From Mesodorylaimus sp. YZB2_4 (Eukaryota; Nematoda; Enoplea; Dorylaimida; Dorylaimidae), in contig JASANH010000812.1 in assembly GCA_030248295.1 (NCBI GenBank), positions 434,001-498,000 on the forward strand: a stretch of 64,000 nucleotides of DNA, read 5' to 3'. Below, one piece after another: positions 1 to 64,000 of the stretch (the stretch's first letter is position 1; each line of letters starts with the position of its first letter). The position numbers and the translations under genes are program-made. The notes beneath the pieces are model-generated. The model was not told the DNA's origin. It saw nothing but the letters and a program-made list of their open reading frames with translations, and ran no database searches.

Positions 1-189
1 TCGCAATTTTCTGAATAGATATGCCATCACGCGAAAAGCAAATTTAAAATAAAAGTTCACCCCCCCAAATGCTTCTTTTTCCTCAGGAACTTTTATGCGA
101 AGCAGGCTTTTTTTAAAGGAAATCTGAGAAATCAAAATCTACTGTACAGTACATTCGACAGCTCGTCCAGTCATCTCATAAACATTTGA
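1..189. other. Non-coding left edge
   Basis: AT-rich sequence with no convincing exon. A run of seven C sits near position 60. No conserved protein similarity or repeat boundary is visible before the SINE that starts near 190. Confidence 0.4.
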
Positions 190-360
190 AGCGGCCGTGG
201 TGATGCAGTGGTTCGGCATTCATTGATAGTGAGTGGTTTTCCCGGGTTTTCCCTGGCATAGAGGTGCTCCTAGTGGGGGCACTACTGGTGTGTGCTGGTC
301 CCCGCACAGCCTTTCATAAGATTTGACTCGAAAATGGAATGTAAGTCTTTTGGGGGAACA
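190..360 (+). repeat. tRNA-derived SINE-like repeat
   Basis: The segment begins GCGGCCGTGGTGATGCAGTG, which resembles an A-box-containing tRNA head. It runs into a body with TTTCATAAGATTTGAC and AATGTAAGTCTTTT. Related heads or tails recur at 6873, 14545 (reverse strand), 21040 and 53160. The recurrence and the tRNA-like promoter words support a SINE, and no protein-coding potential is visible. Confidence 0.55.
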
Positions 361-1224
361 TAATTTTGAAAAAGCAGTATCTATGCATTAAAACGAGCTA
401 ATAAACTAGCAATTGAAGTGTTGGATCATAAAAGCCTTTTGTAAACGTTCAAGCCCTATGTTTTCGAATAGTGCCTTTACTGAGCAAAAAGCTTCTGCAG
501 CTTCTTAATTTGACGAAATAGACAGCGCTCAAAAGCGCTTTGTGTCATGTTGGAGCGTCTTTTTCAATGCATTAAAATGTCATATATGAAAGTCTAATGA
601 GTATAAGCTAAAACTCTCATGTTTATCCAGCACTTAATTTTCTCAAAAACGTGCATAGTTACGAAATTAAGTTGAGAAAATGACACTCTCTTTCACTCAG
701 CGCCTTATCATTTTGTTTTGACATGATAATCAATCACTCATTGATCACGGAGCAGAAGAAGGAAGTGGCTTCTTTACAGTGATATGAAGAAGGAAAAACA
801 TGTAAGAAGGAGATAATTTGAAAAAAGATACGCCTACAGGCTCATCAAGGCCAGAATCCACGCTGTGGCGCGTGAGCTAGGGCGTGTGCGAAGAAGTAAT
901 CAGGAAAGCAGTTTTAAAAACAGGTCAATATCTGAATATGAAAGCATTGATACATTTACCTCTTTTTTTAATTAAAGCGACGTCACTGAAGTTTCAAAGA
1001 GCAAAGCAGTGTTTTTGGTAGTGCACAAGCGTGCTTTCTGTAAGCTTCGACTTTTGGAAAACATGCAAGACCACACTTCAAATTTCGACCACACTCTTCG
1101 GGGAATTCGATGCACCCATGAGTTGTAACAGTGATGACCAGTGCTTTTTGGGGCAAACTCCATTTTTACAAACTTATCCCTAAAAACTTTCTTTTCTAAA
1201 GTGGCCGGACAATATCAGCCATAA
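361..1224. other. Non-coding spacer, nothing recognised
   Basis: Mixed AT-rich sequence. The only open frames are about 60 codons long, lack protein-like composition and have no splice partners. I see no gene, RNA or bounded repeat. Confidence 0.4.
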
Positions 1225-1410
1225 CTCATTGACCTTTAGGTCTTGTTCGATCAGCGACCTATCAGCGTGCTCGCAAATAAACGGGGAATCAAACGCTTGT
1301 CGCGAAAAATTTCTTTCCTATCTCGGGATATTGGGCACTAAAGCTGAAGGGGCTCTCCAAGTCGATGACTTTCAGGCCTCGTGCTCCTTTGTGGCAACTA
1401 GGAGGGGGGT
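1225..1410 (-). repeat. Repeat X, inverted short copy
   Basis: On the minus strand this reads as the same sequence that runs forward at 2040-2230, 15090-15240 and 18905-19110. Shared landmarks are AATATCTCGAG, TTCGCGACA-GCATTCGATTCC and ATTTGCGAGCACGCT. It is about 70-80% similar by eye. Short open frames here are by-products of the repeat. Confidence 0.6.
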
Positions 1411-1629
1411 TTGACCAGCTTGAAATATGCCCAGCTATGTGCAATGGCATAGCAGCAAAGCCCAGCCGGTCAACTATGTAGATTGCTATGCTATGATGCC
1501 CAAGCCATCAAGCTCATTCCCCCTTCCCTCACCACATCGTCTACACCTCTGCTGCACATTTGATATCTAAATATACGAAAACAATCAACGGAAGAAATCA
1601 ATTTTTAAAAAATTTGCAGAACAGCTCAT

Positions 1630-1900
1630 GAAACCAGACATTCATTTTCGGATAGAGCATTAAAAATAAAATCGATTGCTTTTTACTTGGTTGAAATTTA
1701 CTTTTGTGAAAAATAGAAGAAAACAGCCCAGGTCAAAAAGAGTCATAAATACGCAAGTTTTGAATTTCCCGCCCGCGCTCTGCTACGACGATTCGGGCTG
1801 TACTGTCTTCCCCTCTTTTTCACACAATGGTCGAATGTCACTTGGAAAAAACCAATCGATGCCGTTTTACATGCTCTATCTGAAAATTAATGCGTGATTT
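1630..1900. repeat. Foldback (MITE-like) element
   Basis: Two inverted arms, about 1640-1690 and 1838-1892, contain CGGATAGAGCAT...AATCGATTGC and its reverse complement. A half-copy with the same arm and neighbouring sequence occurs near 51600-51770. Arm-loop-arm architecture and dispersion suggest a non-autonomous DNA element. Confidence 0.55.
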
Positions 1901-2019
1901 TATGATCTGTGTGACATGATTTCCATGGAGGATTTTCTGAAAACTTAAAGCAGTTTTAGTACATTTGGATATCGAATGTAAAGCAAAAAGTACAGCTGAT
2001 GAGGGTCACGTTGAAAGTT

Positions 2020-4080
2020 AGATGCCTTAGGCATATTTCAAGCTACAGTAGGAAAACCCGGTCTCCCTTCTGGAATAAACGAACAGGAGGCCTAAAAGTC
2101 GTCAGCTTGGTGAGCATCTCGAACTTTGGCAGTAAATATCTCGAGATCGGTTGGAGATAAAAATTCTCGCGACAGGCATTCGATTCCCCCTTCATTTGCG
2201 AGCACGCTAATGTGTCGCTAATCAAACAAGATAAAAAACTCAGCCAGTCATTGGCGATATCGCCTATCGACCAAACCTATCCAAAAAAAACCGTTTTTTT
2301 TTTTAAATTTCGTAATCGTGAAAATCTATTCCGCTCATGAAAGCAATGTTGCATCTCCATCAGCACTCATGGGTGCATCAATTTCACACATACTGTATGT
2401 ACATAAAAAGTGGGGTCAAAAATCGGAGCTTGGTCGTCCCTGGCTGTCTCAAAAATCATTTTACTGTTGCAAGAATAGTTGGAGCACATAAAATTAAAAA
2501 GTATATTAAAAATTATTACATCAAAAATTCACTGACTCACTAATTTTTGTCATGATATTGATTTTAGTAAAAATTTCGCAGCCTAGCTGAATAGAAACAC
2601 TTTCATTATAAGACACAATTTTTTTAAGCAGACAGATTAAAAAACTTACTTTTATGAACTCTTTTTCGTCCACGTTCTGCATCCCATATCCCGAGTTTAG
2701 GATCTGTTGCCGCCAATACATTCTTTTCCAAAATGTAAATCGGCGAAGTTGAAAAATTTGAATTTTTCTAAGGGTGAAAGCTCTGCGGTAAAATCTCTTC
2801 GCGAAAGAAAGTGATTTTTTAGAATTTTCTTCAAAATCTACAGGAACGGATTTGCGCATCCGACAGACAATCAATGATGTGAAAGCGAAATTTAGTATAG
2901 TCTCTGATCTCGTTTATTACCGACCAAATAACTATGCTGTGTTTCCGAGACGGCCATGGCCCTAAAGTCCGCCGAGAATCGTTTGCTTTACCCTTCCAAG
3001 CGTTGACGTTGACTGTCGTGCATTTCGTCATTGAAAATGTCGACCGGGTGTCAGCCGACTACGAATTAATTAAAATGGAGGCGACTAAAGAAAGCGGGTC
3101 TTATTGTTAGCAGTTAGGCCGACTATTCTGGTGTTTCAAAGAGCTGAAGCCTACAGATGTGCAGGAGCCTGCTTTGAACAAAATGTCTGTAGTCAGTTGT
3201 GAGATCATTTGTTATTTCAGTTTGTTTTCGGATCACTTTTAGGAAATAAGAGACTGAAACCCGGTCGGCATTTTCAACGACGACAAGCACGACGGTCAAC
3301 GTCAACGCTTGGAAGGGTAAAGCAAACGACTCTCGAAAAAAGTTCGATGCTGTCGCCTTGCAGCAGTGGAAGTGGAAGAATTTGCGACAAAAGACGAAAC
3401 ACTTTTAAGTGGGCAAAGCGCAGGAAAGAATGCGTGCGGACTGCACGAAAGGGCTACCAAAAGATGTTCTGACCGCCTTCTCCCTTTCCTTTTCTCATCG
3501 TCAGTGCATCAAATAGCACGAAGAAAAAACAGGTTCCAGACAAGGAGTCGAAGTATACTATTGCCCCTACAAATCTGTATCTTGATAGAAAAAAGGCTTA
3601 ACGAGAAGCCTTTCTCGACAGATGCAAGACTTCATTGAAGCAATTCTGGAAATCCTGGAGTTGAACAGATAAGGAAAGGTTTCTGAAACTGCTAATGGTG
3701 GAAACTTGCAAAATTATTTTTTTTTCGACCAGTTTGACCCGCTATTACAAAAAGTGACCTAACTTGACCCAAAAGTACCCTACTCAATCCAGGGTCTACT
3801 CTGTTGGGTCGGGTCGGGTCACTTTTTTGAAAGATCGGGTCAAACTATTCAAAAATACAGCCATTTTAGCAAGTTTTCACCATTAGCAGTTTCAGAAACC
3901 TTGTTTTATCTGTTCAACTCCAGGACTCGCAGAATTTGCTTCATGCATGTATGCATAAAGTCTTGCATCCCACGTTTTCAACGCATAACTTCCAAGAGTG
4001 TTAGACAAATTGTAAGATGTGACAATGGCCAATTTTTCTGAGTAATTTCCGCATAAGAAAGGGGCCATATCTGCGGGTTT
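2020..4080 (+). repeat. 2-kb composite repeat, copy 1
   Basis: Collinear with 15060-16580 over nearly its whole length. Shared blocks include CTCTTTTTCGTCCACGTTCTGC (2660/15645 region), the CGAGACGGCCATGGCCCTAA block (2947/15920) and the GGGGCCATATCTGCG end (4062/16558). Its first 400 bp also occur alone at 18905-19230. It carries internal inverted segments (2960-3045 against 3262-3340, and 3655-3923). No transposase frame survives, so it is most likely a non-autonomous or decayed DNA element. Confidence 0.65.
3655..3923. repeat. Foldback element with GGGTC centre
   Basis: Arms 3655-3715 and 3862-3923 are inverted copies, reading CTGGAGTTGAACAGATAAGG...AACTGCTAATGGTGG and its complement. The centre is a GGGTCGGGTC run. 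A related centre is at 16290-16350 and a related left arm at 52215-52275. Confidence 0.6.
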
Positions 4081-4359
4081 TCTCACCAACAATCTTATCA
4101 GCTCTGATGAATGGATGTGATTGGCCATAGCCTAAAAAGGAATTGATTATTTTTAGCAGGTAGTGGGAGTATCTATAATCATATCTAATTCTTGAATATG
4201 ACAAATATGTTCCTGGGTATACCTGGCTCGAAAAGCCTGGCATTTAGTCTGCACCGAAACACCAAATCTGAGCACCTAATTCTCTTGACCACCATCCATA
4301 TTACATTGCAAAACAGTTTACTGTGATAAAGTCACAAGAAACCTTACATTCCTTAATCA

Positions 4360-4640
4360 GAGGGCAATTCTCGAAGCGTTTTCCAGCGAGATCTTCCGCT
4401 CACCGAGCACTTTTCCATTGAGCTGACTGGGATAGCTATTCTCGAATGTCTTTCTGTCACTGTTTTCCTGTCACCGAGTCTAATTTTGCAGTCACTGAGC
4501 AAAGTTGGTACAAAATAGTATTCTTAAAAAATAGTCGTTGGAAAAGTTCGTCGAGATAACGGGGCTGAGTGGGAAAAAGATCCGCCTCGAAACCTTTTCC
4601 AGCGAGGTCTGATGAAGTAATTTCAAGCGAATGATACACA
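4360..4640. repeat. Degenerate TTTTCCAGCGAG repeats, block 1
   Basis: Irregular repeats of TTTTCCAGCGAG, CACTGAGC and TGTCACCGAG words. The same vocabulary reappears at 5590-6010. There is no coding frame. Confidence 0.4.
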
Positions 4641-4659
4641 TCCATTATTGTCAACAGCC

Positions 4660-5380
4660 CTAAACTTCGTGAATATCGTTGTTGGATGGACAGGTTCTGC
4701 TGACGAAGCAGTTATCGTGGCGCAAGGTGATTTGTGGGTGACATGGAGGGTGACTATCGACTATGCAATGCTATGCTGAGGCTGCGTAACTTGGCCAAAG
4801 ACTGAAACATGCGAGAATTTTTGAGAGATAATGAGCCTGGGGAAATCATGATAGATAGCAGCTGACATGACGCATGTCGCAGACTAATGTGCTACAGTTG
4901 CTGATTAACGGGCTGCTTAAGATCACAGTTAATCAGGGCGTACAATCTGATTGGTCTCATTTAAGCGAAACAGATCAGTCCCTTCCCGCATAAAACTTTG
5001 CTGAAGAGTGAGGAAAGTAATCAAATGCTTTTATCCGCTTGTTTCTACTCGTATATGTTGCACGTATGGTCCCTTTTGTGGAATTAGGATCAACCTGACA
5101 CTCCCCTGAACTAGAAGCCGAGCAAGCGCTAAAGTCATCATTTTATGAGCGTTTAGTCCGCCGTAAGCACGGCCCGCTTTTTTGCTCTTTTGCCTTCATT
5201 TTGTGCAGCCCTCTGCGTCTTGTGGATTCAAGTTCAGCTTCCTCGTGTCTTCTCCAAGGGTGCCCAGTAAACATTTCTTTTGTTTTGCCGGAATTTGTCG
5301 GGACTTACAATAGTTTAATGGTTGGTTTACTGTATATGCACAAAAGCACAGATGGACTCAGCTGAACGCTAGTTTACTTG
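4660..5380. other. Non-coding spacer, nothing recognised
   Basis: No exon, RNA gene or bounded repeat could be supported between the two degenerate repeat blocks. Confidence 0.35.
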
Positions 5381-5389
5381 CACTGTTTC

Positions 5390-5445
5390 TGCTGCCGTAT
5401 TATAATTACGGGCCTATGCTGTCCCGTAATTACAATACGGCAGCA
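5390..5445. repeat. Perfect-type hairpin, 23-bp arms
   Basis: Arms 5390-5412 and 5423-5445 are reverse complements with one mismatch, separated by a 10-base loop. The arms read TGCTGCCGTATTATAATTAC and onward. It could be a small palindromic element or a structured RNA. Nothing else identifies it. Confidence 0.7.
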
Positions 5446-5589
5446 AACGTATTGAATAAATAGTCATCAGTCGTCCTAGCTTGAGTCGTCTTAGCTTGTA
5501 AATTAGAAGGGGCACTGTGCGCCATTGAAACTGCGCTTTCACGCTGACTCCAACTTCCCATCCACCAAATTTTGTTTCTAGAATAGCAC

Positions 5590-6010
5590 AATTCCGTTAG
5601 GCCTTTCTGCAGTCACCTCACTGAAATATTAAAGTGAGCTCGCGCTGCAATATTACACTCACCTCATTGGAAATTTAGGGATGACCGCAATGGGTTTTTC
5701 CAGTCAGCTCACTGTTTTCCAGCTAACTTTTGAGAGTACAGCCTCAGAGCCGTATTCCAGAAGCGTTTTCCTGAGAGGTTTTCCAGTCAGCTGGGTAGTT
5801 TCCTCCGAGGTCACAGTAAACCCTATTACAGGAACAATTCCGCTGACTGTTTTCCCTTCAGCGGGTCAAGTTTTCCAGCGAGCTTAAAGGGTTTACACAA
5901 AATGCTATTCCAGAAACTTTGCTTGAAGAAAAGTTCCTGCGAGTTTGACCATCTCGCAGGGAAAAACGTTTACTGTAGGTGGTCGAGAGCACCTAAAATC
6001 GGGTTTCCTG
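5590..6010. repeat. Degenerate TTTTCCAGTCAGCTC repeats, block 2
   Basis: Repeated TTTTCCAG, GTCAGCTCACTG and GCGAG words, matching the block at 4360-4640. The 68-codon open frame inside is a product of the repeats. Confidence 0.4.
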
Positions 6011-6019
6011 CGAGGTTTG

Positions 6020-6870
6020 TCTATGGTTTAACATAGTCGTGCGGCAAAAATGGATCTCGTTGAACTCGATGAGAACAAATACTTGTCGAACTTAACGTCC
6101 AGCAATTTTTTATTACCGCATCGATTCGCACAAAGAGTACGATGACCAAAAACGTATCACTCGCTATCGTTAACCAAGGATGGAGGCAATCCCTTGTCAT
6201 TCTTGCTTAGCCTCGACCTAAGGCGAAAGATTCGTCGTCATAATGCTTTGCTGAAGATTTGAGCAGCAGCTGCTTACTGCGCTTTGATATTATGCAAGCA
6301 ATAAGCCATATCAATTGCTCGATTGTGATTAGCCCAGCATTCCACAGCTACTGTAGCTCTATCGAAAATGATTACAGCTGTCTCCGAAGCATTTTGCAAA
6401 AAAGTCAGGTACATTAAAGGCAGTTCCTGAAGGCGCTTATGCTCAAGAATGTGTGCAAGGTTGGGTGTGAGCAAATTTTGGTGAGGTTGGGCGGTTGAGA
6501 CGTCTCGAGAAAACCCTAAGCAATATCGAAATCAAAAGAGTACACGTCTGTCAACGTGTTAGTAGCGTACGACCATCATTATATGAATTCACCTCTATAC
6601 TGTACATACACAATCGACAAGTGGAAGCGGCATTTTGGATGACTTCATTCTGAGTCTCGTTGGGCACAAAACTGGCTGCATGGATATGGTTGGCCGCACG
6701 GTGCTTCGACTGGCTCATGTCCGACTTTATTAGAGAAAACAACAAAGATGAAGGAAATCGTGATCGCTGATGACAACAAAAATGATCAACTGACTTTTTC
6801 TGGGCTTAGGCGACGAGACTGACGCAGTTCCATTCCGATCAGGTGCGGCGATCCTATGAATTAGTTTTAC
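6020..6870. other. Non-coding spacer, nothing recognised
   Basis: Only short open frames on the minus strand, without homology or splice partners. No gene supported. Confidence 0.35.
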
Positions 6871-6872
6871 TA

Positions 6873-7135
6873 GGCTCTGGTGGTGCAATGGTTCCTTGCT
6901 CGTCTTCCCGTAGTTAGTGAGCGACTTGGCTTATTGTAGTTCGATACCCAGTGATGGAGCTGAGCTTTACTCTCGCTGACATTGCACTCCAGTCGTGTGG
7001 ACTCAGCTGGTGTACTGTCGAGGTGCCTCGATCTGAGAGATGGAAGCAACGACAAATCTACGCTGCTAATCACCGACAGGGCTCACAGACCATCCACTAT
7101 TGTCCGAGGAAGTCGGTCTCTGGTCAAGATGCTCC
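6873..7135 (+). repeat. tRNA-derived SINE
   Basis: Starts CTCTGGTGGTGCAATGGTTC, similar to a tRNA A-box head, followed by a B-box-like AGTTCGATACCCA near 6940. The body (GACTCAGCTGG..., CACTATTGTCCGAGGAAGTC) matches the SINE at 21040-21320. It lies about 900 bp downstream of the decayed lectin copy at 8743-8054, where a PAN exon would be expected. Confidence 0.65.
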
Positions 7136-7139
7136 AATA

Positions 7140-8050
7140 CGTAGGATGAAAATTAGACTCGACCCGCCAATAGGGTCAAAAAAGGGCTCATCAATGATCG
7201 CATGAAACGTTCTAGAGAGGGCCACTGAGTCCAAGGAACAAAAGTTCCGATGTTGAAATAAATTCTGACCCCCGACTCACTCCTCCATTCATCCATCAGG
7301 TTGGTGGAGGCACTAAGCAATAATGGGTTTACCACAAGAAAGTGGAGGCACCTACGTGTAGCAATACTGTATTATTCGCCAAAGGTGTGTAAAAGCCCAG
7401 TAATGGTGTTCAGGGATTTTAGTGACTACCAAAGGCCTTTCTGTGCACAAACCAGCCTAATTAGGGACCCATAGGCTAGTATACCGTGGATATGTACTCA
7501 CAGGCTTCATGGCCGATAAGGCAAGAATAACAGAACAAAAGGAAAAAGGAAAAAGAAATGAAACATAGAATCGGAAACCGTTCTCTAACGGAAAGTCCGT
7601 TTCAGTTTTTTGATAATACTTTGACCAGAACAAAAGTTTTGGCGTCCCAGAACATTCCTGATCACGCAGTCACCATCTCCTTAGTTGAAATCGTTCGTGA
7701 AAGTCGCTATAACCCTTCAAAATTCATCACTAAAATTTTAGTGTCGTTAAAATGTCTTCTTTCAAAACCTTTTTTCAATTTTCAAATTTTAGCCACTCAG
7801 ACGCAGATCGCGCACACTTCACGCAGACACGGGTACGGCGCTGAAAGTGGGCTGGTACGGCCATACAGACTTTTGTAATGATTTTTCTGTTTATTTGGTG
7901 TTAAGATATACTTTTTTGGTTCTAATAGCAAAATAGTTAGAGAGCTTTCGTTCGGGATCGAAACAAATTTTTCAGTTTTTAAATCTGCTAAAATGAAATC
8001 TTTACGGGAACAATCAAGAAGTCGATACGGTCGACCCTGACTTCGTAACT
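7140..8050. other. Non-coding; expected PAN exon absent
   Basis: This lies downstream (minus strand) of the decayed lectin copy. In intact copies the PAN exon follows exon 3 after about 50-360 bp, but no six-cysteine PAN frame is found here on either strand. The 106- and 113-codon frames are shadows. Confidence 0.5.
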
Positions 8051-8053
8051 TAC

Positions 8054-8743
8054 TGTAAAACGTGCAAAGCACAAAAAGCTCCGCAGAACAAATCCGATCT
8101 CCAAAAAAATCGAACCTGGCATTCTTTAAAAAATGCATTTTTCATTTGGCTTGAATTCATTAGTAAAAGATGTATTTCTAATCAAAGTATTTGACCCGGT
8201 CAATATCTGATCTGGTTCTCGTTTGCCCTTGTACCAATTCACATTTGAGATGTTAGATAACCCATATTGATTGCCCTTCGCTGCAACCCAAACAAGGTTG
8301 TCATTCAAGGGCGAAAAAATTTTCTAAAATTAAGAGATCTACAAAATATTTTGGTTTTGATAAACTATAGATTCACCCCGAATGAGTTGTAAATGGACTC
8401 TGCTCCAGAATGTGTGTGAATATGAGCGAGCGCGCCTCCGTTTTGCATGCACAAGTTGAAACCTCTTCCCCAGTTTGCCAGATTGTAACTTTTTGCATAC
8501 AGCGTCCTAGCTGGTTCACCAGGTACATTGGCCAAGTAAAAGCAACGGCCGCCATTAATCACACCATTGTAGTTTTTCTTACAGTCAATTATGAATTTCT
8601 GAGCTGCAAGGAAGATTTTTTTTAGAAACCTACTTTAGAGCCAAATAAAGCAAAATAGAGTAATTTGTTTTAGCTTTACCCGGCTGTGTAAGAATGCAAA
8701 GTAGTAAAAGCCCACAAAAGTGTTCAGCCCTTTTCATCTTCAT
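8054..8743 (-). pseudogene. Decayed C-type-lectin/PAN family copy
   Basis: Three exons align with intact family members: signal exon 8743-8680 (64 nt, phase 1), lectin exon 8603-8377 and lectin exon 8323-8054. The second is 227 nt against 248 in the intact copies at 18784, 25028 and 29465. This is a 21-nt in-frame deletion that removes the CYSDQKS-type segment with the first cysteine. The third is 270 nt against 271: one T is missing in the run before the GD-x2-C motif, and a TAA replaces the codon after KCIF. No PAN exon follows. The promoter region is homologous to that of the copy at 19432, so both come from one duplicated segment. What is seen are the breaks; loss of function is inferred. 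Confidence 0.85.
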
Positions 8744-8836
8744 GAGCAGCTTATCGCAAGCATTTTTTACACCCGTTGGGATTTACTACCCGGCGGGCGT
8801 ATGGCTGTGCAATGCGTCGATCAGTTTGGTGTCCGA

Positions 8837-8853
8837 GGGCAGCTGCTGCTAAC
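8837..8853 (-). promoter_or_regulatory. Shared family upstream element
   Basis: Reads GTTAGCAGCAGCTGCCC on the minus strand, 94 bp before the ATG of the decayed lectin copy. It is the same element found before all intact copies, with one A-to-G change in the core. Confidence 0.5.
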
Positions 8854-9352
8854 AATTAAGAATTTACGAGTATTGATTATTGAGAAACAAAAAGTTTGAT
8901 CGAAAGAATACTCAGCTCCAATTGTCAAACGACGGACTGCTGGCTCGCGTGGGTGGTTTTTATATATTGCAGCGTCACTCTTTAAACTTCCATATCCAGG
9001 CCGTGTGCCAAATAGGATGACTTAGTTCGAATATATCGATCGAGCGGGTACGTTTCTGGAAAAGTCTGTCTTTATTTCGAAAAGCTGTTATTATTAAAGA
9101 CGGGAAACTTTCGGGGCCATCCAGCATAGTAGCTTGAGATGATCAAAGTTTAATTGCAGACAACACGTTGATACGGACTACTGAATATAAGCCTGAGGAG
9201 GCGTGCATTGTTTTGAAGCGGTCAAACCAAGAAATATATACGGGGACTTACCATGTGAGAGAGTCAGCAGCACGTACTTTGCAGTGTCTTCAATAAGTTA
9301 GTTTTTGAATTTGGAAATAACGCGAAATTTCCTGGTTTCTTTTCAAACAAAG

Positions 9353-9595
9353 TGCAACACTTTACTGAAGTTCCATCGAAATGTGTGAAGGAAACTGTCG
9401 TGGTATCTCTGACTACCACTTCACCGCAAAGTTGCGCCGACGAGTGCGCAAAATATATCTGGTGTCGCAGTTTTAACTGGTTTCAATTGACTGATAAATG
9501 TTTCTTTTCTTGTTAAATTTTCTTGGTATAGCCCCGAAGCTGACCAATTTGACCAGGCGGATACCGCGTGCTTTCATGCAACCTACGATACGTGA
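9353..9595 (+). pseudogene. Orphan decayed PAN/Apple exon
   Basis: An acceptor-like TTTTCAAACAAAG precedes a frame FTEVPSKCVKETVVVSL followed by CADECAKYIWCRSFNW, which is clearly the N-terminal half of the family PAN exon. After the KC at about 9500 an insertion of about 10 bp gives a TAA. The frame then resumes as SPEADQF...ATYDT and stop. The piece is 243 nt against 236 in every intact copy, a net +7 frameshift. No lectin exons lie upstream on this strand, so it is a displaced exon or the remnant of a deleted copy. It points away from the decayed copy at 8743. Confidence 0.8.
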
Positions 9596-9599
9596 TTAT

Positions 9600-10375
9600 T
9601 GCTTTCGTGCACGGCTCGATTAAACAACGGATTATAAAAAAAGCACTGAACACATATACTTGCAGCTTTATGCATAAAATCGTTGCCTTTGTCTGAGCTT
9701 TAGTTTCTTCTTTGGCTGTTCGGTTTTTTAAACTGAGGTATAAGATTTCTCAGACGTGTCCGATGAATGCGTTTTGTTTGTAATTCCCGTTGCTGTCTTT
9801 TTGAAACCATGGATGGCTGCAATTAAATTTACTTCCATGAATTTGATAAAACGTTCGAGTTTTTTTTCCTCCAAATTAATACTTGTGCCGTTTGTGCTAG
9901 TGTTCTCACGACCAGTATTACTTGTGCATGTGCATACTATCTACATGCTAGGGTTCTTGAAAACTGAAGTAATTCGAGTGAGATCAGATCACGACGTGAA
10001 CTATAGTCGTACATTCGAGTCGGCATTCCCTCATGGAAGAAAGGCCGTAAAAGCTTATTCTGACGCGCGAAAGAAGGCATTATTCCTGTCGACAATCCTT
10101 ATCGATTCCTTGCACCTCTGAGTCTCACCCACAGGGGACGACTTGCAGTGGGAGCAAGTCGCCTCTCAAATGGAAAGTGGCTTCTTTATGAGTCACCTTA
10201 TAGTTACGACGATCCCTTGTTGATTGCTGTATTTTCTCTAACGACTAGGGCTGAGACGCTACATCAATCGCGCATGCGTGTATGCGCCGGCACTGTTTGG
10301 CACGCTTTGGCCAGGCAATGGTGAGGAAGATATGTGAGTTTGGGTTCAGGAACTACCGGCAAAGCCGCCACATCC
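9600..10375. other. Non-coding spacer
   Basis: A 121-codon frame at 9756-10121 has no motif, no splice context and no paralogue here. I do not call it a gene. Confidence 0.35.
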
Positions 10376-10379
10376 AGGT

Positions 10380-10545
10380 CCTGCAGAACTACGCTGACGA
10401 GAACATCCGAAGTGCCAATCCCCGGTGACGAAGATTGGTTTGAGAATCATGAAACTTTACACGCAGGCTGTGGTTAAGGAAACCAGTACCACCTTCTTTG
10501 AGTGGGAAGATGAAAGCTTAACGAGAGGACAGTCTCAGCTGTCCA
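10380..10545 (+). repeat. SINE fragment
   Basis: Contains CCAATCCCCGGTGACG-AG-TTGGTTTG and the GAGGACAGTCTCAGCTGTCCAA body. These are collinear with the SINE at 21070-21230 (CGATCCCCGGTGATAGAGGT..., GAGACAGTCTCGGCTTTCC). The head is missing or degraded. Confidence 0.55.
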
Positions 10546-10559
10546 ACGCTATATTTTTA

Positions 10560-10690
10560 GAATTAGTCTCAAGATCAAGGTCATAATTCTGTTAGAACCC
10601 CAATTTGCCGACCCTTGATCAAAGTCAGGGTCAAGGTCAGAAAATTATTTGGGTCTTGGTCAAGGTCGTGGTCAGGTCAGAGGAGAAAAA
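10560..10690. repeat. GGTCAAGG simple repeat
   Basis: Imperfect tandem GGTCAAGG/GATCAAGGTC units. Similar to the stretch at 34850-34945. Low-complexity, no coding potential. Confidence 0.6.
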
Positions 10691-10699
10691 CCCCTGGTA

Positions 10700-11760
10700 T
10701 TTCGAGCATTATATAGCACCCACAGGGCCCAAGAAAGAGCAAAGCGTGGTGGGCCCCTGGGTTTGGCAGGCCTGGTGGTCAAAGCACATGACCAACTACG
10801 CTCTTCTTACACATCACTCATTTTTGACCTTCTTTATTTCAAAACGCCTCTTTTTAACAAATTTTTAGAGCACAGACTTGAGAGAAGACATTTTAATGGT
10901 GCATTTCTGTCTGGTTTTGTGGTCGTTCAGTGTGTGATGTTCGACCGTCGAGTTCGCCTATTGTGATGAATTCACGGGTACGTTGGTGTCAGGCATGGCA
11001 ACTGTTGCCAAGTTCCGGGCAAATCGAATTTCTAAAATTATTATGACAAAATTACCTAATAAATCGATGACATTTGAAAAAAGGCTTAATAAGTGCTGCT
11101 TTGTGTTGAAATTGAAAGGAAATTGCCCTTTAACGACTAATTGTAAGTTGCGTCATCGGTCTTGGTCCTTCTATTCATCAAATTTACACAAGGGTATGTA
11201 TTCGGTACTCAATAAACGAAACTTGGTTGAAAGATGGCGCCCCCTCTCGCTTTACCGCTCTACGATTTCATGGGTTGCTGTCGCAGTCACAGAGAGTCGC
11301 CGTCGGCTTACACGCAACGACAGCAGATTCCTGGTTAGTTTTCTGAGCTTGTACTATCAAGCATATTGCATGCGTCATTTTACCTTGAACTACAATAGTG
11401 ATGAAATTTTGCGTCTACGTTAATTTGATTAAACCTTAGCATGTTTAGTTTCGTGAGTGCGTGTTATCATAGCAACTGAGACAGATTTTCTACGATTTTG
11501 ACCAAAGACGCGCAATCAAAATGAAAAACATACCAAAAAACGTGATCGATCCGCAATGCCAGCTCTCTAGCAACCCAGTATGATCGCTGCGGGCAGCATA
11601 CATAGATGATTCGCGCACGTTTCATTACGAGCTACATAATTTTATTTTGGTGCCACCAGCTCTACAATACCTGAAAAATGTACGGCCAGCAATGACGCCA
11701 GTCTCACCCAATTTCCGAAAATATCCCTCATGTATTTCTTGTGAACTATTGCATGTGCTA
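10700..11760. other. Non-coding spacer, possible 142-codon ORF
   Basis: An open frame from an ATG at 10995 to 11423 (about 142 codons) has a basic, unremarkable sequence. There is no domain, signal peptide or splice support. I list it only as unexplained sequence upstream of the lectin gene at 11905. Confidence 0.3.
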
Positions 11761-11764
11761 ATTT

Positions 11765-11780
11765 GTTAGCAACAGTTGCT
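11765..11780 (+). promoter_or_regulatory. Shared family upstream element
   Basis: GTTAGCAACAGTTGCT, ending 125 bp before the ATG at 11905. The core is an inverted pair GCAAC-A-GTTGC containing an E-box-like CAGTTG. It is conserved at a similar distance in every family member while the surrounding sequence is not obviously alike. Confidence 0.65.
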
Positions 11781-11904
11781 CAGAAAGACCGAATTTCTCG
11801 GCACGTAGAGCAAAATGGACGCAGCACAGTTCATCTTGGCACAAGCTGTAACAGCAAGAAAGCCACAGCGGGTCTCACATTCTTGTAAGAAACTGTTTCC
11901 TAAA

Positions 11905-12962
11905 ATGACACTATCTGAGAAGATCTGTGCTCTACTTTTCTGTACGCTTGTTCACACCGACTCAGGTAATGCATTCTTTTCAATCATATAATACGGACAT
12001 TCAAAATTATCTTTTCTCTCATGTTTTACAGTCAATAATGCAAAAAAACACGGTTGAAAAACTTGTTTCCTTATTTGCAGTGCACGGTCAGAAATGTTAC
12101 TCTGACCAAACGGCTTTTATCGACGAGTGCAAGAACGACTACGATGGTGTGGTGAATGGTGGCCGCTGCTTCTATTTGGCCAACGTAAAAAATGAGCGAA
12201 GCGCGAGCCTGCATGGCAAGCAATACACTGTGGCGAACTGGATAGCTGGTTTCGATTTGTGCAGGCGAACAGGAGGCACATTTGCGCATGTCCACACCCA
12301 GTCTGAAGCCTCGTCTGTTATCAAGAACTTGTTCGGGGTGACGCTGAGCTTATGAATAGCCAAAGATAACAATATGTTTTTACAGTGTATTATTTTAAGG
12401 AAAGTTTAATCTCAACCGGAATCAATGCTTGGGTAGCATCGAGGAGTAATTTTGAAGGGCTGTCAAACCTGGAAAAAGTACGTTGGCTCAATGCTGATCA
12501 AACAAGAGCCAAAAATTTGACTGGCGTCAACACACTGTTAAGAAACTCCTTGGATGTAACTGAGCCAAACAACAACGAGTCATGCATATTCATTAGAAGC
12601 TCGAAGAATTCGTCTTTTCAGTTTGCAGATCTCTCTTGCCCCAAACAAATTTTTCTATTATGCACGCAATACAGTAAGCTAGCAATATAAACTTATTTAG
12701 CAGAATTGATTGCTGCTTTTCTTTAGACGGACGGCAAAATTTCAGTCAAGTCCCATTGGAATGCATGAACGAATCAGTCGTCGTATCGCCGAGTGTAAGT
12801 TCTCTTCAAGCCTGCACCAATCAGTGCGCCGGCCACATCTGGTGTCGGAGTTTCAACTGGTACTGGTCCGATAAAAAATGCGAGTTATTTTCATGGTCCA
12901 GCGATGACGCTGCATACTTCAAGAGCGATCAATCTTGCACACTCTATACGTATGATCCATGA
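11905..12962 (+). CDS. Secreted C-type-lectin-like + PAN/Apple protein, copy 1
   Basis: Four exons join in matching phases: 11905-11965, 12081-12337, 12400-12673 and 12727-12962, giving 275 residues. Exon 1 encodes a signal peptide (MTLSEKICALLFCTL...). Exons 2-3 form a lectin-like fold: VNGGRCFYLANV, WIAGFDLCRRTGGTFAHVHT, then WVASR, a FADLSC segment and CTQYS at the end. Exon 4 is a PAN domain with WCRSFNWYW and six cysteines, ending YTYDP. This is the only copy carrying an EPNNNESC segment, which resembles the EPN plus E-x-C of Ca-dependent sugar-binding lectins. The WND motif is replaced by FAD. The exon 2 donor GTGACG and the exon 3 acceptor (TTTTAAG) are weak, so that junction is the least sure. 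It probably acts outside the cell; the ligand is unknown. Confidence 0.85.
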
Positions 12963-14060
12963 GAGCACTATATTGTCATTTGTCGAATCAGCAAAATAGC
13001 AGCTGAGAAAGAAAAGACGGAAGAAGGGCTTAAAAAAATGATTAGTGTTTAAGACATAATTATGTTTTATGCAAGTGAGTGCATGTGTGTTATGAAATTA
13101 TGCGTATTATGTGTATTATGGGTATAACATAATTAAGAAGTTATGCAAGTGTGTGTGTGTGTTATGTAATTATACGTAACCATGAGTTCTTTGTATCTAC
13201 TCATAAATTTCTTGCTTCTAAAAAAATTGAAAAAGATTGTGGAGTAGTGATTTCAGGAATGATTAGGATTAGTAGCCAAGATGAAGACACTTATAATTTG
13301 ACCTTGACAAAGTGTCAATAAAGTTTTACCTTGACAACCTTGACAGCTCTTTTTTGATAATTTTAGCGAAAAGGTTGCCAGCATATGTGGCAGAACTATA
13401 ATAGAATTAGTCTTCTTAACTGATAGCCTACTAGTCACAGGGACTGGACACCACTACTCATACAAGAGGGAGCACAAATGACAACGTTGCAAACTTTTTC
13501 AGCAAGGGACACGAGAGCTTGGGCTTGACCCATAACAAGACACACGCCAAGATCCACAACTCCCGTACTAGCAACGGCACATGAGTCACGACCAGATCGG
13601 ATTTGGTTTGCCGGATCGAATCTGATCAGATCGCATGGGAAAAATTTCGGATCGGATCGGATGCTTCGATTAGATCATAAGAAAAAAGTACTGGAATTTT
13701 TTTCACAATTAATAACGCATGATTTTTTTCGAAAGGTTGCTTTCCATGATAAAGATAGAATATTTATTATCATCATGGAGCCATGGCACAAGCAGGGGCC
13801 CTCTCAAGGCTTTGCCATACTGTTCATCATGGATCAACTTCACAATCTGATATTATGTAAAGAAGATCCATGCTGCTTATATGAATATGACTGCAACCAT
13901 ACCGTCAATTTTTTTTAATGAAAAACAGATATTTTCACTTCATTTCCACTGTTCACTGATGTTTCTGTCGTCCGACACTAAACGTTTGCAACATCTGGAA
14001 AGGGCAATCTTGCAAACTGTTGCGTCGAACTTGATAAAATTAAACATTTTTCAATTTGTT
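12963..14060. other. Non-coding spacer with low-complexity tracts
   Basis: Contains TTATG/TGTGTG microsatellite-like sequence (13075-13180) and a GGATCGGAT cluster (13590-13665) similar to one at 28585-28665. No gene supported. Confidence 0.4.
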
Positions 14061-14130
14061 GCTATTTGCAAAAGAAAGCTCCCCCAAAAATTTAAGGGGC
14101 ATCTGGCCAAGTGGTCAGCAGTCAGATAAA
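14061..14130 (+). repeat. Half copy of the GAAAGCTC foldback element
   Basis: GCAAAAGAAAGCTC followed by CATCTGGCCAAGTGGTCAGC matches the left arm of the element at 16585-16915. The right arm is not present. Confidence 0.5.
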
Positions 14131-14139
14131 AAATTTAGA

Positions 14140-14245
14140 TGTTAATACAGATATGGATCGAGATCGATTAGATATAGATATGAATAGCCTGTGTGGTATC
14201 ACCACACACCTGTGTGACATATAGATCGATTTCGATATCGATCTA
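14140..14245. repeat. GATCGA/palindrome-rich tract
   Basis: Several nested palindromes occur here, including TGTGTGGTATCACCACACA and ATCGATATCGAT, in a short region of GATCGA words. It could fold as DNA or RNA. No known element recognised. Confidence 0.4.
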
Positions 14246-14249
14246 TGCG

Positions 14250-14545
14250 TGATATCCTACCACATCCTGGCCGTCACAACATCCTGAGACACCGACCTCT
14301 TGGCCAAGGGCGGGTGAGTCTCGAAACCTTCCGTGTTGGACAACCGAGGCTGCCTATTCGTTTGGCTTCTGTCTCTCCACTCAAAGTACCTCGACGATGC
14401 CAGGTGAGCCAGCGAGGTTTTACAGTTCGCAAAGCAACCTCTGTCACTGGGGATCGAATCTGGGACGAGTCCAGCCACTCACTCGCACCCAAGGAATGCC
14501 TGGAGACGAATGCCAAACAGCTACACAACCGCGGCCGCTAACATG
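14250..14545 (-). repeat. tRNA-derived SINE, near full length
   Basis: On the minus strand it starts GCGGCCGCGGTTGTGTAGCT and has a B-box-like GATTCGATCCCCAGTG. It then follows the SINE body at 21050-21250: CTGGACTCGTCCC, AAACCTCGCTGG, ACCTGGCA. The three overlapping open frames of 70-98 codons are artefacts of this repeat. Confidence 0.7.
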
Positions 14546-14559
14546 GGGATCGTCAGAAC

Positions 14560-15050
14560 TACGGCGCAACTGAAAAAGATGGCACGACGAGTAGGCTGTC
14601 AACTCAACTCATAAGCATATACAGTAGTGATGCAACATCGTTTACCCCTCACACCTGAGCCATAAAAATGTGCATCGCCAAAAGCCACTACACGTGATCG
14701 TCATGCCGGTTATTGATATCGATTCGCCGTACAGCTCCGGCCAGTTTCTCGGCCGTCCCCCAAAAGCGCTTGCTAGACGACGTTGTGCGTTGTCACACCA
14801 CAATGCGCACCTTTCCTCCTGGTAATCACGTTCTATGTACCAATGCTATTGACATAGCGTTTTTCGCACATGTTTTGCAGAGATAATATGCCCCTATATG
14901 AGCGCCTGCTTTCCTGTGACAGACGGAATATTCTGACGCCAGCGATCATGTTATCAGTAAAACGTTTGTTGCCTATTTCTTGTCCCCGCTATTCGTTCCT
15001 CCATGCCTCGGATTGGACGCTGCAAGCCGACCGTGTGGTACGCTGATTTG
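14560..15050. other. Non-coding spacer, nothing recognised
   Basis: No exon, RNA gene or repeat boundary could be supported. Confidence 0.35.
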
Positions 15051-15059
15051 TGTGTGACG

Positions 15060-16580
15060 CGAGTCTGTCTAATACTATATCATAGGCGGATGGGAGTTAG
15101 CGTAGGGTATCTCCGACTTTAGCGCGCAATATCTCGAGACAGGTAGGAGTTAGAAACTTTTCGCGACAAGCATTCGATTCCTCGTCCATTTGCGAACACG
15201 CTGGTGCGTCGTTGACCAGGAAAGACCTAAAGATCAGTAAGTTATGGCCGATATCGCCGAATCATTTTAAAAAACGTATTTGGGATAATACCGTGAGATT
15301 CGAGTTCGCACTAAAAAAGCACTGCTGCATCAATATCACCAATCATGCATGCATCGAATTCGCACGTATAGTATGTACATAAAAGTGAGGTCAAAAATTA
15401 GAGCTTCGTCCTCGCTCACAGAATGGCTGCCTTAAAAAAATAATTTTGCTGTTGGAAGAATAGTAAGAGTTCATAAATTTAAAAACCATATTGAAAACTA
15501 TCATATTACGAATTTACTAATTAACTATTTTTTATAATAATATTGATTTTAGTAAAAATTTGGCAACCCAGCTGAATAGAAAAACTTTCATTAAAAGACA
15601 AAACTTTATATCAGACAGGTTAAAAAAACTTACTTTTATGGACTCTTTTTCGTCCACGTTCTGCTTCCCATACCCCGAGTTTAGGATCTGTTGCCGCCAA
15701 GACATTCAAACTTAACGCGTAAAGCGGTGAAGTTAAAAATTTAAAGTTTTCTAACGGTGAAAGCTCTGTTGTAAAATCTTATAACGAAAGTAATTTTTGA
15801 GAATTTCCTTCAAAATCTATGGGAACGGGTTTACTCAGCAAACAGACGATCAATCATGTGAAAGCGAACTTTAGTATAGTCTCTGATCTAGTTTATCACC
15901 GATCGACTATGCTGTGTTTACGAGACGGCCATGGCCCTAAAGTCCGTCGAGAGTCGTTTGCTTTCCCTTCCAAGCCTTGACGTTGACTGTCGTGCTTGTA
16001 GTCACTGAAAATGTCGACCGGGTGTCAGTCGACTAGGAATTAATTAAAATGTAGGCGACCAAAGACAACGGGGTCTCATTGTCAGCAGTTAGGCTAAATA
16101 TTTAGGTCTTTTAAGGAGCTGAAACCTGCAGATGTGCAGGATCCTGCCTTGTACAAAATGTCTGTAGTCAGTTGTGAGATGTGGTTCAGCATGCAGGACT
16201 CGTATAATCATTTGTTATTTTACTTTGTTTTGGGAGTACTTTCAGGGAGTAAGAGATTGTTTTAAAACCCAAAGGAGTAGACCCGAAATGAGGTCGGGTA
16301 CTTTCGGGTCGGGTCGGGTCGGGTCACTATTTTGAAAGATCGGGTCCAATAGGAAAAAAACAATCTTGCAGGTTTCCACTACTGTATTAGCAGTCACAGA
16401 AACTTTTTCGAATGATGCTCTATGCGGGATTCGCAGAATTTGCTTTATCCGTGCACGCATAAAGTCTCGCATCCCGCGTCTTCATAGCGTTTCTTCCAGA
16501 AATGTCAGACGAAATGTAAGTTGCGAAAATGACCGCAGTAATTTCCGCATAAGAAAGGGGCCATATCTGCGAGTTCTGTA
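15060..16580 (+). repeat. 2-kb composite repeat, copy 2
   Basis: Collinear with 2020-4080 in the same orientation, but shorter because part of the central inverted segment is missing. It shares the CACGTTCTGC, CCATGGCCCTAAAGTCCG and GGGGCCATATCTGCG landmarks. A (GGGTC)n core at 16295-16325 is longer than in copy 1. Confidence 0.65.
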
Positions 16581-16584
16581 ATAT

Positions 16585-16915
16585 GCTCCTAGGTGCAAAA
16601 GAAAGCTCTGTGCAAAATATTGGAGGCGTCTGGCCAACTGGTCAGTTCTGATCAGCGCGAAGAGTACAGTCAAATTTTCAAATTCTGCTGGATTTTTTTG
16701 GGTTTTTTCAACAAAAAAACCCCAAACCCGAGTGTGAGAAGCTTAAACTTGAAACTCCGATCTCAAAAATCTAGTTTGGAAAGAACTTTGCGTGTTTTTC
16801 GTAACGCTCAGCTTCGTTAACACACAAACATTCGGGACTTCAGACGCTGACCAGTTGGCCAGACGCCTTTAATATTTTGCACAGAGCTTTCTTTCGCACC
16901 TAGGAGCATATTACA
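16585..16915. repeat. Foldback (MITE-like) element, about 330 bp
   Basis: Arms at about 16585-16665 and 16835-16915 are inverted copies: TAGGTGCAAAAGAAAGCTCT... and the complement ...AGAGCTTTCTTTCGCACCTA. Relatives are at 58270-58610, half copies at 14061 and 60985-61070. No coding capacity. Confidence 0.7.
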
Positions 16916-16919
16916 ATTT

Positions 16920-17600
16920 TTTGGTTTCTGAAAGTTCGTCTTAACGGTTGGCGATGTTCCCTTGTTAGCTTAAGAAATTTCGTCAACAAGCGGGCAGCTA
17001 CTTTACCATTTCCACTTTCCCCTCCTCAATCATTCTTGTTCCTCGCTTTTTCTGCCTCGCGCCAGCGCGCACCTTATCGCAATGCTGGCGGAAGAATACC
17101 TGCGAGGCGCCAAATTTAAACTGATTTGCCCATTTTAGGGAATGAAGCGAAATGTCGACGTCACTTTCTCATTTGTGCTTAAAAACCTTTTGCAATGACT
17201 ATTTTTGCGATATCATTTCAAAAAGAGGCCTCGGAAGCCCATTTTTTTAATTTCAGCGTGATGGTCGACCCGTCTGAGCATGCTGAACCGGTTTTATAGG
17301 CGTTCAAGGAGCCTTCGAATATATACCATGGTACAGCCGACAGGAAGTCAATGTTAGTAGGCACCCTAGGCAGCGAAGACATAATATCTTCGACAGAGAC
17401 ATCAATGCGAGAGGCAGAAAGGAAACTAGTTTTTGTTCGGACACCCAATGAAATCGATAGCAAGCTGTATTTCTTACGATAAATGAGTTTATTCCGCCAA
17501 AACAAAAGCTACGCAAATCAAACATTTAGGTTTCGAGCCAATTTTTTTCCCGCATTGTTTTTTCGCTAGTACCTCGACAACGAAGTCTTCGATAATGCGT
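16920..17600. other. Non-coding spacer
   Basis: Two overlapping minus-strand frames of 73 and 95 codons show no domain or splice partner. Nothing recognised. Confidence 0.35.
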
Positions 17601-17607
17601 AGTACTT

Positions 17608-19432
17608 TCATGGCAAATAAGTGTAATGAGTGCAAGATATATCATCTTTGAATTTATCAGCTTCAAAACTATACCAAGAAAATAACTCGCATGATTTGGC
17701 TGATTCATACCAATTGAAACTTCGACACCAGATTTGTCTAGCGCATTTATTGGTGCAGGCTTTCAATGAAATGACTTTCCTAGATTCCACAACTGCCTCG
17801 TCCATGCATTTGGATGGGATTTTGATGAAGTCTTGCTCCCCATCTAAAAACCCCTTTACTTGAAAATTTTTTTATAAATCGACGTGCACTCTAGAATCGA
17901 TATCAGAATTAAGAAAACCATGATACTGTATTTAGATTCACCACTCACGTTTTAGGTGGGGTTAGGCAAAATTTTAGACCCGGATCTCAATTATTCAAGA
18001 AGTCGAGAATTTGATTTTCCGAGAAGTCCTTTTGGAATCAACATATTCGACTTTCTTGCATTGGTGCCGGAGGTCTAGAGTTTTAATTATCCCCACTAAA
18101 ACTTGGGTGCTGAATCTGAATATCATATTCTTTTTTCAACATTTCGACATCGATTCTGGAGTGTACTTCGTCTTAAAAAGAGTAATTGACTTTTGCTTAC
18201 TGTAAAACGTGCAAAGCACGAAAAGCTCATCAGAGCAATATCGATCTCCAAAAACAATCAAGCCTGGCGCTCTCATAAAAATGCATTTTTCACCATACTT
18301 GAATTCACTAGTGACAGATTTATTTCTAATTAGAGTATTAGGTCCGGTCAAAGTCTGATCTGGTTCTCCTTTGCCCTTGTACCAGTTCACGTCTGAGATG
18401 TTAGATAGCCCATACCGATTGCCTCTCGCTGCAACCCAAGCTAGGTTGTCACCCGATGCCTTAAAAGCTTTCTGAAATAAAGAGCAATGCAAAAAAGTCG
18501 TTTTGTCGCAAAATTAAAATTATACTGTAGATTCACCCCAAACGAGTTGTAAATGGACACGGCTTCGGAATACGTGTGAATATGCGCAAATGTGCCTCCG
18601 GTTTGCACGCACAAGTCGAAACCTTTTCTCCAGATCGCCACAGTATAACTTTTTCCATCCAAACTCCTCGCTGCTTCATTTGGTACATTAGCTAAATAAA
18701 AGCAACGGCCGCCGTTGACCACACCGTCATAGTTGCTTGTGCAGTCGTTAACGAATTCCGCGTCGTTGGAGAAACATTTCTGAGCTGAAATAATTTTTTC
18801 TAGCATTAAAGACAGTCTTTCTGTAAGATTCGACCCGCGGGAAACATAGACGACATAATTTTCGCAAATTTGGATGTCAAATGTAAGCAAAAGTATTGAA
18901 AATGAGGAAAATGTTGAAAGCTAGATGGATTGGGCATATTTCAGGTTGGTCCAACCCTGTCTCCCAGTTACTGTAGCACAAAGGAACAGGGGGTCTGAAA
19001 GTCGTCAAGGACCTTCAACTTTGGTGCCCAATATCTCGAGGTAGGTGAAAGAAAAAACCTTTTCGCGACGTGCGTTCGATTCCTCATTCATTTGCGATCA
19101 CGCTGGTGTGCCGTTGATCGTTTTTTGCAATAATCCCGTGAAAATCGAGTTTGCACAAAAAAGCACTGTTGCGTCACTATCACCATTCATGGGTGCATCG
19201 AATGAACAATAAAAAAGTGGGGTCAAAAAGTGAAGCTTTTTCCTTTATGTTTCCTATGGATCGAACCTAACAGTAAAGCCTGTCTTTTAAAAGCTTTCAA
19301 GGCTTGTCCGACGCAAAACCTTTTTACAGCCAAATAAAAGAGAAATACGTACAGTACTTTGGTCTTACCTGAATTAGGTTGTGTAAAGATGCAAAATAGT
19401 AAGAGTCCACAAAAGTGTGCAGGCCGTGTCAT
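17608..19432 (-). CDS. Secreted C-type-lectin-like + PAN/Apple protein, copy 2
   Basis: Exons 19432-19369, 18784-18537, 18471-18201 and 17843-17608 join in phases 1, 0 and 1 to give 272 residues. Exon lengths 64/248/271/236 equal those of the copy at 24827. Exon 1 encodes a signal peptide (MTRPAHFCGLLLFCIFTQP). Exons 2-3 have GGRCFYLANVPNE, WRKGFDLC, GGTFAHIHTYSEA, WVAARGN, GEKCIFM and FGDRYC in place of the lectin WND-x2-C. There is no EPN motif, so Ca-dependent sugar binding is unlikely by the usual mode. Exon 4 is a PAN domain with WCRSFNWYE and six cysteines. Intron 1 (584 bp) contains a copy of repeat X (18905-19230). It is closest to the decayed copy at 8743, with which it shares promoter sequence. 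Confidence 0.88.
18080..18185. repeat. Dispersed repeat in intron 3
   Basis: CACTAAAACTTGGGTGC...AATATCAT...TTCGTCTTAAAA recurs at 51435-51525. The copy here lies in the last intron of the lectin gene. Short, no coding potential. Confidence 0.5.
18905..19230 (+). repeat. Repeat X, inserted in a lectin-gene intron
   Basis: Matches the first 400 bp of the composite repeat at 2020: GGGCATATTTCA, AATATCTCGAG, GCGACGTGCGTTCGATTCCTC, ATTTGCGATCACGCTG, CATGGGTGCATCGAAT. It is antisense to the host gene and accounts for the enlarged first intron. Confidence 0.65.
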
Positions 19433-19545
19433 TTATATGAGCGGATTCTATGAAAGTTTTGACACTCGTTGTGATTTCCTGCCTGGCGGACGCACGGTAT
19501 GGTTGTGCAATGTTGAGTGCGTATGAATCGGTCAATGAGTTCTGA

Positions 19546-19562
19546 GGGCAGCTGTTGCTAAC
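19546..19562 (-). promoter_or_regulatory. Shared family upstream element
   Basis: GTTAGCAACAGCTGCCC on the minus strand, 114 bp before the ATG at 19432. Same element as before the other family members. Confidence 0.6.
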
Positions 19563-19569
19563 GAACAAG

Positions 19570-20080
19570 AATTTAGAAATAGGTGTCTTAGTTGTTGGGA
19601 AACAAGGACTTTGACAAACTGGCTGGCTACGCGTGGGCGACTATTGTATTTTACTGCGTCACTCCTCAAAATTTTGTACCTACCTTCCTTTTGTGCCAAG
19701 CAGAATGAATTGGTGTTCGAAAATTTCGATCGAGTGAGTATAATTCGAAATAGTCTACAATTATTTCTAAAAAGTTGGTATTATTGACGAAAAACTATCA
19801 GGCCATCCAATGTACAAAGTGGCTAGAGATGGATCAGATATCTGACCATCGCAAAACATTCGCCGGAACGATTTCGATTCATTAAAGCCTTCATTCGGCT
19901 GAAATGACATTGGCTAAGAGCCGGAAAAAACTGTGCGTAAACTTCGTGGGGGCGTTCACAAAATAAAAATTCGATGTTTCCGAAGAAGACACTGCGTCAA
20001 GTTTAAGGAATTGTAAAGTGCATCTACAAAACTGCTGTGGGGAGGTGTAGGGCTTAAGCCAGCTTCGAGAGAACCAATGA
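19570..20080. other. Upstream segment duplicated with 8850-9130
   Basis: The first part (19600-19815) matches 8930-9130 upstream of the decayed lectin copy: GCTGGCT-CGCGTGGG, GCGTCACTC, TATTATT-A and CCATCCA words in order. The rest has no recognisable feature. Confidence 0.5.
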
Positions 20081-20084
20081 AACA

Positions 20085-20220
20085 GGGCCCGTGGTCCGGG
20101 TCCTGCGGTAAAAAACGTCTGCCTCTCACATTGGGTGCGCACTTATAATGAGGGGAGGGGAGGGTTCGACTCCCGCCTCTGTACAAAATGATTGTCAAAT
20201 ACAGTACGTGTCAATAGCCC
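20085..20220 (+). repeat. tRNA-derived SINE
   Basis: GGCCCGTGGTCC..., GTCTGCCTCTCACATTGGGTGCGCAC and the B-box-like GGTTCGACTCCCGCC match the SINEs at 55730 and, on the minus strand, 25430-25615. Confidence 0.6.
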
Positions 20221-20239
20221 CCGAGTACCCTATATAGTG

Positions 20240-20820
20240 CTTGACTATGGATAAAATATGACATGAAATGACATGACAAGTAGAAAAATAGAAAAGTTAT
20301 TAGATCAAGTAGCTTCTGGTGAAAGGACATCCATAAAGTAGGAATTATCGCGGGTGTCTCTGGATCTTCAGTGCAATCGAACAGGTGGTGCTGAGCTTTA
20401 CTACAACTTCTCCGGTACTGGTATAGCCTGAGTTACTGTGTTAGCAAGAATACTGCAATTGATTCGATCCTGGTTCAGAAAAATAGCCGCCTGGTCTGAT
20501 TCGGTCCTGGTTCGGCTGCAAAAGCTGGTATGGTCAAACCAGGGGGCGAAATGGTCGACCATTTTTTAAGGGGTCAAAGAAAAGTTGTCGGAATGTGGTC
20601 GAGAGAAAGGGAAGGTGAAAAACGAGATTTTTGCAGTCGACCTTCCTGGATGTATTCGGACAAGAATTCTAGCTCTGAAATGCCTCTAATGCAATCTTCA
20701 TTCACTGTTACCCCGTTTTGGTGGTCCCCTCAGGTTTCAATAGTTTCGCTCACTTATGCGAAGGAAACTAATGCAACGGCCCGAAGCATACCTCGGAGTT
20801 CAGTTATTTAATAGATCTGT
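20240..20820. other. Non-coding spacer
   Basis: A 93-codon plus-strand frame at 20530-20811 has no recognisable domain. Nothing else seen. Confidence 0.3.
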
Positions 20821-20822
20821 CA

Positions 20823-20839
20823 GTTAGCAACTGTTGCCC
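20823..20839 (+). promoter_or_regulatory. Orphan copy of the lectin-family upstream element
   Basis: GTTAGCAACTGTTGCCC matches the family element, with the centre base complemented. No signal exon could be found in the next 200 bp, so it may mark a lost copy or be chance. Confidence 0.3.
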
Positions 20840-21039
20840 ATGTCGACTTAGAATAGAGAGCTTGACAAAAAGATATAAAGCTTCAGGGACTTTGCCAGAA
20901 TGCTTGTCTCGCAGTTACTGACAATGAATCTTCGTTGCTGATTGCTGCGCCGAAACTGAAGCATTTCCAATGCGATCTATTAATAGTATTTTCTTTGGTC
21001 TATTGCGACGTCTGGAGAAGTTTTTCGAAAAACTTTTCC

Positions 21040-21320
21040 AGATTTAGCCTGAGCGTGTGGCTGGACTCGTCCCGGGTACGATCCCCGGTGATAGAGGTCG
21101 GTTTGCGAACCATAAACCCTCGCTGATCTTGCACGCCAGGCGGTGGGTGACTCACCTGGTACCTTAGCGGTGCTCCGAATGGAGAAACGAAAGCCAAACG
21201 AGGAGACAGTCTCGGCTTTCCAAGACTGACAGGGTTTAAAGCCCACGCGCCATTGTCCGAGGAAGTCTGTGATGTTGCCCGCAAAGCCCTGCTTATAAGG
21301 TTTGACTGCTGGCCAGCTAG
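21040..21320 (+). repeat. tRNA-derived SINE, near full length
   Basis: Contains TGGCTGGACTCGTCCCGGGT, the B-box-like GTACGATCCCCGGTG, then a body ending near TTATAAGGTTTGACTGC. Same family as 6873, 10380 and 14250. Confidence 0.65.
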
Positions 21321-21424
21321 AGGCAAAAAAAAACCTTCGGCCTAGAACAAAATTTTAAAAAATCGACCCACTACAGTTATTCATTTTTCACTAAATTTCA
21401 TATCAGACATGAACAAAATTATAG

Positions 21425-21560
21425 TCGGAGCTGAAGTTGATAGCAGGCTGTACCAGATGCAGAACTTCCAGAATCGACTTCACAGGTACAAAAAGACCAG
21501 TATCATCCGCATATGCTTGGAGCAGGATCAATCGAGTTTCCTTGTCTAAGCTCCTTTCGA
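21425..21560 (-). pseudogene. LINE reverse-transcriptase relic
   Basis: A minus-strand frame reads LLQAYADDTGLFVPVKS followed by VQPAINF. It aligns with LLQAFADDLLLLVPTKK...VQPMLDF of the LINE at 61064-60261. YADD is the catalytic box of reverse transcriptases. Flanking sequence is too eroded to extend the alignment. Confidence 0.7.
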
Positions 21561-21922
21561 TCGATCGATCCTTTTTCCCTTCACCCTGGAATCCTACTAC
21601 CAGGCAAGTACAGTATGACTTTTTCGCATCCATGTTCCATGTGTGCGCTCCAACCCCGAATGCCTCTTCGAAACACCCTAGTCAGCAGCAAGTTCAGATC
21701 ATCAAGACCCTCTAGCCCAGGGAAAAGATACTAGAATCGACCCTAGCCTGGAACACTGCAGGGCGGATCATATAAAACGTGAACGTAAAACGACATCCTT
21801 AGTTAATTCGTGCACCAAATAAGGAAGTAAGGAAGTGGCATCATCGCAATCTCAAAGTTCTAAAGCATGTCACAGCAGGTCACTCCATCTCGTTCGCTGT
21901 ACTCATCAGCCGACTCGTATTT

Positions 21923-23426
21923 TCAGCCAATCTCGTGATACCCGGGCTAGAAGGCATCCTCATTCTATTACTGCTTGCAATAACAAGAGAAAACCTTACC
22001 ACGTTCTTGACACCAGTAACTATTTTGCCCGGCAAACCCTCTCGGTACGCGCCTTTGGAATGATGCACTTGTCCAATTTCGCGATATCCGCTTTGTTTTG
22101 GGAAACAATGCTGATTCTGCGCTTTCGCGCGAGGCTAAATGATGAACTGTGCGTGAAAATTTTTTTAAAATGAATGGATACAGCGTACTTGTGCCTGATC
22201 GACAGGGCCAATGTCTCGATAGCCTGATTGCCTTGGACGAACAACCGACTTTGCACCAGCCTACAGCCAGCTAGAGCTAATACAAAAATAATAAAGTAGT
22301 GGTTGACGCTTACTGGTCCGCGATCAACCCCCACTTCGCGATACCCACTTTGTCCAACGGGAGCACGAGGTTGAATAACAGACTTCCTACCCGCCTAAAA
22401 TTGGTTTCTAAATGCAGAAAAGTAATTTAAATTCGTCTCTTCAATACTTACGGCCGCTCGACCAGATTCCTTGAACACATCTTCCCCAATTCCATGCATT
22501 GTTTGATAGCTGTCGAGTCTGGACGCTTTTGGTTTGTCCTAAATAACAGTTAAAATTACAGAAAGATCTGAAAACTATCCTGATCTCTTTTTGCTGCATA
22601 TCTCAACCTGAGGCGGCTACCCCCCCCCCCCCCCCCCCCCCCCCAACACTGAGGACCTTCTTGACTAAACGAGCACACAACTTACCAATGACTGTAGTTT
22701 GAGCGGGACTCCATGCGCGCTTTGGGGCACTCGCCCATGGTCTCTTCCTCCAACTCGTGCTGTTATGGTCCTGGCGTTGCACGTGGCTGGTCCCCTTTGA
22801 GGTGGCAACTTGGGTGAACGCGAACGACTACGTGATCGTGATCGTGATCGGGATCGAAGGCGGCTGATGGACGAGCTACGGCGTCTTGACACTGATGTGC
22901 TCCGGCGATTTGGACGACTGCTACTGGAGGATCTGGATCTTCTGTTTGGACGCGACGACCTCGAGATTGAGCCGCGACGGCTGTCGGCGGTTCTTCGATC
23001 ATTCACCAATTCGCGGGGTGGACCACGATCGTTGCGGCTGTTGACATTGCTTATTTGGGTGGTGTCTTGCATTTGATTTCGACGACGTTTACAATCGTCA
23101 CAATAGTACCCGAAATCGACACAATTTCGACACTCTTCCGGTCTCTCGCTTCTATCTATCGTTCTATCATCAGTCTGGGCGTCGATTGGGTCAGCTTCTT
23201 TGTCGGGTCGTCCGCAACATCCGCACAGAATCAGAGCCAAGATTGCCGACGATAAAGCGAGAAGCAGGGTGATGATGGAAGCGGGAGGGTGGGCGGGATG
23301 TTGATCGTTTGGTCCGCCGATGGCGACATTCCACAAAGGAGCCATCCGATTGTTCTGTGCTAGCGGACAAATTTGCAACGCATCCGCCCAACGCCGCCTC
23401 AACGCTTGGAATGACTCTTGTAGCAT
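21923..23426 (-). CDS. Transmembrane protein with RS-rich tail and Y-R-E repeats, family unknown
   Basis: Exons 23426-22686, 22538-22452, 22394-22314, 22134-22000 and 21946-21923 all join in phase 0 with GTAAG-type donors and AG acceptors, giving 355 residues. Residues 50-67 are a hydrophobic segment followed by CGCCGR. A C-x2-C-x6-C-x2-C motif follows at 99-112 (CRNCVDFGYYCDDC). A long arginine/serine-rich stretch covers about 150-215. The later exons encode SGYREVG, SGYREIG, GAYREG and a final PGYHEIG before the stop. Intron 1 holds a 25-base C run. An in-frame stop lies just before the first ATG, but GGGCAG at 23431 could be an acceptor, so an N-terminal extracellular part in earlier exons is possible. 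I do not recognise the family. Membrane location is inferred from the hydrophobic segment. Confidence 0.72.
22620..22644. repeat. Homopolymer C run
   Basis: Twenty-five consecutive C in intron 1 of the membrane-protein gene. The length may be unreliable in assembly. Confidence 0.9.
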
Positions 23427-23579
23427 CCACTGCCCTTATTGCAACCTGCCATGTCCGAGCTTTACAATCTCACAAACGATGTACACACTGTAGATACGTT
23501 TTGATGTGCGCGAGGCTTGAAATAATTTTCTGGTGTCAAGATCTCTTGGCGATTCTGGCTTCTTCCAGCAGGTAAACGC

Positions 23580-24680
23580 TGAAAGTTCACGTTTTTCGAC
23601 AAGGGCTCGCAGCAGATCGTCTTTTTTCGTAACACGCTGATTACAACCCAGAAGATGATCGTTAAAATGTTATATTAACGTTTTTTATCGGTAAGACGAT
23701 CTTGGAATACTTGAAGCTCGATCGCCAAAGCGAAAGATGGCTCTTCTCGCACAAGCCCGCTTGTCTAGTAACTATGAACATGTGATGAACTAAGTAACTG
23801 AATGATATACCACGGTTTATTGTAAAAATCTCAGTTTTTGATAATTTTGCGCTTGTTTTAGTCTGCCAAAGTTGTAAATGTGAGTTTTTTCTGATCCTAA
23901 TCCCCTCGGCACACAAGTTTATGTGACAGCCAGCGGACTGGGCCAAATTTAGCATGATAATAAGCGAACTCAAAATACACGCAAAATATAGGGGAAAAAT
24001 TTGTACTTTGAAAACCTGTGAAAATAACCGGAAACTCATAGTCACACTATGAGTGGACTCGACCTTTGGAGACTCGACTATAAGTATCGACTAGTAAAGT
24101 AGTTTTTTCTACTGGGGTCTTCAACATAACAATGACGGAACCTGACAAAAGTTTGGGACGATGGTTTAAGGAATCTCGCTTGAAACGGTATTCGCTTTAA
24201 ATTGTGTTTGTACTGTTGGAGAAAGAAAAAGAATATAACTATAATCGCCATCCATATTGAGTTAAAAAAGCAACATCCGTTACGCCATGCAAAATCACGT
24301 GCATGCAATCTAACAAGAACAGCTATAGCCTAAACGTTTTGTCCGCAAAGGAGAAAAAGGAAGAGCAAAACAGAGTTTCGAATGTTGCACGTTTTTGTTC
24401 GGCTAAAGTCCCTTTGGGCATTCTCGGCATGCTTACGACTAGTTTCCAGCTACACAAAACTCACATCGCCCGCAACTCATCCAGGAGAATAAAATATAGT
24501 GTAGATAATGGCACGATTCCAGAAAAACGGACAAAATCAATGCAAAATTTTCAAGAGAAATCATAATACGAGCAAACGAATATTGTATGAGTGAGAGCAA
24601 CGGCGTGGTACGAGTATCACTTGGGTGCGCGTGCAATTTCACCTAACAATGAGACAATTTGTGACAATTTTTTCCTCTTC
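23580..24680. other. Non-coding spacer
   Basis: The 127-codon minus-strand frame (24045-23662) has no motif or splice support. I cannot exclude missed 5' exons of the neighbouring membrane-protein gene here. Confidence 0.3.
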
Positions 24681-24681
24681 T

Positions 24682-24697
24682 CTTAGCAACAGTTGCC
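24682..24697 (+). promoter_or_regulatory. Shared family upstream element
   Basis: CTTAGCAACAGTTGCC, ending 130 bp before the ATG at 24827. Core identical to the copies at 11765 and 56568. Confidence 0.65.
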
Positions 24698-24826
24698 AGC
24701 TGATACGAAACGCTTGGTCGACCCGAAACTCATGCAGCTTCTACATACAAAGTTATTTGGTGGAGAATGTCAAACGAGTGCCATTCTGTTAAAATGTAGA
24801 GGATACTGTAAATCACCATTGCCCAA

Positions 24827-26512
24827 ATGGCGAAAATCCTGCTGGTTTTTGCCCTGTTATTCTTGCTGTTCTTAAACATCTTCGATGCAGGTATCTTACC
24901 GATAGCTTTATCATGGAATTTTATAGCCGAAACTGCGATACATACTCGAAAACTAAGTGATGACTGGCTTCAGTGAATGCGAGTACTCTAAGGCACTAAA
25001 CGAAAATAACGTTCCTATCTTTTTCAGCTCAGAAATGCTACTTCAACCAACACGATTTCCGCACAGACTGTGAAACCAACTACAAAGGTGTGGTCAACGG
25101 TGGTCGTTGCTTCTACTTGGCCAATGTACCTGACGAACCAACAAAGACACTAAATGGGGTGAATTATACTGTAGCAGAATGGATTCGAGGCTTTGAATTG
25201 TGCAGCATGACAGGCGGAGCATTTGCCCAAATCCACACGTATAGTGAAGCGTCGTCCATTCACCATTCGTTTGGGGTAGGGCTGTACTCCCAGGTCCGAC
25301 ATTGGCTTCAGAACTCGACCAAACCCATCTTTTTGGGCTGACTTTTAGGTGCACTACAGTTGTTTTTGGTTTAGAGACCCTATTAAACCCAAATTACCAT
25401 ACTTTCCCTCCCACAGCTAGCAGCAGCATGTTCTTTCGGCCTGAAGCATATTCACCGTATTATGTTCATGTTTCACCGCATGAGGGTGGAGGACCACAAA
25501 ACAGGACACGGAATCATTCACACGGCCGCGAGTCGAACGCTTGCATAATGCGCACCTGGTGTCACAGGGGGACGGCGAGCCATCAGCCCGCGAGACGGGC
25601 GGATTAATCGCTTTAAATCAAGGCTTATATGTTGGAGGTTTTGGGGTGAGAGTAAATTTTAAACCACCGCCATCTGGCGTCCATCCGTGGCTTTGAGATT
25701 CTAGTTCGATAGAACAGAACATGATATCAGTGCACAATTTGCTAACGAGAGACCACACAGTTACGGCTCTGAATCACGATCGCAGAGCACTGGCAAACTA
25801 AAAACTAGCGGCTAACAAGCTGAGAGCTTTAGGTCAATTTTTTTAATGTGGGTTTTGGGTTTGGGCTGAGTTTGGATCCAGCAGCGAAGACGTTGTCGGA
25901 CCTGGTTAGTCCTCTCCAAAGAAGACTTTTTAAAATGCATCTCAATTTAGAATGGTTTCGATATCGCGACTGGAAATATCGCTTGGTTAGCAGCGAGGGG
26001 TAATAATACTGGGCTGTCGAATTTGACGGATATTCGTTGGCTTGATAAAGAGGGGACGCGAGATCATAATCTGAGAGGAGATAATACCCTCATAAGGAAT
26101 AGGTCATTCGCAGAGGAGAAAAGCAAAAACGAGTCGTGCATATTTTTGAGAGGACCGAGCCAATATATTTTTGGGGATCTCTCCTGCAAATTAGAGATTT
26201 TTGTACTTTGCTCGTTCTACAGTAAGTAACTGAATGCCAAATTTTTTTTGAAAACGAATTATCTTCAGTTTCTTAGGCGAGGAGCAAGACTTCACGCAAG
26301 TAGCATCCAAATGCATGGACGAAACGGTTGTGGTGTCTCTGAATACTACATCACCGCAAATCTGCACAAACGAATGCGCGAGGTACATGTGGTGTCGTAG
26401 TTTCAACTGGTATCAGATCACTGGAATGTGCGAGTTATTTTCGTGGTACAGTCCTGAAGCTGACCATTTCAAGGAGGATCCATCTTGCTTGCATGTGACC
26501 TACGACCCTTGA
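24827..26512 (+). CDS. Secreted C-type-lectin-like + PAN/Apple protein, copy 3
   Basis: Exons 24827-24890, 25028-25275, 25951-26221 and 26277-26512 join in phases 1, 0 and 1, giving 272 residues. Exon 1 is a strong signal peptide (MAKILLVFALLFLLFLNIF). The lectin-like part has KCYF-type QKCYFNQHDF, GGRCFYLANVPDE, WIRGFELCSMTGGAFAQIHT, WLAARGNNTGLSNL, NESCIF and FGDLSC where classical lectins have WND-x2-C. Exon 4 is a PAN domain (MWCRSFNWYQ, LFSWYSPEADHF) ending TYDP. Intron 2 (675 bp) carries a SINE on the opposite strand, while intron 3 is only 55 bp. A secreted or pericellular role is inferred from the signal peptide and domains; no ligand can be named. Confidence 0.88.
25430..25615 (-). 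repeat. SINE inside a lectin-gene intron
   Basis: The minus strand reads GCCCGTCTCGCGGGCTGATG, the B-box-like GCGTTCGACTCGCGGCC and then GTGAAACATGAACATAAT. The tail matches the SINE at 55730-55900 (GTGGTAAAACATGAACATGG). Confidence 0.6.
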
Positions 26513-26519
26513 TGACATT

Positions 26520-27745
26520 CCGCACGTGCGGTCAACCCGCTTTGTTCAAAGACTGAGAAGCTCTTTAAAACCAGTTTCATTAGAGGACTGTGTGTCTCAA
26601 ATGCTACTCAAAGTTTATTATATGAGGTTTTTAATTAGGATTCAATTTCGCCAGCAAGATCCGCTTAAGAAAACGGGGTCGCAAGAAGTTTTTACTTTAC
26701 GTAATGCAGCGGCTAGCCCCTGCACAGAGCTACTCGGAACCACCAGTTACTTTGATGTTTCAGACATAATGCAAAGGATCGATCGCCAATCGAGCCTTTA
26801 CATATCCTTCGCTTTTACAAGCGGGTTTGACTGCACTGCGAAGTAAAAAACTCTCTGAGAAAACGATGGTCTTAATGATTTTGAAGAATAAATTGCCATC
26901 AGTGAATTTACAATAAAAGCTACTGCAGGTCTGCCTTGTGTGTAAAGGCTCGCCGCTGGCGAAGCGCGTAGCACACAGGGTAAAGTACAGTTTCGCGGGG
27001 TACTGTACTAACGTTACGACTATGCGACCTGTGGCCAAATGTTGTAGCGACGCTGTGCGCGCTACCCCAGCGGCAGCGTAGCGAGTATAAACGAGCCTTC
27101 GGGCTGAGTGCCTTCATTCCGAATCTTTTTCGCGCAAGAAAATTAGGTCTTCTCGATGTGTTGATCAGGCAGCAAATTACCTTGACATTTTTCCAGTCTC
27201 CATGGCGTTAAAAATTAGTGTTTAGAGATTTAGATTCCCATTAGTTCGCGCCGTCACGTAAAGAATCATTTTAAAAGGGCACTTTAGAAATCTTCTTTTA
27301 TCTAAAACGCACTGGGCACATTAATTTTATACTTAGTTGACGTGATCAGTAGACAAAGAATCTGGAAAATATGATTCAACTGGTTCAAGTTTTCTGGAAC
27401 ATTGTAAGCAGCAAAAGTTCTGATTTCTAATTCTAATTTCGACTAACAATGAGCCACGATCTCGAATGCTAGCCACTTATGTTGCTTGGATACCGAGTGA
27501 TCACCAGAAACGACGGAACGTATTGACCGATTCTTTGCCAGCCTGGGTCTTCCGATTTTCCCCGCCCGTATATCACTCCTCATCACGCTAACCCTTCTCC
27601 TCGTGATCCTACGCCAAGCTGAACTGGTGAACTGATGGAAGTGACAGCGACAGAAAGAGTATATTCATATTTGCTGTGGGCGGTCAAGAAGGACTTTACT
27701 TTGGCGTATCTTTTCCAAGCTTTTAAAACTGTGGAATGGTCTATT
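26520..27745. other. Non-coding spacer
   Basis: A 106-codon frame directly after the lectin gene (26526-26846) and its minus-strand shadow show no domain. No gene supported. Confidence 0.35.
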
Positions 27746-27752
27746 GACATCA

Positions 27753-28375
27753 GGACCCGTACCACAGAAAGCAGATAGAGGTAGGGCACTACCGTTTGGT
27801 AGAGGTATGGGGTGCCAAAAGATAGGATTACCAATTGGTAATGGGTAGAGGTAGAGACAGGCCTACCGCTACCACTAAATGTGGGTAGGGAAAAGATAGA
27901 ACTACCTGATCTTTTCTGCCAGCAATCCATTACGTTTTTCCGTTAAACTCCGCTAATAAGTCTGCACTTGGAAGGAAACAGGATTTTCTACATATTATCA
28001 GTGGCGGCAACAAAAAAAATAGCCATGGCTGCCGGGGAGAAAGGCTGACATCCTTCCGCATTTAGATAGGTCGACTACCATCCAACCAATTGTCTATCAT
28101 TATGTGCAGCCGTCCCATCTTTTGCGCGCTCTTTCGTATTGATTTCTTTCCCTACCCGTTGGCTACCCTCCTTCAGAGCAGGGTAGCCAAATGATAGGGG
28201 TAGACACCTACCTCTACCAGTTGGCTCTTCTGCTGCTCGGCTCGGCTTCGGCTAGCTGCTCTTTCTGTGGTACTGGTAAGGGTGAGGATAGTCCTGTCTC
28301 TACCTCCAGGTAGGCCTATCCCTGCCAAAAGGTACCCCCTACCTGCTTTCTGTGGTACGGCCTCAGGACTGACTC
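27753..28375. repeat. Foldback DNA element, about 620 bp
   Basis: Ends are inverted: TCAGGACCCGTACCACAGAA on the left and, reverse complemented, TGAGGCCGTACCACAGAA on the right. Both continue AGCAG-TAG-GGTAGGG. The interior has further inverted GGTAGAGGTAG/CTACCTCTACC words. No transposase frame. A non-autonomous, hAT- or foldback-type element is plausible. Confidence 0.6.
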
Positions 28376-28379
28376 TTTC

Positions 28380-29000
28380 AGGGAAAAATAAAACGAGCAC
28401 AGCAACCAGTACTTGGTCCGCTGCCTGCATAGTGGTGCTTAGAGCGCAGTTGGGTTTTCAGTTGCGAGCAACTGAAAAGGCCATGATCAGCTAGAGATCA
28501 GTATTGTTAGAGTACATTTGCAATTTACAATGATTTGAGTGATAATTTGGTGTTGACGATGAGTAGGAACTTGGATTGGATTATCTGATCATCCGAAAAC
28601 CTGGATCGGATCCCAATCCAGGTTTTGGGATGGTAATTTTTCGAATGGAATCCGATCCGACCCGGCTGTGAATTGCTGCCTTCATTTACTCGTACGCCAA
28701 TTAAGCTGTCTAGAGGTTTTCTGGTTGGATCTCTAGCGTTTTCGGAAGTATGGCGAAATCGAAAGGTACTGCACGTAACTGTTCCGTAGAGTTCCTATTG
28801 TAGGTACATTATCTGACTGTCTAAATTACAGAGTTCAGCTAGTTATTCCTCAGTGATAGATTGTTCACCATCCAGTCTCTGTGAAGCTATGGCGTGCCTT
28901 AATCGAGTCCAAGTAAATTAGCAGAGATTAAAATTCTTCGAGTTTTCTGTGATTTTAGTAATACAATAGCGTCATTTAATTGCTGCTTCGTAATTGCTGT
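28380..29000. other. Non-coding spacer with GGATCGGAT cluster
   Basis: The 28585-28665 stretch repeats GGATCGGAT/GATCCGATCC words as at 13590. No gene seen. Confidence 0.35.
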
Positions 29001-29004
29001 TCCC

Positions 29005-29020
29005 CTTAGCAACAGAATGC
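29005..29020 (+). promoter_or_regulatory. Shared family upstream element (divergent half)
   Basis: CTTAGCAACAGAATGC, ending 127 bp before the ATG at 29147. The left half is identical to the family element; the right half is degenerate. Confidence 0.5.
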
Positions 29021-29146
29021 TCGCCCACATCGACAGGTGCATTCTTCCCGACATCAGTACATTTTCGGGGCTCACAAAGTGAGGACGGGCGTCTGACCAG
29101 GAATTACTTGAAGTCGACCCGTAAAGCTTGCGTGTTCGACAGTAGA

Positions 29147-30318
29147 ATGGCAAGTAGTGAGGGGATCTTGAAAGTCATTTTTTCACTTGCTTTCCTCCCC
29201 AAAGACACAAGTAAGCCAGCAGACATTTATTCACTTCACAAAAGCCTTTGTCCCTGCATCAAAAAATTAAGTCGTGTTTTTATCATGGCTGTTCAGAATT
29301 AGCGAAAAAGCCATGACCAATCCCAATTGAATATATTCTTCTTTTATATACAAACTCTTGCCTGTTGTAAGCTTATGAAAGTTCCTGAATGTCAAAACGT
29401 ATCGTAGTATTGAGCAGCTGAAATTTTTTACAGTCTTTCTTGACCTTGAGTAACTTTTTCAAAGCTCAAAAATGTTACTCCGATCAAAAATCATTTATTG
29501 ACGATTGTGAAAGCAGCTACAGTGGTGTGGTCAATGGTGGTCGTTGCTTCTATTTGGCCAGCGTACCAGACGAACCAGCAGCACCCCTGGGTGGTGCAAA
29601 TTACACTGTGGCCAGTTGGACGGACGCATTCGATATGTGTAAGCTGACAGGGGGCACATTTGCGCGAATCCACACTTTCAACGAGTCGTCGTCTATCCAC
29701 AACTCGTTCGGGGCAAGGCTCCAGGGTCCCTTTTTAGCGACTACCCTGTTGCAGTGCATTGTTTTAGAAATATTTCACTGCCTCAAGTGAATCCAGAGCT
29801 TGGATAGCAGCGAAAGGTGGCCCTGATGGGTTGTGGGCCCCAGCAGAGATATTTTGGTACAATGGAGATGCTGAACCAGAGCAGAATTTGAAAGGATCCA
29901 ATACTTTGATAAGGAACAGGTCAAACCTAGTAGAAGGAGAAAATGAAGAGTGCATATTTATGAGGCAGCCGAGCGATAATTTTTTCGGAGATCACTTCTG
30001 CGACAAAAAACGTTTTGTATTATGCAATATAAAATGTAAGTTACAGTTTCCGCAAAACAAAAACTTCAATTGATTTTTTTAGATGAAGACCAAGATTTTG
30101 TTAAAATTCCATCAAATTGCATGGACGAGACGATTGTTGCATCCCCGAGTGTCACATCCTTGCAAGACTGCGCCAATGCTTGCGCCAGCAACATCTGGTG
30201 CCGCAGTTTCCATTGGTATCAGCCAACTCCAAAATGCGAGCTTTTTTCTTGGTATAGCTTCGAAGCAGACAAATTCAAGATGGATCCATTTTGCACTCTT
30301 TACACTTACATACCGTAA
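29147..30318 (+). CDS. Secreted C-type-lectin-like + PAN/Apple protein, copy 4
   Basis: Exons 29147-29210, 29465-29712, 29768-30035 and 30083-30318 join in phases 1, 0 and 1, giving 271 residues. Exon 2 is exactly 248 nt as in two other copies, which requires a GC donor (GGG|GCAAGG) for its 55-bp intron. The lectin-like half has QKCYSDQKSF, GGRCFYLASVPDE, WTDAFDMCKLTGGTFARIHT, AWIAAKGG, NEECIFM and FGDHFC. The PAN exon has WCRSFHWYQ, with H in place of the N seen elsewhere, and CELFSWYSFEADKF, ending YTYIP. The exon 1 product (MASSEGILKVIFSLAFL) is a weaker signal peptide than in copies 2 and 3. Expression and splicing of the GC-AG intron are unproven. Confidence 0.85.
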
Positions 30319-30412
30319 TAACTGGTTTTTGTTCTTGTTTGTCAGAGATCATGCTACTGATAATGGTTATGCAGCGAAGTGGTTGTAAGCAGATCATAAC
30401 AGTTTGACACTG

Positions 30413-30721
30413 ATGAAAAGTCCCACTCTTCTGCGCGTCTTACTATCTGTTTTCTTTAGGAATGTACCCGCAGCCTATGCGGCAACGTGGAGGGCGTGTA
30501 AATTCTCAAAGAAAACAGGTTATACAATTCAACGCTTATTCATGCAACAATGCATCAACTGTGCATACTGTAGTTGGCCTGTCAATATTAGTGACTCAAT
30601 TTACTGCACGAGTTTCGCTTTGAGTAAATCGTTTTTCCCTCCAGCGCATCATGTCAAGGATTTGTTACCAAATCCGATAATTCAAGAAAATGTATACAAA
30701 TTGTATGGAAAGCTGGATTGA
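30413..30721 (+). CDS. Possible small secreted protein, 102 residues
   Basis: An ATG at 30413 opens MKSPTLLRVLLSVFF, a signal-peptide-like start. It is followed by a basic segment and several cysteines (CKFSKKTG, CINCAYC, IYC), ending KLYGKLD. It lies 94 bp after the lectin/PAN gene on the same strand. There is no recognised domain and no paralogue in the window, so it may be a chance frame or a 5' exon of something spliced differently. Confidence 0.25.
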   Translation: MKSPTLLRVLLSVFFRNVPAAYAATWRACKFSKKTGYTIQRLFMQQCINCAYCSWPVNISDSIYCTSFALSKSFFPPAHHVKDLLPNPIIQENVYKLYGKLD

Positions 30722-30729
30722 GTCTCGCT

Positions 30730-32730
30730 TAAGTATCTTTAGAGAAATAAGAACCAGGCGATTCCTGGTTGAGTCGATGGTTGATATTAAATTACCACAC
30801 ACATACTTTTTAAAATGACACATACACTCTTCTATGAGGAGCAGCCATGGAAGCCTTGATTGAAAATGTTCAGATAAATTTTAGTTCCTGGTTTTCGCTT
30901 TGAAATAAGAGAAGGGTCAGATATTATTGGGTAAGTTAGTCCACTAGGTTTCTGTTTTTGTTAGCCGTGCATTTTATCCGTTTGACTTCTTTCGATGTGT
31001 CAGGCTCTACCACTGTGTAGTATTATACCACGGCCCTACTATAAATTAGCGATAAAATTGTGATCAGAATGTAATTTATAATCATCAATCACGAAAGACA
31101 AGGAAAGCGCACGGCTAACACAATAACAATGGCCGTCTTTTATTTGTATGGTTGCTTTACAGTATGTTCTGATATTTACAGGTCATTTGAAACTATTCCT
31201 TTAAAAGTCAAGGAGTTTCAGCATCATCAGATACTTCAGAGGAAGTCAGCATTATAGCACTGATGTGTAAAATATAGTTTCAGAATGGGTGAGCAGATTC
31301 TGGATATCATCAGATACTTTTGGGATCAGCTGGCCAACATTATGCGGCCAATGTGAAAAAAATATAGTTCCAGAGTGCGGTTAGCAGATGACTAAGATTG
31401 CAGGGCTAAATGTTGCTCGTTCTGCTGCACATAGAAGACTACCAATCCACCAGCTGGAACTTAAGTTTTGGTCGGTTTGCGTTTCAAGGTGATTGCAGTA
31501 ACTGACTTCTACATTATGCCAGCACTGGTTTTAGTGCCAGCGTTTTCAATAGTGTCACCTAACTTGGGCTGTCTATTGCTGATCAAAAGAGCTCTGGAGC
31601 GTTTACAGTATCCTGTGGAATAAATTGGGAAACGCATGCCTGAAACTATATTTTACACACTCAGCACAGTGAAGTGCTACTTAAATTTTTTTGAGACTGC
31701 CATGATTGAGATATCGCAGAAACCGATTTCAGCTCCATTTTGGCATTAACAGCAGTTTAGATTTGAAAAAGCCATAATTTAGGCAAAATTCGGTTCTAGA
31801 TACCATTTTTTGTGCCCGTTAGCCCCACATGGCGCCTGTGCGTGTGCAGGCGAAGAGAGGAATAGAATATGTAGCTTATGAATACCTCAGTCGTTTATTC
31901 CTAGTTTGTGAACATTTTTTCAGAACATTCTCTGTACCTTTTCTGCCACATTTCAACACCTACGCCTGCTGTCAGCAGCTTATGTCTCTTTTTTCCTTAA
32001 GTCAACAACACCGCAGGATATCAGCAACTGTGTAAATTTCAACTCTCAAATTTACGAACTAACACTATATTTGCCTCGAATGTTTGCCTTTTGCACGCAC
32101 CCTAATTTATCACTTGCGCAAAAAATCAACGCTTGCTGCCAAAGTTTTTTAGGCCATTCAAACTCTTACGATTCGTGTCCTTGGAATCCAATTTTCTCGA
32201 ACCGCCTTAGAGCAGGGTCAGCTGTTTGCCTCTTCCTGCCTACATGTACACTACATTCCTAACAACAAAACAAACAATTCTACTCGGGGACCTGACGCAG
32301 TTCGTGGACTTGTCCAAACATTCTAGCCTTTCGGGCTAGTAGCTCCTATTCGACCCTTCTTAATTTTTTAAAAACTGATGATTACCAAAACTTGATGTTA
32401 CACTTGAACAACTTTATTTGATAGGTTGTATCTAGTGTCGTAGCTAATTTAATTTTTGGCGCGAAATTCAAAAATTGGTAAATTTTTAGCAGAAGGTAAA
32501 ATACCCTTGCAGGCACAAGTTTCATGTTGGATTTTCAGTCATTAAAGATCGTATTTTAAGTTACCTTGTATAAAAATAGTTATGAAAGTCTGACTCTAAA
32601 TTTGAAAATTTAAAAATTTGAATTTTATATCCACTTGTGAATTTCTATTTTAGCATACAAGAAATTTAAAACCAATCAATAAGTCAATTATAGCTACAAG
32701 TTAAATCACTGATAAGATTTGAGTTTTTCT
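30730..32730. other. 2-kb spacer, nothing recognised
   Basis: AT-rich sequence with short random frames (for example 31829-32035). Repeated ATATAGTTTCAGA words occur at 31275 and 31365. No exon, RNA gene or bounded repeat could be supported. Confidence 0.4.
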
Positions 32731-32734
32731 TCAG

Positions 32735-33006
32735 AAATATTGATTGAAATCTTAATTTTTTTATTATTATTGATTAGCCCGATCAATCGATATTCTGATT
32801 GTTGCCATAATTTGGCAGCCAATCAACCAAAATATCGCAATATGATTTATCGAATGTCACAAGGAGAAATTGCGATGTATGCTCTCGGTGTTTTTGGTGG
32901 TTTACTTGTGATCGCTATTTTGATCTATTACCGATTTTGTCGAAAAGATCAAAATCAAGTGATTCATAAACGATCAGAAGCATCAAGGCCATTGATTACT
33001 ACTTAA
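32735..33006 (+). CDS. Last exon of a small membrane protein (5' exon not found)
   Basis: A good acceptor (TTTTTCTTCAG, ending at 32734) opens a frame to the TAA at 33006. It encodes ILIEILIFLLLLISP, a short CCHNLAANQPKY segment, then MSQGEIAMYALGVFGG leading into LLVIAILIYYRFCRK and a polar tail RSEASRPLITT. Two hydrophobic stretches suggest a signal sequence or anchor plus one transmembrane helix with a short basic cytoplasmic tail. No in-frame ATG precedes the first hydrophobic stretch in this exon. Either a small upstream exon supplies it, or translation starts at the later ATGs. It is tail-to-tail with LIPT1, 215 bp away. Family unknown. Confidence 0.5.
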
Positions 33007-33220
33007 TTAATCAATGTATCAGAATCTAAATCTGGAATTTTTAGCTCGCTGATAAAATATTGATCAATGTATTAAGTTATCGATTTATTGATTGATTTGA
33101 AACCATCTTTGGAAATGGGGCCTTTTTTGAGCAAATAAGGATTTTTGTGAAGTGAATTTTGTTGGACTGGACATAACCACGTGTACTAACTTCAAAAACA
33201 TGACTACAGAAAGTGTATAC

Positions 33221-35704
33221 TTATATCGATTCAATAAAATCGATAATTCTACGCCAAATAATTTGATCAAATCGAGACCCAACGAAATCAGATTTGTTCA
33301 AAATTTCTTCAAAACTATTGGGAGGTGCTGCGTTTTGTCCAATCGAAAATCCAGAAACAAGGCCTTTTTCCACGTTCAGAGTGAGTGGGATGTGAAGAAA
33401 ATCCCGATTAATAGTGACCGAAACGGTGAAGGGCGGCGTATTGCCATAAATCCATTGCCAACTACTGAATTCATCGAATGTTTGCTCAATACCTGGGAAT
33501 CGATCGCTGGTGATCGAATCGATTTCGTGCACTTCGATAGCCTGAAACCAGAGAGCACATGTGACTGTGATAAGCTAATGATGGACTGCAGATAAGATTC
33601 TTTATCTGGTACTGATAAACAATCTAGTGGATATGATAAGCGATTTTTTCTAATTCTCATTCAAATCTGACGAGCCACTTCCTCTAAAATACGTAAAGTT
33701 TCTAAAAACAGCATTGTAAAACTGATAGGGTGAACACGGCATTGATAACGAGGCGCACCAATCAGTTAACTTATCAGTGGTGCTCTCTATCCCCACCTTT
33801 ATCACTGATTAGGTACCTTATCAACACCCCTTATCAGTATGTATATCCCTATCAGCATCTCATCCCTTATCATAAGTCCTCATCAGAAGTACCCAAGCAC
33901 TAAGTAGCTACCTTGTCAGTAGTATACTACTCATAAGGCAACTGGGACTTATAAGATAGTGATGAAGTGAGTTCTTCATCCCTATCAGCACCTTATTCCC
34001 AGCCATTATCAGTAGCACTTTATCTCCACCCATACCTTATCACCAGTCAGTTACCTTATAGTGGTCGTTTATCAGCAGTACTTATCAGTAGTGATCCGCT
34101 CTATCCGCGCCTTATCACCAATCACTTACCTAATCAGTTACGCCATATGTTATCACTGGTGATGACAGTTCAAGTCTTCCACCCACCTGATAATTCGATC
34201 TAAATTCATCCACAATGGCTTGCACCATAGCTTCGTACTCAATTCCCTGCCTCACATCCGACAAAGTTTTCACTCCGGACCGAACACTGGCCGTTGCTTT
34301 CGATGATATCCCGGGCTAAAAAATATTTTCCATTAAAAACAGTCATTTATAAAGAGGAAAAAATCAGATTTTTTGACCTGCTGTTGAGTTCAACAAAATA
34401 TCAGACGTAAATCATGTTCATGTTTTACCACATCACCAATCACATGTCAGTCACTGATAGCTTATCAGTGTAGCCCTCATGCCTGGTAGGCCATGGCAAG
34501 TGGGAGAGAGTAATCGATACCCTCCCCTGGCTGGGAGACGTCAACCCCTCGGGTTGATGTTTCAGCCGTAGGTACAGTCGAAAAGACTGCTCCAGTCGGA
34601 GTTTTTGTCCCGCTGACTTCGGTCGGCCACCTCCCTCCTACGCCTACCAGGACTGGTTACATCAGTACCCTATTATTGGTACATTCCGTGACTTACCAGT
34701 GAGGGAGACAAGACGGGCCACAAATGTTTCATGTCGACGTCCAACATCAGGGTGAAATGGTGATAAGCCTTGTCGTGGGTCAGTTTCGCAGCAGTGCCTG
34801 ATATCTGAAAGGCAAGGAGAGTGATAGATGATTGACTCCAGCATAGGTCAAAGGTCACGATCCTTGATCTGATACTGGAGTCAAGGGTCCAGGGACAAGG
34901 TCGGGGCTAAGGTCAAGGATCGAGGGACAAGGCCATAACCTTGACCCACAATGCCAGCATCTCGGAGCCTGCACACCAATTTTAGTCCTTATCATAATGA
35001 ACCGAAAAGATTCCATCAAGCGCCTTCAGGGTCTGTGGTCATTTTGGTGATAGGAGTGTTTCTGGCAGATCGCCTGGTCTTGTCCCAGCCTGACCCTTGG
35101 CCTCGACCTCGCTCTCAATCGACCCTTGTCCACCCCATCTGCCTGTATCACCAAGACGACTACTCCTTGACTGAGAGATGAGTCCAGTGGAGGACCCATC
35201 GCAGTATCAGTGTTCTAGTGTACTATTACCCCCGCACACCCACCACCAGCACCTTACCTTGTACTTTCCATCGAGGTACAGATCATGCCTCTTGCTCACT
35301 TCAGCACTCAATCCCCAGTTGCGCATGAGTACCCTGGCCAGCATACGCATGTTGTCATCCCTCCTATGCCTGGCCTTATTGGTGAATACGCAAATGTTGA
35401 CATTGCCCAAATCGTGGTAGACCGCCCCGCCACCACTCTGTCGTCTGGCTACATCGATGCCGTGCTCCCGCGCGTACTTTACATCCACCTCGACCCACGG
35501 GTTCTGATGTCTACCAATGACGACGGCTGGTCGATTCCTCCAAATCAATAACCCGTCCTGATCAGTGAATGCATTCCGTCGGAACAGCCAATCTTCCAAG
35601 GCCAGGTTGCGATAGATGCATTGGCATCGTCGAGATAGCCAAACACTGGCCTTGCTAGCCGTGGAGGGCAGTGGCATTGACTGAAAGGATAGATTGGTCA
35701 ACAT
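33221..35704 (-). CDS. LIPT1: Lipoyltransferase 1 (lipoate/octanoate transferase family)
   Basis: Four exons, 35704-35258, 34804-34697, 34315-34187 and 33541-33221, all join in phase 0 to give 334 residues. Human LIPT1 is about 373. Seen: YRNLALEDWL, VVIGRHQNPW at about 61-70, the RRQSGGGAVYHDLGN signature at about 88-101, and DGKYK|ISGTA across the first junction. That last segment holds the lysine that contacts lipoyl-AMP in the family. AYHHFTL follows, and then WQWIYGNTPPF in exon 4. The enzyme transfers lipoyl groups to the E2 and H proteins of mitochondrial dehydrogenases. The N-terminus has a basic stretch that may be a mitochondrial presequence. The introns (about 450, 380 and 645 bp) are filled with degenerate TTATCAG repeats and an inverted repeat. 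The plus-strand frame 33152-33595 is a shadow of exon 4. Confidence 0.93.
33720..34180. repeat. Degenerate TTATCAG repeats in LIPT1 intron 3
   Basis: Irregular repeats of CTTATCAGTAG, CCTTATCAC and TATCAGCA words fill most of the last LIPT1 intron. The 78-codon frame inside is a by-product. Confidence 0.6.
34479..34655. repeat. Inverted-repeat-bounded segment in LIPT1 intron 2
   Basis: GCCTGGTAGGC near 34481 is matched by GCCTACCAGGAC near 34641. The unusually GC-rich interior contains further self-complementary words (CAACCCCTCGGGTTG, ACTGCTCCAGTC). It could be a small mobile element or a structured intronic RNA. Not recognised. Confidence 0.45.
34850..34945. repeat. GGTCAAGG simple repeat
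   Basis: AAGGTCAAGGATC/GGGACAAGG words in LIPT1 intron 1, like 10560-10690. Confidence 0.5.
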
Positions 35705-35949
35705 CTTCTAACGACTGGGGTCAGCACTAGGCTGAACAAGTGATATATGGACAATGATCGATCATCCGTAGGGGCCTGATTAGTGATGCTCCCCATGCTA
35801 AATAGTTATCGATTATATGTAAGAAAGCTGATCGGTGATGATCAACTGTCAGGTATCATGTGATGCAGTTAGGGCCCAGCAATCAGCGATTCAGTATTGA
35901 CGATCATATGCGGAGTGGGTGATCAAGCTGCCCCACATCTCAGTCACTG

Positions 35950-36330
35950 AGAAGGATAAATTGATAAATTAGTGATCGACCGGTCGTCAGGCAGCTGATC
36001 ACTGATCGACCAGTCGTCAGGCAGCTGATCACTGATCGAAACGTCGTCAGAAAGATGATGATTAGTGATCGATCAGTCATCTCGGACAGATGATCAGTGA
36101 TCGATCAGTCATCTCGGACAGATGATCAGTGATTGATCAGTCACCCCGGTCAACTGATTAGTGGTCGATCAGGCATCAGGCAAGATCATTCAACTTGGAA
36201 AACGGATTTAATGAGGGACAGCGATCGATCACATCAGGTAACTGATCAATGACTGATCAGTCATCTCGGATAATTAATTAGCGATCGATCAGTCGTCAGG
36301 CAAGGATCGATGACTGATCAGCGACCCGTC
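35950..36330. repeat. Minisatellite of GATCAGTGATCGATCAGTC units
   Basis: About ten imperfect units of roughly 30-38 bp built on GATCAGTGATCGATCAGTCA and TCTCGGACAGAT. They lie between LIPT1 and SNRNP40 and are very rich in GATC sites. The open frame starting at 36310 extends into it and is not a gene. Confidence 0.7.
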
Positions 36331-36339
36331 ATACAATTG

Positions 36340-37040
36340 ATCATTTCTGCCATCGGCACTGGCACTGATCAGCTGTGCAAATTGACCAGTGATCTGTCAT
36401 CTAAGAGACACAGATCAGCCAATAATTACCAGAAATGCGTCATCACTGACCACCTGCGTCCGAAAGGAAATCCCTCGGGAAAATTCATCACACTTCTCTC
36501 AGCCAACAAATGTCTCATATCAGTCAGGAATATCCTAGCGATAAAATACCCACTCCTTCTGACATGCGTGACCAAATCAGTATTCACTTTTCGGGGCGGT
36601 AAAAATTGTCAATTCAAGCAATCAGTTTTTGATTTCACGCTATTGGCTCCTGTTCAACTCTGGCCAAATCACTCGACAGATAAGACTAACACTTTTCAGT
36701 ATTTATCTTATGAACGATAAGGCCCTGCATCAACCAGGGATTGGAAAAATTCATCATATCTCTGACATCCCACCATTAAATGATGAGAAAAACAAGGTCC
36801 TTACTGATAAGAACGTCATCACAAAACAGACATCAACTTTCAAAATTCTTTGATTTCATCTCCACGAAAACGCCATCTTACCAAACACACCTTCCAAAAA
36901 AGGAAATTTCACTTATCAGACAAAACAATCGAACCTGAATGATAACAGAACAGTGCCATGATCAAGTCCACGTAAAAACCTGGTGCTCGATTTCGATCGA
37001 TATTTTCTGATCATATCAATCGATTTTTCAAGTTTCCCCT
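36340..37040. other. Intergenic SNRNP40-LIPT1 spacer
   Basis: A 136-codon plus-strand frame (36310-36720) has no domain and overlaps the minisatellite. I take the stretch as SNRNP40 3' UTR and spacer. Confidence 0.4.
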
Positions 37041-37044
37041 CCCT

Positions 37045-39587
37045 TCATTCAATTTCACCCAAAAAGATCTTCTTATCGCTGCTAGCTGACAAAACTGGAA
37101 AAAGAAAAAATATTTCACTCCTCTTCCACCAAAACTTATTAAAAACCTTACTAATTTTTTCAGTCGGATGGAAATCAGTTTGATTGATCGATCCTTGATG
37201 GCCAGGCAATTTATACAAAATACGTCTACTGGACACTTCCCAAATATAGACATATCGATCTGCTGACCCACACGATACTTGCGAGCTGTCCGGTGACCAA
37301 CAACAGCGCAGCAGATTCTAAAACATCGAAAAATATGTGCCAAACCACAGACCCCCCCCCCAACATCATACTTTTTCAAAATTATGTTGATGTCCCAAAA
37401 ACACTTTCACGCACCGCTGTTCTGGTGCGAATGGCCGAATATCCCATGCTCGTACTGAAAATATACAATGTAAGAAAAACCTAAACCTACCTTTCTGGAC
37501 TATTCAGACAGGACGATGTGCAAATGCTTCTTATGCCAAAAGCCATGGAAGCAAAGAGCGCTAAAATTAGCGCTAAAACTTATTCCAACATCTCTGACAA
37601 GAAAACGAAAACTTAGCTGAAACTTTGAAGGATATTTTGTCTGGATTTCCTTGGTGCCACGATTTTTAATTGTGCAACTGTGTCTCTATTTCTTTGGCTT
37701 TCATGACAAAAATTTCATTTTCGACTTCGAATGCCCTGTACTACATCAAATTCGAATATCTATCCATACGGCACTTCGGCACAATGGCCCCATGGCACAC
37801 TGTGCAAGGGCACCACAAGCCAAAACTAACTTCCCAGATTCCAAAAGCCAACTCACAGGTCATATCCATTCCATTGGACAATACATGCGAACCATCCGGA
37901 CTCAATTCCAGACCCGTGATCGTATCCGTATGACCCTGCATCTCATACGCCAATGCATCCTTTCTTAAATCCCATACCTGAAAGGCACACAATCCATCCC
38001 CACATGCCATCAATCCCCAGCACTCCTCACTCACCTTCAAATCATTATCGATTCCACCCGAGATCACTTGTTCAGCCGTGTCGTTGAATGTGACTGCAGT
38101 GGCCTGGTACTCCGTCTTGAACGTGTGCACTGCATCTCGTCGTCGACTGTCCCACACCTTGATAGAACAGTCGTCGCTGGCCGTCGCCACTAATTGTGGT
38201 CCACGTCGAGCGGGATGACACGAGTTAACAATGCTGGTGTGTCCTTTCAGTCGACGTATGCACGCTCCAGTCGCCATGTCCCACATTCGAGTGGTCTTGT
38301 CTGTCGAACACGACCAAAGAACTCTGAAAAATAGAATATCCCTTAGCACTCTGCTGTGGCACACACTATGGAACACAAGACAATGCCATTCCGATGGCCC
38401 TGTCTGCACACCACAGTTGCACTATGGGATGTCATTGTACACTGGGATGCACAGAGAGAGGTACCGACAGAACGTGGCACTATAGCACATGATGCAGAGT
38501 GCTACAGCGCAGTGCTATGGCACACTGGAAAAGTAATGGCACTACGGAACACTGTTCCAAAGTACCGGAGCTCTACAGTATATCACACTGCAAGAACTCT
38601 GCACCTTGGTTCTAAAGCTGACTGAAGCAAGTGCCGCGGCACTTTGGCACACCGGCACACTATGCAAAAAAGCCAAAGCTCCACATCACTGCAAAACTCT
38701 GCACATTAGTTCTACAGCTGACTGTGCCGAAGTGATCCTGCACTAAGCACACTTCGGCACACTGCGCTAAATCATAATGGCGCAATGGCTCACTGCGCCA
38801 CTAATCACGGTACCATACCCCAAGACACGCCCGAAAATAAACAAAAACCATACTCGCTATCCACAGAAAACTGAAGTTCCATAATCGCACCGCCGTGTCC
38901 AGGCAGCATGGCGAAATTCTCGCACTCGCCATAAACGTTCCAAAGCACTGAAAAATCCGAGCAATAACATTCAATCAAAAACAGCGAACACCACACTTAC
39001 ATATCTTGCGGTCAAATCCACCCGACGCCAAACAAGTTCCATCTCGACTAAATCTGGACGAGAATATATCGCCTTCGTGGCCTTGTAGAAGCATAATTGG
39101 GGCCAGAAGGCTGGACGTTCGACGAGGGCCCTAAATTTATAGACACGCAACAGTGACATCATCACCAGGCATGCTAGTGACCACTTCAGACAACTGGGTG
39201 TCGAGTTAGAAAAGAACGAAGTTTGTAATATTTCATCACAAAACAAGTACAAAAAGTAAGTCTTGAGTGGGATTCGAACCCACGTCTCTGCAATACCTAT
39301 CTGTACCAGACCAATAATCCAAGAAGCGAGGGTTCGAATCACATTCAAGGCTACTCTTTTTGGTACAAACCTTGATCGAAAATTGTACACATGACTATAT
39401 AGTGGATTCATGTTTAACCTCACCGCTGCAGAAATTTGAATTTAGCGCCAAAACTTCCTCCACCCGCAGGTAACACCATGTCTCTTACCACAGCAACAAC
39501 CTCCTGCCTGGCCCTTTTCGCCGCCGGTACCAAAGCGGAATTCATGTCACTGCCGACTCGTTTCGTCGTCGCGTCCATATCTGGCAT
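37045..39587 (-). CDS. SNRNP40: U5 snRNP 40-kDa WD40 protein
   Basis: Eight exons: 39587-39489, 39130-39001, 38947-38854, 38323-38035, 37977-37857, 37454-37372, 37317-37152 and 37094-37045. Phases agree throughout, giving 343 residues (human about 357). Seen: ALVPAAKRARQE near the N-terminus, APIMLLQGHEGD, LLWNVYGECENFA, CSTDKTTRMWD, RLKGHTSIVNSCHPARRG, TFNDTAEQVISGG, VWDLRKDALAYEMQGH, WDIRPFAPEQRC, SADRYVYIWE, RILYKLPGHQGS and the terminal SASSDKKIFLGEIE. These are the seven WD blades of the family in order. The protein is a scaffold of the U5 snRNP in the spliceosome. Four introns are 53-57 bp; intron 1 carries a tRNA-like repeat and intron 3 a degenerate GGCACACT tract. An acceptor-like GTGTGATTTCAG ends 25 bp before the ATG, which fits trans-splicing. 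Confidence 0.95.
38340..38820. repeat. GGCACACTG-type degenerate repeats in SNRNP40 intron 3
   Basis: Irregular repeats of GGCACACT, GGAACACAAG, GCACTATGG and CTACAG words fill a 530-bp intron, while neighbouring introns are about 55 bp. Frames of 84-89 codons here are artefacts. Confidence 0.55.
39245..39350 (-). repeat. tRNA-like repeat in SNRNP40 intron 1
   Basis: The minus strand reads TTGGTCTGGTACAG...AGAGACGTGGGTTCGAATCC, with an A-box-like and a clear B-box sequence. A second GATTCGAACCCTCG lies nearby on the same strand. No closed cloverleaf with a 7-bp acceptor stem could be drawn, so I call a tRNA-derived repeat rather than a tRNA gene. Confidence 0.5.
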
Positions 39588-39625
39588 TTCTGAACTTCAC
39601 TTCGTCTTTCCTGAAATCACACATC
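39588..39625 (-). promoter_or_regulatory. Candidate trans-splice acceptor before SNRNP40
   Basis: Reading on the minus strand, GTGTGATTTCAG is followed 25 bases later by the SNRNP40 ATG. There is a second CAG immediately before it. The site lies in the 309-bp gap downstream of NOSIP. This is what a spliced-leader site in a two-gene operon would look like; it could equally be a chance AG or a cis intron in the 5' UTR. Confidence 0.35.
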
Positions 39626-39896
39626 TGCAAGGCGATGCAGCCAAACATAACAACTTGCAACATAATATCACGTCAGTACGTGTCATAACCAACAGCAAAC
39701 TGACCAACAGCAAACTGATCATTTACTCGCACAGTCACACCTGCACTCTGCAAATCCCAATAACGCAAACCAAACACAATCCTAACTCAAACAAACCCAA
39801 AAATTTATCGATTTCGATTAAAATTGATCAATTCGATAGATCGATTAAATCGATGATCAATTCTGGCCTTAGGCTGCATCCAAGCCACGATTTCCA

Positions 39897-41947
39897 TCAA
39901 GTCAGTTCCATAACAGGCCTCGCCAACTTGGCTTTCAAATTATTATTTGCTGCAGCAAATCCGGTCCCTCCTCTTGCCAACGGAATAATATCTTTTTCCG
40001 TCATTTTCGCTCCATTGGTCGGATCGATCCAATCTTTTTTGATTATACGCTCCACGCATTCCATAGTGACCACGTGACCCCTAAAGCATAGGATATCGAG
40101 ATCCTACTGTCCTCAAAGAGAGTGCTATACTGGGACAAATTCGAAAACACACATTTTCCCGCCACTTTGAATTTGAATTTTGCAAGTGAAATGTTTATCA
40201 ACGCACATAAAAAACCATTTGTTTTTGGTGAATCTGTCATTTGGGGGGGGGGGGGATTGGTCTAACCCTTAAAATCCCCAGGGGTACACCTACAGTGCTA
40301 AGTATGAAACCTCTTGAAACCAAGACCGACTTCATACCCATAGAAAAAACACTTACGACGTTTTCAAAACAGCACACGGCATCGAATTTGTCAAAATATC
40401 TCCAGTGATCGCACATTTGTATCGATGCTGAAATGCAAAAAAATATGTAAACTTATCCCTGTCATCAGAATTCGAATTTCCCGCGCGTGCGCATTGAATC
40501 AAAGGTACATGCTGCCTATGACAGCGCAATCCAAGGGGAGGTAGATCCATAAAATCTTGGCACTTCAAGCTGAAGTGTGCGCGGTGAATTAACATCCATC
40601 ATCCACACACATAAGATGAGAAATCGAAACCAAAAAGCCCGGAATCAAAATCTAATTTACCGTTTTTCCAAGCACAGATTTTGATGAACCGGCTTTTTCG
40701 TCATTTTCAGCCAATGTAAATTTGACAGGTAAGAAATCTTTCATTTTCAATGGACGGCCACTGATAGGACACAACACTTTCTCGTTCGGTTTCTCCATTT
40801 TGGTCTCCTTCACATCGACACCAGCCACCGATGGGATCCAAAAACTTGGAACATTCTTGGCTTTTGAGCCTGACATGTTCGAGATCGTGGAATTACTCGA
40901 GCCTGCAAATAAGACAATGAATTATGCCCCTTTTCTCACACAAAAACTTTAAGCACTTTTTTAAACATCAGCCTGAAACCATATTTCACGCATTCATAAA
41001 ATGAATGACATTTTAGTCCGATAACAGCTGAAACAGCTTCGAAGTTTAGATTACAGACCAAACCAGAAATAACAAATCCTAGAGACCACATTCTAGCACG
41101 AAATGGGTAAAATATAGTTTCAGAAGAAGGGATTACTAGAAGCGCAAAACACACGCTCATCGCTTTCAAATTATAAAAAAAGGCTTCAGCAGAAAAATCG
41201 AAAATTTTCTACCCGGCTCTGAATCGTCCCTTGATCCTGGATGAGCTGGGGTCGATTCGGCTTCCACGAATTTCCTGGCTTTGCTTTCTTTTTCCGCCTT
41301 CGCTAATTCTTCAAGTTCTTGCTAAAAAAGTTTTATATTTCGGAAGTTTATCCCCAAAAATTTATGAGTGAAAAATTTTTGTTTTATGGGCAATGGCGGT
41401 AAAACGTCATGGTCTCTCGACTATGCAGCCACGAAATAAACGAAGACATGGCGGACTATACAGCTACATACAATACATACAACTCACCAACGAAAAAAGA
41501 GTGCAGGATTTTCAAATTTGAAAAGGGAAAAATTACGAAATCCAGAGAAATTGGAGCTCGCTTACATACTTGATTTTTCTTCGCTTGTCTCTCATATTCT
41601 TTTAATTTTCTAGCGATTTCTCGCTTCTGTTGAAGAATATACTCAAGGATCGCCTCTTTATCAAACAAAACACCTTCCGGACTAAAAAAACGAAAAAAAG
41701 TAATTTTACGTTATGTACAGTATTGCACATAAAAATTATTACGGAAAAAAACAGAAACTACGTCAGCTTACGTCACAATGGGACCACGGCATGGTTGAAG
41801 AGTTAGAGAACAACAATCGAATTCTTTGACAGCATGTTTCGACAATCGTTCCTCCAATGTCCCATAACCAGAAGATTTTGCGTCTTTTTTCCGTTCGTGA
41901 TGCGTATAAACAGTAGACGCCGTTGCGTTTCGTTGATGACGCGTCAT
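39897..41947 (-). CDS. NOSIP: Nitric oxide synthase-interacting protein (U-box E3-like)
   Basis: Six exons: 41947-41772, 41681-41570, 41321-41213, 40902-40661, 40427-40357 and 40080-39897. Phases 2, 0, 1, 0 and 2 all agree, giving 297 residues (human about 301). Seen: MTRHQRNATASTVYTHHERK at the start, SSGYGTLEERLSKHAVKEFDCC, LQPCRGPIVT, FDKEAILEYILQQKREIARK, LPSFWIP-type VPSFWIPSV, EKVLCPISGRPLKM, KCAITGDILTNSMPCAVLK, VTMECVERIIKKDWIDP and ARGGTGFA near the end. The family has a split U-box/RING-like fold and is associated with ubiquitin ligation and, in vertebrates, nitric oxide synthase trafficking; it is also found with spliceosomes. NOSIP sits upstream of SNRNP40 on the same strand with a 309-bp gap. 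Confidence 0.95.
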
Positions 41948-41999
41948 AATAAAAAAATTATGTTTCTTGTTTTCGAAATATACACACTGAAAGTACGGT

Positions 42000-43100
42000 A
42001 TTATTCCGTAGGAATTTCGGATCGGATTTTTTCGTTCTCGACCAACGCCTACGCCACCGTATTTCTCACCCCTTCAAAATAATTCACAGTCGTTTTTCTT
42101 CATGACCACGGGAGTCGCTTTTCTGTTTCGAGTCTAGAAGTTTCAATCAATTCGCTGATCAATTCATTTTGATGATTTAGTTCCGAATTTGCGATTTAAG
42201 CTGGTCGAAAAAACGCTCAAAGAGCACGTGATGTTCAGGTACGAGTCAATGAGAGGGCTAACAAAACAACCTGCATACCACATCGCACGAATAGCGTCTA
42301 CTCATATCACGATGGATTCCAAAAACGCCCTTTTGCTTGCCCGAATACGACATACGAAAGGAAAACTTTTGGAAAACGTTATTTCATCAAGTAGTGAAGT
42401 TTTAAAAGAATCGAACCGTTAATGAAAGTTTTGACAGGATTTCCTTGACCTGCATAAATTTCCTTTCCAGCTTCCAAGTTTTTAGTTAGCCTTGATATAA
42501 GCATTTATAATTAATTTTTAAATATAAAACTGCACTGTGAGCATGCTTTTCATTTACAGTTTTACGTTTACTTTGGCTTTTGTTGGCAATCTTTCTCCCG
42601 CATTGTCAGTTCAGAGATTTCATCTGCCTGTGACGCTGCTTCACTGATCACTGATACAAACAGTGATTGTCTGTCAAAACTGTAAAGCTCCTTTGCGCAG
42701 AAGTGGACGCCTGTTTTTCTTCATTCATTCCCACATTTTTCAAGCATTTTATGATTGTATGATTGTCTTTGTCCATTTGACCTTAAAAATTTGGCTAAAC
42801 TGTGCTTTTTCTGTATATTTATTGGAGCATTAGCCTTGTCGAGGCTCGATATCTGTACTAACCTACGCATTGGGCGCTTGGAGCTCTTTTGGCTAGGTAT
42901 GCAGATTGGGGTTCTTGTGATATCTTTCTTGTCGAGAAGTATTCGAAATTTTCTGCGAAAATCCAAACCCATATTTTAAAAATTATAAGGAGTGACGATT
43001 AAATGGGATCAGGCACCGCCTAAACCATATAGAATTCCTGTTTTAACCCCAGAGAAGATCGAATTTAAGTCAGATCGATCAGATTTTGTTCGAAGGGTTT
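42000..43100. other. Spacer between NOSIP and the coiled-coil gene
   Basis: A 77-codon plus-strand frame ending at 42422 has no ATG at its 5' end and no domain. The plus-strand frame 42755-42979 is hydrophobic (IFIGALALSRLDIC) but unsupported. This region probably contains the NOSIP promoter. Confidence 0.35.
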
Positions 43101-43129
43101 TAACTAACAAAATGCATGTTTCAGGCGCG

Positions 43130-43984
43130 ATGGCTTCACATCTTTCTCAAAGCAACACCATTGTCTTATCACTGCGCCAATTGTCCCATAAAAATCATGC
43201 TCACCACTATCAACAGCTTCTGTTCCAAATGATGGACAATCTGAGTGAAGTATTTGAAATTTTCGGACCAATCGATGGAAACAGAATGCAAGAAATGAAG
43301 AGGCAAGTAGCCGAAATCAGAACAGAATTATCGAATATGAGAAACCAAGCAACGACGCGAATGCATCAAACTGAAGCCTCAGTTGATCAACTAAGTCAAA
43401 AATTGGTGAACATTCAAGATCAAGTGCAGCAACGAGATGAGCAGGCTCTACAATTTCAATCAGAGGCTCTACAATTTCAATCAGAGGCTCTACAATTTCA
43501 ATCAGAGGCTCTACAATTTCAATCAGAGGCTTTACAAAGTTTGAAACTAAAACGCGTCGAGTCGGAAAATTACTTGGATTCTCAACAGACAGCTACTCAA
43601 AAGCTATTAAATCTTCCAGCCTTTGTGAATTTGAATCAAACATATTATTCTTCTTATCGAGAAGAACTCGAAACCCAACAAGAAACGATTTTGGCGACAT
43701 TTGTAAAAACAGCGTGTCCATGCAACAATACAGCGGGTCTATTCACAAGTGGCCTTAACAAATGGGTGAATAAATTCAAGCAAGAACGAGAAAACATGAA
43801 ACAATTTCTCTGGGCTCTCGATCAAACGTTGGTCAATTTGAACCAAATCATGTATTTGCGTGATCTGATTACAATTAGCGAAAACTACATTAACAATTCT
43901 AAAGAAGCCATACCCGAAGTCCAATCGGCGGGTGAAAATGAGGTGATGGATGTGGATCTGGATCCGGATGAATCATTTTATTAG
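43130..43984 (+). CDS. Coiled-coil protein with DESFY C-terminus, gene 1
   Basis: An intronless frame of 284 residues from the ATG at 43130. I chose this ATG because a splice-acceptor-like CATGTTTCAG ends 5 bases before it and because the second family member also starts MAS. The frame is open further upstream, where another ATG lies at 43112. Composition is Q/E/N-rich with long heptad patterns: FQMMDNLSEVFEIFG, MKRQVAEIRTELSNM, VDQLSQKLVNIQDQV. Residues about 104-131 contain four tandem ALQFQSE heptads encoded by near-identical 21-nt units (43440-43525). Two cysteines lie at CPCNN. The C-terminus is VDLDPDESFY. No known family recognised; a structural or filament-associated role would be an inference from the coiled coil only. 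Confidence 0.75.
   Translation: MASHLSQSNTIVLSLRQLSHKNHAHHYQQLLFQMMDNLSEVFEIFGPIDGNRMQEMKRQVAEIRTELSNMRNQATTRMHQTEASVDQLSQKLVNIQDQVQQRDEQALQFQSEALQFQSEALQFQSEALQFQSEALQSLKLKRVESENYLDSQQTATQKLLNLPAFVNLNQTYYSSYREELETQQETILATFVKTACPCNNTAGLFTSGLNKWVNKFKQERENMKQFLWALDQTLVNLNQIMYLRDLITISENYINNSKEAIPEVQSAGENEVMDVDLDPDESFY
43440..43525 (+). repeat. 21-nt coding tandem repeat
   Basis: Four units of GAGGCTCTACAATTTCAATC plus one base, virtually identical at DNA level. They encode one coiled-coil heptad each. Near-identity points to recent expansion, probably length-polymorphic. Confidence 0.85.
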
Positions 43985-44039
43985 ACATATGCTGTGTGTT
44001 ATTCGTTAGGCCCCTTGTAAGATTTCTAAGGTATTGGAA

Positions 44040-44410
44040 GACTTCACGTCATTTGTGTGAATATGTTAAATGAATGACATATCGATACGTATATATATTT
44101 TCACATATACAGTATATGTCGCGAACGCGAGTGAAGATGAAGGACATGATAGCCTCGGTGATAGTGGTGTAAAGTAAGAGTGAGAGGAAGGTGATAGAAG
44201 ATTCTAGAGAAGAGGGGGAGTGTCGTTTTATGTGAAGCGAGTGTACGGTCGTTTATCAAGTACTCTATTGAAATATAACCTATATAAATCAAATCAACGT
44301 GTGATTCTGCCGTCCCGCTATATCAACTTCCACTGCGCGACCAGGCGACGACAATATATACAGTAGATATGCATACATACATATACGATACATATCTACA
44401 TGTAAGGGGG
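44040..44410. repeat. Direct repeat with 47140-47250, interrupted
   Basis: GTTAAATGAATGACATATCG...TATATACAGTA (44061-44120) and ATATGCATACATACATATAC (44367 on) are two parts of the uninterrupted sequence at 47142-47245. About 230 bp separate the parts here. Confidence 0.5.
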
Positions 44411-44494
44411 AATGAAGATTTAGTGCAATATCGCTATGTCGTGTTAAATGTGTCGCTATATGTCGTGTTAAACGTTTGTGTTTGCAATTTGCAC

Positions 44495-44623
44495 TTTTGA
44501 GCGGCGGGCATTCCGCCACTCTCCGCCAAAAGTTCAAATTCGCCTAGTTCGCCTGCGCGTGAATTTTTGGCGGTAGATGGCGGAATGACCGCACCTCTGT
44601 GGTCATGTCTGCAATTAGCGCGA
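44495..44623 (-). repeat. Foldback element with TGGCGG arms, copy 1
   Basis: Nearly identical to 46246-46373 in reverse orientation. Each copy is itself a hairpin: the CATTCCGCCATCTACCGCC arm pairs with GGCGGAGAGTGGCGGAATG. Predicted frames containing ESGGMPAA come from it. Confidence 0.75.
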
Positions 44624-44734
44624 ATTATGAGTAATGTGCTTTTTATGACAATCATGTCTAGAGGATATTGAGGAATAAGTTGCACATAGAAATAAAAAAA
44701 GCGGGATTTTTTAGTGTAACAGCATATTTTTTGT

Positions 44735-44930
44735 CACTGAAGCAAATTTTTGCAGCCATACAGTGGAGCATTTACAACGCACTCGATATTTGAGGGACAT
44801 AAGAATCTATTGACAATCATTTTTAACCCGGGCGGGAGTCGAACGTATCTCCTAAGTGAGCGGCTAGCGTGAGAGGGCGACACATAAAGTCGCCAGGCTG
44901 CGACCCAGCTTGTGCATTCACCTTGGCCAA
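44735..44930 (-). repeat. tRNA-like SINE fragment
   Basis: On the minus strand, GCGACTTTATGTGTCGCCCT...GGAGATACGTTCGACTCCCG resembles a tRNA 3' half with a B-box (GTTCGACTCCC), followed by non-tRNA sequence. Confidence 0.45.
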
Positions 44931-45419
44931 AACCTAGAAGAGCTGCTGATGCATTTGCTGCTTCTTGTTTCATGTGCGTCGACGAGGCATGTATTTCGAG
45001 TTCTTTCATTCTCAATTGCCGTGTATTGCCAGTTTTTAATTCTTTCTTGATATTTCGACTGCGTTACTTAATTTGGTGTGTGTGAGTGGGCGGGGATTGG
45101 GTGGAGTTTTATGTACTGCATATGATGAAATATACTGTATACAGTGACGTGCACACCAAACTCATCCAATGAAATGGCGGCTTCCCCAGGGGTAGTGCAA
45201 TAAGCTAAATCAACTATTCCATCAATCGATATACCAAGCGACTGGCATGTTATTACTAAAGAATATCACATCAGGAAGGGCGATATCATGACCACATTCA
45301 AGCCCGGAAGGTTACTTGCATTCTTTAATTTTTGAATAAGGCAAATCCACTCCCCATCCAGAGTCGTTTGTTCGATATGTCGAGATAATTAGGATTTGAC
45401 TTCAATTAATCGGATTGGA

Positions 45420-46207
45420 AATCCGATCGTGCCCCACGCCATGTGCATTGAAGACAACGAGCCGCACGCATCGTACTGCTCATCTGAAACGGATCAGAAG
45501 CTTAGTTTGGACTGTGCTGTTTATCTGCAATGAACACCTTACGAGCCAAGCCGCTAGCCCGTCTAAGAAAAACAGGGCCCTAATTCTGAATCACTGGTTC
45601 AGTTGATAAACGTTGCAAGGACAAGGAATATGACAGGGAGTTGAAAGGGGATCAAAATCTGGCACAACAATTTCAAAAACTCGAAGTGGCGGCGCTTTTG
45701 CAGTTTGTCCCCCAATCTCTTGAATCCAGTCCATCCTAGCCTAAGCCCAAGGCTAATACTAAGCCTATATCCGGCCTATCCCTAAGCTATTGGGGGGGGG
45801 GGACAAAGTGCAAAAGTGCCGAAGTGGCTAATGACTAACCAGCCCAAATCAGCCGATTAGATACCCCTTGTCCCACAGACGTAGTTATTCTTACCTCACC
45901 CAATTGTTCACTTCCAGCATTTTGATGCAGTCCATCAACATTTTGTGTCACTAGCCAATAAAATCGATTTTCCCGTTTATAATCCTACAACAGACGATGA
46001 CTCAAATTCGGTCCGAAACGAGTAAATGCTGGATATACGTACTACATAATTTCTACCCCAATATCTCCGTCGCGCGGCTGGCGATTTGACAATTCGATGA
46101 TATTGTTCAGGACCAATTGTACTTTGCGCAACCCGACCCACTTTTTACGATCGATAGTCGGGAATTCCACTTCCAATCGCCACTCCTGCACTAGTTGACA
46201 AATCATG
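45420..46207 (-). pseudogene. Sirtuin (SIRT4-like) relic
   Basis: Three exon pieces align in order with mitochondrial-type sirtuins. The first, about 46207-46043, has SAGVAIGSGIPDYRS then a TAA (46147-46145), then KVGR...RYWGRNYV and a GTACGT donor. The second, 45984-45895, is a perfectly open 30-codon exon with FYWLVTQNVDGLHQNAGS and a GTAAGA donor. The third starts at 45483 as MSSTMRAARCLQCTW. Relative to the family, T-G-A-G is now T-S-A-G, the catalytic His in ELHG is lost (E|MSS), and the about 20-residue segment between RNF-V and YWLVTQ is missing. One zinc CxxC survives. No C-terminal exons were convincing. The stop and the lost catalytic residues indicate a pseudogene; a non-catalytic spliced product cannot be wholly excluded. 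Confidence 0.72.
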
Positions 46208-46245
46208 CCTCGCCACGGCTCTATCTAGTAGCTGGAACATATAGT

Positions 46246-46373
46246 GCCGCTAATTGCAGACATGCCCACAAAGGTGCGGTCATTCCGCCATCTACCGCCA
46301 AAAGTTCACGAGCAGGCGAACTAGGCGAATTTGAACTTTTGGCGGAGAGTGGCGGAATGCCCGCCGCTCACAC
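46246..46373 (+). repeat. Foldback element with TGGCGG arms, copy 2
   Basis: Arms GGTCATTCCGCCATCTACCG and CGGAGAGTGGCGGAATGCCC are inverted. It is nearly identical to the copy at 44495-44623 but in the opposite orientation. It abuts the 5' end of the sirtuin relic. Confidence 0.75.
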
Positions 46374-46399
46374 TTTGCACCAAGCATCACCCACTTTCC

Positions 46400-48090
46400 C
46401 CGCCTTTTCTTTGTGATTTTTGCTGGTTACGAGTTTTCAGTGCTCTTCTTGGTGAGTTTGCTTTAAAATGTGCTTTACTTCGTTGCGTCAGGATAGTAAT
46501 GCTCTGGGGAATGAATATGCACGCGTCCATCGTTAGGTTCCTGAAGCTGGCACTCCTGCTGGATCACCCTCGGTATTTATGGCAGTGCACAACCAAGCTA
46601 TAGGGTGTGAAACTGGGTTGCTGATAGATGGGCCCTGGGATTTGATTCTCGGAAATTAGTTCCCTTTTATGTCATATGTGTATTTGATGTTAGTGACTGA
46701 TTTTTGCACTTTGGTAGGATACGTTGTGTTTCGTTTATTTCTGGGTGAGGCCCTGTGCCAGGGTTCCCGCAGATCCATCACCCCGGACGGTGGAATCACT
46801 CCATCGGCGAGGTAGTAATGAAAGAGGGAATGAAGATCATTTTATGCAAATGAGTCTGACCTCGTCTGATGTTAGGCCTGTTCGGTGATATTTGGTGATT
46901 GCTGTGTGTGGAACTGGTCTTTCTTCGTCTGATGTGTGTTGTTTGTTTGTTTTGTGTCGGTGCACCATTGCTCCTTGGTTTGATGCTCGTTTGACTAATC
47001 AGTGTTCATGTCTGCGTGTATTCGGTGAGGTCGAGTAATAAATCCTCTTCTTATAAGACACGAGCTCTTATTATACAACGGTTCACTGTTCCTTTTGCTA
47101 GGTTTGCTGGTTCATAATTATGCTCCTTTCTTATTGTGTAGATATGTTAAATAAATGACATATCGATACGTACATATCTTTTCTCATATATACACAGTGG
47201 ATATGCATACATACATCCATACATATACGACACATATCTACATGCACACATATATGCATTATATATATATATATGTGTGTATATTTTTTTAAATATATAC
47301 TGTACAAAATTTTTTCTATATGCTTTTCAATTTTTTTAAAGATCTTCTATTAACCAGACACGCAATTTTTTTTTATTTCTTCAGGACATTTTTAGGACAG
47401 TTTTGCCCAACCTCGATTTTACTGGAACGAAATGAACATTTATAGCTTTCAGCTTACATCAGCCGTTGCGGCGTGCTGCTCACGTGATATGCTGTAATAA
47501 CGGCTGAGGAAAACTATTATGTCAGCTGCCATCTTTGCTTTACTTCAGCAGCTATTAAAACGGAAATCTTGAGTCTTCCAAATTATTAATTTGAATTGTA
47601 AGGGCGCAGATTGATAACAAAAGTCTTCCGCAAAACTAGGCTAACTTCTAATAATTATAACGGTTATCAATGAAATTTAACTTATCACATTACACCAATG
47701 GCCAATAAAATTGCTTGTGTAAAATTATGTCCGAATTAAGAATTGTGCTTTCGGAAACTTGCTATTATTTCATGGAAAACCGATCATAAGAAAGTAAGTG
47801 GCAGGAGTAATTGCATAACCGGTTTGTGCAAAATTTTATGTAACTTATGCATGATTCGCATATTTCTAGCAAATTTTTTTATGCAAGCAGCTTAAACTTT
47901 CTCTCACTAGAATGTTTCAATCTGCAAAAATCCCGCATTTTTTTGCCAATCATTTCTCTGTTTGAGGTGCATAAGTGGCAATGTTGTTTCGATTGGCATT
48001 ATTTCCAGTCGAATTTCTTTGCAGTGGACGACTTATTGCACGTATTAAAATTAAATCTTGAACTTTGGTAAGATTTTTAAGGCTTCTGGC
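46400..48090. other. Spacer with TATATG microsatellite
   Basis: Contains the direct repeat at 47142-47245 and an ATATAT/GTGTAT tract to about 47310. Otherwise AT-rich with only short random frames. Confidence 0.4.
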
Positions 48091-48098
48091 CACTGATA

Positions 48099-49033
48099 GG
48101 GTAAAGTACCCTAATTCCGAACGCTTCCTAATTCCGAACACCTGAGGCCAGTCTCACTAAAACCCTTTCGCACGAGCCTTGCAGTAACGTTAGAGTCTGC
48201 AGACGGCGCCAATGTGAAGAACCCTATTTAGTGACGGGACTATAAAAATTTCGTTTGCGGCAAAGTTGTTCTCGCGGAATTGTACAAATCAAAATCGATT
48301 TATCCAAATTGATTGAGATTCATCGATCTCTTTGCGTTACAAAGCTAAGCCCTTTTCACTAAAGTAGCGAGCCCGCACCGCTTTATTATGAAGTTCTGTA
48401 CAGTAGTCTGGTTTTGAGCAGGAAAAAAGTATTCTCAATCACTTAAATTGTGAAAAATCGCGACGATACTGCTGATCAGAGCCTAATTCCGAACACTTGA
48501 TCGGGATCGATTTTCCCAGATCTCGGAAAGATCAAGGGGCGCGGGTAGCCAGCCGTTTCTGCCCCAACATTTACCTCTGGAAAATGTTTAATAAGTCGTG
48601 ATCTCCTTGCTAATTGGCGCAGGAAGCTCTAACAATGTCGAGGCATGGCGCCAGCCCTATGTCTCGGCATTTTTTTACATTAGTCCGACTGAAAAATTTT
48701 TTTTTGTTAAAATTGCGCGTAACACTTGAAGTAATTAGTGCAGAATCGATTTATACCAGCGATTCTGTCTTGAATTTGACTGGGTTCGTATCTTTAAAAA
48801 TTCCTGCGGTGTTCGGAATTGGGGCCAACACTGGCCCTAATTCCGAACACACCGACAATTTTAAAAGAATCGCATTTTCCCCCTAATTACTCCACTTAAG
48901 CGGGTTTGCGCAGGTATGCTAATTCCTAGGTAGATGACTTCAACATACACCCTATAAAGAATTACATCTTTCTTATTTTCACAGGGAGAAATCAATTGAC
49001 AGCTTAGGTGTTCGGAATTAGGGTACTTTACCC
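48099..49033. mobile_element. DNA transposon remnant with TIRs and TA target site
   Basis: Left end GGGTAAAGTACCCTAATTCC and onward; right end is its exact reverse complement over 24 bp (GAAC shared beyond). Both ends are flanked by TA (48097-48098 and 49034-49035), as in Tc1/mariner-type insertions. TTCCGAACAC words recur internally at 48480 and 48815-48860 in both orientations. No transposase frame remains, so this is a non-autonomous 935-bp element. The outermost 13 bases are themselves palindromic (GGGTA...TACCC). Confidence 0.85.
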
Positions 49034-49039
49034 TACCAG

Positions 49040-50395
49040 ATATTCTGTCAACATATTTTGAACGCGCGTGTGGGCCTCAATTTGACCTCAGGATATGTAA
49101 TTTAATCTTCCTAAATTTCATGTGCAATTAGTATTGTAGATGTTTAACTCCTAAATACTGTAGTTTTCGATAGTTTAATTTTTCGTTGAGGTTTTTGGCA
49201 AAGCTTTGATAATGGATTCTATAGTAGACAGAAATTATGACACAAAACTCTTTCGCAAAGAAAAAATGAGAAAGATAGAAATCAGTTTTTCAAGCGAAAA
49301 TTTCGATTGCATCTACGTCTAAACAAAGGAGGTTTTTCCACGCGTAAAAACTGGCGGGAATTAAAAAGTTCTTTCTTGCAGCAAAGTACGGAAGTCTTTA
49401 ATGCTCAAATGTTTTTACACTTTTTTTTGGCCTGATTACAATGCATATCCTTGCAAAAAAGGTAAAATATGGTTTCAAATGCACATTGACCAGCATTTGT
49501 TACAGGCTTCTTGTGGGCTTCAAACGTACATACTATATCGACATGTACTGTATGGCTGCAGAAATTGGTTTCACTGTATAGCATATTAGACCATATCGTT
49601 CAGATTTCCTTCTTATATCTGATTAGTCACTGACATGTCCACTAAACTTTACATGTGGATCATATCAGGATGTTAAGGGGAGGGTAATTTACCGCCAGTT
49701 TTAAATTTGAAATTTTGCAGCGAATATAGTTCCCGCCCATTTTTTAAAGCAGGATTCCTGTTCTATTTAGACGGAACCACCAGCGGTCGGTCACTAATTT
49801 TCTAACGATGAATTGACAATGTGCACAGGATAAATGCCTTGTTCACTCATGTAACTCACCGTCCATGTAAAGGCGGGACTATTTCATAGACCTAATTCAC
49901 AAACACTACAACATGCAAAATTTGAATTTCCCGCTTTAAGCTGGCTTTTACCGTTTTACATAGCTGGAGATCGAAATCGTTACCCAAGCATGCGTGCGCG
50001 TTAAGTAGTAGGAATTTCTTGTCATTATTCTTCAGTTTATTATCGTATTTTTTTCAAAAAGCGTGTCTGACCAGCGACAACAAATGCGCCTCTGTATGTT
50101 AAATGAATGACCTTACGTTTGGTGTTCGGTGCCCTTGGAGTGCGCCTTAAAGTGATAGGCTAACAAAATCTAGCAACAGCAATAGCGCACAAGTTTGTGA
50201 GCACGTCCACTTTTAATCCTTGTAAAACTGTCATAAGCGACATAGCGGGAAATTTAAATTTTGCGTTTCACGGGGCTTGCATAATGGTCCAAATGACATA
50301 TGCCATAAACCCTGACTCACCTGACCCCAGCACCCCCACCCCCACTCAGACTTTTGAAATCAAATCACCCTAGAGTCTATACCTGTATCTTTACC
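49040..50395. other. Spacer upstream of coiled-coil gene 2
   Basis: AT-rich. Two GCGGGA/TTCCCGCC-bounded stretches appear at 49690-49750 and 49915-49960. GTTAAATGAATGAC near 50098 matches the 44061 and 47142 repeats. No gene supported. Confidence 0.35.
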
Positions 50396-50417
50396 AGATA
50401 TTTCAAAATACACTGAC

Positions 50418-51215
50418 ATGGCATCAGCCCAAGCTCGAAGCATCCGATCACCATCTGTTCTTCAATCATTCGCAAGATTACAGGAGCAAAGTAGTCAAAA
50501 TCGACAAAACTCAGAATATTTTCAACAACAATCAGATAATTTATTGGATTTAGAAGAATTTATTGGGCGAACAGCACGCGACGAGGCAACACAAGAAATC
50601 GATACTACGCGTACTGAAAGATGTGACAGTCTGAATGAAATGTGCACCAGAGCTGATCAACTGTGTCGAGTCATTGATCGAGAATTGATTAGAGCGCAAA
50701 ATGAATATGTCGATTGGGAAAATAGGATACACGAAGCAAGGCGAGCTCATCGAGTACCACATCCAACGAAAATGCGAGCTTTATTAGCACAATTAAACGA
50801 GTCGAATCAAGAATTATGGGATCAGCAACAAAACCAGAAAAATTCACAATTTCCATCGCATTTCGATGATAAAAGATATTTTTCACCTGATCATCTGAAA
50901 TTAATCACGGAAAAAGAGCAATTGCGCGATTTACAAGCTCGTGTCATCCAAGCTGCCATCCTCGGTCAACAGGATTCCGATCCCAGATGTCGAAATTTTC
51001 GATTCTTCGAAGTTTCGATGTCAATCGCGTCTAGAAAAATCGATTATCAAGAACGACTCGATCGAGTTCTTGTCTTAACCAACGATCTTGGCAAGTGGCA
51101 ATGTTTGAATGAGCATTATCGAGAATATTTCGAAGGGTGGAACTCGGCTGCGACTAATGGAGGCACAAATGAGATCGGACTAGCCTTGGATACGGATGAA
51201 AGTTTTTATGCTTAA
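50418..51215 (+). CDS. Coiled-coil protein with DESFY C-terminus, gene 2
   Basis: An intronless 265-residue frame from ATG 50418 to TAA 51215. It is Q/E/R-rich and largely helical in pattern: SVLQSFARLQEQSSQNRQNS, TRADQLCRVIDRELIRAQNE, MRALLAQLNESNQELWDQQQ, LITEKEQLRDLQARVIQAA. Cysteines are few. It shares with the gene at 43130 the MAS start, lack of introns, the same strand, and a C-terminal NE-[VI]...LD-x-DESFY, here followed by one alanine. The middle regions cannot be aligned by eye, so the relation is ancient or convergent at the ends. No known family recognised. Confidence 0.75.
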   Translation: MASAQARSIRSPSVLQSFARLQEQSSQNRQNSEYFQQQSDNLLDLEEFIGRTARDEATQEIDTTRTERCDSLNEMCTRADQLCRVIDRELIRAQNEYVDWENRIHEARRAHRVPHPTKMRALLAQLNESNQELWDQQQNQKNSQFPSHFDDKRYFSPDHLKLITEKEQLRDLQARVIQAAILGQQDSDPRCRNFRFFEVSMSIASRKIDYQERLDRVLVLTNDLGKWQCLNEHYREYFEGWNSAATNGGTNEIGLALDTDESFYA

Positions 51216-51219
51216 TTAT

Positions 51220-51600
51220 AAAAAATGATCAGGGAAGAGCAGAGGCAATGGACACGCAAAAATCGCCGAGATGACTTTTGAAAATTGTGTTCATTATTGA
51301 TATCTGATATCATATTTTATTTTGGTTCATTGCATTCTGCACTTTTTTCACATTGAAACCCCAAGGATTCTTGAAGTGCTGACGAATAACGCCTTCGGCT
51401 TATTTGTATCCAGGCGCTAGAGATCAAGAAATTTAGCTATTTCGACTAAAACTTGGGTGCAAAATCTAAATATCATTTTTTTTCAGTATTCACACTTGGG
51501 TCCCGCAGTGCACTTCGTCTTAAAAGTCCAAGGTTATTGCATTCCAGCCTCTCTTTCTTCAAGGAATTATCAGAAAAATCCATTTCTAAAACTTTCGCAA
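51220..51600. other. 3' flank with dispersed repeat
   Basis: 51435-51525 matches the repeat at 18080-18185 (ACTAAAACTTGGGTGC...CTTCGTCTTAAAA). No gene. Confidence 0.4.
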
Positions 51601-52010
51601 GACAGATCATGTAACCATACATTTTTTCGGATGGAGCGTAAAAATGGCATCGATTGGTTTTTTCCCAGTTATAATTCGACTCCTAATTGTGAAAATAGAG
51701 GAGAAGAGAGTAGCGGTCACAAAGTGCCAGAAGTATGCGCCTTTTGAATTTCCCGCCCAACGTGCTGCCAAACCGAACAAGAGTGCAATTTGTGCTGCTC
51801 ACTTTGTGACTCGCAGGAAAATGTTCACCTTTTCCACTTTTCACGATGTGTCTCTCTAAGTTTGTGCCAGAAAATCAGTTTTACGTGAAAAATAAGAGAA
51901 GTTACAAATTCTTCCGGCGATTTCGAAAGTAAGCAGACCAAACCGCACTCTTGTCATAAGCAGCACTTGCGGCGGGAAATTCAAAGGCGCGTACTTCCGA
52001 ACTTGGTGCA
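51600..52010. repeat. Foldback element, TTTGAATTTCCCGCC arms
   Basis: Arms about 51725-51830 and 51885-52010 are inverted: TATGCGCCTTTTGAATTTCC against, on the other strand, TACGCGCCTTTGAATTTCCC. The left flank matches the element at 1630-1780. Open frames of 71-108 codons on both strands come from it. Confidence 0.55.
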
Positions 52011-52019
52011 AATTTCGGA

Positions 52020-53150
52020 AATCCAACCACGAAAAGCCCACCAGTCGCTTTGCCCCTCTCGCGACTTTTTGCGACCGCAACGAAATCGTGTGCGTGGTCG
52101 CGAAGCGCTGACTCTGCCTCAAATGTGGCCGAGTTCGACGGCATCTGAGAGCAATGCACGGAATTTCAAATCGACTGGCCATTTCGATTATTCCGAGGAT
52201 TTGCCAGACAAAATGATGAATCTTCTATCACAGTGAAGGTTTCTGAAATTCTGGTAGTGGGAACTTGCAAAACTACAGTACTTTTGACCCCTTTGTGTGT
52301 CCGAATTTCGTGTTGACCACGGCCTTAAAAAGGTCCATATATCGAAATCACTTGATTTGAATGCGCATACGCAAAGTCTCTCGGATGCGTATGCGTATTG
52401 CGTCGTAAACGAATTGCATACTCCAAAAACAATGCGTGAAAGTTTGCGTATTGCGTATTTTCCCTGTAGTCAGTGCATCTAAAATATCCAGTCCCATACT
52501 GTAACTAATTACGTGACCTTGTCTGCAAATACAGATAACCGTTCCGAACAGCATGAAAGACAGTCCTGGACTGAAAATATTGCTGGCCTTGGATCGTGAA
52601 TTTCCGTGTCGAGCAATTCCAAAATCGTGTTTCGCATGAATACACCTCGCCAAGGTAAACCAACCTAAAAGGATTACGATAAAAAAACGAAATTCGAAAC
52701 GAACGACTAGTCGTGCATGGAGCTACTAGCTGATCTCAGCATCCATGAAGAACATTGCGATTCTAGCGATTGTTAGGACACAACTCGGCTAATTTCCTCG
52801 AAATATCGGCGAAATAGACTCGTTTTCCAAACTCATAGCAGGTAACTGGAGATTAGAGTCGGACGATAATAAGCGGGTCGTTACTTAATTTACAATACCG
52901 ATTGGTCAAACAAAATCCGTGAAGCTCGTGACGGCAATCCAGCGTTTCTCCGCCAATACTCTTTCAACACTGGAAATCCAACTTTCGGCCTAGTTGGTTA
53001 TTTCGGTTGGTCAGGCCACACGTGCGATAACACGCAGCCTTGGTCAGCGTGTGAAGCAGTGTGCAGTGAGAGCAAGGGGATGATCTTCCTTCAGGCAAGG
53101 AGGGGCTGCACTTTACGCTCGACCAAGTTTGAGTGAGCTCCTAGTTTTTC
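52020..53150. other. Non-coding spacer with GCGTATTGCGTA tract
   Basis: A degenerate GCGTATGCG/TTGCGTA simple repeat lies at 52355-52465. A left arm of the 3655-type foldback element is at 52215-52275. No gene supported. Confidence 0.4.
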
Positions 53151-53159
53151 TCTTTTCGT

Positions 53160-53350
53160 GGCCCTGATAGCTCAGTGGTACGACATCAGGATCGCAAGCG
53201 GAAGTTTGCGGGATCGAATCCTGGTGGGCGTGGCACATTTGCACTGAGCAGCGTCACTAAAGCTGAGCCCTCCGGGGTGGCTGGTTTAGGGTTCCAGCCT
53301 CAAAGCGATCCCTAAAGCTTCGTGGGTTATCTTACCACGTGTAAGTCTTT
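53160..53350 (+). repeat. tRNA-derived SINE with intact A and B boxes
   Basis: GGCCCTGATAGCTCAGTGGT is a good tRNA 5' half with A box, and GCGGGATCGAATCCTGG supplies the B box 35 bases later. The 3' acceptor strand does not pair, and about 120 bp of non-tRNA sequence ending CACGTGTAAGTCTTTTG follows. It is therefore a SINE rather than a tRNA gene. Confidence 0.65.
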
Positions 53351-53559
53351 TGTTAATTTTTGACCATTATGGATCAAAAATATTGGGAGACCGTGGGCAT
53401 ACTGTGAGTTAAAAATTGACGGATTCACTTATTTGAGGATTCTGTCGCAGCAAGTATCCAACTCCCGATGGCTGTACTCTCTATTTTGCATTTGGTCATA
53501 AATTCTGATGGCGCCAGGTTGACTATACCAAAATCAGGATACGTACAAAGTTTTCGGTT

Positions 53560-53640
53560 ATCGGTATCGACCGAAAACCGATAACCGATAACGCAATTAT
53601 CGGCCGATAAAACCGATAATTTTTGAAAACTTGAAAATTC
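53560..53640 (+). repeat. TATCGG palindromic repeat, copy 1
   Basis: Clustered ATCGGTATCG, CCGATAACCGATAACGCAAT and TATCGGCCGATA words. The same order occurs at 54955-55025. Confidence 0.6.
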
Positions 53641-53649
53641 AAGTTTTAT

Positions 53650-54950
53650 CGCGGGTAATTTGAGTTTTGGCCAGATCGCCATGCTTAAAACATGCAATTT
53701 TTTAATTTCGCATGCTAGGCTTCCTTTGAAGACCAATTTGAATCAATCTGGTAGCCCAGAATCTAGGGACCGAAGACTATGTAAGTTGCAATATCCCAAC
53801 TAAAAACTCCTCTTCGCAGATGTCATACATTTGAGGCAACGCATGACACCTCTAGGACCAGCCGTGTGACACTGTCAGGAAGTGGGCAAGTTAAAACCCA
53901 GCTGGCAGGACAGGGTCTGGATGCTTGAGTAAAAGGAAGTTACTCATGAAACAGCAGAGCTCCCTTTATTAAAATTGGAATATAAACTGGATTTTGTTGC
54001 TTCTATCTTAGAGGCGGAGGTATATCATGTGCACATGCACAGCCTGGAACCTTTAATGAGACTCAGAACCGTCTAAAACTCATTTTGTTAGACTCTAGGT
54101 AGGGATAATGAGCGAAATATGCAAAGCAGGTCCAATCACAACTTTTTGAGGGCTCTAGTGTTCGACTGGGGTCCTGACCCTGATCCTCATCCCAAACAGA
54201 ATGCATCGGGGATTTCACCCTCAAAAACTTTTCCACGAAAATACTCACGAAACATAGTATCAGCATCATGTGCAATCTTGTGAGATGACTGAGATGTTTA
54301 TACTTATAAAAAATAGTTCCGATGCAGGGCAAACTTCATGAAGTTTTTAGAACGTGTCAAGAAAAGAAGTGAACAGATAGATGGACGCAAACAGCCAGGA
54401 AGCTTTTTTCTATCCCAGCCCCGCCAGGGTTATCTCGAACCCCAGAAGACCCTGAAGGCAATCACCATTTCTGTCCCTGACTCCAAATGGGGAAAAACTA
54501 ACCTTATCCCCAAAATCTCACCCAAGGGTGAATCGTACGACTACAGCGATAATTTGTAGTCATAGCCCCTTTTTTGAGTTAACCTGTAATTTATTGTGCC
54601 GCGGGGGCCTGAGAAGGACTCTTGTTTCTGAGTGTACAGTAGACAATACGACACGAGGCAAAGAGGTCGCCTTTATTGAGAAGCATGCAAGTAACAAGAC
54701 AGGGCTAGCCCTACCTCCTTCCCATAACCGTAGCCTATGCAACACACAGACAGCCAACTGCTTTTGAAAAGAAAAGCCATGATCATGATGATCGTGACTT
54801 GTCGTGATTTAGTTCCAGACTGTTCTTGGGCACTGACCTCTTTGATCTAGAATCCGTAGCTCCCTGCTCCTCGTCATAATCACTATCAACAGGCCGTATG
54901 CTCGCCCTAAACTCTTATTGATCCGGAAATCTACATTATCGGCAGCACAA
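53650..54950. other. Non-coding segment between two TATCGG repeats
   Basis: Contains short frames (54338-54559, 54528-54767) without domains or splice partners. It may be a single element bounded by the two TATCGG clusters, but I cannot show ends. Confidence 0.35.
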
Positions 54951-54954
54951 GTTA

Positions 54955-55025
54955 TCGGTATCGGCCGATAGCCGATAACGCAATTATCGGCCGATATTAT
55001 CGGTCAACCGATATATCGGTCGGAC
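54955..55025 (+). repeat. TATCGG palindromic repeat, copy 2
   Basis: GCCGATAACGCAATTATCGG matches copy 1 in the same orientation, 1.4 kb apart. Confidence 0.6.
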
Positions 55026-55029
55026 CTGG

Positions 55030-55725
55030 CTGTTTAGCCCAGCCGAACAGACGCGCAACGTTAAGCGGGCAACTTTGATCGTTCATAACTCGACAACAAA
55101 TCAACAAAAATGCACAAAATTTTGGGGATGAGCTATGTTTGCCATGACCAATAATCGTGCAAAATTTTGTTGGAAACGGCTCAGCCGTTCTCGATATCCA
55201 TAATGCACGTTTTGCTGTTCCAGAGATGACGTCGGAAGACGACGAAGTACTAGTCTTGTCTACAGCAATAACCACTAAAGCTACGGACAAAAGAGTTGGT
55301 TTTTCTGAAAGCTCTGATCGCGCGAAGTATTCTTTTGAGGGTGATTTTAAGATTCGAGCTAAGTAATTTCTTGTGCTCGAAAAACTGGTTTTTAACGCAT
55401 ACCACCAGCAGGCGGAATATTTTTATTAGCCGTGAGCCGTGAGCGTGGGCCGTAAGAGGTGTTTCCGTTAGCCGTAGTACCCTTCCTGACCAAGACGAGA
55501 GTTCTGTTCTGTTTAGTTCGGTTGAATTTTTTTGCTTTAGTTTGGCGGATTAGTTGGTTTGCTTTATGTTGTTTTGATTTCTAAGCCCAAAGTTTTTGAA
55601 AAATCAACTCGCGATCTGCATTGTTGCATCTAATTCACACATAAAAAAGGGGTCGAAAATTGGATCTTGGCAACCTATGTACAGTGTGTATGTATATGTT
55701 GCACATACATACAGTACATATGTTG
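55030..55725. other. Non-coding spacer
   Basis: Overlapping plus and minus frames at 54997-55366 show no domain and shadow each other. A short CCGTGAGC tandem stretch lies near 55430. No gene supported. Confidence 0.3.
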
Positions 55726-55729
55726 CCAG

Positions 55730-55960
55730 GCTCGTGGCCTGGTATGTTAGGCGTCTGCCTCTCACGCCAGGTGCGCACTTACGTACGGGCGAATGTTCGA
55801 CTCGTGGTCCGGCATGTCGTTTCGTGTGAAATGTGTCCCTTCACCCTCGAGTGCGCATAAGCATTTGGTGATGTGGTAAAACATGAACATGGGTCGAACC
55901 TCACAGAAACCCTGTCTTAACACCAAGTGGCCGAAGATTAGTCGCGCCAGTGTGGGCAAA
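55730..55960 (+). repeat. tRNA-derived SINE
   Basis: GTCTGCCTCTCACGCCAGGT plus GCGCAC, the B-box-like AATGTTCGACTCGTGG and a tail GGTAAAACATGAACATGGGT. Same family as 20085 and, on the minus strand, 25430-25615. Confidence 0.65.
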
Positions 55961-55964
55961 TGTC

Positions 55965-56560
55965 TGTGGTTAGCTTGAACTTAGGAACCTTGCCGAGCCC
56001 GCCAAGTTATCAGGTGTCTTCGTAACCCTTCCTTCTTGTTCATCCGTTTGTGCTCAGGGCACGTTTGCGTCTGATTGCATTATGCAGCGGTCAGATAAGT
56101 CGGCCTTCATTGACCCGTTGCTTGCCATTCTGTACTGGCTCGGTGTGGAAGCTTTTTTGATTCGCTGGTATGCTTTTTCTGACCAGCATATAAAAGCTAA
56201 AACACCTCAAACTATAATCGAAAAGTCTGTAACACTCTTCATGGCGGGCCACACGAGAAAAGGGGGGAAGCTTCTCACATTTTGTGAGCAGGCAGAACGT
56301 ACGAGCCAACCATTTCTGTTTGACGCCTCCAGATCGTCAAGGTGATTGTCTGCGTCGCGATCACTTATTCATTCATTTGAATTCCACCCTACATCCGAGC
56401 AATTGCATGCACTTTAGGATCGCTCTCGCGTACACCCGAATACGAAATACCAATATGACGTAAAAAAAGAAGCTTGGACAGAACATTAGCAAAGATTTGG
56501 TAATTATCTTCCACTCAACTGTGACTGTGACTATGTACAATAACAAGAGGCTTGAAAATT
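55965..56560. other. Non-coding spacer
   Basis: An 87-codon frame (56082-56345) has no recognised features. Nothing else supported. Confidence 0.3.
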
Positions 56561-56567
56561 CTGGTCA

Positions 56568-56584
56568 GTTAGCAACAGTTGTCC
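56568..56584 (+). promoter_or_regulatory. Shared family upstream element
   Basis: GTTAGCAACAGTTGTCC, 111 bp before the ATG at 56695. It is conserved even though this copy is 26 kb from the nearest other member. Confidence 0.6.
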
Positions 56585-56694
56585 GAAGGCACGAGGCTGT
56601 CATTGCATCGAAAAATGTGGCCCCGCTTCAGTGTTGCTGCTTCTGTATAGCGCACACCACTTGTTCATCAAGTGCAGCCATTTTTCATGGTGAA

Positions 56695-57805
56695 ATGTCG
56701 GAATCGAAGTTGTGGATTCACGCATTATTATCAATTTTTATTTTCGTGTCCACTAAAAAAGGTGCGATAAGGCGTTTTCTGCATGTACAGTAAACAATAT
56801 ACAATGCCCCAGCAAGACATTTCCGTTGTCTTTTCCATTTTGACACAGCCTCGTGCTCCATATGTTATTACCAACTAGCTCGCATTTTATGTTGTTTTAA
56901 TGATCTTGCATATCGACTGCACATGACTTTTTTGCAGCTCAGAAATGTTACTCCAGTCAAGAGGCGTTCACTAACGAGTGCACCACCGTACACAAGGGTG
57001 TCGTGAATGGTGGTCGTTGCTTCTATCTGGCCGCTGCAGTACCGGGGGAGCCAGAAATGAAACTTAATGGGACGCCGTACAGTATTGGTGGATGGAACAA
57101 CACCTTTGCCAAGTGTAATCGCACTGGGGGTACTCTTGCGCAAGTCCACACGTATTCCGAAGCACAGTCCATACGCATTCGATTCGGGGTATGTTATTGT
57201 TTTCCAATAGGAAACGTCAATGCATGCAGTAGAGGACGTTTCAGAAAGAGATTATGTTTAGGCTGGATGCACAGCTTGGGTAGCAGCGAAAGGCGGTCCA
57301 GATGGGCTGTCAAACTTGACATATGTTCATTGGCTCGATGGCGATGGGGCACATGATAAGATGTTGACTGGAGACAATACGTTGATAAGGAAAGGGGCCA
57401 ACACAACTGAGTATAAACCGAATGAGGAGTGCATATGTTTAACAGTATCCGGCCAAATAATATACGGGGACATCCCATGCGGCGGCCAAAAATTTGCGCT
57501 GTGCACTGTTTTCAGTAAGTTGATACACATCCTCTTCGAGAAGACATTGAATCTTCCTAGCTTTTTTAGACCAAGAACAAAAATTCACCCTAGTCGAATC
57601 GAAATGCATGGAAGAACCGATTGTGGTATCGCCGAGCGTTGATTCTCTTCAAGATTGCACCAATCAATGCGCTGGTTACATCTGGTGTCGCAGTTTCAAT
57701 TGGTATGACGCGACTAGAAATTGTGAGCTTTTTTCGTGGCATAGCCCTGACGCTGACCGATTCAAGAATGATACATCCTGCTCACATTACACCTACGATC
57801 CATAA
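56695..57805 (+). CDS. Secreted C-type-lectin-like + PAN/Apple protein, copy 5
   Basis: Exons 56695-56761, 56938-57188, 57262-57514 and 57570-57805 join in phases 1, 0 and 1 to give 268 residues. The signal peptide (MSESKLWIHALLSIFIFVST) is followed by QKCYSSQEAF, GGRCFYLAAAVPGE (one residue longer than in other copies), WNNTFAKCNRTGGTLAQVHT, AWVAAKGGPDGLSNL, NEECICL with a Cys in place of Phe, and YGDIPC in the WND position. The PAN exon (IWCRSFNWYD, LFSWHSPDADRF) ends TYDP and is 236 nt like all others. It is the most diverged lectin half. The extra cysteine suggests a changed disulfide or a dimer contact. Likely secreted; function unknown. Confidence 0.87.
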
Positions 57806-58265
57806 CAGTTTTAAGCGCCATATGCTGTTCTAGTCATAGTGTTATCTGATGAATAGGAATACCAAGTGGGTGGATTTGATGCCGCCATTCTGCGCATAAT
57901 CTACAAAGTGAGCAAGTGTGGATGTGATGCTCAGGCTGCTATTTTGTTGCGCGCATAGACTCCTCGCCTCTGAAGTCCTTCACCTGGGGATATCACCCGC
58001 TTTGTGTCTTGGTTTTTGCTGCAGGTTGTAGACTTTCAAAATTTAGATGCAGAACTTCCAGAGAAAAAATTAAGCACACTAGGTACTGGGCGGTTCTATA
58101 TATAATACTGTCTTGTTCACCCTGATCAGTGCTATGGAAATAAGACGACCAATAAAGTTTCCGTGGGCTAATTGGCTTCTGCCGTTCGCGCACCTAACGT
58201 GTTGGGTGCAGGAAGGTTTTTCCTGGACAGTTTGCCAGATGCTACTGCGTACCTCCGGATTGACG
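57806..58265. other. Non-coding 3' flank
   Basis: No further exon follows the PAN exon. Only short frames are present. Confidence 0.4.
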
Positions 58266-58269
58266 GGCA

Positions 58270-58610
58270 AGGTTGGATTGGAGGCGATATTGGACCAGTC
58301 TGGCCAGCTGGTCAGCGGTGATCAGCGACTAAATCCCTGCAAGTTTTTGAATTCCTGTGTGACAAGAAGACAGAGTATTAAAAAAACCTTGCTGGTTTCC
58401 CTCTAAAGTCGGTTTACGGGTTCTGAGCATTTTACTCTAGTCTCCAACACTCTGGATTTGGGTTTTTTTCCCATAGAAAACCCGACAAGGAAGGAAAATT
58501 CCAGAAAATTCGCAGGACTTCGGCTGCTGACCACTGATGACAAGTCGGCCCCAATACGTTGCAAAGAGCTTTCTTTTGTGCCTAAGCAATTTACAATAGC
58601 TGCTTCAATT
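58270..58610. repeat. Foldback element related to 16585-16915
   Basis: Left part TCTGGCCAGCTGGTCAGC; right part GCTGCTGACCACTG...GCAAAGAGCTTTCTTTTGTGCC. Both match the arms of the 16.6-kb element, with a diverged centre. Confidence 0.6.
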
Positions 58611-58619
58611 CACAATAAT

Positions 58620-59510
58620 TGCGAATTCAATTTATAATAATTGCTTTAAACGTCAAGTTCGACTTCACAGATTAACAAGATTGCCTTGCGAGCTGTTGAA
58701 GTCTAAATGTAATAGTCAGGTATCTGAATAAAGAAAACGCCCTCATTGTAGTCAAGGATGGGACACCGAGATAGCAAATTCTCAAGGATTACATATTCTA
58801 TTTTTCCCTACTTAAGTTTACAGAATTAGTTTGATTACTATTAGTCTTCTCGGATTTGTAATGCTTATTTTTCGAAATGTCAGCGTTGGTTAGTGGTTAG
58901 TGTCACAATTTTCGTGAAATAGAAGCTTGCCCGATTATGAAATTATTTGAAAGATTGGTGGCCTGGTTTTAGTCGTTTCTGAACAATGACAGGTCAGGTG
59001 GTGTACTGGATATTTTGCCGGAACTGTCAGGAGAGGAGGAATAAAGAAGACGTGCTGTATTCGAGTAAAAGAAATTTCTCTTTATTACTTATGCTTTACC
59101 TGAACACCAGAAATTTAGCGGGTAGGATTCAGATTTTTCAAGGATCACGCAAAGATGCTCTATCAACGAACGAACAACGAAATGCTCAAACCCACCGAGG
59201 ACTCGGGATACGAATGTGAGCGAGTTTGGAAAAAAAAGATGAGAAAAATGATAATTTCCACAGTTTCTTCTTTGCTCATGCGAGCGATGGATCTATTGTA
59301 AAAGGATTTAAAGGTGCTATTCTGCTCCATATTTTGCGATTTCGAGTTTGATCGTTTAAGATTTTGTTTTGCATGGCGAATGTATGTATAGTTTAATCAA
59401 TAGACCTGTTTTTCAGATTGAAATCTAAGCGCACGCACGCAACTCCAACACGGAAATCATCGTTTGTTGTTGTTGCGTCATGGCGGTTCCGTCTGTTGCT
59501 GGGATCTGAT
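58620..59510. other. Non-coding spacer, nothing recognised
   Basis: A 77-codon frame (58986-59219) lacks any domain. No bounded repeat seen until the LINE 3' end. Confidence 0.35.
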
Positions 59511-59519
59511 AGCCTCAAG

Positions 59520-61064
59520 ACTTGATACTTGATACTTGATACTTTACTTTTGACGAAGCACTAGCTGTGCACTCAGGCCATCAAAAGACACATACGATAA
59601 TAAAAAACAAAATCAATTTAAAATGTCAAAAAAATGTCAAGACTTAAAAAACCTCATGTTTCAGAGCACTAAAATTTCATACAACATATCTTGTCCCTGA
59701 ATTTAAGAAATGTACTAAAATTCACATCCTCAGTCAATGCATTCCAATGCTGTAGTGTCGAGTATAAAAAAGACTGTTTGTAAGATTCGAAGAATGGATG
59801 TTTGATTTCGCAGCAATGATGACCATTTTTTCGAGAACTCACGCGCCTACCCGAATCGACAGTCCGATCAAGTATCAAATTTGGACGATCACTAAATTCA
59901 TGGAAGTATTTATACAATCGACTTAATTTCAAATGCATCCTACGATCAGACAGGCGAGGCCATCCATGCCGTCCTAGTGCTTCATCGTAGTCCAACTTCC
60001 AGTCGTTTTCAATAATGCGCATAGCGTAGATTTGAGTCCTCTCTAGTTCATCAATATCTTTTCGCAGGATGGGGTCATAGGTACAACACCCATAATCCAG
60101 TTTTGAACGAATACAAGCTGTATATACCGCCTTGAGAGTCTTCTGGTCGATATGGCGTCCAAATTTTCGTCTTAGAGTTCCAATCATAGCCCTGGCATTA
60201 CGACTAATCAAATTATTATTTTTGCTATTTTTACTCTTGCCGAAGCACATGAATGCGCACTCAGAACAGCAAGTACATCAAATCAATGTGCTCTGAGAAT
60301 TTCATATCTGATGAGAACAAGATTCCCAAATATTTATATGTTTCAGAAACTTCGAGAATTCGACCAGAAATGCGCAGTGATGGAGATTGAAATTTTTGAT
60401 AAGAATACCGGTAGACCATCACTTTAGTTTTTTCAGCGTTAATTTCCATACCACTGCCGTAGACCCAACAATCAATAAAATCCAGCATTGGTTGGACAAT
60501 TTGTTCAATCGGTGACGTTTTCTTTGTCGGTACCAGAAGTAAAAGATCATCTGCAAAGGCCTGGAGTAGGACATCTGAAAATCGATCGGAGAATGATTTT
60601 AGAAGGGGATCAATGCTGGCGATGAACAAGGTTGGACCCAACACTGACCCTTGAGGAACACCAGAGGCCACTGGTCTAATACTTGAGGAACAGTCATTGA
60701 TCACCACTCTTTGCGATCGATTCGACAGATACGAAAATAGCCAATTGACTAGTGTTGGAGAGATTTGATGATATTCTCTCAGTGTTGACAATAATTTATA
60801 ATGAGGAATACGATCAAATCCTTTTTTCAAATCAATGAACGTACCAGTAACAATGCCAAAATCCTTTGAATTCAGCCAGTTGTGGATCGACTGAGAGGCA
60901 CTGATTAGGGCATTATCTGTGCCACGACGTTTTACAAATCCATGTTGGTGATCAGATAATTTCAAGACTGCCTTAAGACTAGCATCAAGTGCTGACCACT
61001 GGTGACCAGTTAGCCAGACGCCTCTGATATTTTGCAGAGAGCTTTCTCTTGCCCCCCAAAACAT
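59520..61064 (-). mobile_element. 5'-truncated non-LTR retrotransposon (LINE)
   Basis: The minus-strand frame 61064-60261 encodes reverse-transcriptase blocks: HQHGFVKRRGTDNAL, GTFIDLKKGFDRIPH, ASGVPQGSVLGPTLF, LLQAFADDLLLLVP (the catalytic FADD box) and MEINAEKTKVMVY. A second frame, 60250-59669, continues with the C-terminal region typical of these elements (LRRKFGRHIDQKTLKAVYTACIRSKLDYG with R-KLDYG). The two frames are offset and separated by a stop. The element ends near 59520 in tandem TATCAAG units. The 5' end merges into an arm of the GAAAGCTC foldback element (60985-61070). The endonuclease and ORF1 are missing, so it is dead. A relative is at 21425-21560. Clade (CR1/Jockey-like) is a guess. 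Confidence 0.88.
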
Positions 61065-61070
61065 AGTACA
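60985..61070. repeat. Right arm of GAAAGCTC foldback element
   Basis: GCTGACCACTGGTGACCAGTTAGC and GCAGAGAGCTTTCTCTTGCC match the right arm at 16835-16915. It lies at the 5' boundary of the LINE remnant. Confidence 0.55.
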
Positions 61071-61074
61071 TTTT

Positions 61075-62045
61075 TGGTTACGTTAAGTTCGACGCAACGG
61101 TTGGCAAGGTTGCCTTGTCAGATGTTGCGAATAAGAACGTACTTGGAGTTGGACGACACATACAGTATTACAGGGAATGGAAACGCACTGGAAATATCCA
61201 GTTTTATAAAAAATTGAAGTTGTGGCTCACAATCATTGATGAGCAGCATGGATCTTGTTTCCTTTTCTTTAATAGGAAATAGGAACTACTTGATGCTCAG
61301 GTACACTAAACTTTTACGGGAGCTGGCGCGCATAAAAAATATCTCGTTTGAATTGTGTAACGTTTATTCGCTGTGTATTTCGATCTGAGGTAGAAACAAA
61401 GCGACGAAAAGAACGAGTGCGAGCTTTGGATATGTCTCACTAAGAAACCCTAATAAGTTTCAGTGCTGTTTTTTAACTTTAGCAAGAAAAAATCCGGTGC
61501 AAACAAGGGACATCATCGATAAAAGAGTATGCGGTACTGCCGTGATGCCGTAATCTTTTAGAATGAAGGGGTGCCCAGGGGCCCGAGCAGAACTGGGAGG
61601 GCACATAACTAATCTCGAACCGCTTTGTACAGTATACCAACGAAAGCTCCGTATGTTTTGGCGTGGAGTCCATAACAGTATAATTTAGACAGTACTACGA
61701 TATTTCTTTAGCAGTGAACCAGTAGACCTAAAAAGGTCTTTCAATTTTGCATTACCGAAACCAATATGCCGGAACTAGGCTAGCCGACCCACTGCGCTGT
61801 GCGTTCTCATCTCAATCAGAAACTCAATTTTACTCATCTAGCACGCTTCCGAATCCTCTAGGTCTTATCTAAAACGCGATCTCTTGCTTTGAAACACATT
61901 TTGTGTTATTTTTTGCGAATAGGAACTTTTACAAAATATTGTTCAATTACCATCGTCACAAAGTTAAGAATGGGCATTACAGTAACCCGCAGTATCCTGT
62001 TATTCCTGAAACTCAATTTTACCATCCGCACAATTCTAGAAATCC
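61075..62045. other. Non-coding spacer, nothing recognised
   Basis: Short random frames only. Confidence 0.35.
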
Positions 62046-62049
62046 TTTC

Positions 62050-62710
62050 TGATTACCCCACTAAAAAAGGGTCCATAAAATGGACCACGGCCAAGGGCGT
62101 AGTAATAGAGATCACAAAGCTGCCACCCAAAAAAATCGGAAAAATTTTCCCCTCCACGAGCTTCTCTATTCCTAAGCCCTGACTTGCGTTCGCCGTAGAT
62201 AAAGCGAGGGCAATAACGTTATATAGCGTGTCGACTCATAATTCATTGAAGCATTTGTTGCATTGGTCACATGCTCTTTGTGGTCACATTGGGGTGGTAA
62301 TCGCTTGTACCAGTAGAGGTGGAGTGTTTTGGTCGGTGTTGAAATTAAAATGTGGATTGGATAAATGCATATTGTATTATTTTGGTGCAACTGCAGTCAT
62401 ATCAGGATTGTCGGGGGCAATGAATGCAATGCTAAATGCGCATATAACGAATGTATGCATAAGCCATTGCCTTAAGCATGAAGTTCTTTGTCATATGGCT
62501 ATGTGAAGTCGGAGAACCTAATTGTTGTGACCATATAGCAGGAAGCTGCAGCATTCCCGCAGCTAAGCATAACGGAACGATATGTCAGGGCTTAGGAATA
62601 GAGAAGCTCGTGAAGGGGGAAATTTTTCCGAATTCTTTTGGGTGGCAGCTTTGTGATCTTTATTCCTACGCCCTTGCCCGTGGTCCATTTTATGGACCTT
62701 TTTTAGTGGG
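62050..62710. repeat. Foldback element with about 130-bp arms
   Basis: 62050-62183 and 62582-62710 are inverted copies, well over 90% identical by eye, separated by about 400 bp. The outer ends read CCCCACTAAAAAAGG then TCCATAAAATGGACC. The inner ends read CTCTATTCCTAAGCCCTGAC. The loop has frames of about 90-110 codons that only exist because of the repeat. No transposase, so probably a non-autonomous DNA element. Confidence 0.75.
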
Positions 62711-62714
62711 GGTC

Positions 62715-63600
62715 TTGCTATATTGGCAAGTGTCCACTAAAACTTTTCTTAATTTCAAAGATCACATATGCCTACACTCCGAAACACCAATAATTTCATG
62801 CCCGCTTTAAATTGTCCTTCAACCATCTCGGTTTTCGACAAAAAGATAAAAATTTTAGCATATACTGAGCCGTAAAACGGCTGATAAAACCATAATTAGC
62901 CATGATGCGAAATTATTTTTGAAAATTTCAAGTTTTTAGGCGAGTAGTTGAAGGTTTGATTTGGTTAGCACCCTTTTTTATATCGGTCCTATGAAAAAGT
63001 TTGTTTTGGTCAAACTTGCTAAAATAGGTGGGATAATGCATGCCATGAGCACCTTCGAGCCTTGCATAAGCCGTTGCGAGCATTAGCTCTTTGGATAGTG
63101 ATGGTCACTGATCTTTGAGTTACATGAGTGAATGCCGCGAAATTTTTAGCTTTCAGGGCTGCCAGAAATACAATAAATGTTATCAGTCGAACAGGTTACG
63201 TAAACTTCTGGTACAGTCGAGGCAAGATGTATTTCTAGTTTGGTATCAGTGACACTCTGCATTTGACACCGTGCGGTATTTTGAACTCTGTGTATACGAG
63301 TTGACGACGAGATGTTTTGATAAAAACGTGGCCGGCTTACTGCTGTTCTAATGCAATGTTGTTCGCCATGCATTACAGTTTTCCAGGCTAATATTTTGAC
63401 ACCACTTGCAGTGCAGACCATGGCTTTACTACTGTTACCGTTTGAACTTAATTACATACAGATTTATAACATTGTGCTGTTGAGCCGCGAACACGTGGCC
63501 CACGACATTCAAAACTCCCGCAACTTGAGCTAAACGTCCAGCCGCCAGCATTTGGCGCACCGAAGGTGCGCAATAAGCCAGACAAGCGGCGCGAAAAAGC
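62715..63600. other. Non-coding spacer, nothing recognised
   Basis: A 91-codon minus frame (63421-63146) has no motif. No gene supported. Confidence 0.35.
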
Positions 63601-63602
63601 AC

Positions 63603-63712
63603 GGGGGGGCCCCCCCCCCCGACCCCCCCCCCCCCCGGAACAAAAAAAAACCCCACAAACCCCCCCCACAACCAACCCCCCCCAAAGCCCCCCCCCCCCC
63701 CCCACCCCCCCA
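63603..63712. repeat. C-rich low-complexity tract
   Basis: Runs of 8-16 C interrupted by short G, A or AA-rich breaks. It yields spurious proline- or glycine-rich frames on both strands. It may be partly assembly or read error. Confidence 0.85.
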
Positions 63713-63714
63713 TT

Positions 63715-64000
63715 TCTGTACTCGCTTTTTTTGCATTTTCAACGCAGGTTTTCCGGGTAGTTTAAAAACTTTATCGTTCAGTCTTCATATTTAGTGCGGG
63801 CATTTGTTGCAAAATTTCATATCGATTAAAAAAATTTTACTTGCTTTCTTACCATGGGCCCATTTTTGAAAAATTTATCAAAGGTAAGCTCACGATTTTC
63901 TAGTTTTTTGAAACATACAAATTTCAACTTTGTAATTGTTTGTTAGATAAATACAATATGCAAATTTTGTCGACATTATTCGAGTGCACGACCGGTTGAT
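63715..64000. other. Non-coding right edge
   Basis: AT-rich sequence with no supported exon before the window ends. Confidence 0.35.

What the first reader, a model, noticed from the sequence alone, without database searches (positions are those of the whole stretch)
8054..57805. Dispersed family of secreted lectin-like/PAN fusion proteins with frozen exon architecture
Seen: five complete genes and two broken pieces share four exons with phases 1-0-1. The PAN exon is 236 nt in all five intact copies, and the first lectin exon is 248 nt in three of them. They lie on both strands over 49 kb. Known: C-type-lectin-like and PAN/Apple folds both bind sugars or proteins. Inference: a recently expanded, birth-and-death family suited to recognising variable surfaces (microbes, hosts or mates).
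Basis: partly seen in the sequence, partly recalled or inferred. Interest (0 to 1): 0.8.

Follow-up and report, generated by a model that had tools for sequence, protein, structure and literature searches.

The report
Large secreted lectin-PAN gene family
A nematode genome carries a large, old family of secreted two-part proteins, half C-type-lectin-like and half PAN domain, whose gene layout hardly changes between copies while one exon of the lectin half varies most; this looks like an expanded recognition family, but its ligands and expression are unknown.

Summary
In detail: five intact CTLD-PAN genes and two broken pieces, intron phases 1-0-1, a 236-nt PAN exon in 5 of 5 and a 248-nt first lectin exon in 3 of 5. 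The host is a nematode, species unidentified. The family is genome-wide: 149 matches to one exon on 65 contigs, a capped lower bound; 73 of 149 have a PAN match downstream, 8 upstream. The PAN exon is 236 nt in 26 of 36 stop-free models.

The interpretation needs correction. The window copies are not recent: dS 1.2-2.1, omega 0.18-0.31, scattered in the family tree. Purifying selection dominates; the second lectin exon varies most, and a positive-selection signal there becomes marginal without indel-flanked columns. One close pair shows a homogenised 3' end, suggesting gene conversion. Canonical calcium/sugar motifs are almost entirely missing; conserved cysteines number 13.

Best reading: a lineage-expanded, clec-like secreted recognition family with a constant PAN half. 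Ligand, expression and taxonomic range are untested.

The parts
8680..8743 (-). c1 (broken): signal-peptide exon
   Evidence: ATG, hydrophobic stretch, phase-1 GT donor
8377..8603 (-). c1 (broken): first lectin exon, lacks the segment with the first cysteine
   Evidence: E 2.4e-35; boundaries read by eye
8054..8323 (-). c1 (broken): second lectin exon, interrupted by a stop; no PAN exon of the family was found after it on this strand
   Evidence: pieces at E 1.4e-26 and 4.2e-5; approximate ends
9138..9592 (+). c2 (broken): remnants of second lectin exon and PAN exon, split between frames
   Evidence: pieces at E 4.7e-6, 6.2e-22, 5.9e-7; approximate ends
11905..11965 (+). c3 signal-peptide exon (61 nt)
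12081..12337 (+). c3 lectin exon 2 (257 nt)
12400..12673 (+). c3 lectin exon 3 (274 nt)
12727..12962 (+). c3 PAN exon 4 with stop (236 nt)
   Evidence: PAN_1 2.9e-11; model of this exon, pLDDT 84.7
19369..19432 (-). c4 candidate signal-peptide exon (64 nt), resembles that of c1
18537..18784 (-). c4 lectin exon 2 (248 nt)
18201..18471 (-). c4 lectin exon 3 (271 nt)
17608..17843 (-). c4 PAN exon 4 with stop (236 nt)
24827..24890 (+). c5 signal-peptide exon (64 nt)
25028..25275 (+). c5 lectin exon 2 (248 nt)
25951..26221 (+). c5 lectin exon 3 (271 nt)
26277..26512 (+). c5 PAN exon 4 with stop (236 nt)
29147..29210 (+). c6 candidate signal-peptide exon (64 nt)
29465..29712 (+). c6 lectin exon 2 (248 nt), GC donor after it
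29768..30035 (+). c6 lectin exon 3 (268 nt)
   Evidence: Lectin_C 3.4e-5 across exons 2-3
30083..30318 (+). c6 PAN exon 4 with stop (236 nt)
56695..56761 (+). c7 candidate signal-peptide exon (67 nt)
56938..57188 (+). c7 lectin exon 2 (251 nt)
57262..57514 (+). c7 lectin exon 3 (253 nt)
57570..57805 (+). c7 PAN exon 4 with stop (236 nt)

Best explanation
These are members of an expanded family of probably secreted nematode proteins: a signal peptide (exon 1), one divergent C-type-lectin-like domain split over exons 2 and 3, and one C-terminal PAN/apple domain in exon 4. Shown here by computation: anatomy, copy number, near-constant layout, cysteine pattern, exon-3 variability, scarcity of calcium/sugar motifs. 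Inferred: the PAN half and exon 2 form a constant scaffold, possibly joined to a partner or a second copy through the odd cysteine, and exon-3 loops contact variable ligands on microbes or other organisms, as is assumed for nematode clec proteins, without the standard Ca2+ sugar site. Both modules begin at phase-1 introns, so the fusion may have arisen by phase-1 exon shuffling (inference, from general knowledge of extracellular modules). Copies multiplied in and between arrays, with some loss, and with gene conversion probably keeping the 3' end alike in at least one recent pair.
For: Anatomy. Genome-wide family: 149 exon-2 matches (150 of 275 candidates scored); 73 of 149 with PAN_1 downstream on the same strand within 3 kb against 8 of 149 upstream (both lists capped). 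PAN exon 236 nt in 26 of 36 stop-free models. Candidate signal-peptide exon upstream in 29 of 36 copies against 8 of 36 in the reverse-strand control. CTLD: Lectin_C at E<=0.1 in 7 of 17 members; of solved-structure profile hits 16 of 18, 7 of 8 and 13 of 18 (all langerin) are CTLDs. PAN: 17 of 17 members at E<=0.1, model pLDDT 84.7, weak solved-sequence hits mostly HGF and microneme proteins (17 of 20). Thirteen cysteine columns kept in 33-34 of 34, exactly 13 cysteines in 28 of 34. WND 0, QPD 0, EPN 1, EPD 2 of 34. Exon 3 omega 0.49 against 0.31 and 0.28; entropy 1.97 against 1.24 and 1.26 bits. C. elegans clec proteins are mostly predicted secreted and many genes are pathogen-induced (PMC8051790, PMC8510530, passages).
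Against: No expression, ligand or binding data. No other nematode could be searched. The CTLD call is weak: a single-protein search of solved structures gives no CTLD among 9 hits, the best hit is an antibody fragment (E 0.0057; best CTLD 0.018), and Lectin_C is over the cut-off in 1 of 5 window copies. Positive selection is marginal on clean columns: M7 against M8 2dlnL 4.9. Three of 20 PAN-profile hits are Kunitz toxins, which are not PAN. The CTLD was not modelled because it spans two exons and the predictor takes only unspliced window protein. The fold search of the PAN model did not complete.
Confidence: 0.5

Rival explanations
1. Secreted effectors of a parasitic nematode that bind host glycoproteins or host surfaces rather than microbes.
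For: Probably secreted, large and diversified, 22 of 34 with 4-6 N-glycosylation sequons; PAN domains occur in parasite adhesins (microneme proteins are 3 of 20 weak hits).
Against: The lifestyle of the worm is unknown; nothing ties the family to a host-contact tissue.
Confidence: 0.2
2. Structural or reproductive extracellular proteins (cuticle, eggshell, gamete recognition) in which exon-3 loops drift under relaxed constraint.
For: Overall purifying selection, omega 0.18-0.31 in the ten window pairs; exon 3 omega 0.49, below 1; an odd cysteine number fits covalent matrix assembly.
Against: More than 100 exon-2 matches in many lineages would be unusual for a structural role.
Confidence: 0.2
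3. A birth-and-death family largely without organismal function at present, many copies decaying.
For: 15 of 149 exon-2 matches have stops inside; 7 of 43 models with exons 2-4 have internal stops; two of seven window members are broken.
Against: Constraint on the remaining copies, exactly 13 cysteines in 28 of 34, candidate signal exons in 29 of 36.
Confidence: 0.1

Closest known systems
Nematode clec (C-type-lectin-like domain) gene family, as in C. elegans
   Same: Large, mostly secreted, CTLD-bearing, sugar binding shown for only one protein (PMC8051790, abstract and passages: 283 clec genes, 288 CTLD proteins, 81% with signal sequence)
   Different: Partner domains named there are CUB, CW, VWA and further CTLDs; the words PAN and apple occur 0 times in the main text of PMC8051790 and of PMC9085898. 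Here the partner is a PAN domain and the layout is near-uniform.
PAN/apple domain proteins (PF00024; HGF N-domain, apicomplexan microneme proteins)
   Same: PAN_1 over the cut-off in 5 of 5, six conserved cysteines, confident small model
   Different: Here a single C-terminal PAN follows a CTLD; no family other than PAN and Lectin_C models matched the 17 proteins scanned at E<=0.1.
Canonical Ca2+-dependent C-type lectins (e.g. langerin)
   Same: The C-terminal cysteines and the WND-like segment align (E about 0.1)
   Different: WND is absent in 34 of 34 (FGD in 20), EPN in 33 of 34, QPD in 34 of 34.

Membership tests
[quoted passage not shown]
   Over cut-off in 1 of 5 window copies; E<=0.1 in 7 of 17 members
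[quoted passage not shown] either side of the WND segment) | tested here: met
   Cysteine at these four columns in 34, 34, 33 and 33 of 34; the pairing itself is inferred
[quoted passage not shown]
Ca2+-dependent C-type lectin (sugar-binding CRD) | EPN or QPD plus WND motifs | tested here: not met
   EPN 1 of 34, QPD 0, WND 0 of 34; EPD 2 of 34
PAN/apple domain | Pfam PAN_1 match over cut-off | tested here: met
   5 of 5 window copies; 17 of 17 members of A5 match at E<=0.1
PAN/apple domain | PAN fold with its disulphides | tested here: inconclusive
   Model pLDDT 84.7, pTM 0.77, six conserved Cys; comparison with solved folds did not complete
Nematode clec family | Nematode host genome | tested here: met
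   133 Col_cuticle_N matches, all listed as over the cut-off, from 137 candidates
Nematode clec family | Orthology to named clec genes | not testable with these tools
   No other nematode genome is searchable here

The most novel reading that the evidence does not exclude
A semi-variable recognition repertoire: a constant, perhaps disulphide-dimerised PAN scaffold whose 3' end is kept alike between neighbours by gene conversion, while lectin exon 3 escapes homogenisation and diversifies at the loops that would face the ligand.
Probability: 0.17. Interest if true: 0.65.

Novelty: new variant of a known kind. Interest (0 to 1): 0.4.

Why it matters
If right, it adds a lectin-PAN architecture to the expanded secreted lectin families of nematodes, with a simple natural separation of constant and variable exons. 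That makes it testable, by population sequencing and binding assays, whether exon 3 is the recognition surface and whether conversion shapes the repertoire.

Tried and rejected
Recent local expansion: rejected for the window copies. Positive selection as a firm claim: rejected. M1a/M2a 2dlnL 44.2, M7/M8 25.7 and M8a/M8 14.7 on 246 columns fall to 10.0, 4.9 and 4.0 on 210 columns away from gaps; of 17 simulations under M7 the largest M1a/M2a value is 9.26, so none reaches 10.0. The tree and its relative branch lengths were fixed and the optimiser steps limited. Sugar-binding lectin: not supported by motifs. Species identity: not reached. The exact SL1 24-mer has 0 matches; SL1 and SL2 Rfam searches gave 0 but scored only 50 of 31302 and 48 of 11514 candidates; COX1 is 57% identical to C. 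elegans and 60% to Drosophila, both recalled. These are hints only. Two mermithid species were considered and their reported sizes do not fit 145 Mb: R. culicivorax assembly 359.1 Mb, M. nigrescens flow-cytometry estimate 814 Mb (passages). IMG/VR scan: no relative among 53 pattern matches. In the literature listings (one search returned none) I saw no title or abstract start on a CTLD-PAN family.

Rows dropped: of 54 rows modelled (one gene, C12:1081001, appears as L032 and L074), 43 had exons 2-4, 36 of these had no internal stop, 34 went into the codon analyses (L057 and L049 dropped for odd models). Not every one of the 149 places was fetched. L028 and L038 may be haplotypes of one gene.

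Full report
What is there. Each intact gene encodes, after a signal-peptide exon (a scan candidate in c4, c6 and c7), a lectin-like domain over two exons and a PAN domain in a last exon that runs to the stop codon. Intron phases are 1-0-1. The PAN exon is 236 nt in 5 of 5; lectin exon 2 is 248 nt in 3 of 5. Profile searches of six frames find nothing else of the family in the window at E below 0.2.

What the domains are. PAN_1 passes the Pfam cut-off in 5 of 5, and the PAN exon models well (pLDDT 84.7; alignment of the five window PAN exons). The profile's hits among solved structures are weak (best E 0.037): 14 HGF, 3 microneme and 3 Kunitz toxin chains of 20. That the first two are PAN folds is general knowledge. 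The lectin half is a divergent CTLD: Lectin_C over the cut-off in 1 of 5 and E<=0.1 in 7 of 17 members. Profile hits among solved structures are CTLDs in 16 of 18, 7 of 8 and 13 of 18, with E-values from 0.018 upwards; the rest are antibody fragments and a photosystem subunit, one antibody fragment ranking first. A single-sequence search finds no CTLD among 9 hits. Canonical calcium/sugar motifs are nearly absent: WND 0, QPD 0, EPN 1 (window copy c3), EPD 2 of 34. Thirteen cysteine columns are kept in 33-34 of 34 proteins, seven in the CTLD and six in the PAN, and 28 of 34 proteins have exactly 13. An odd number suggests one free or interchain cysteine; this is inference.

Whose genome. The assembly has 145 Mb in 1067 contigs and 133 matches to the nematode cuticle-collagen N-terminal domain, so it is a nematode. 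The species stays unknown.

How large the family is. The first lectin exon of c5 has 149 matches genome-wide, with only 150 of 275 candidates scored; 66 are below E 1e-20. PAN_1 has 149 matches with 150 of 606 candidates scored. In 73 of 149 exon-2 places a PAN match lies downstream on the same strand within 3 kb; the upstream control gives 8. At 30-kb spacing they form 84 groups on 65 contigs, 26 of them with two or more members, in mixed orientation (37 same, 28 opposite neighbours).

How frozen the layout is. Of 43 copies modelled with exons 2-4, 36 lack internal stops; among these the PAN exon is 236 nt in 26 and exon 2 is 248 nt in 18. Exon ends were chosen near profile ends, so the modelling leans somewhat towards constancy. 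A hydrophobic first exon, often of 21 codons, is found upstream in 29 of 36 copies, against 8 of 36 in the reverse-strand control.

Age and selection. The ten window pairs have dS 1.24-2.08 and omega 0.18-0.31. In a 40-protein tree the five window copies do not group: 5 changes, at least 4 forced by well-supported branches. c4 pairs with a C5 copy and c3 sits with C5 and C314 copies, both inside one supported clade; c7 joins C24, C314, C803 and C168 copies; c5 and c6 lie in open forks, their nearest kin unresolved. Copies on C138, C84, C12 and C33 do form local groups. So the window array is old and mixed. Omega over 34 sequences is 0.33; exon 2 0.31, exon 3 0.49, exon 4 0.28. Site models favour a class above 1 on all 246 columns, with 6 of 7 sites at posterior over 0.9 in exon 3, but most of the support is lost on the 210 columns away from indels.

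Conversion. In the pair L013/L017 the PAN exon and 3' flank differ by 3.9% and 2.1%, but introns 2 and 3 by 31% and 25% (intron 2 also differs greatly in length); introns against flank, Fisher p 4e-11. In L023/L035 exon 3 differs by 11.6% and exon 4 by 2.1%; exon 3 against the two introns is not significant (p 0.12), against introns plus 3' flank p 0.008, so here the 3' end is not clearly homogenised. Silent changes are in excess in exon 3 in these two pairs (p 0.0007 and 0.0005), weakly in two more (0.026, 0.044) and not in the other six of 10 pairs; replacement changes are in excess in exon 3 in five of 10 (p<0.001). Nearest neighbours differ between exons in 21 of 34 genes, which noise among old copies can also cause. 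Conversion of the 3' end with exon 3 escaping is one simple reading, shown clearly in one pair only, and it weakens any claim of positive selection.

How it probably works. A secreted protein with a constant PAN half and a CTLD whose exon-3 loops vary. By analogy with nematode clec proteins (PMC8051790 and PMC8510530, passages) it most likely binds surfaces of microbes or other organisms without the classical calcium site. Function is inferred throughout.

Novelty. The parts are known kinds; the CTLD-PAN pairing at this copy number and with this layout is a variant that I did not see described in the listings or passages that I looked at. Many papers are not in that library, so absence from print is not shown.

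Noticed in passing
window 42989-43981 (+) and 50358-51212 (+): Two long ORFs without a Pfam match at E<=0.001, both ending in a D.DESFY-like tail; beyond the tail BLASTP finds no convincing likeness.
   Followed up: partly
window 60264-61082 (-): Reverse transcriptase domain of a retroelement (RVT_1 5.6e-29).
   Followed up: no
window 35207-35707 (-), 37741-38421 (-): Ordinary genes between the family copies: a lipoyl ligase domain and a WD40 protein.
   Followed up: no
L075 1468-4198 (G000 C73): A COX1 frame with TGA read as Trp, followed by a frame that looks like nad4 (recalled, no call names it), with inverted partial COX1 copies nearby: mitochondrial DNA or an insert of it in a long contig.
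   Followed up: partly
own genome, whole: The canonical nematode SL1 24-mer (leader plus GT, recalled) has no exact match in 145 Mb.
   Followed up: partly
window 12400-12673 (c3): c3 alone of 34 has an EPN tripeptide, shortly before the CTLD cysteine of exon 3, about where calcium-binding lectins carry it.
   Followed up: no
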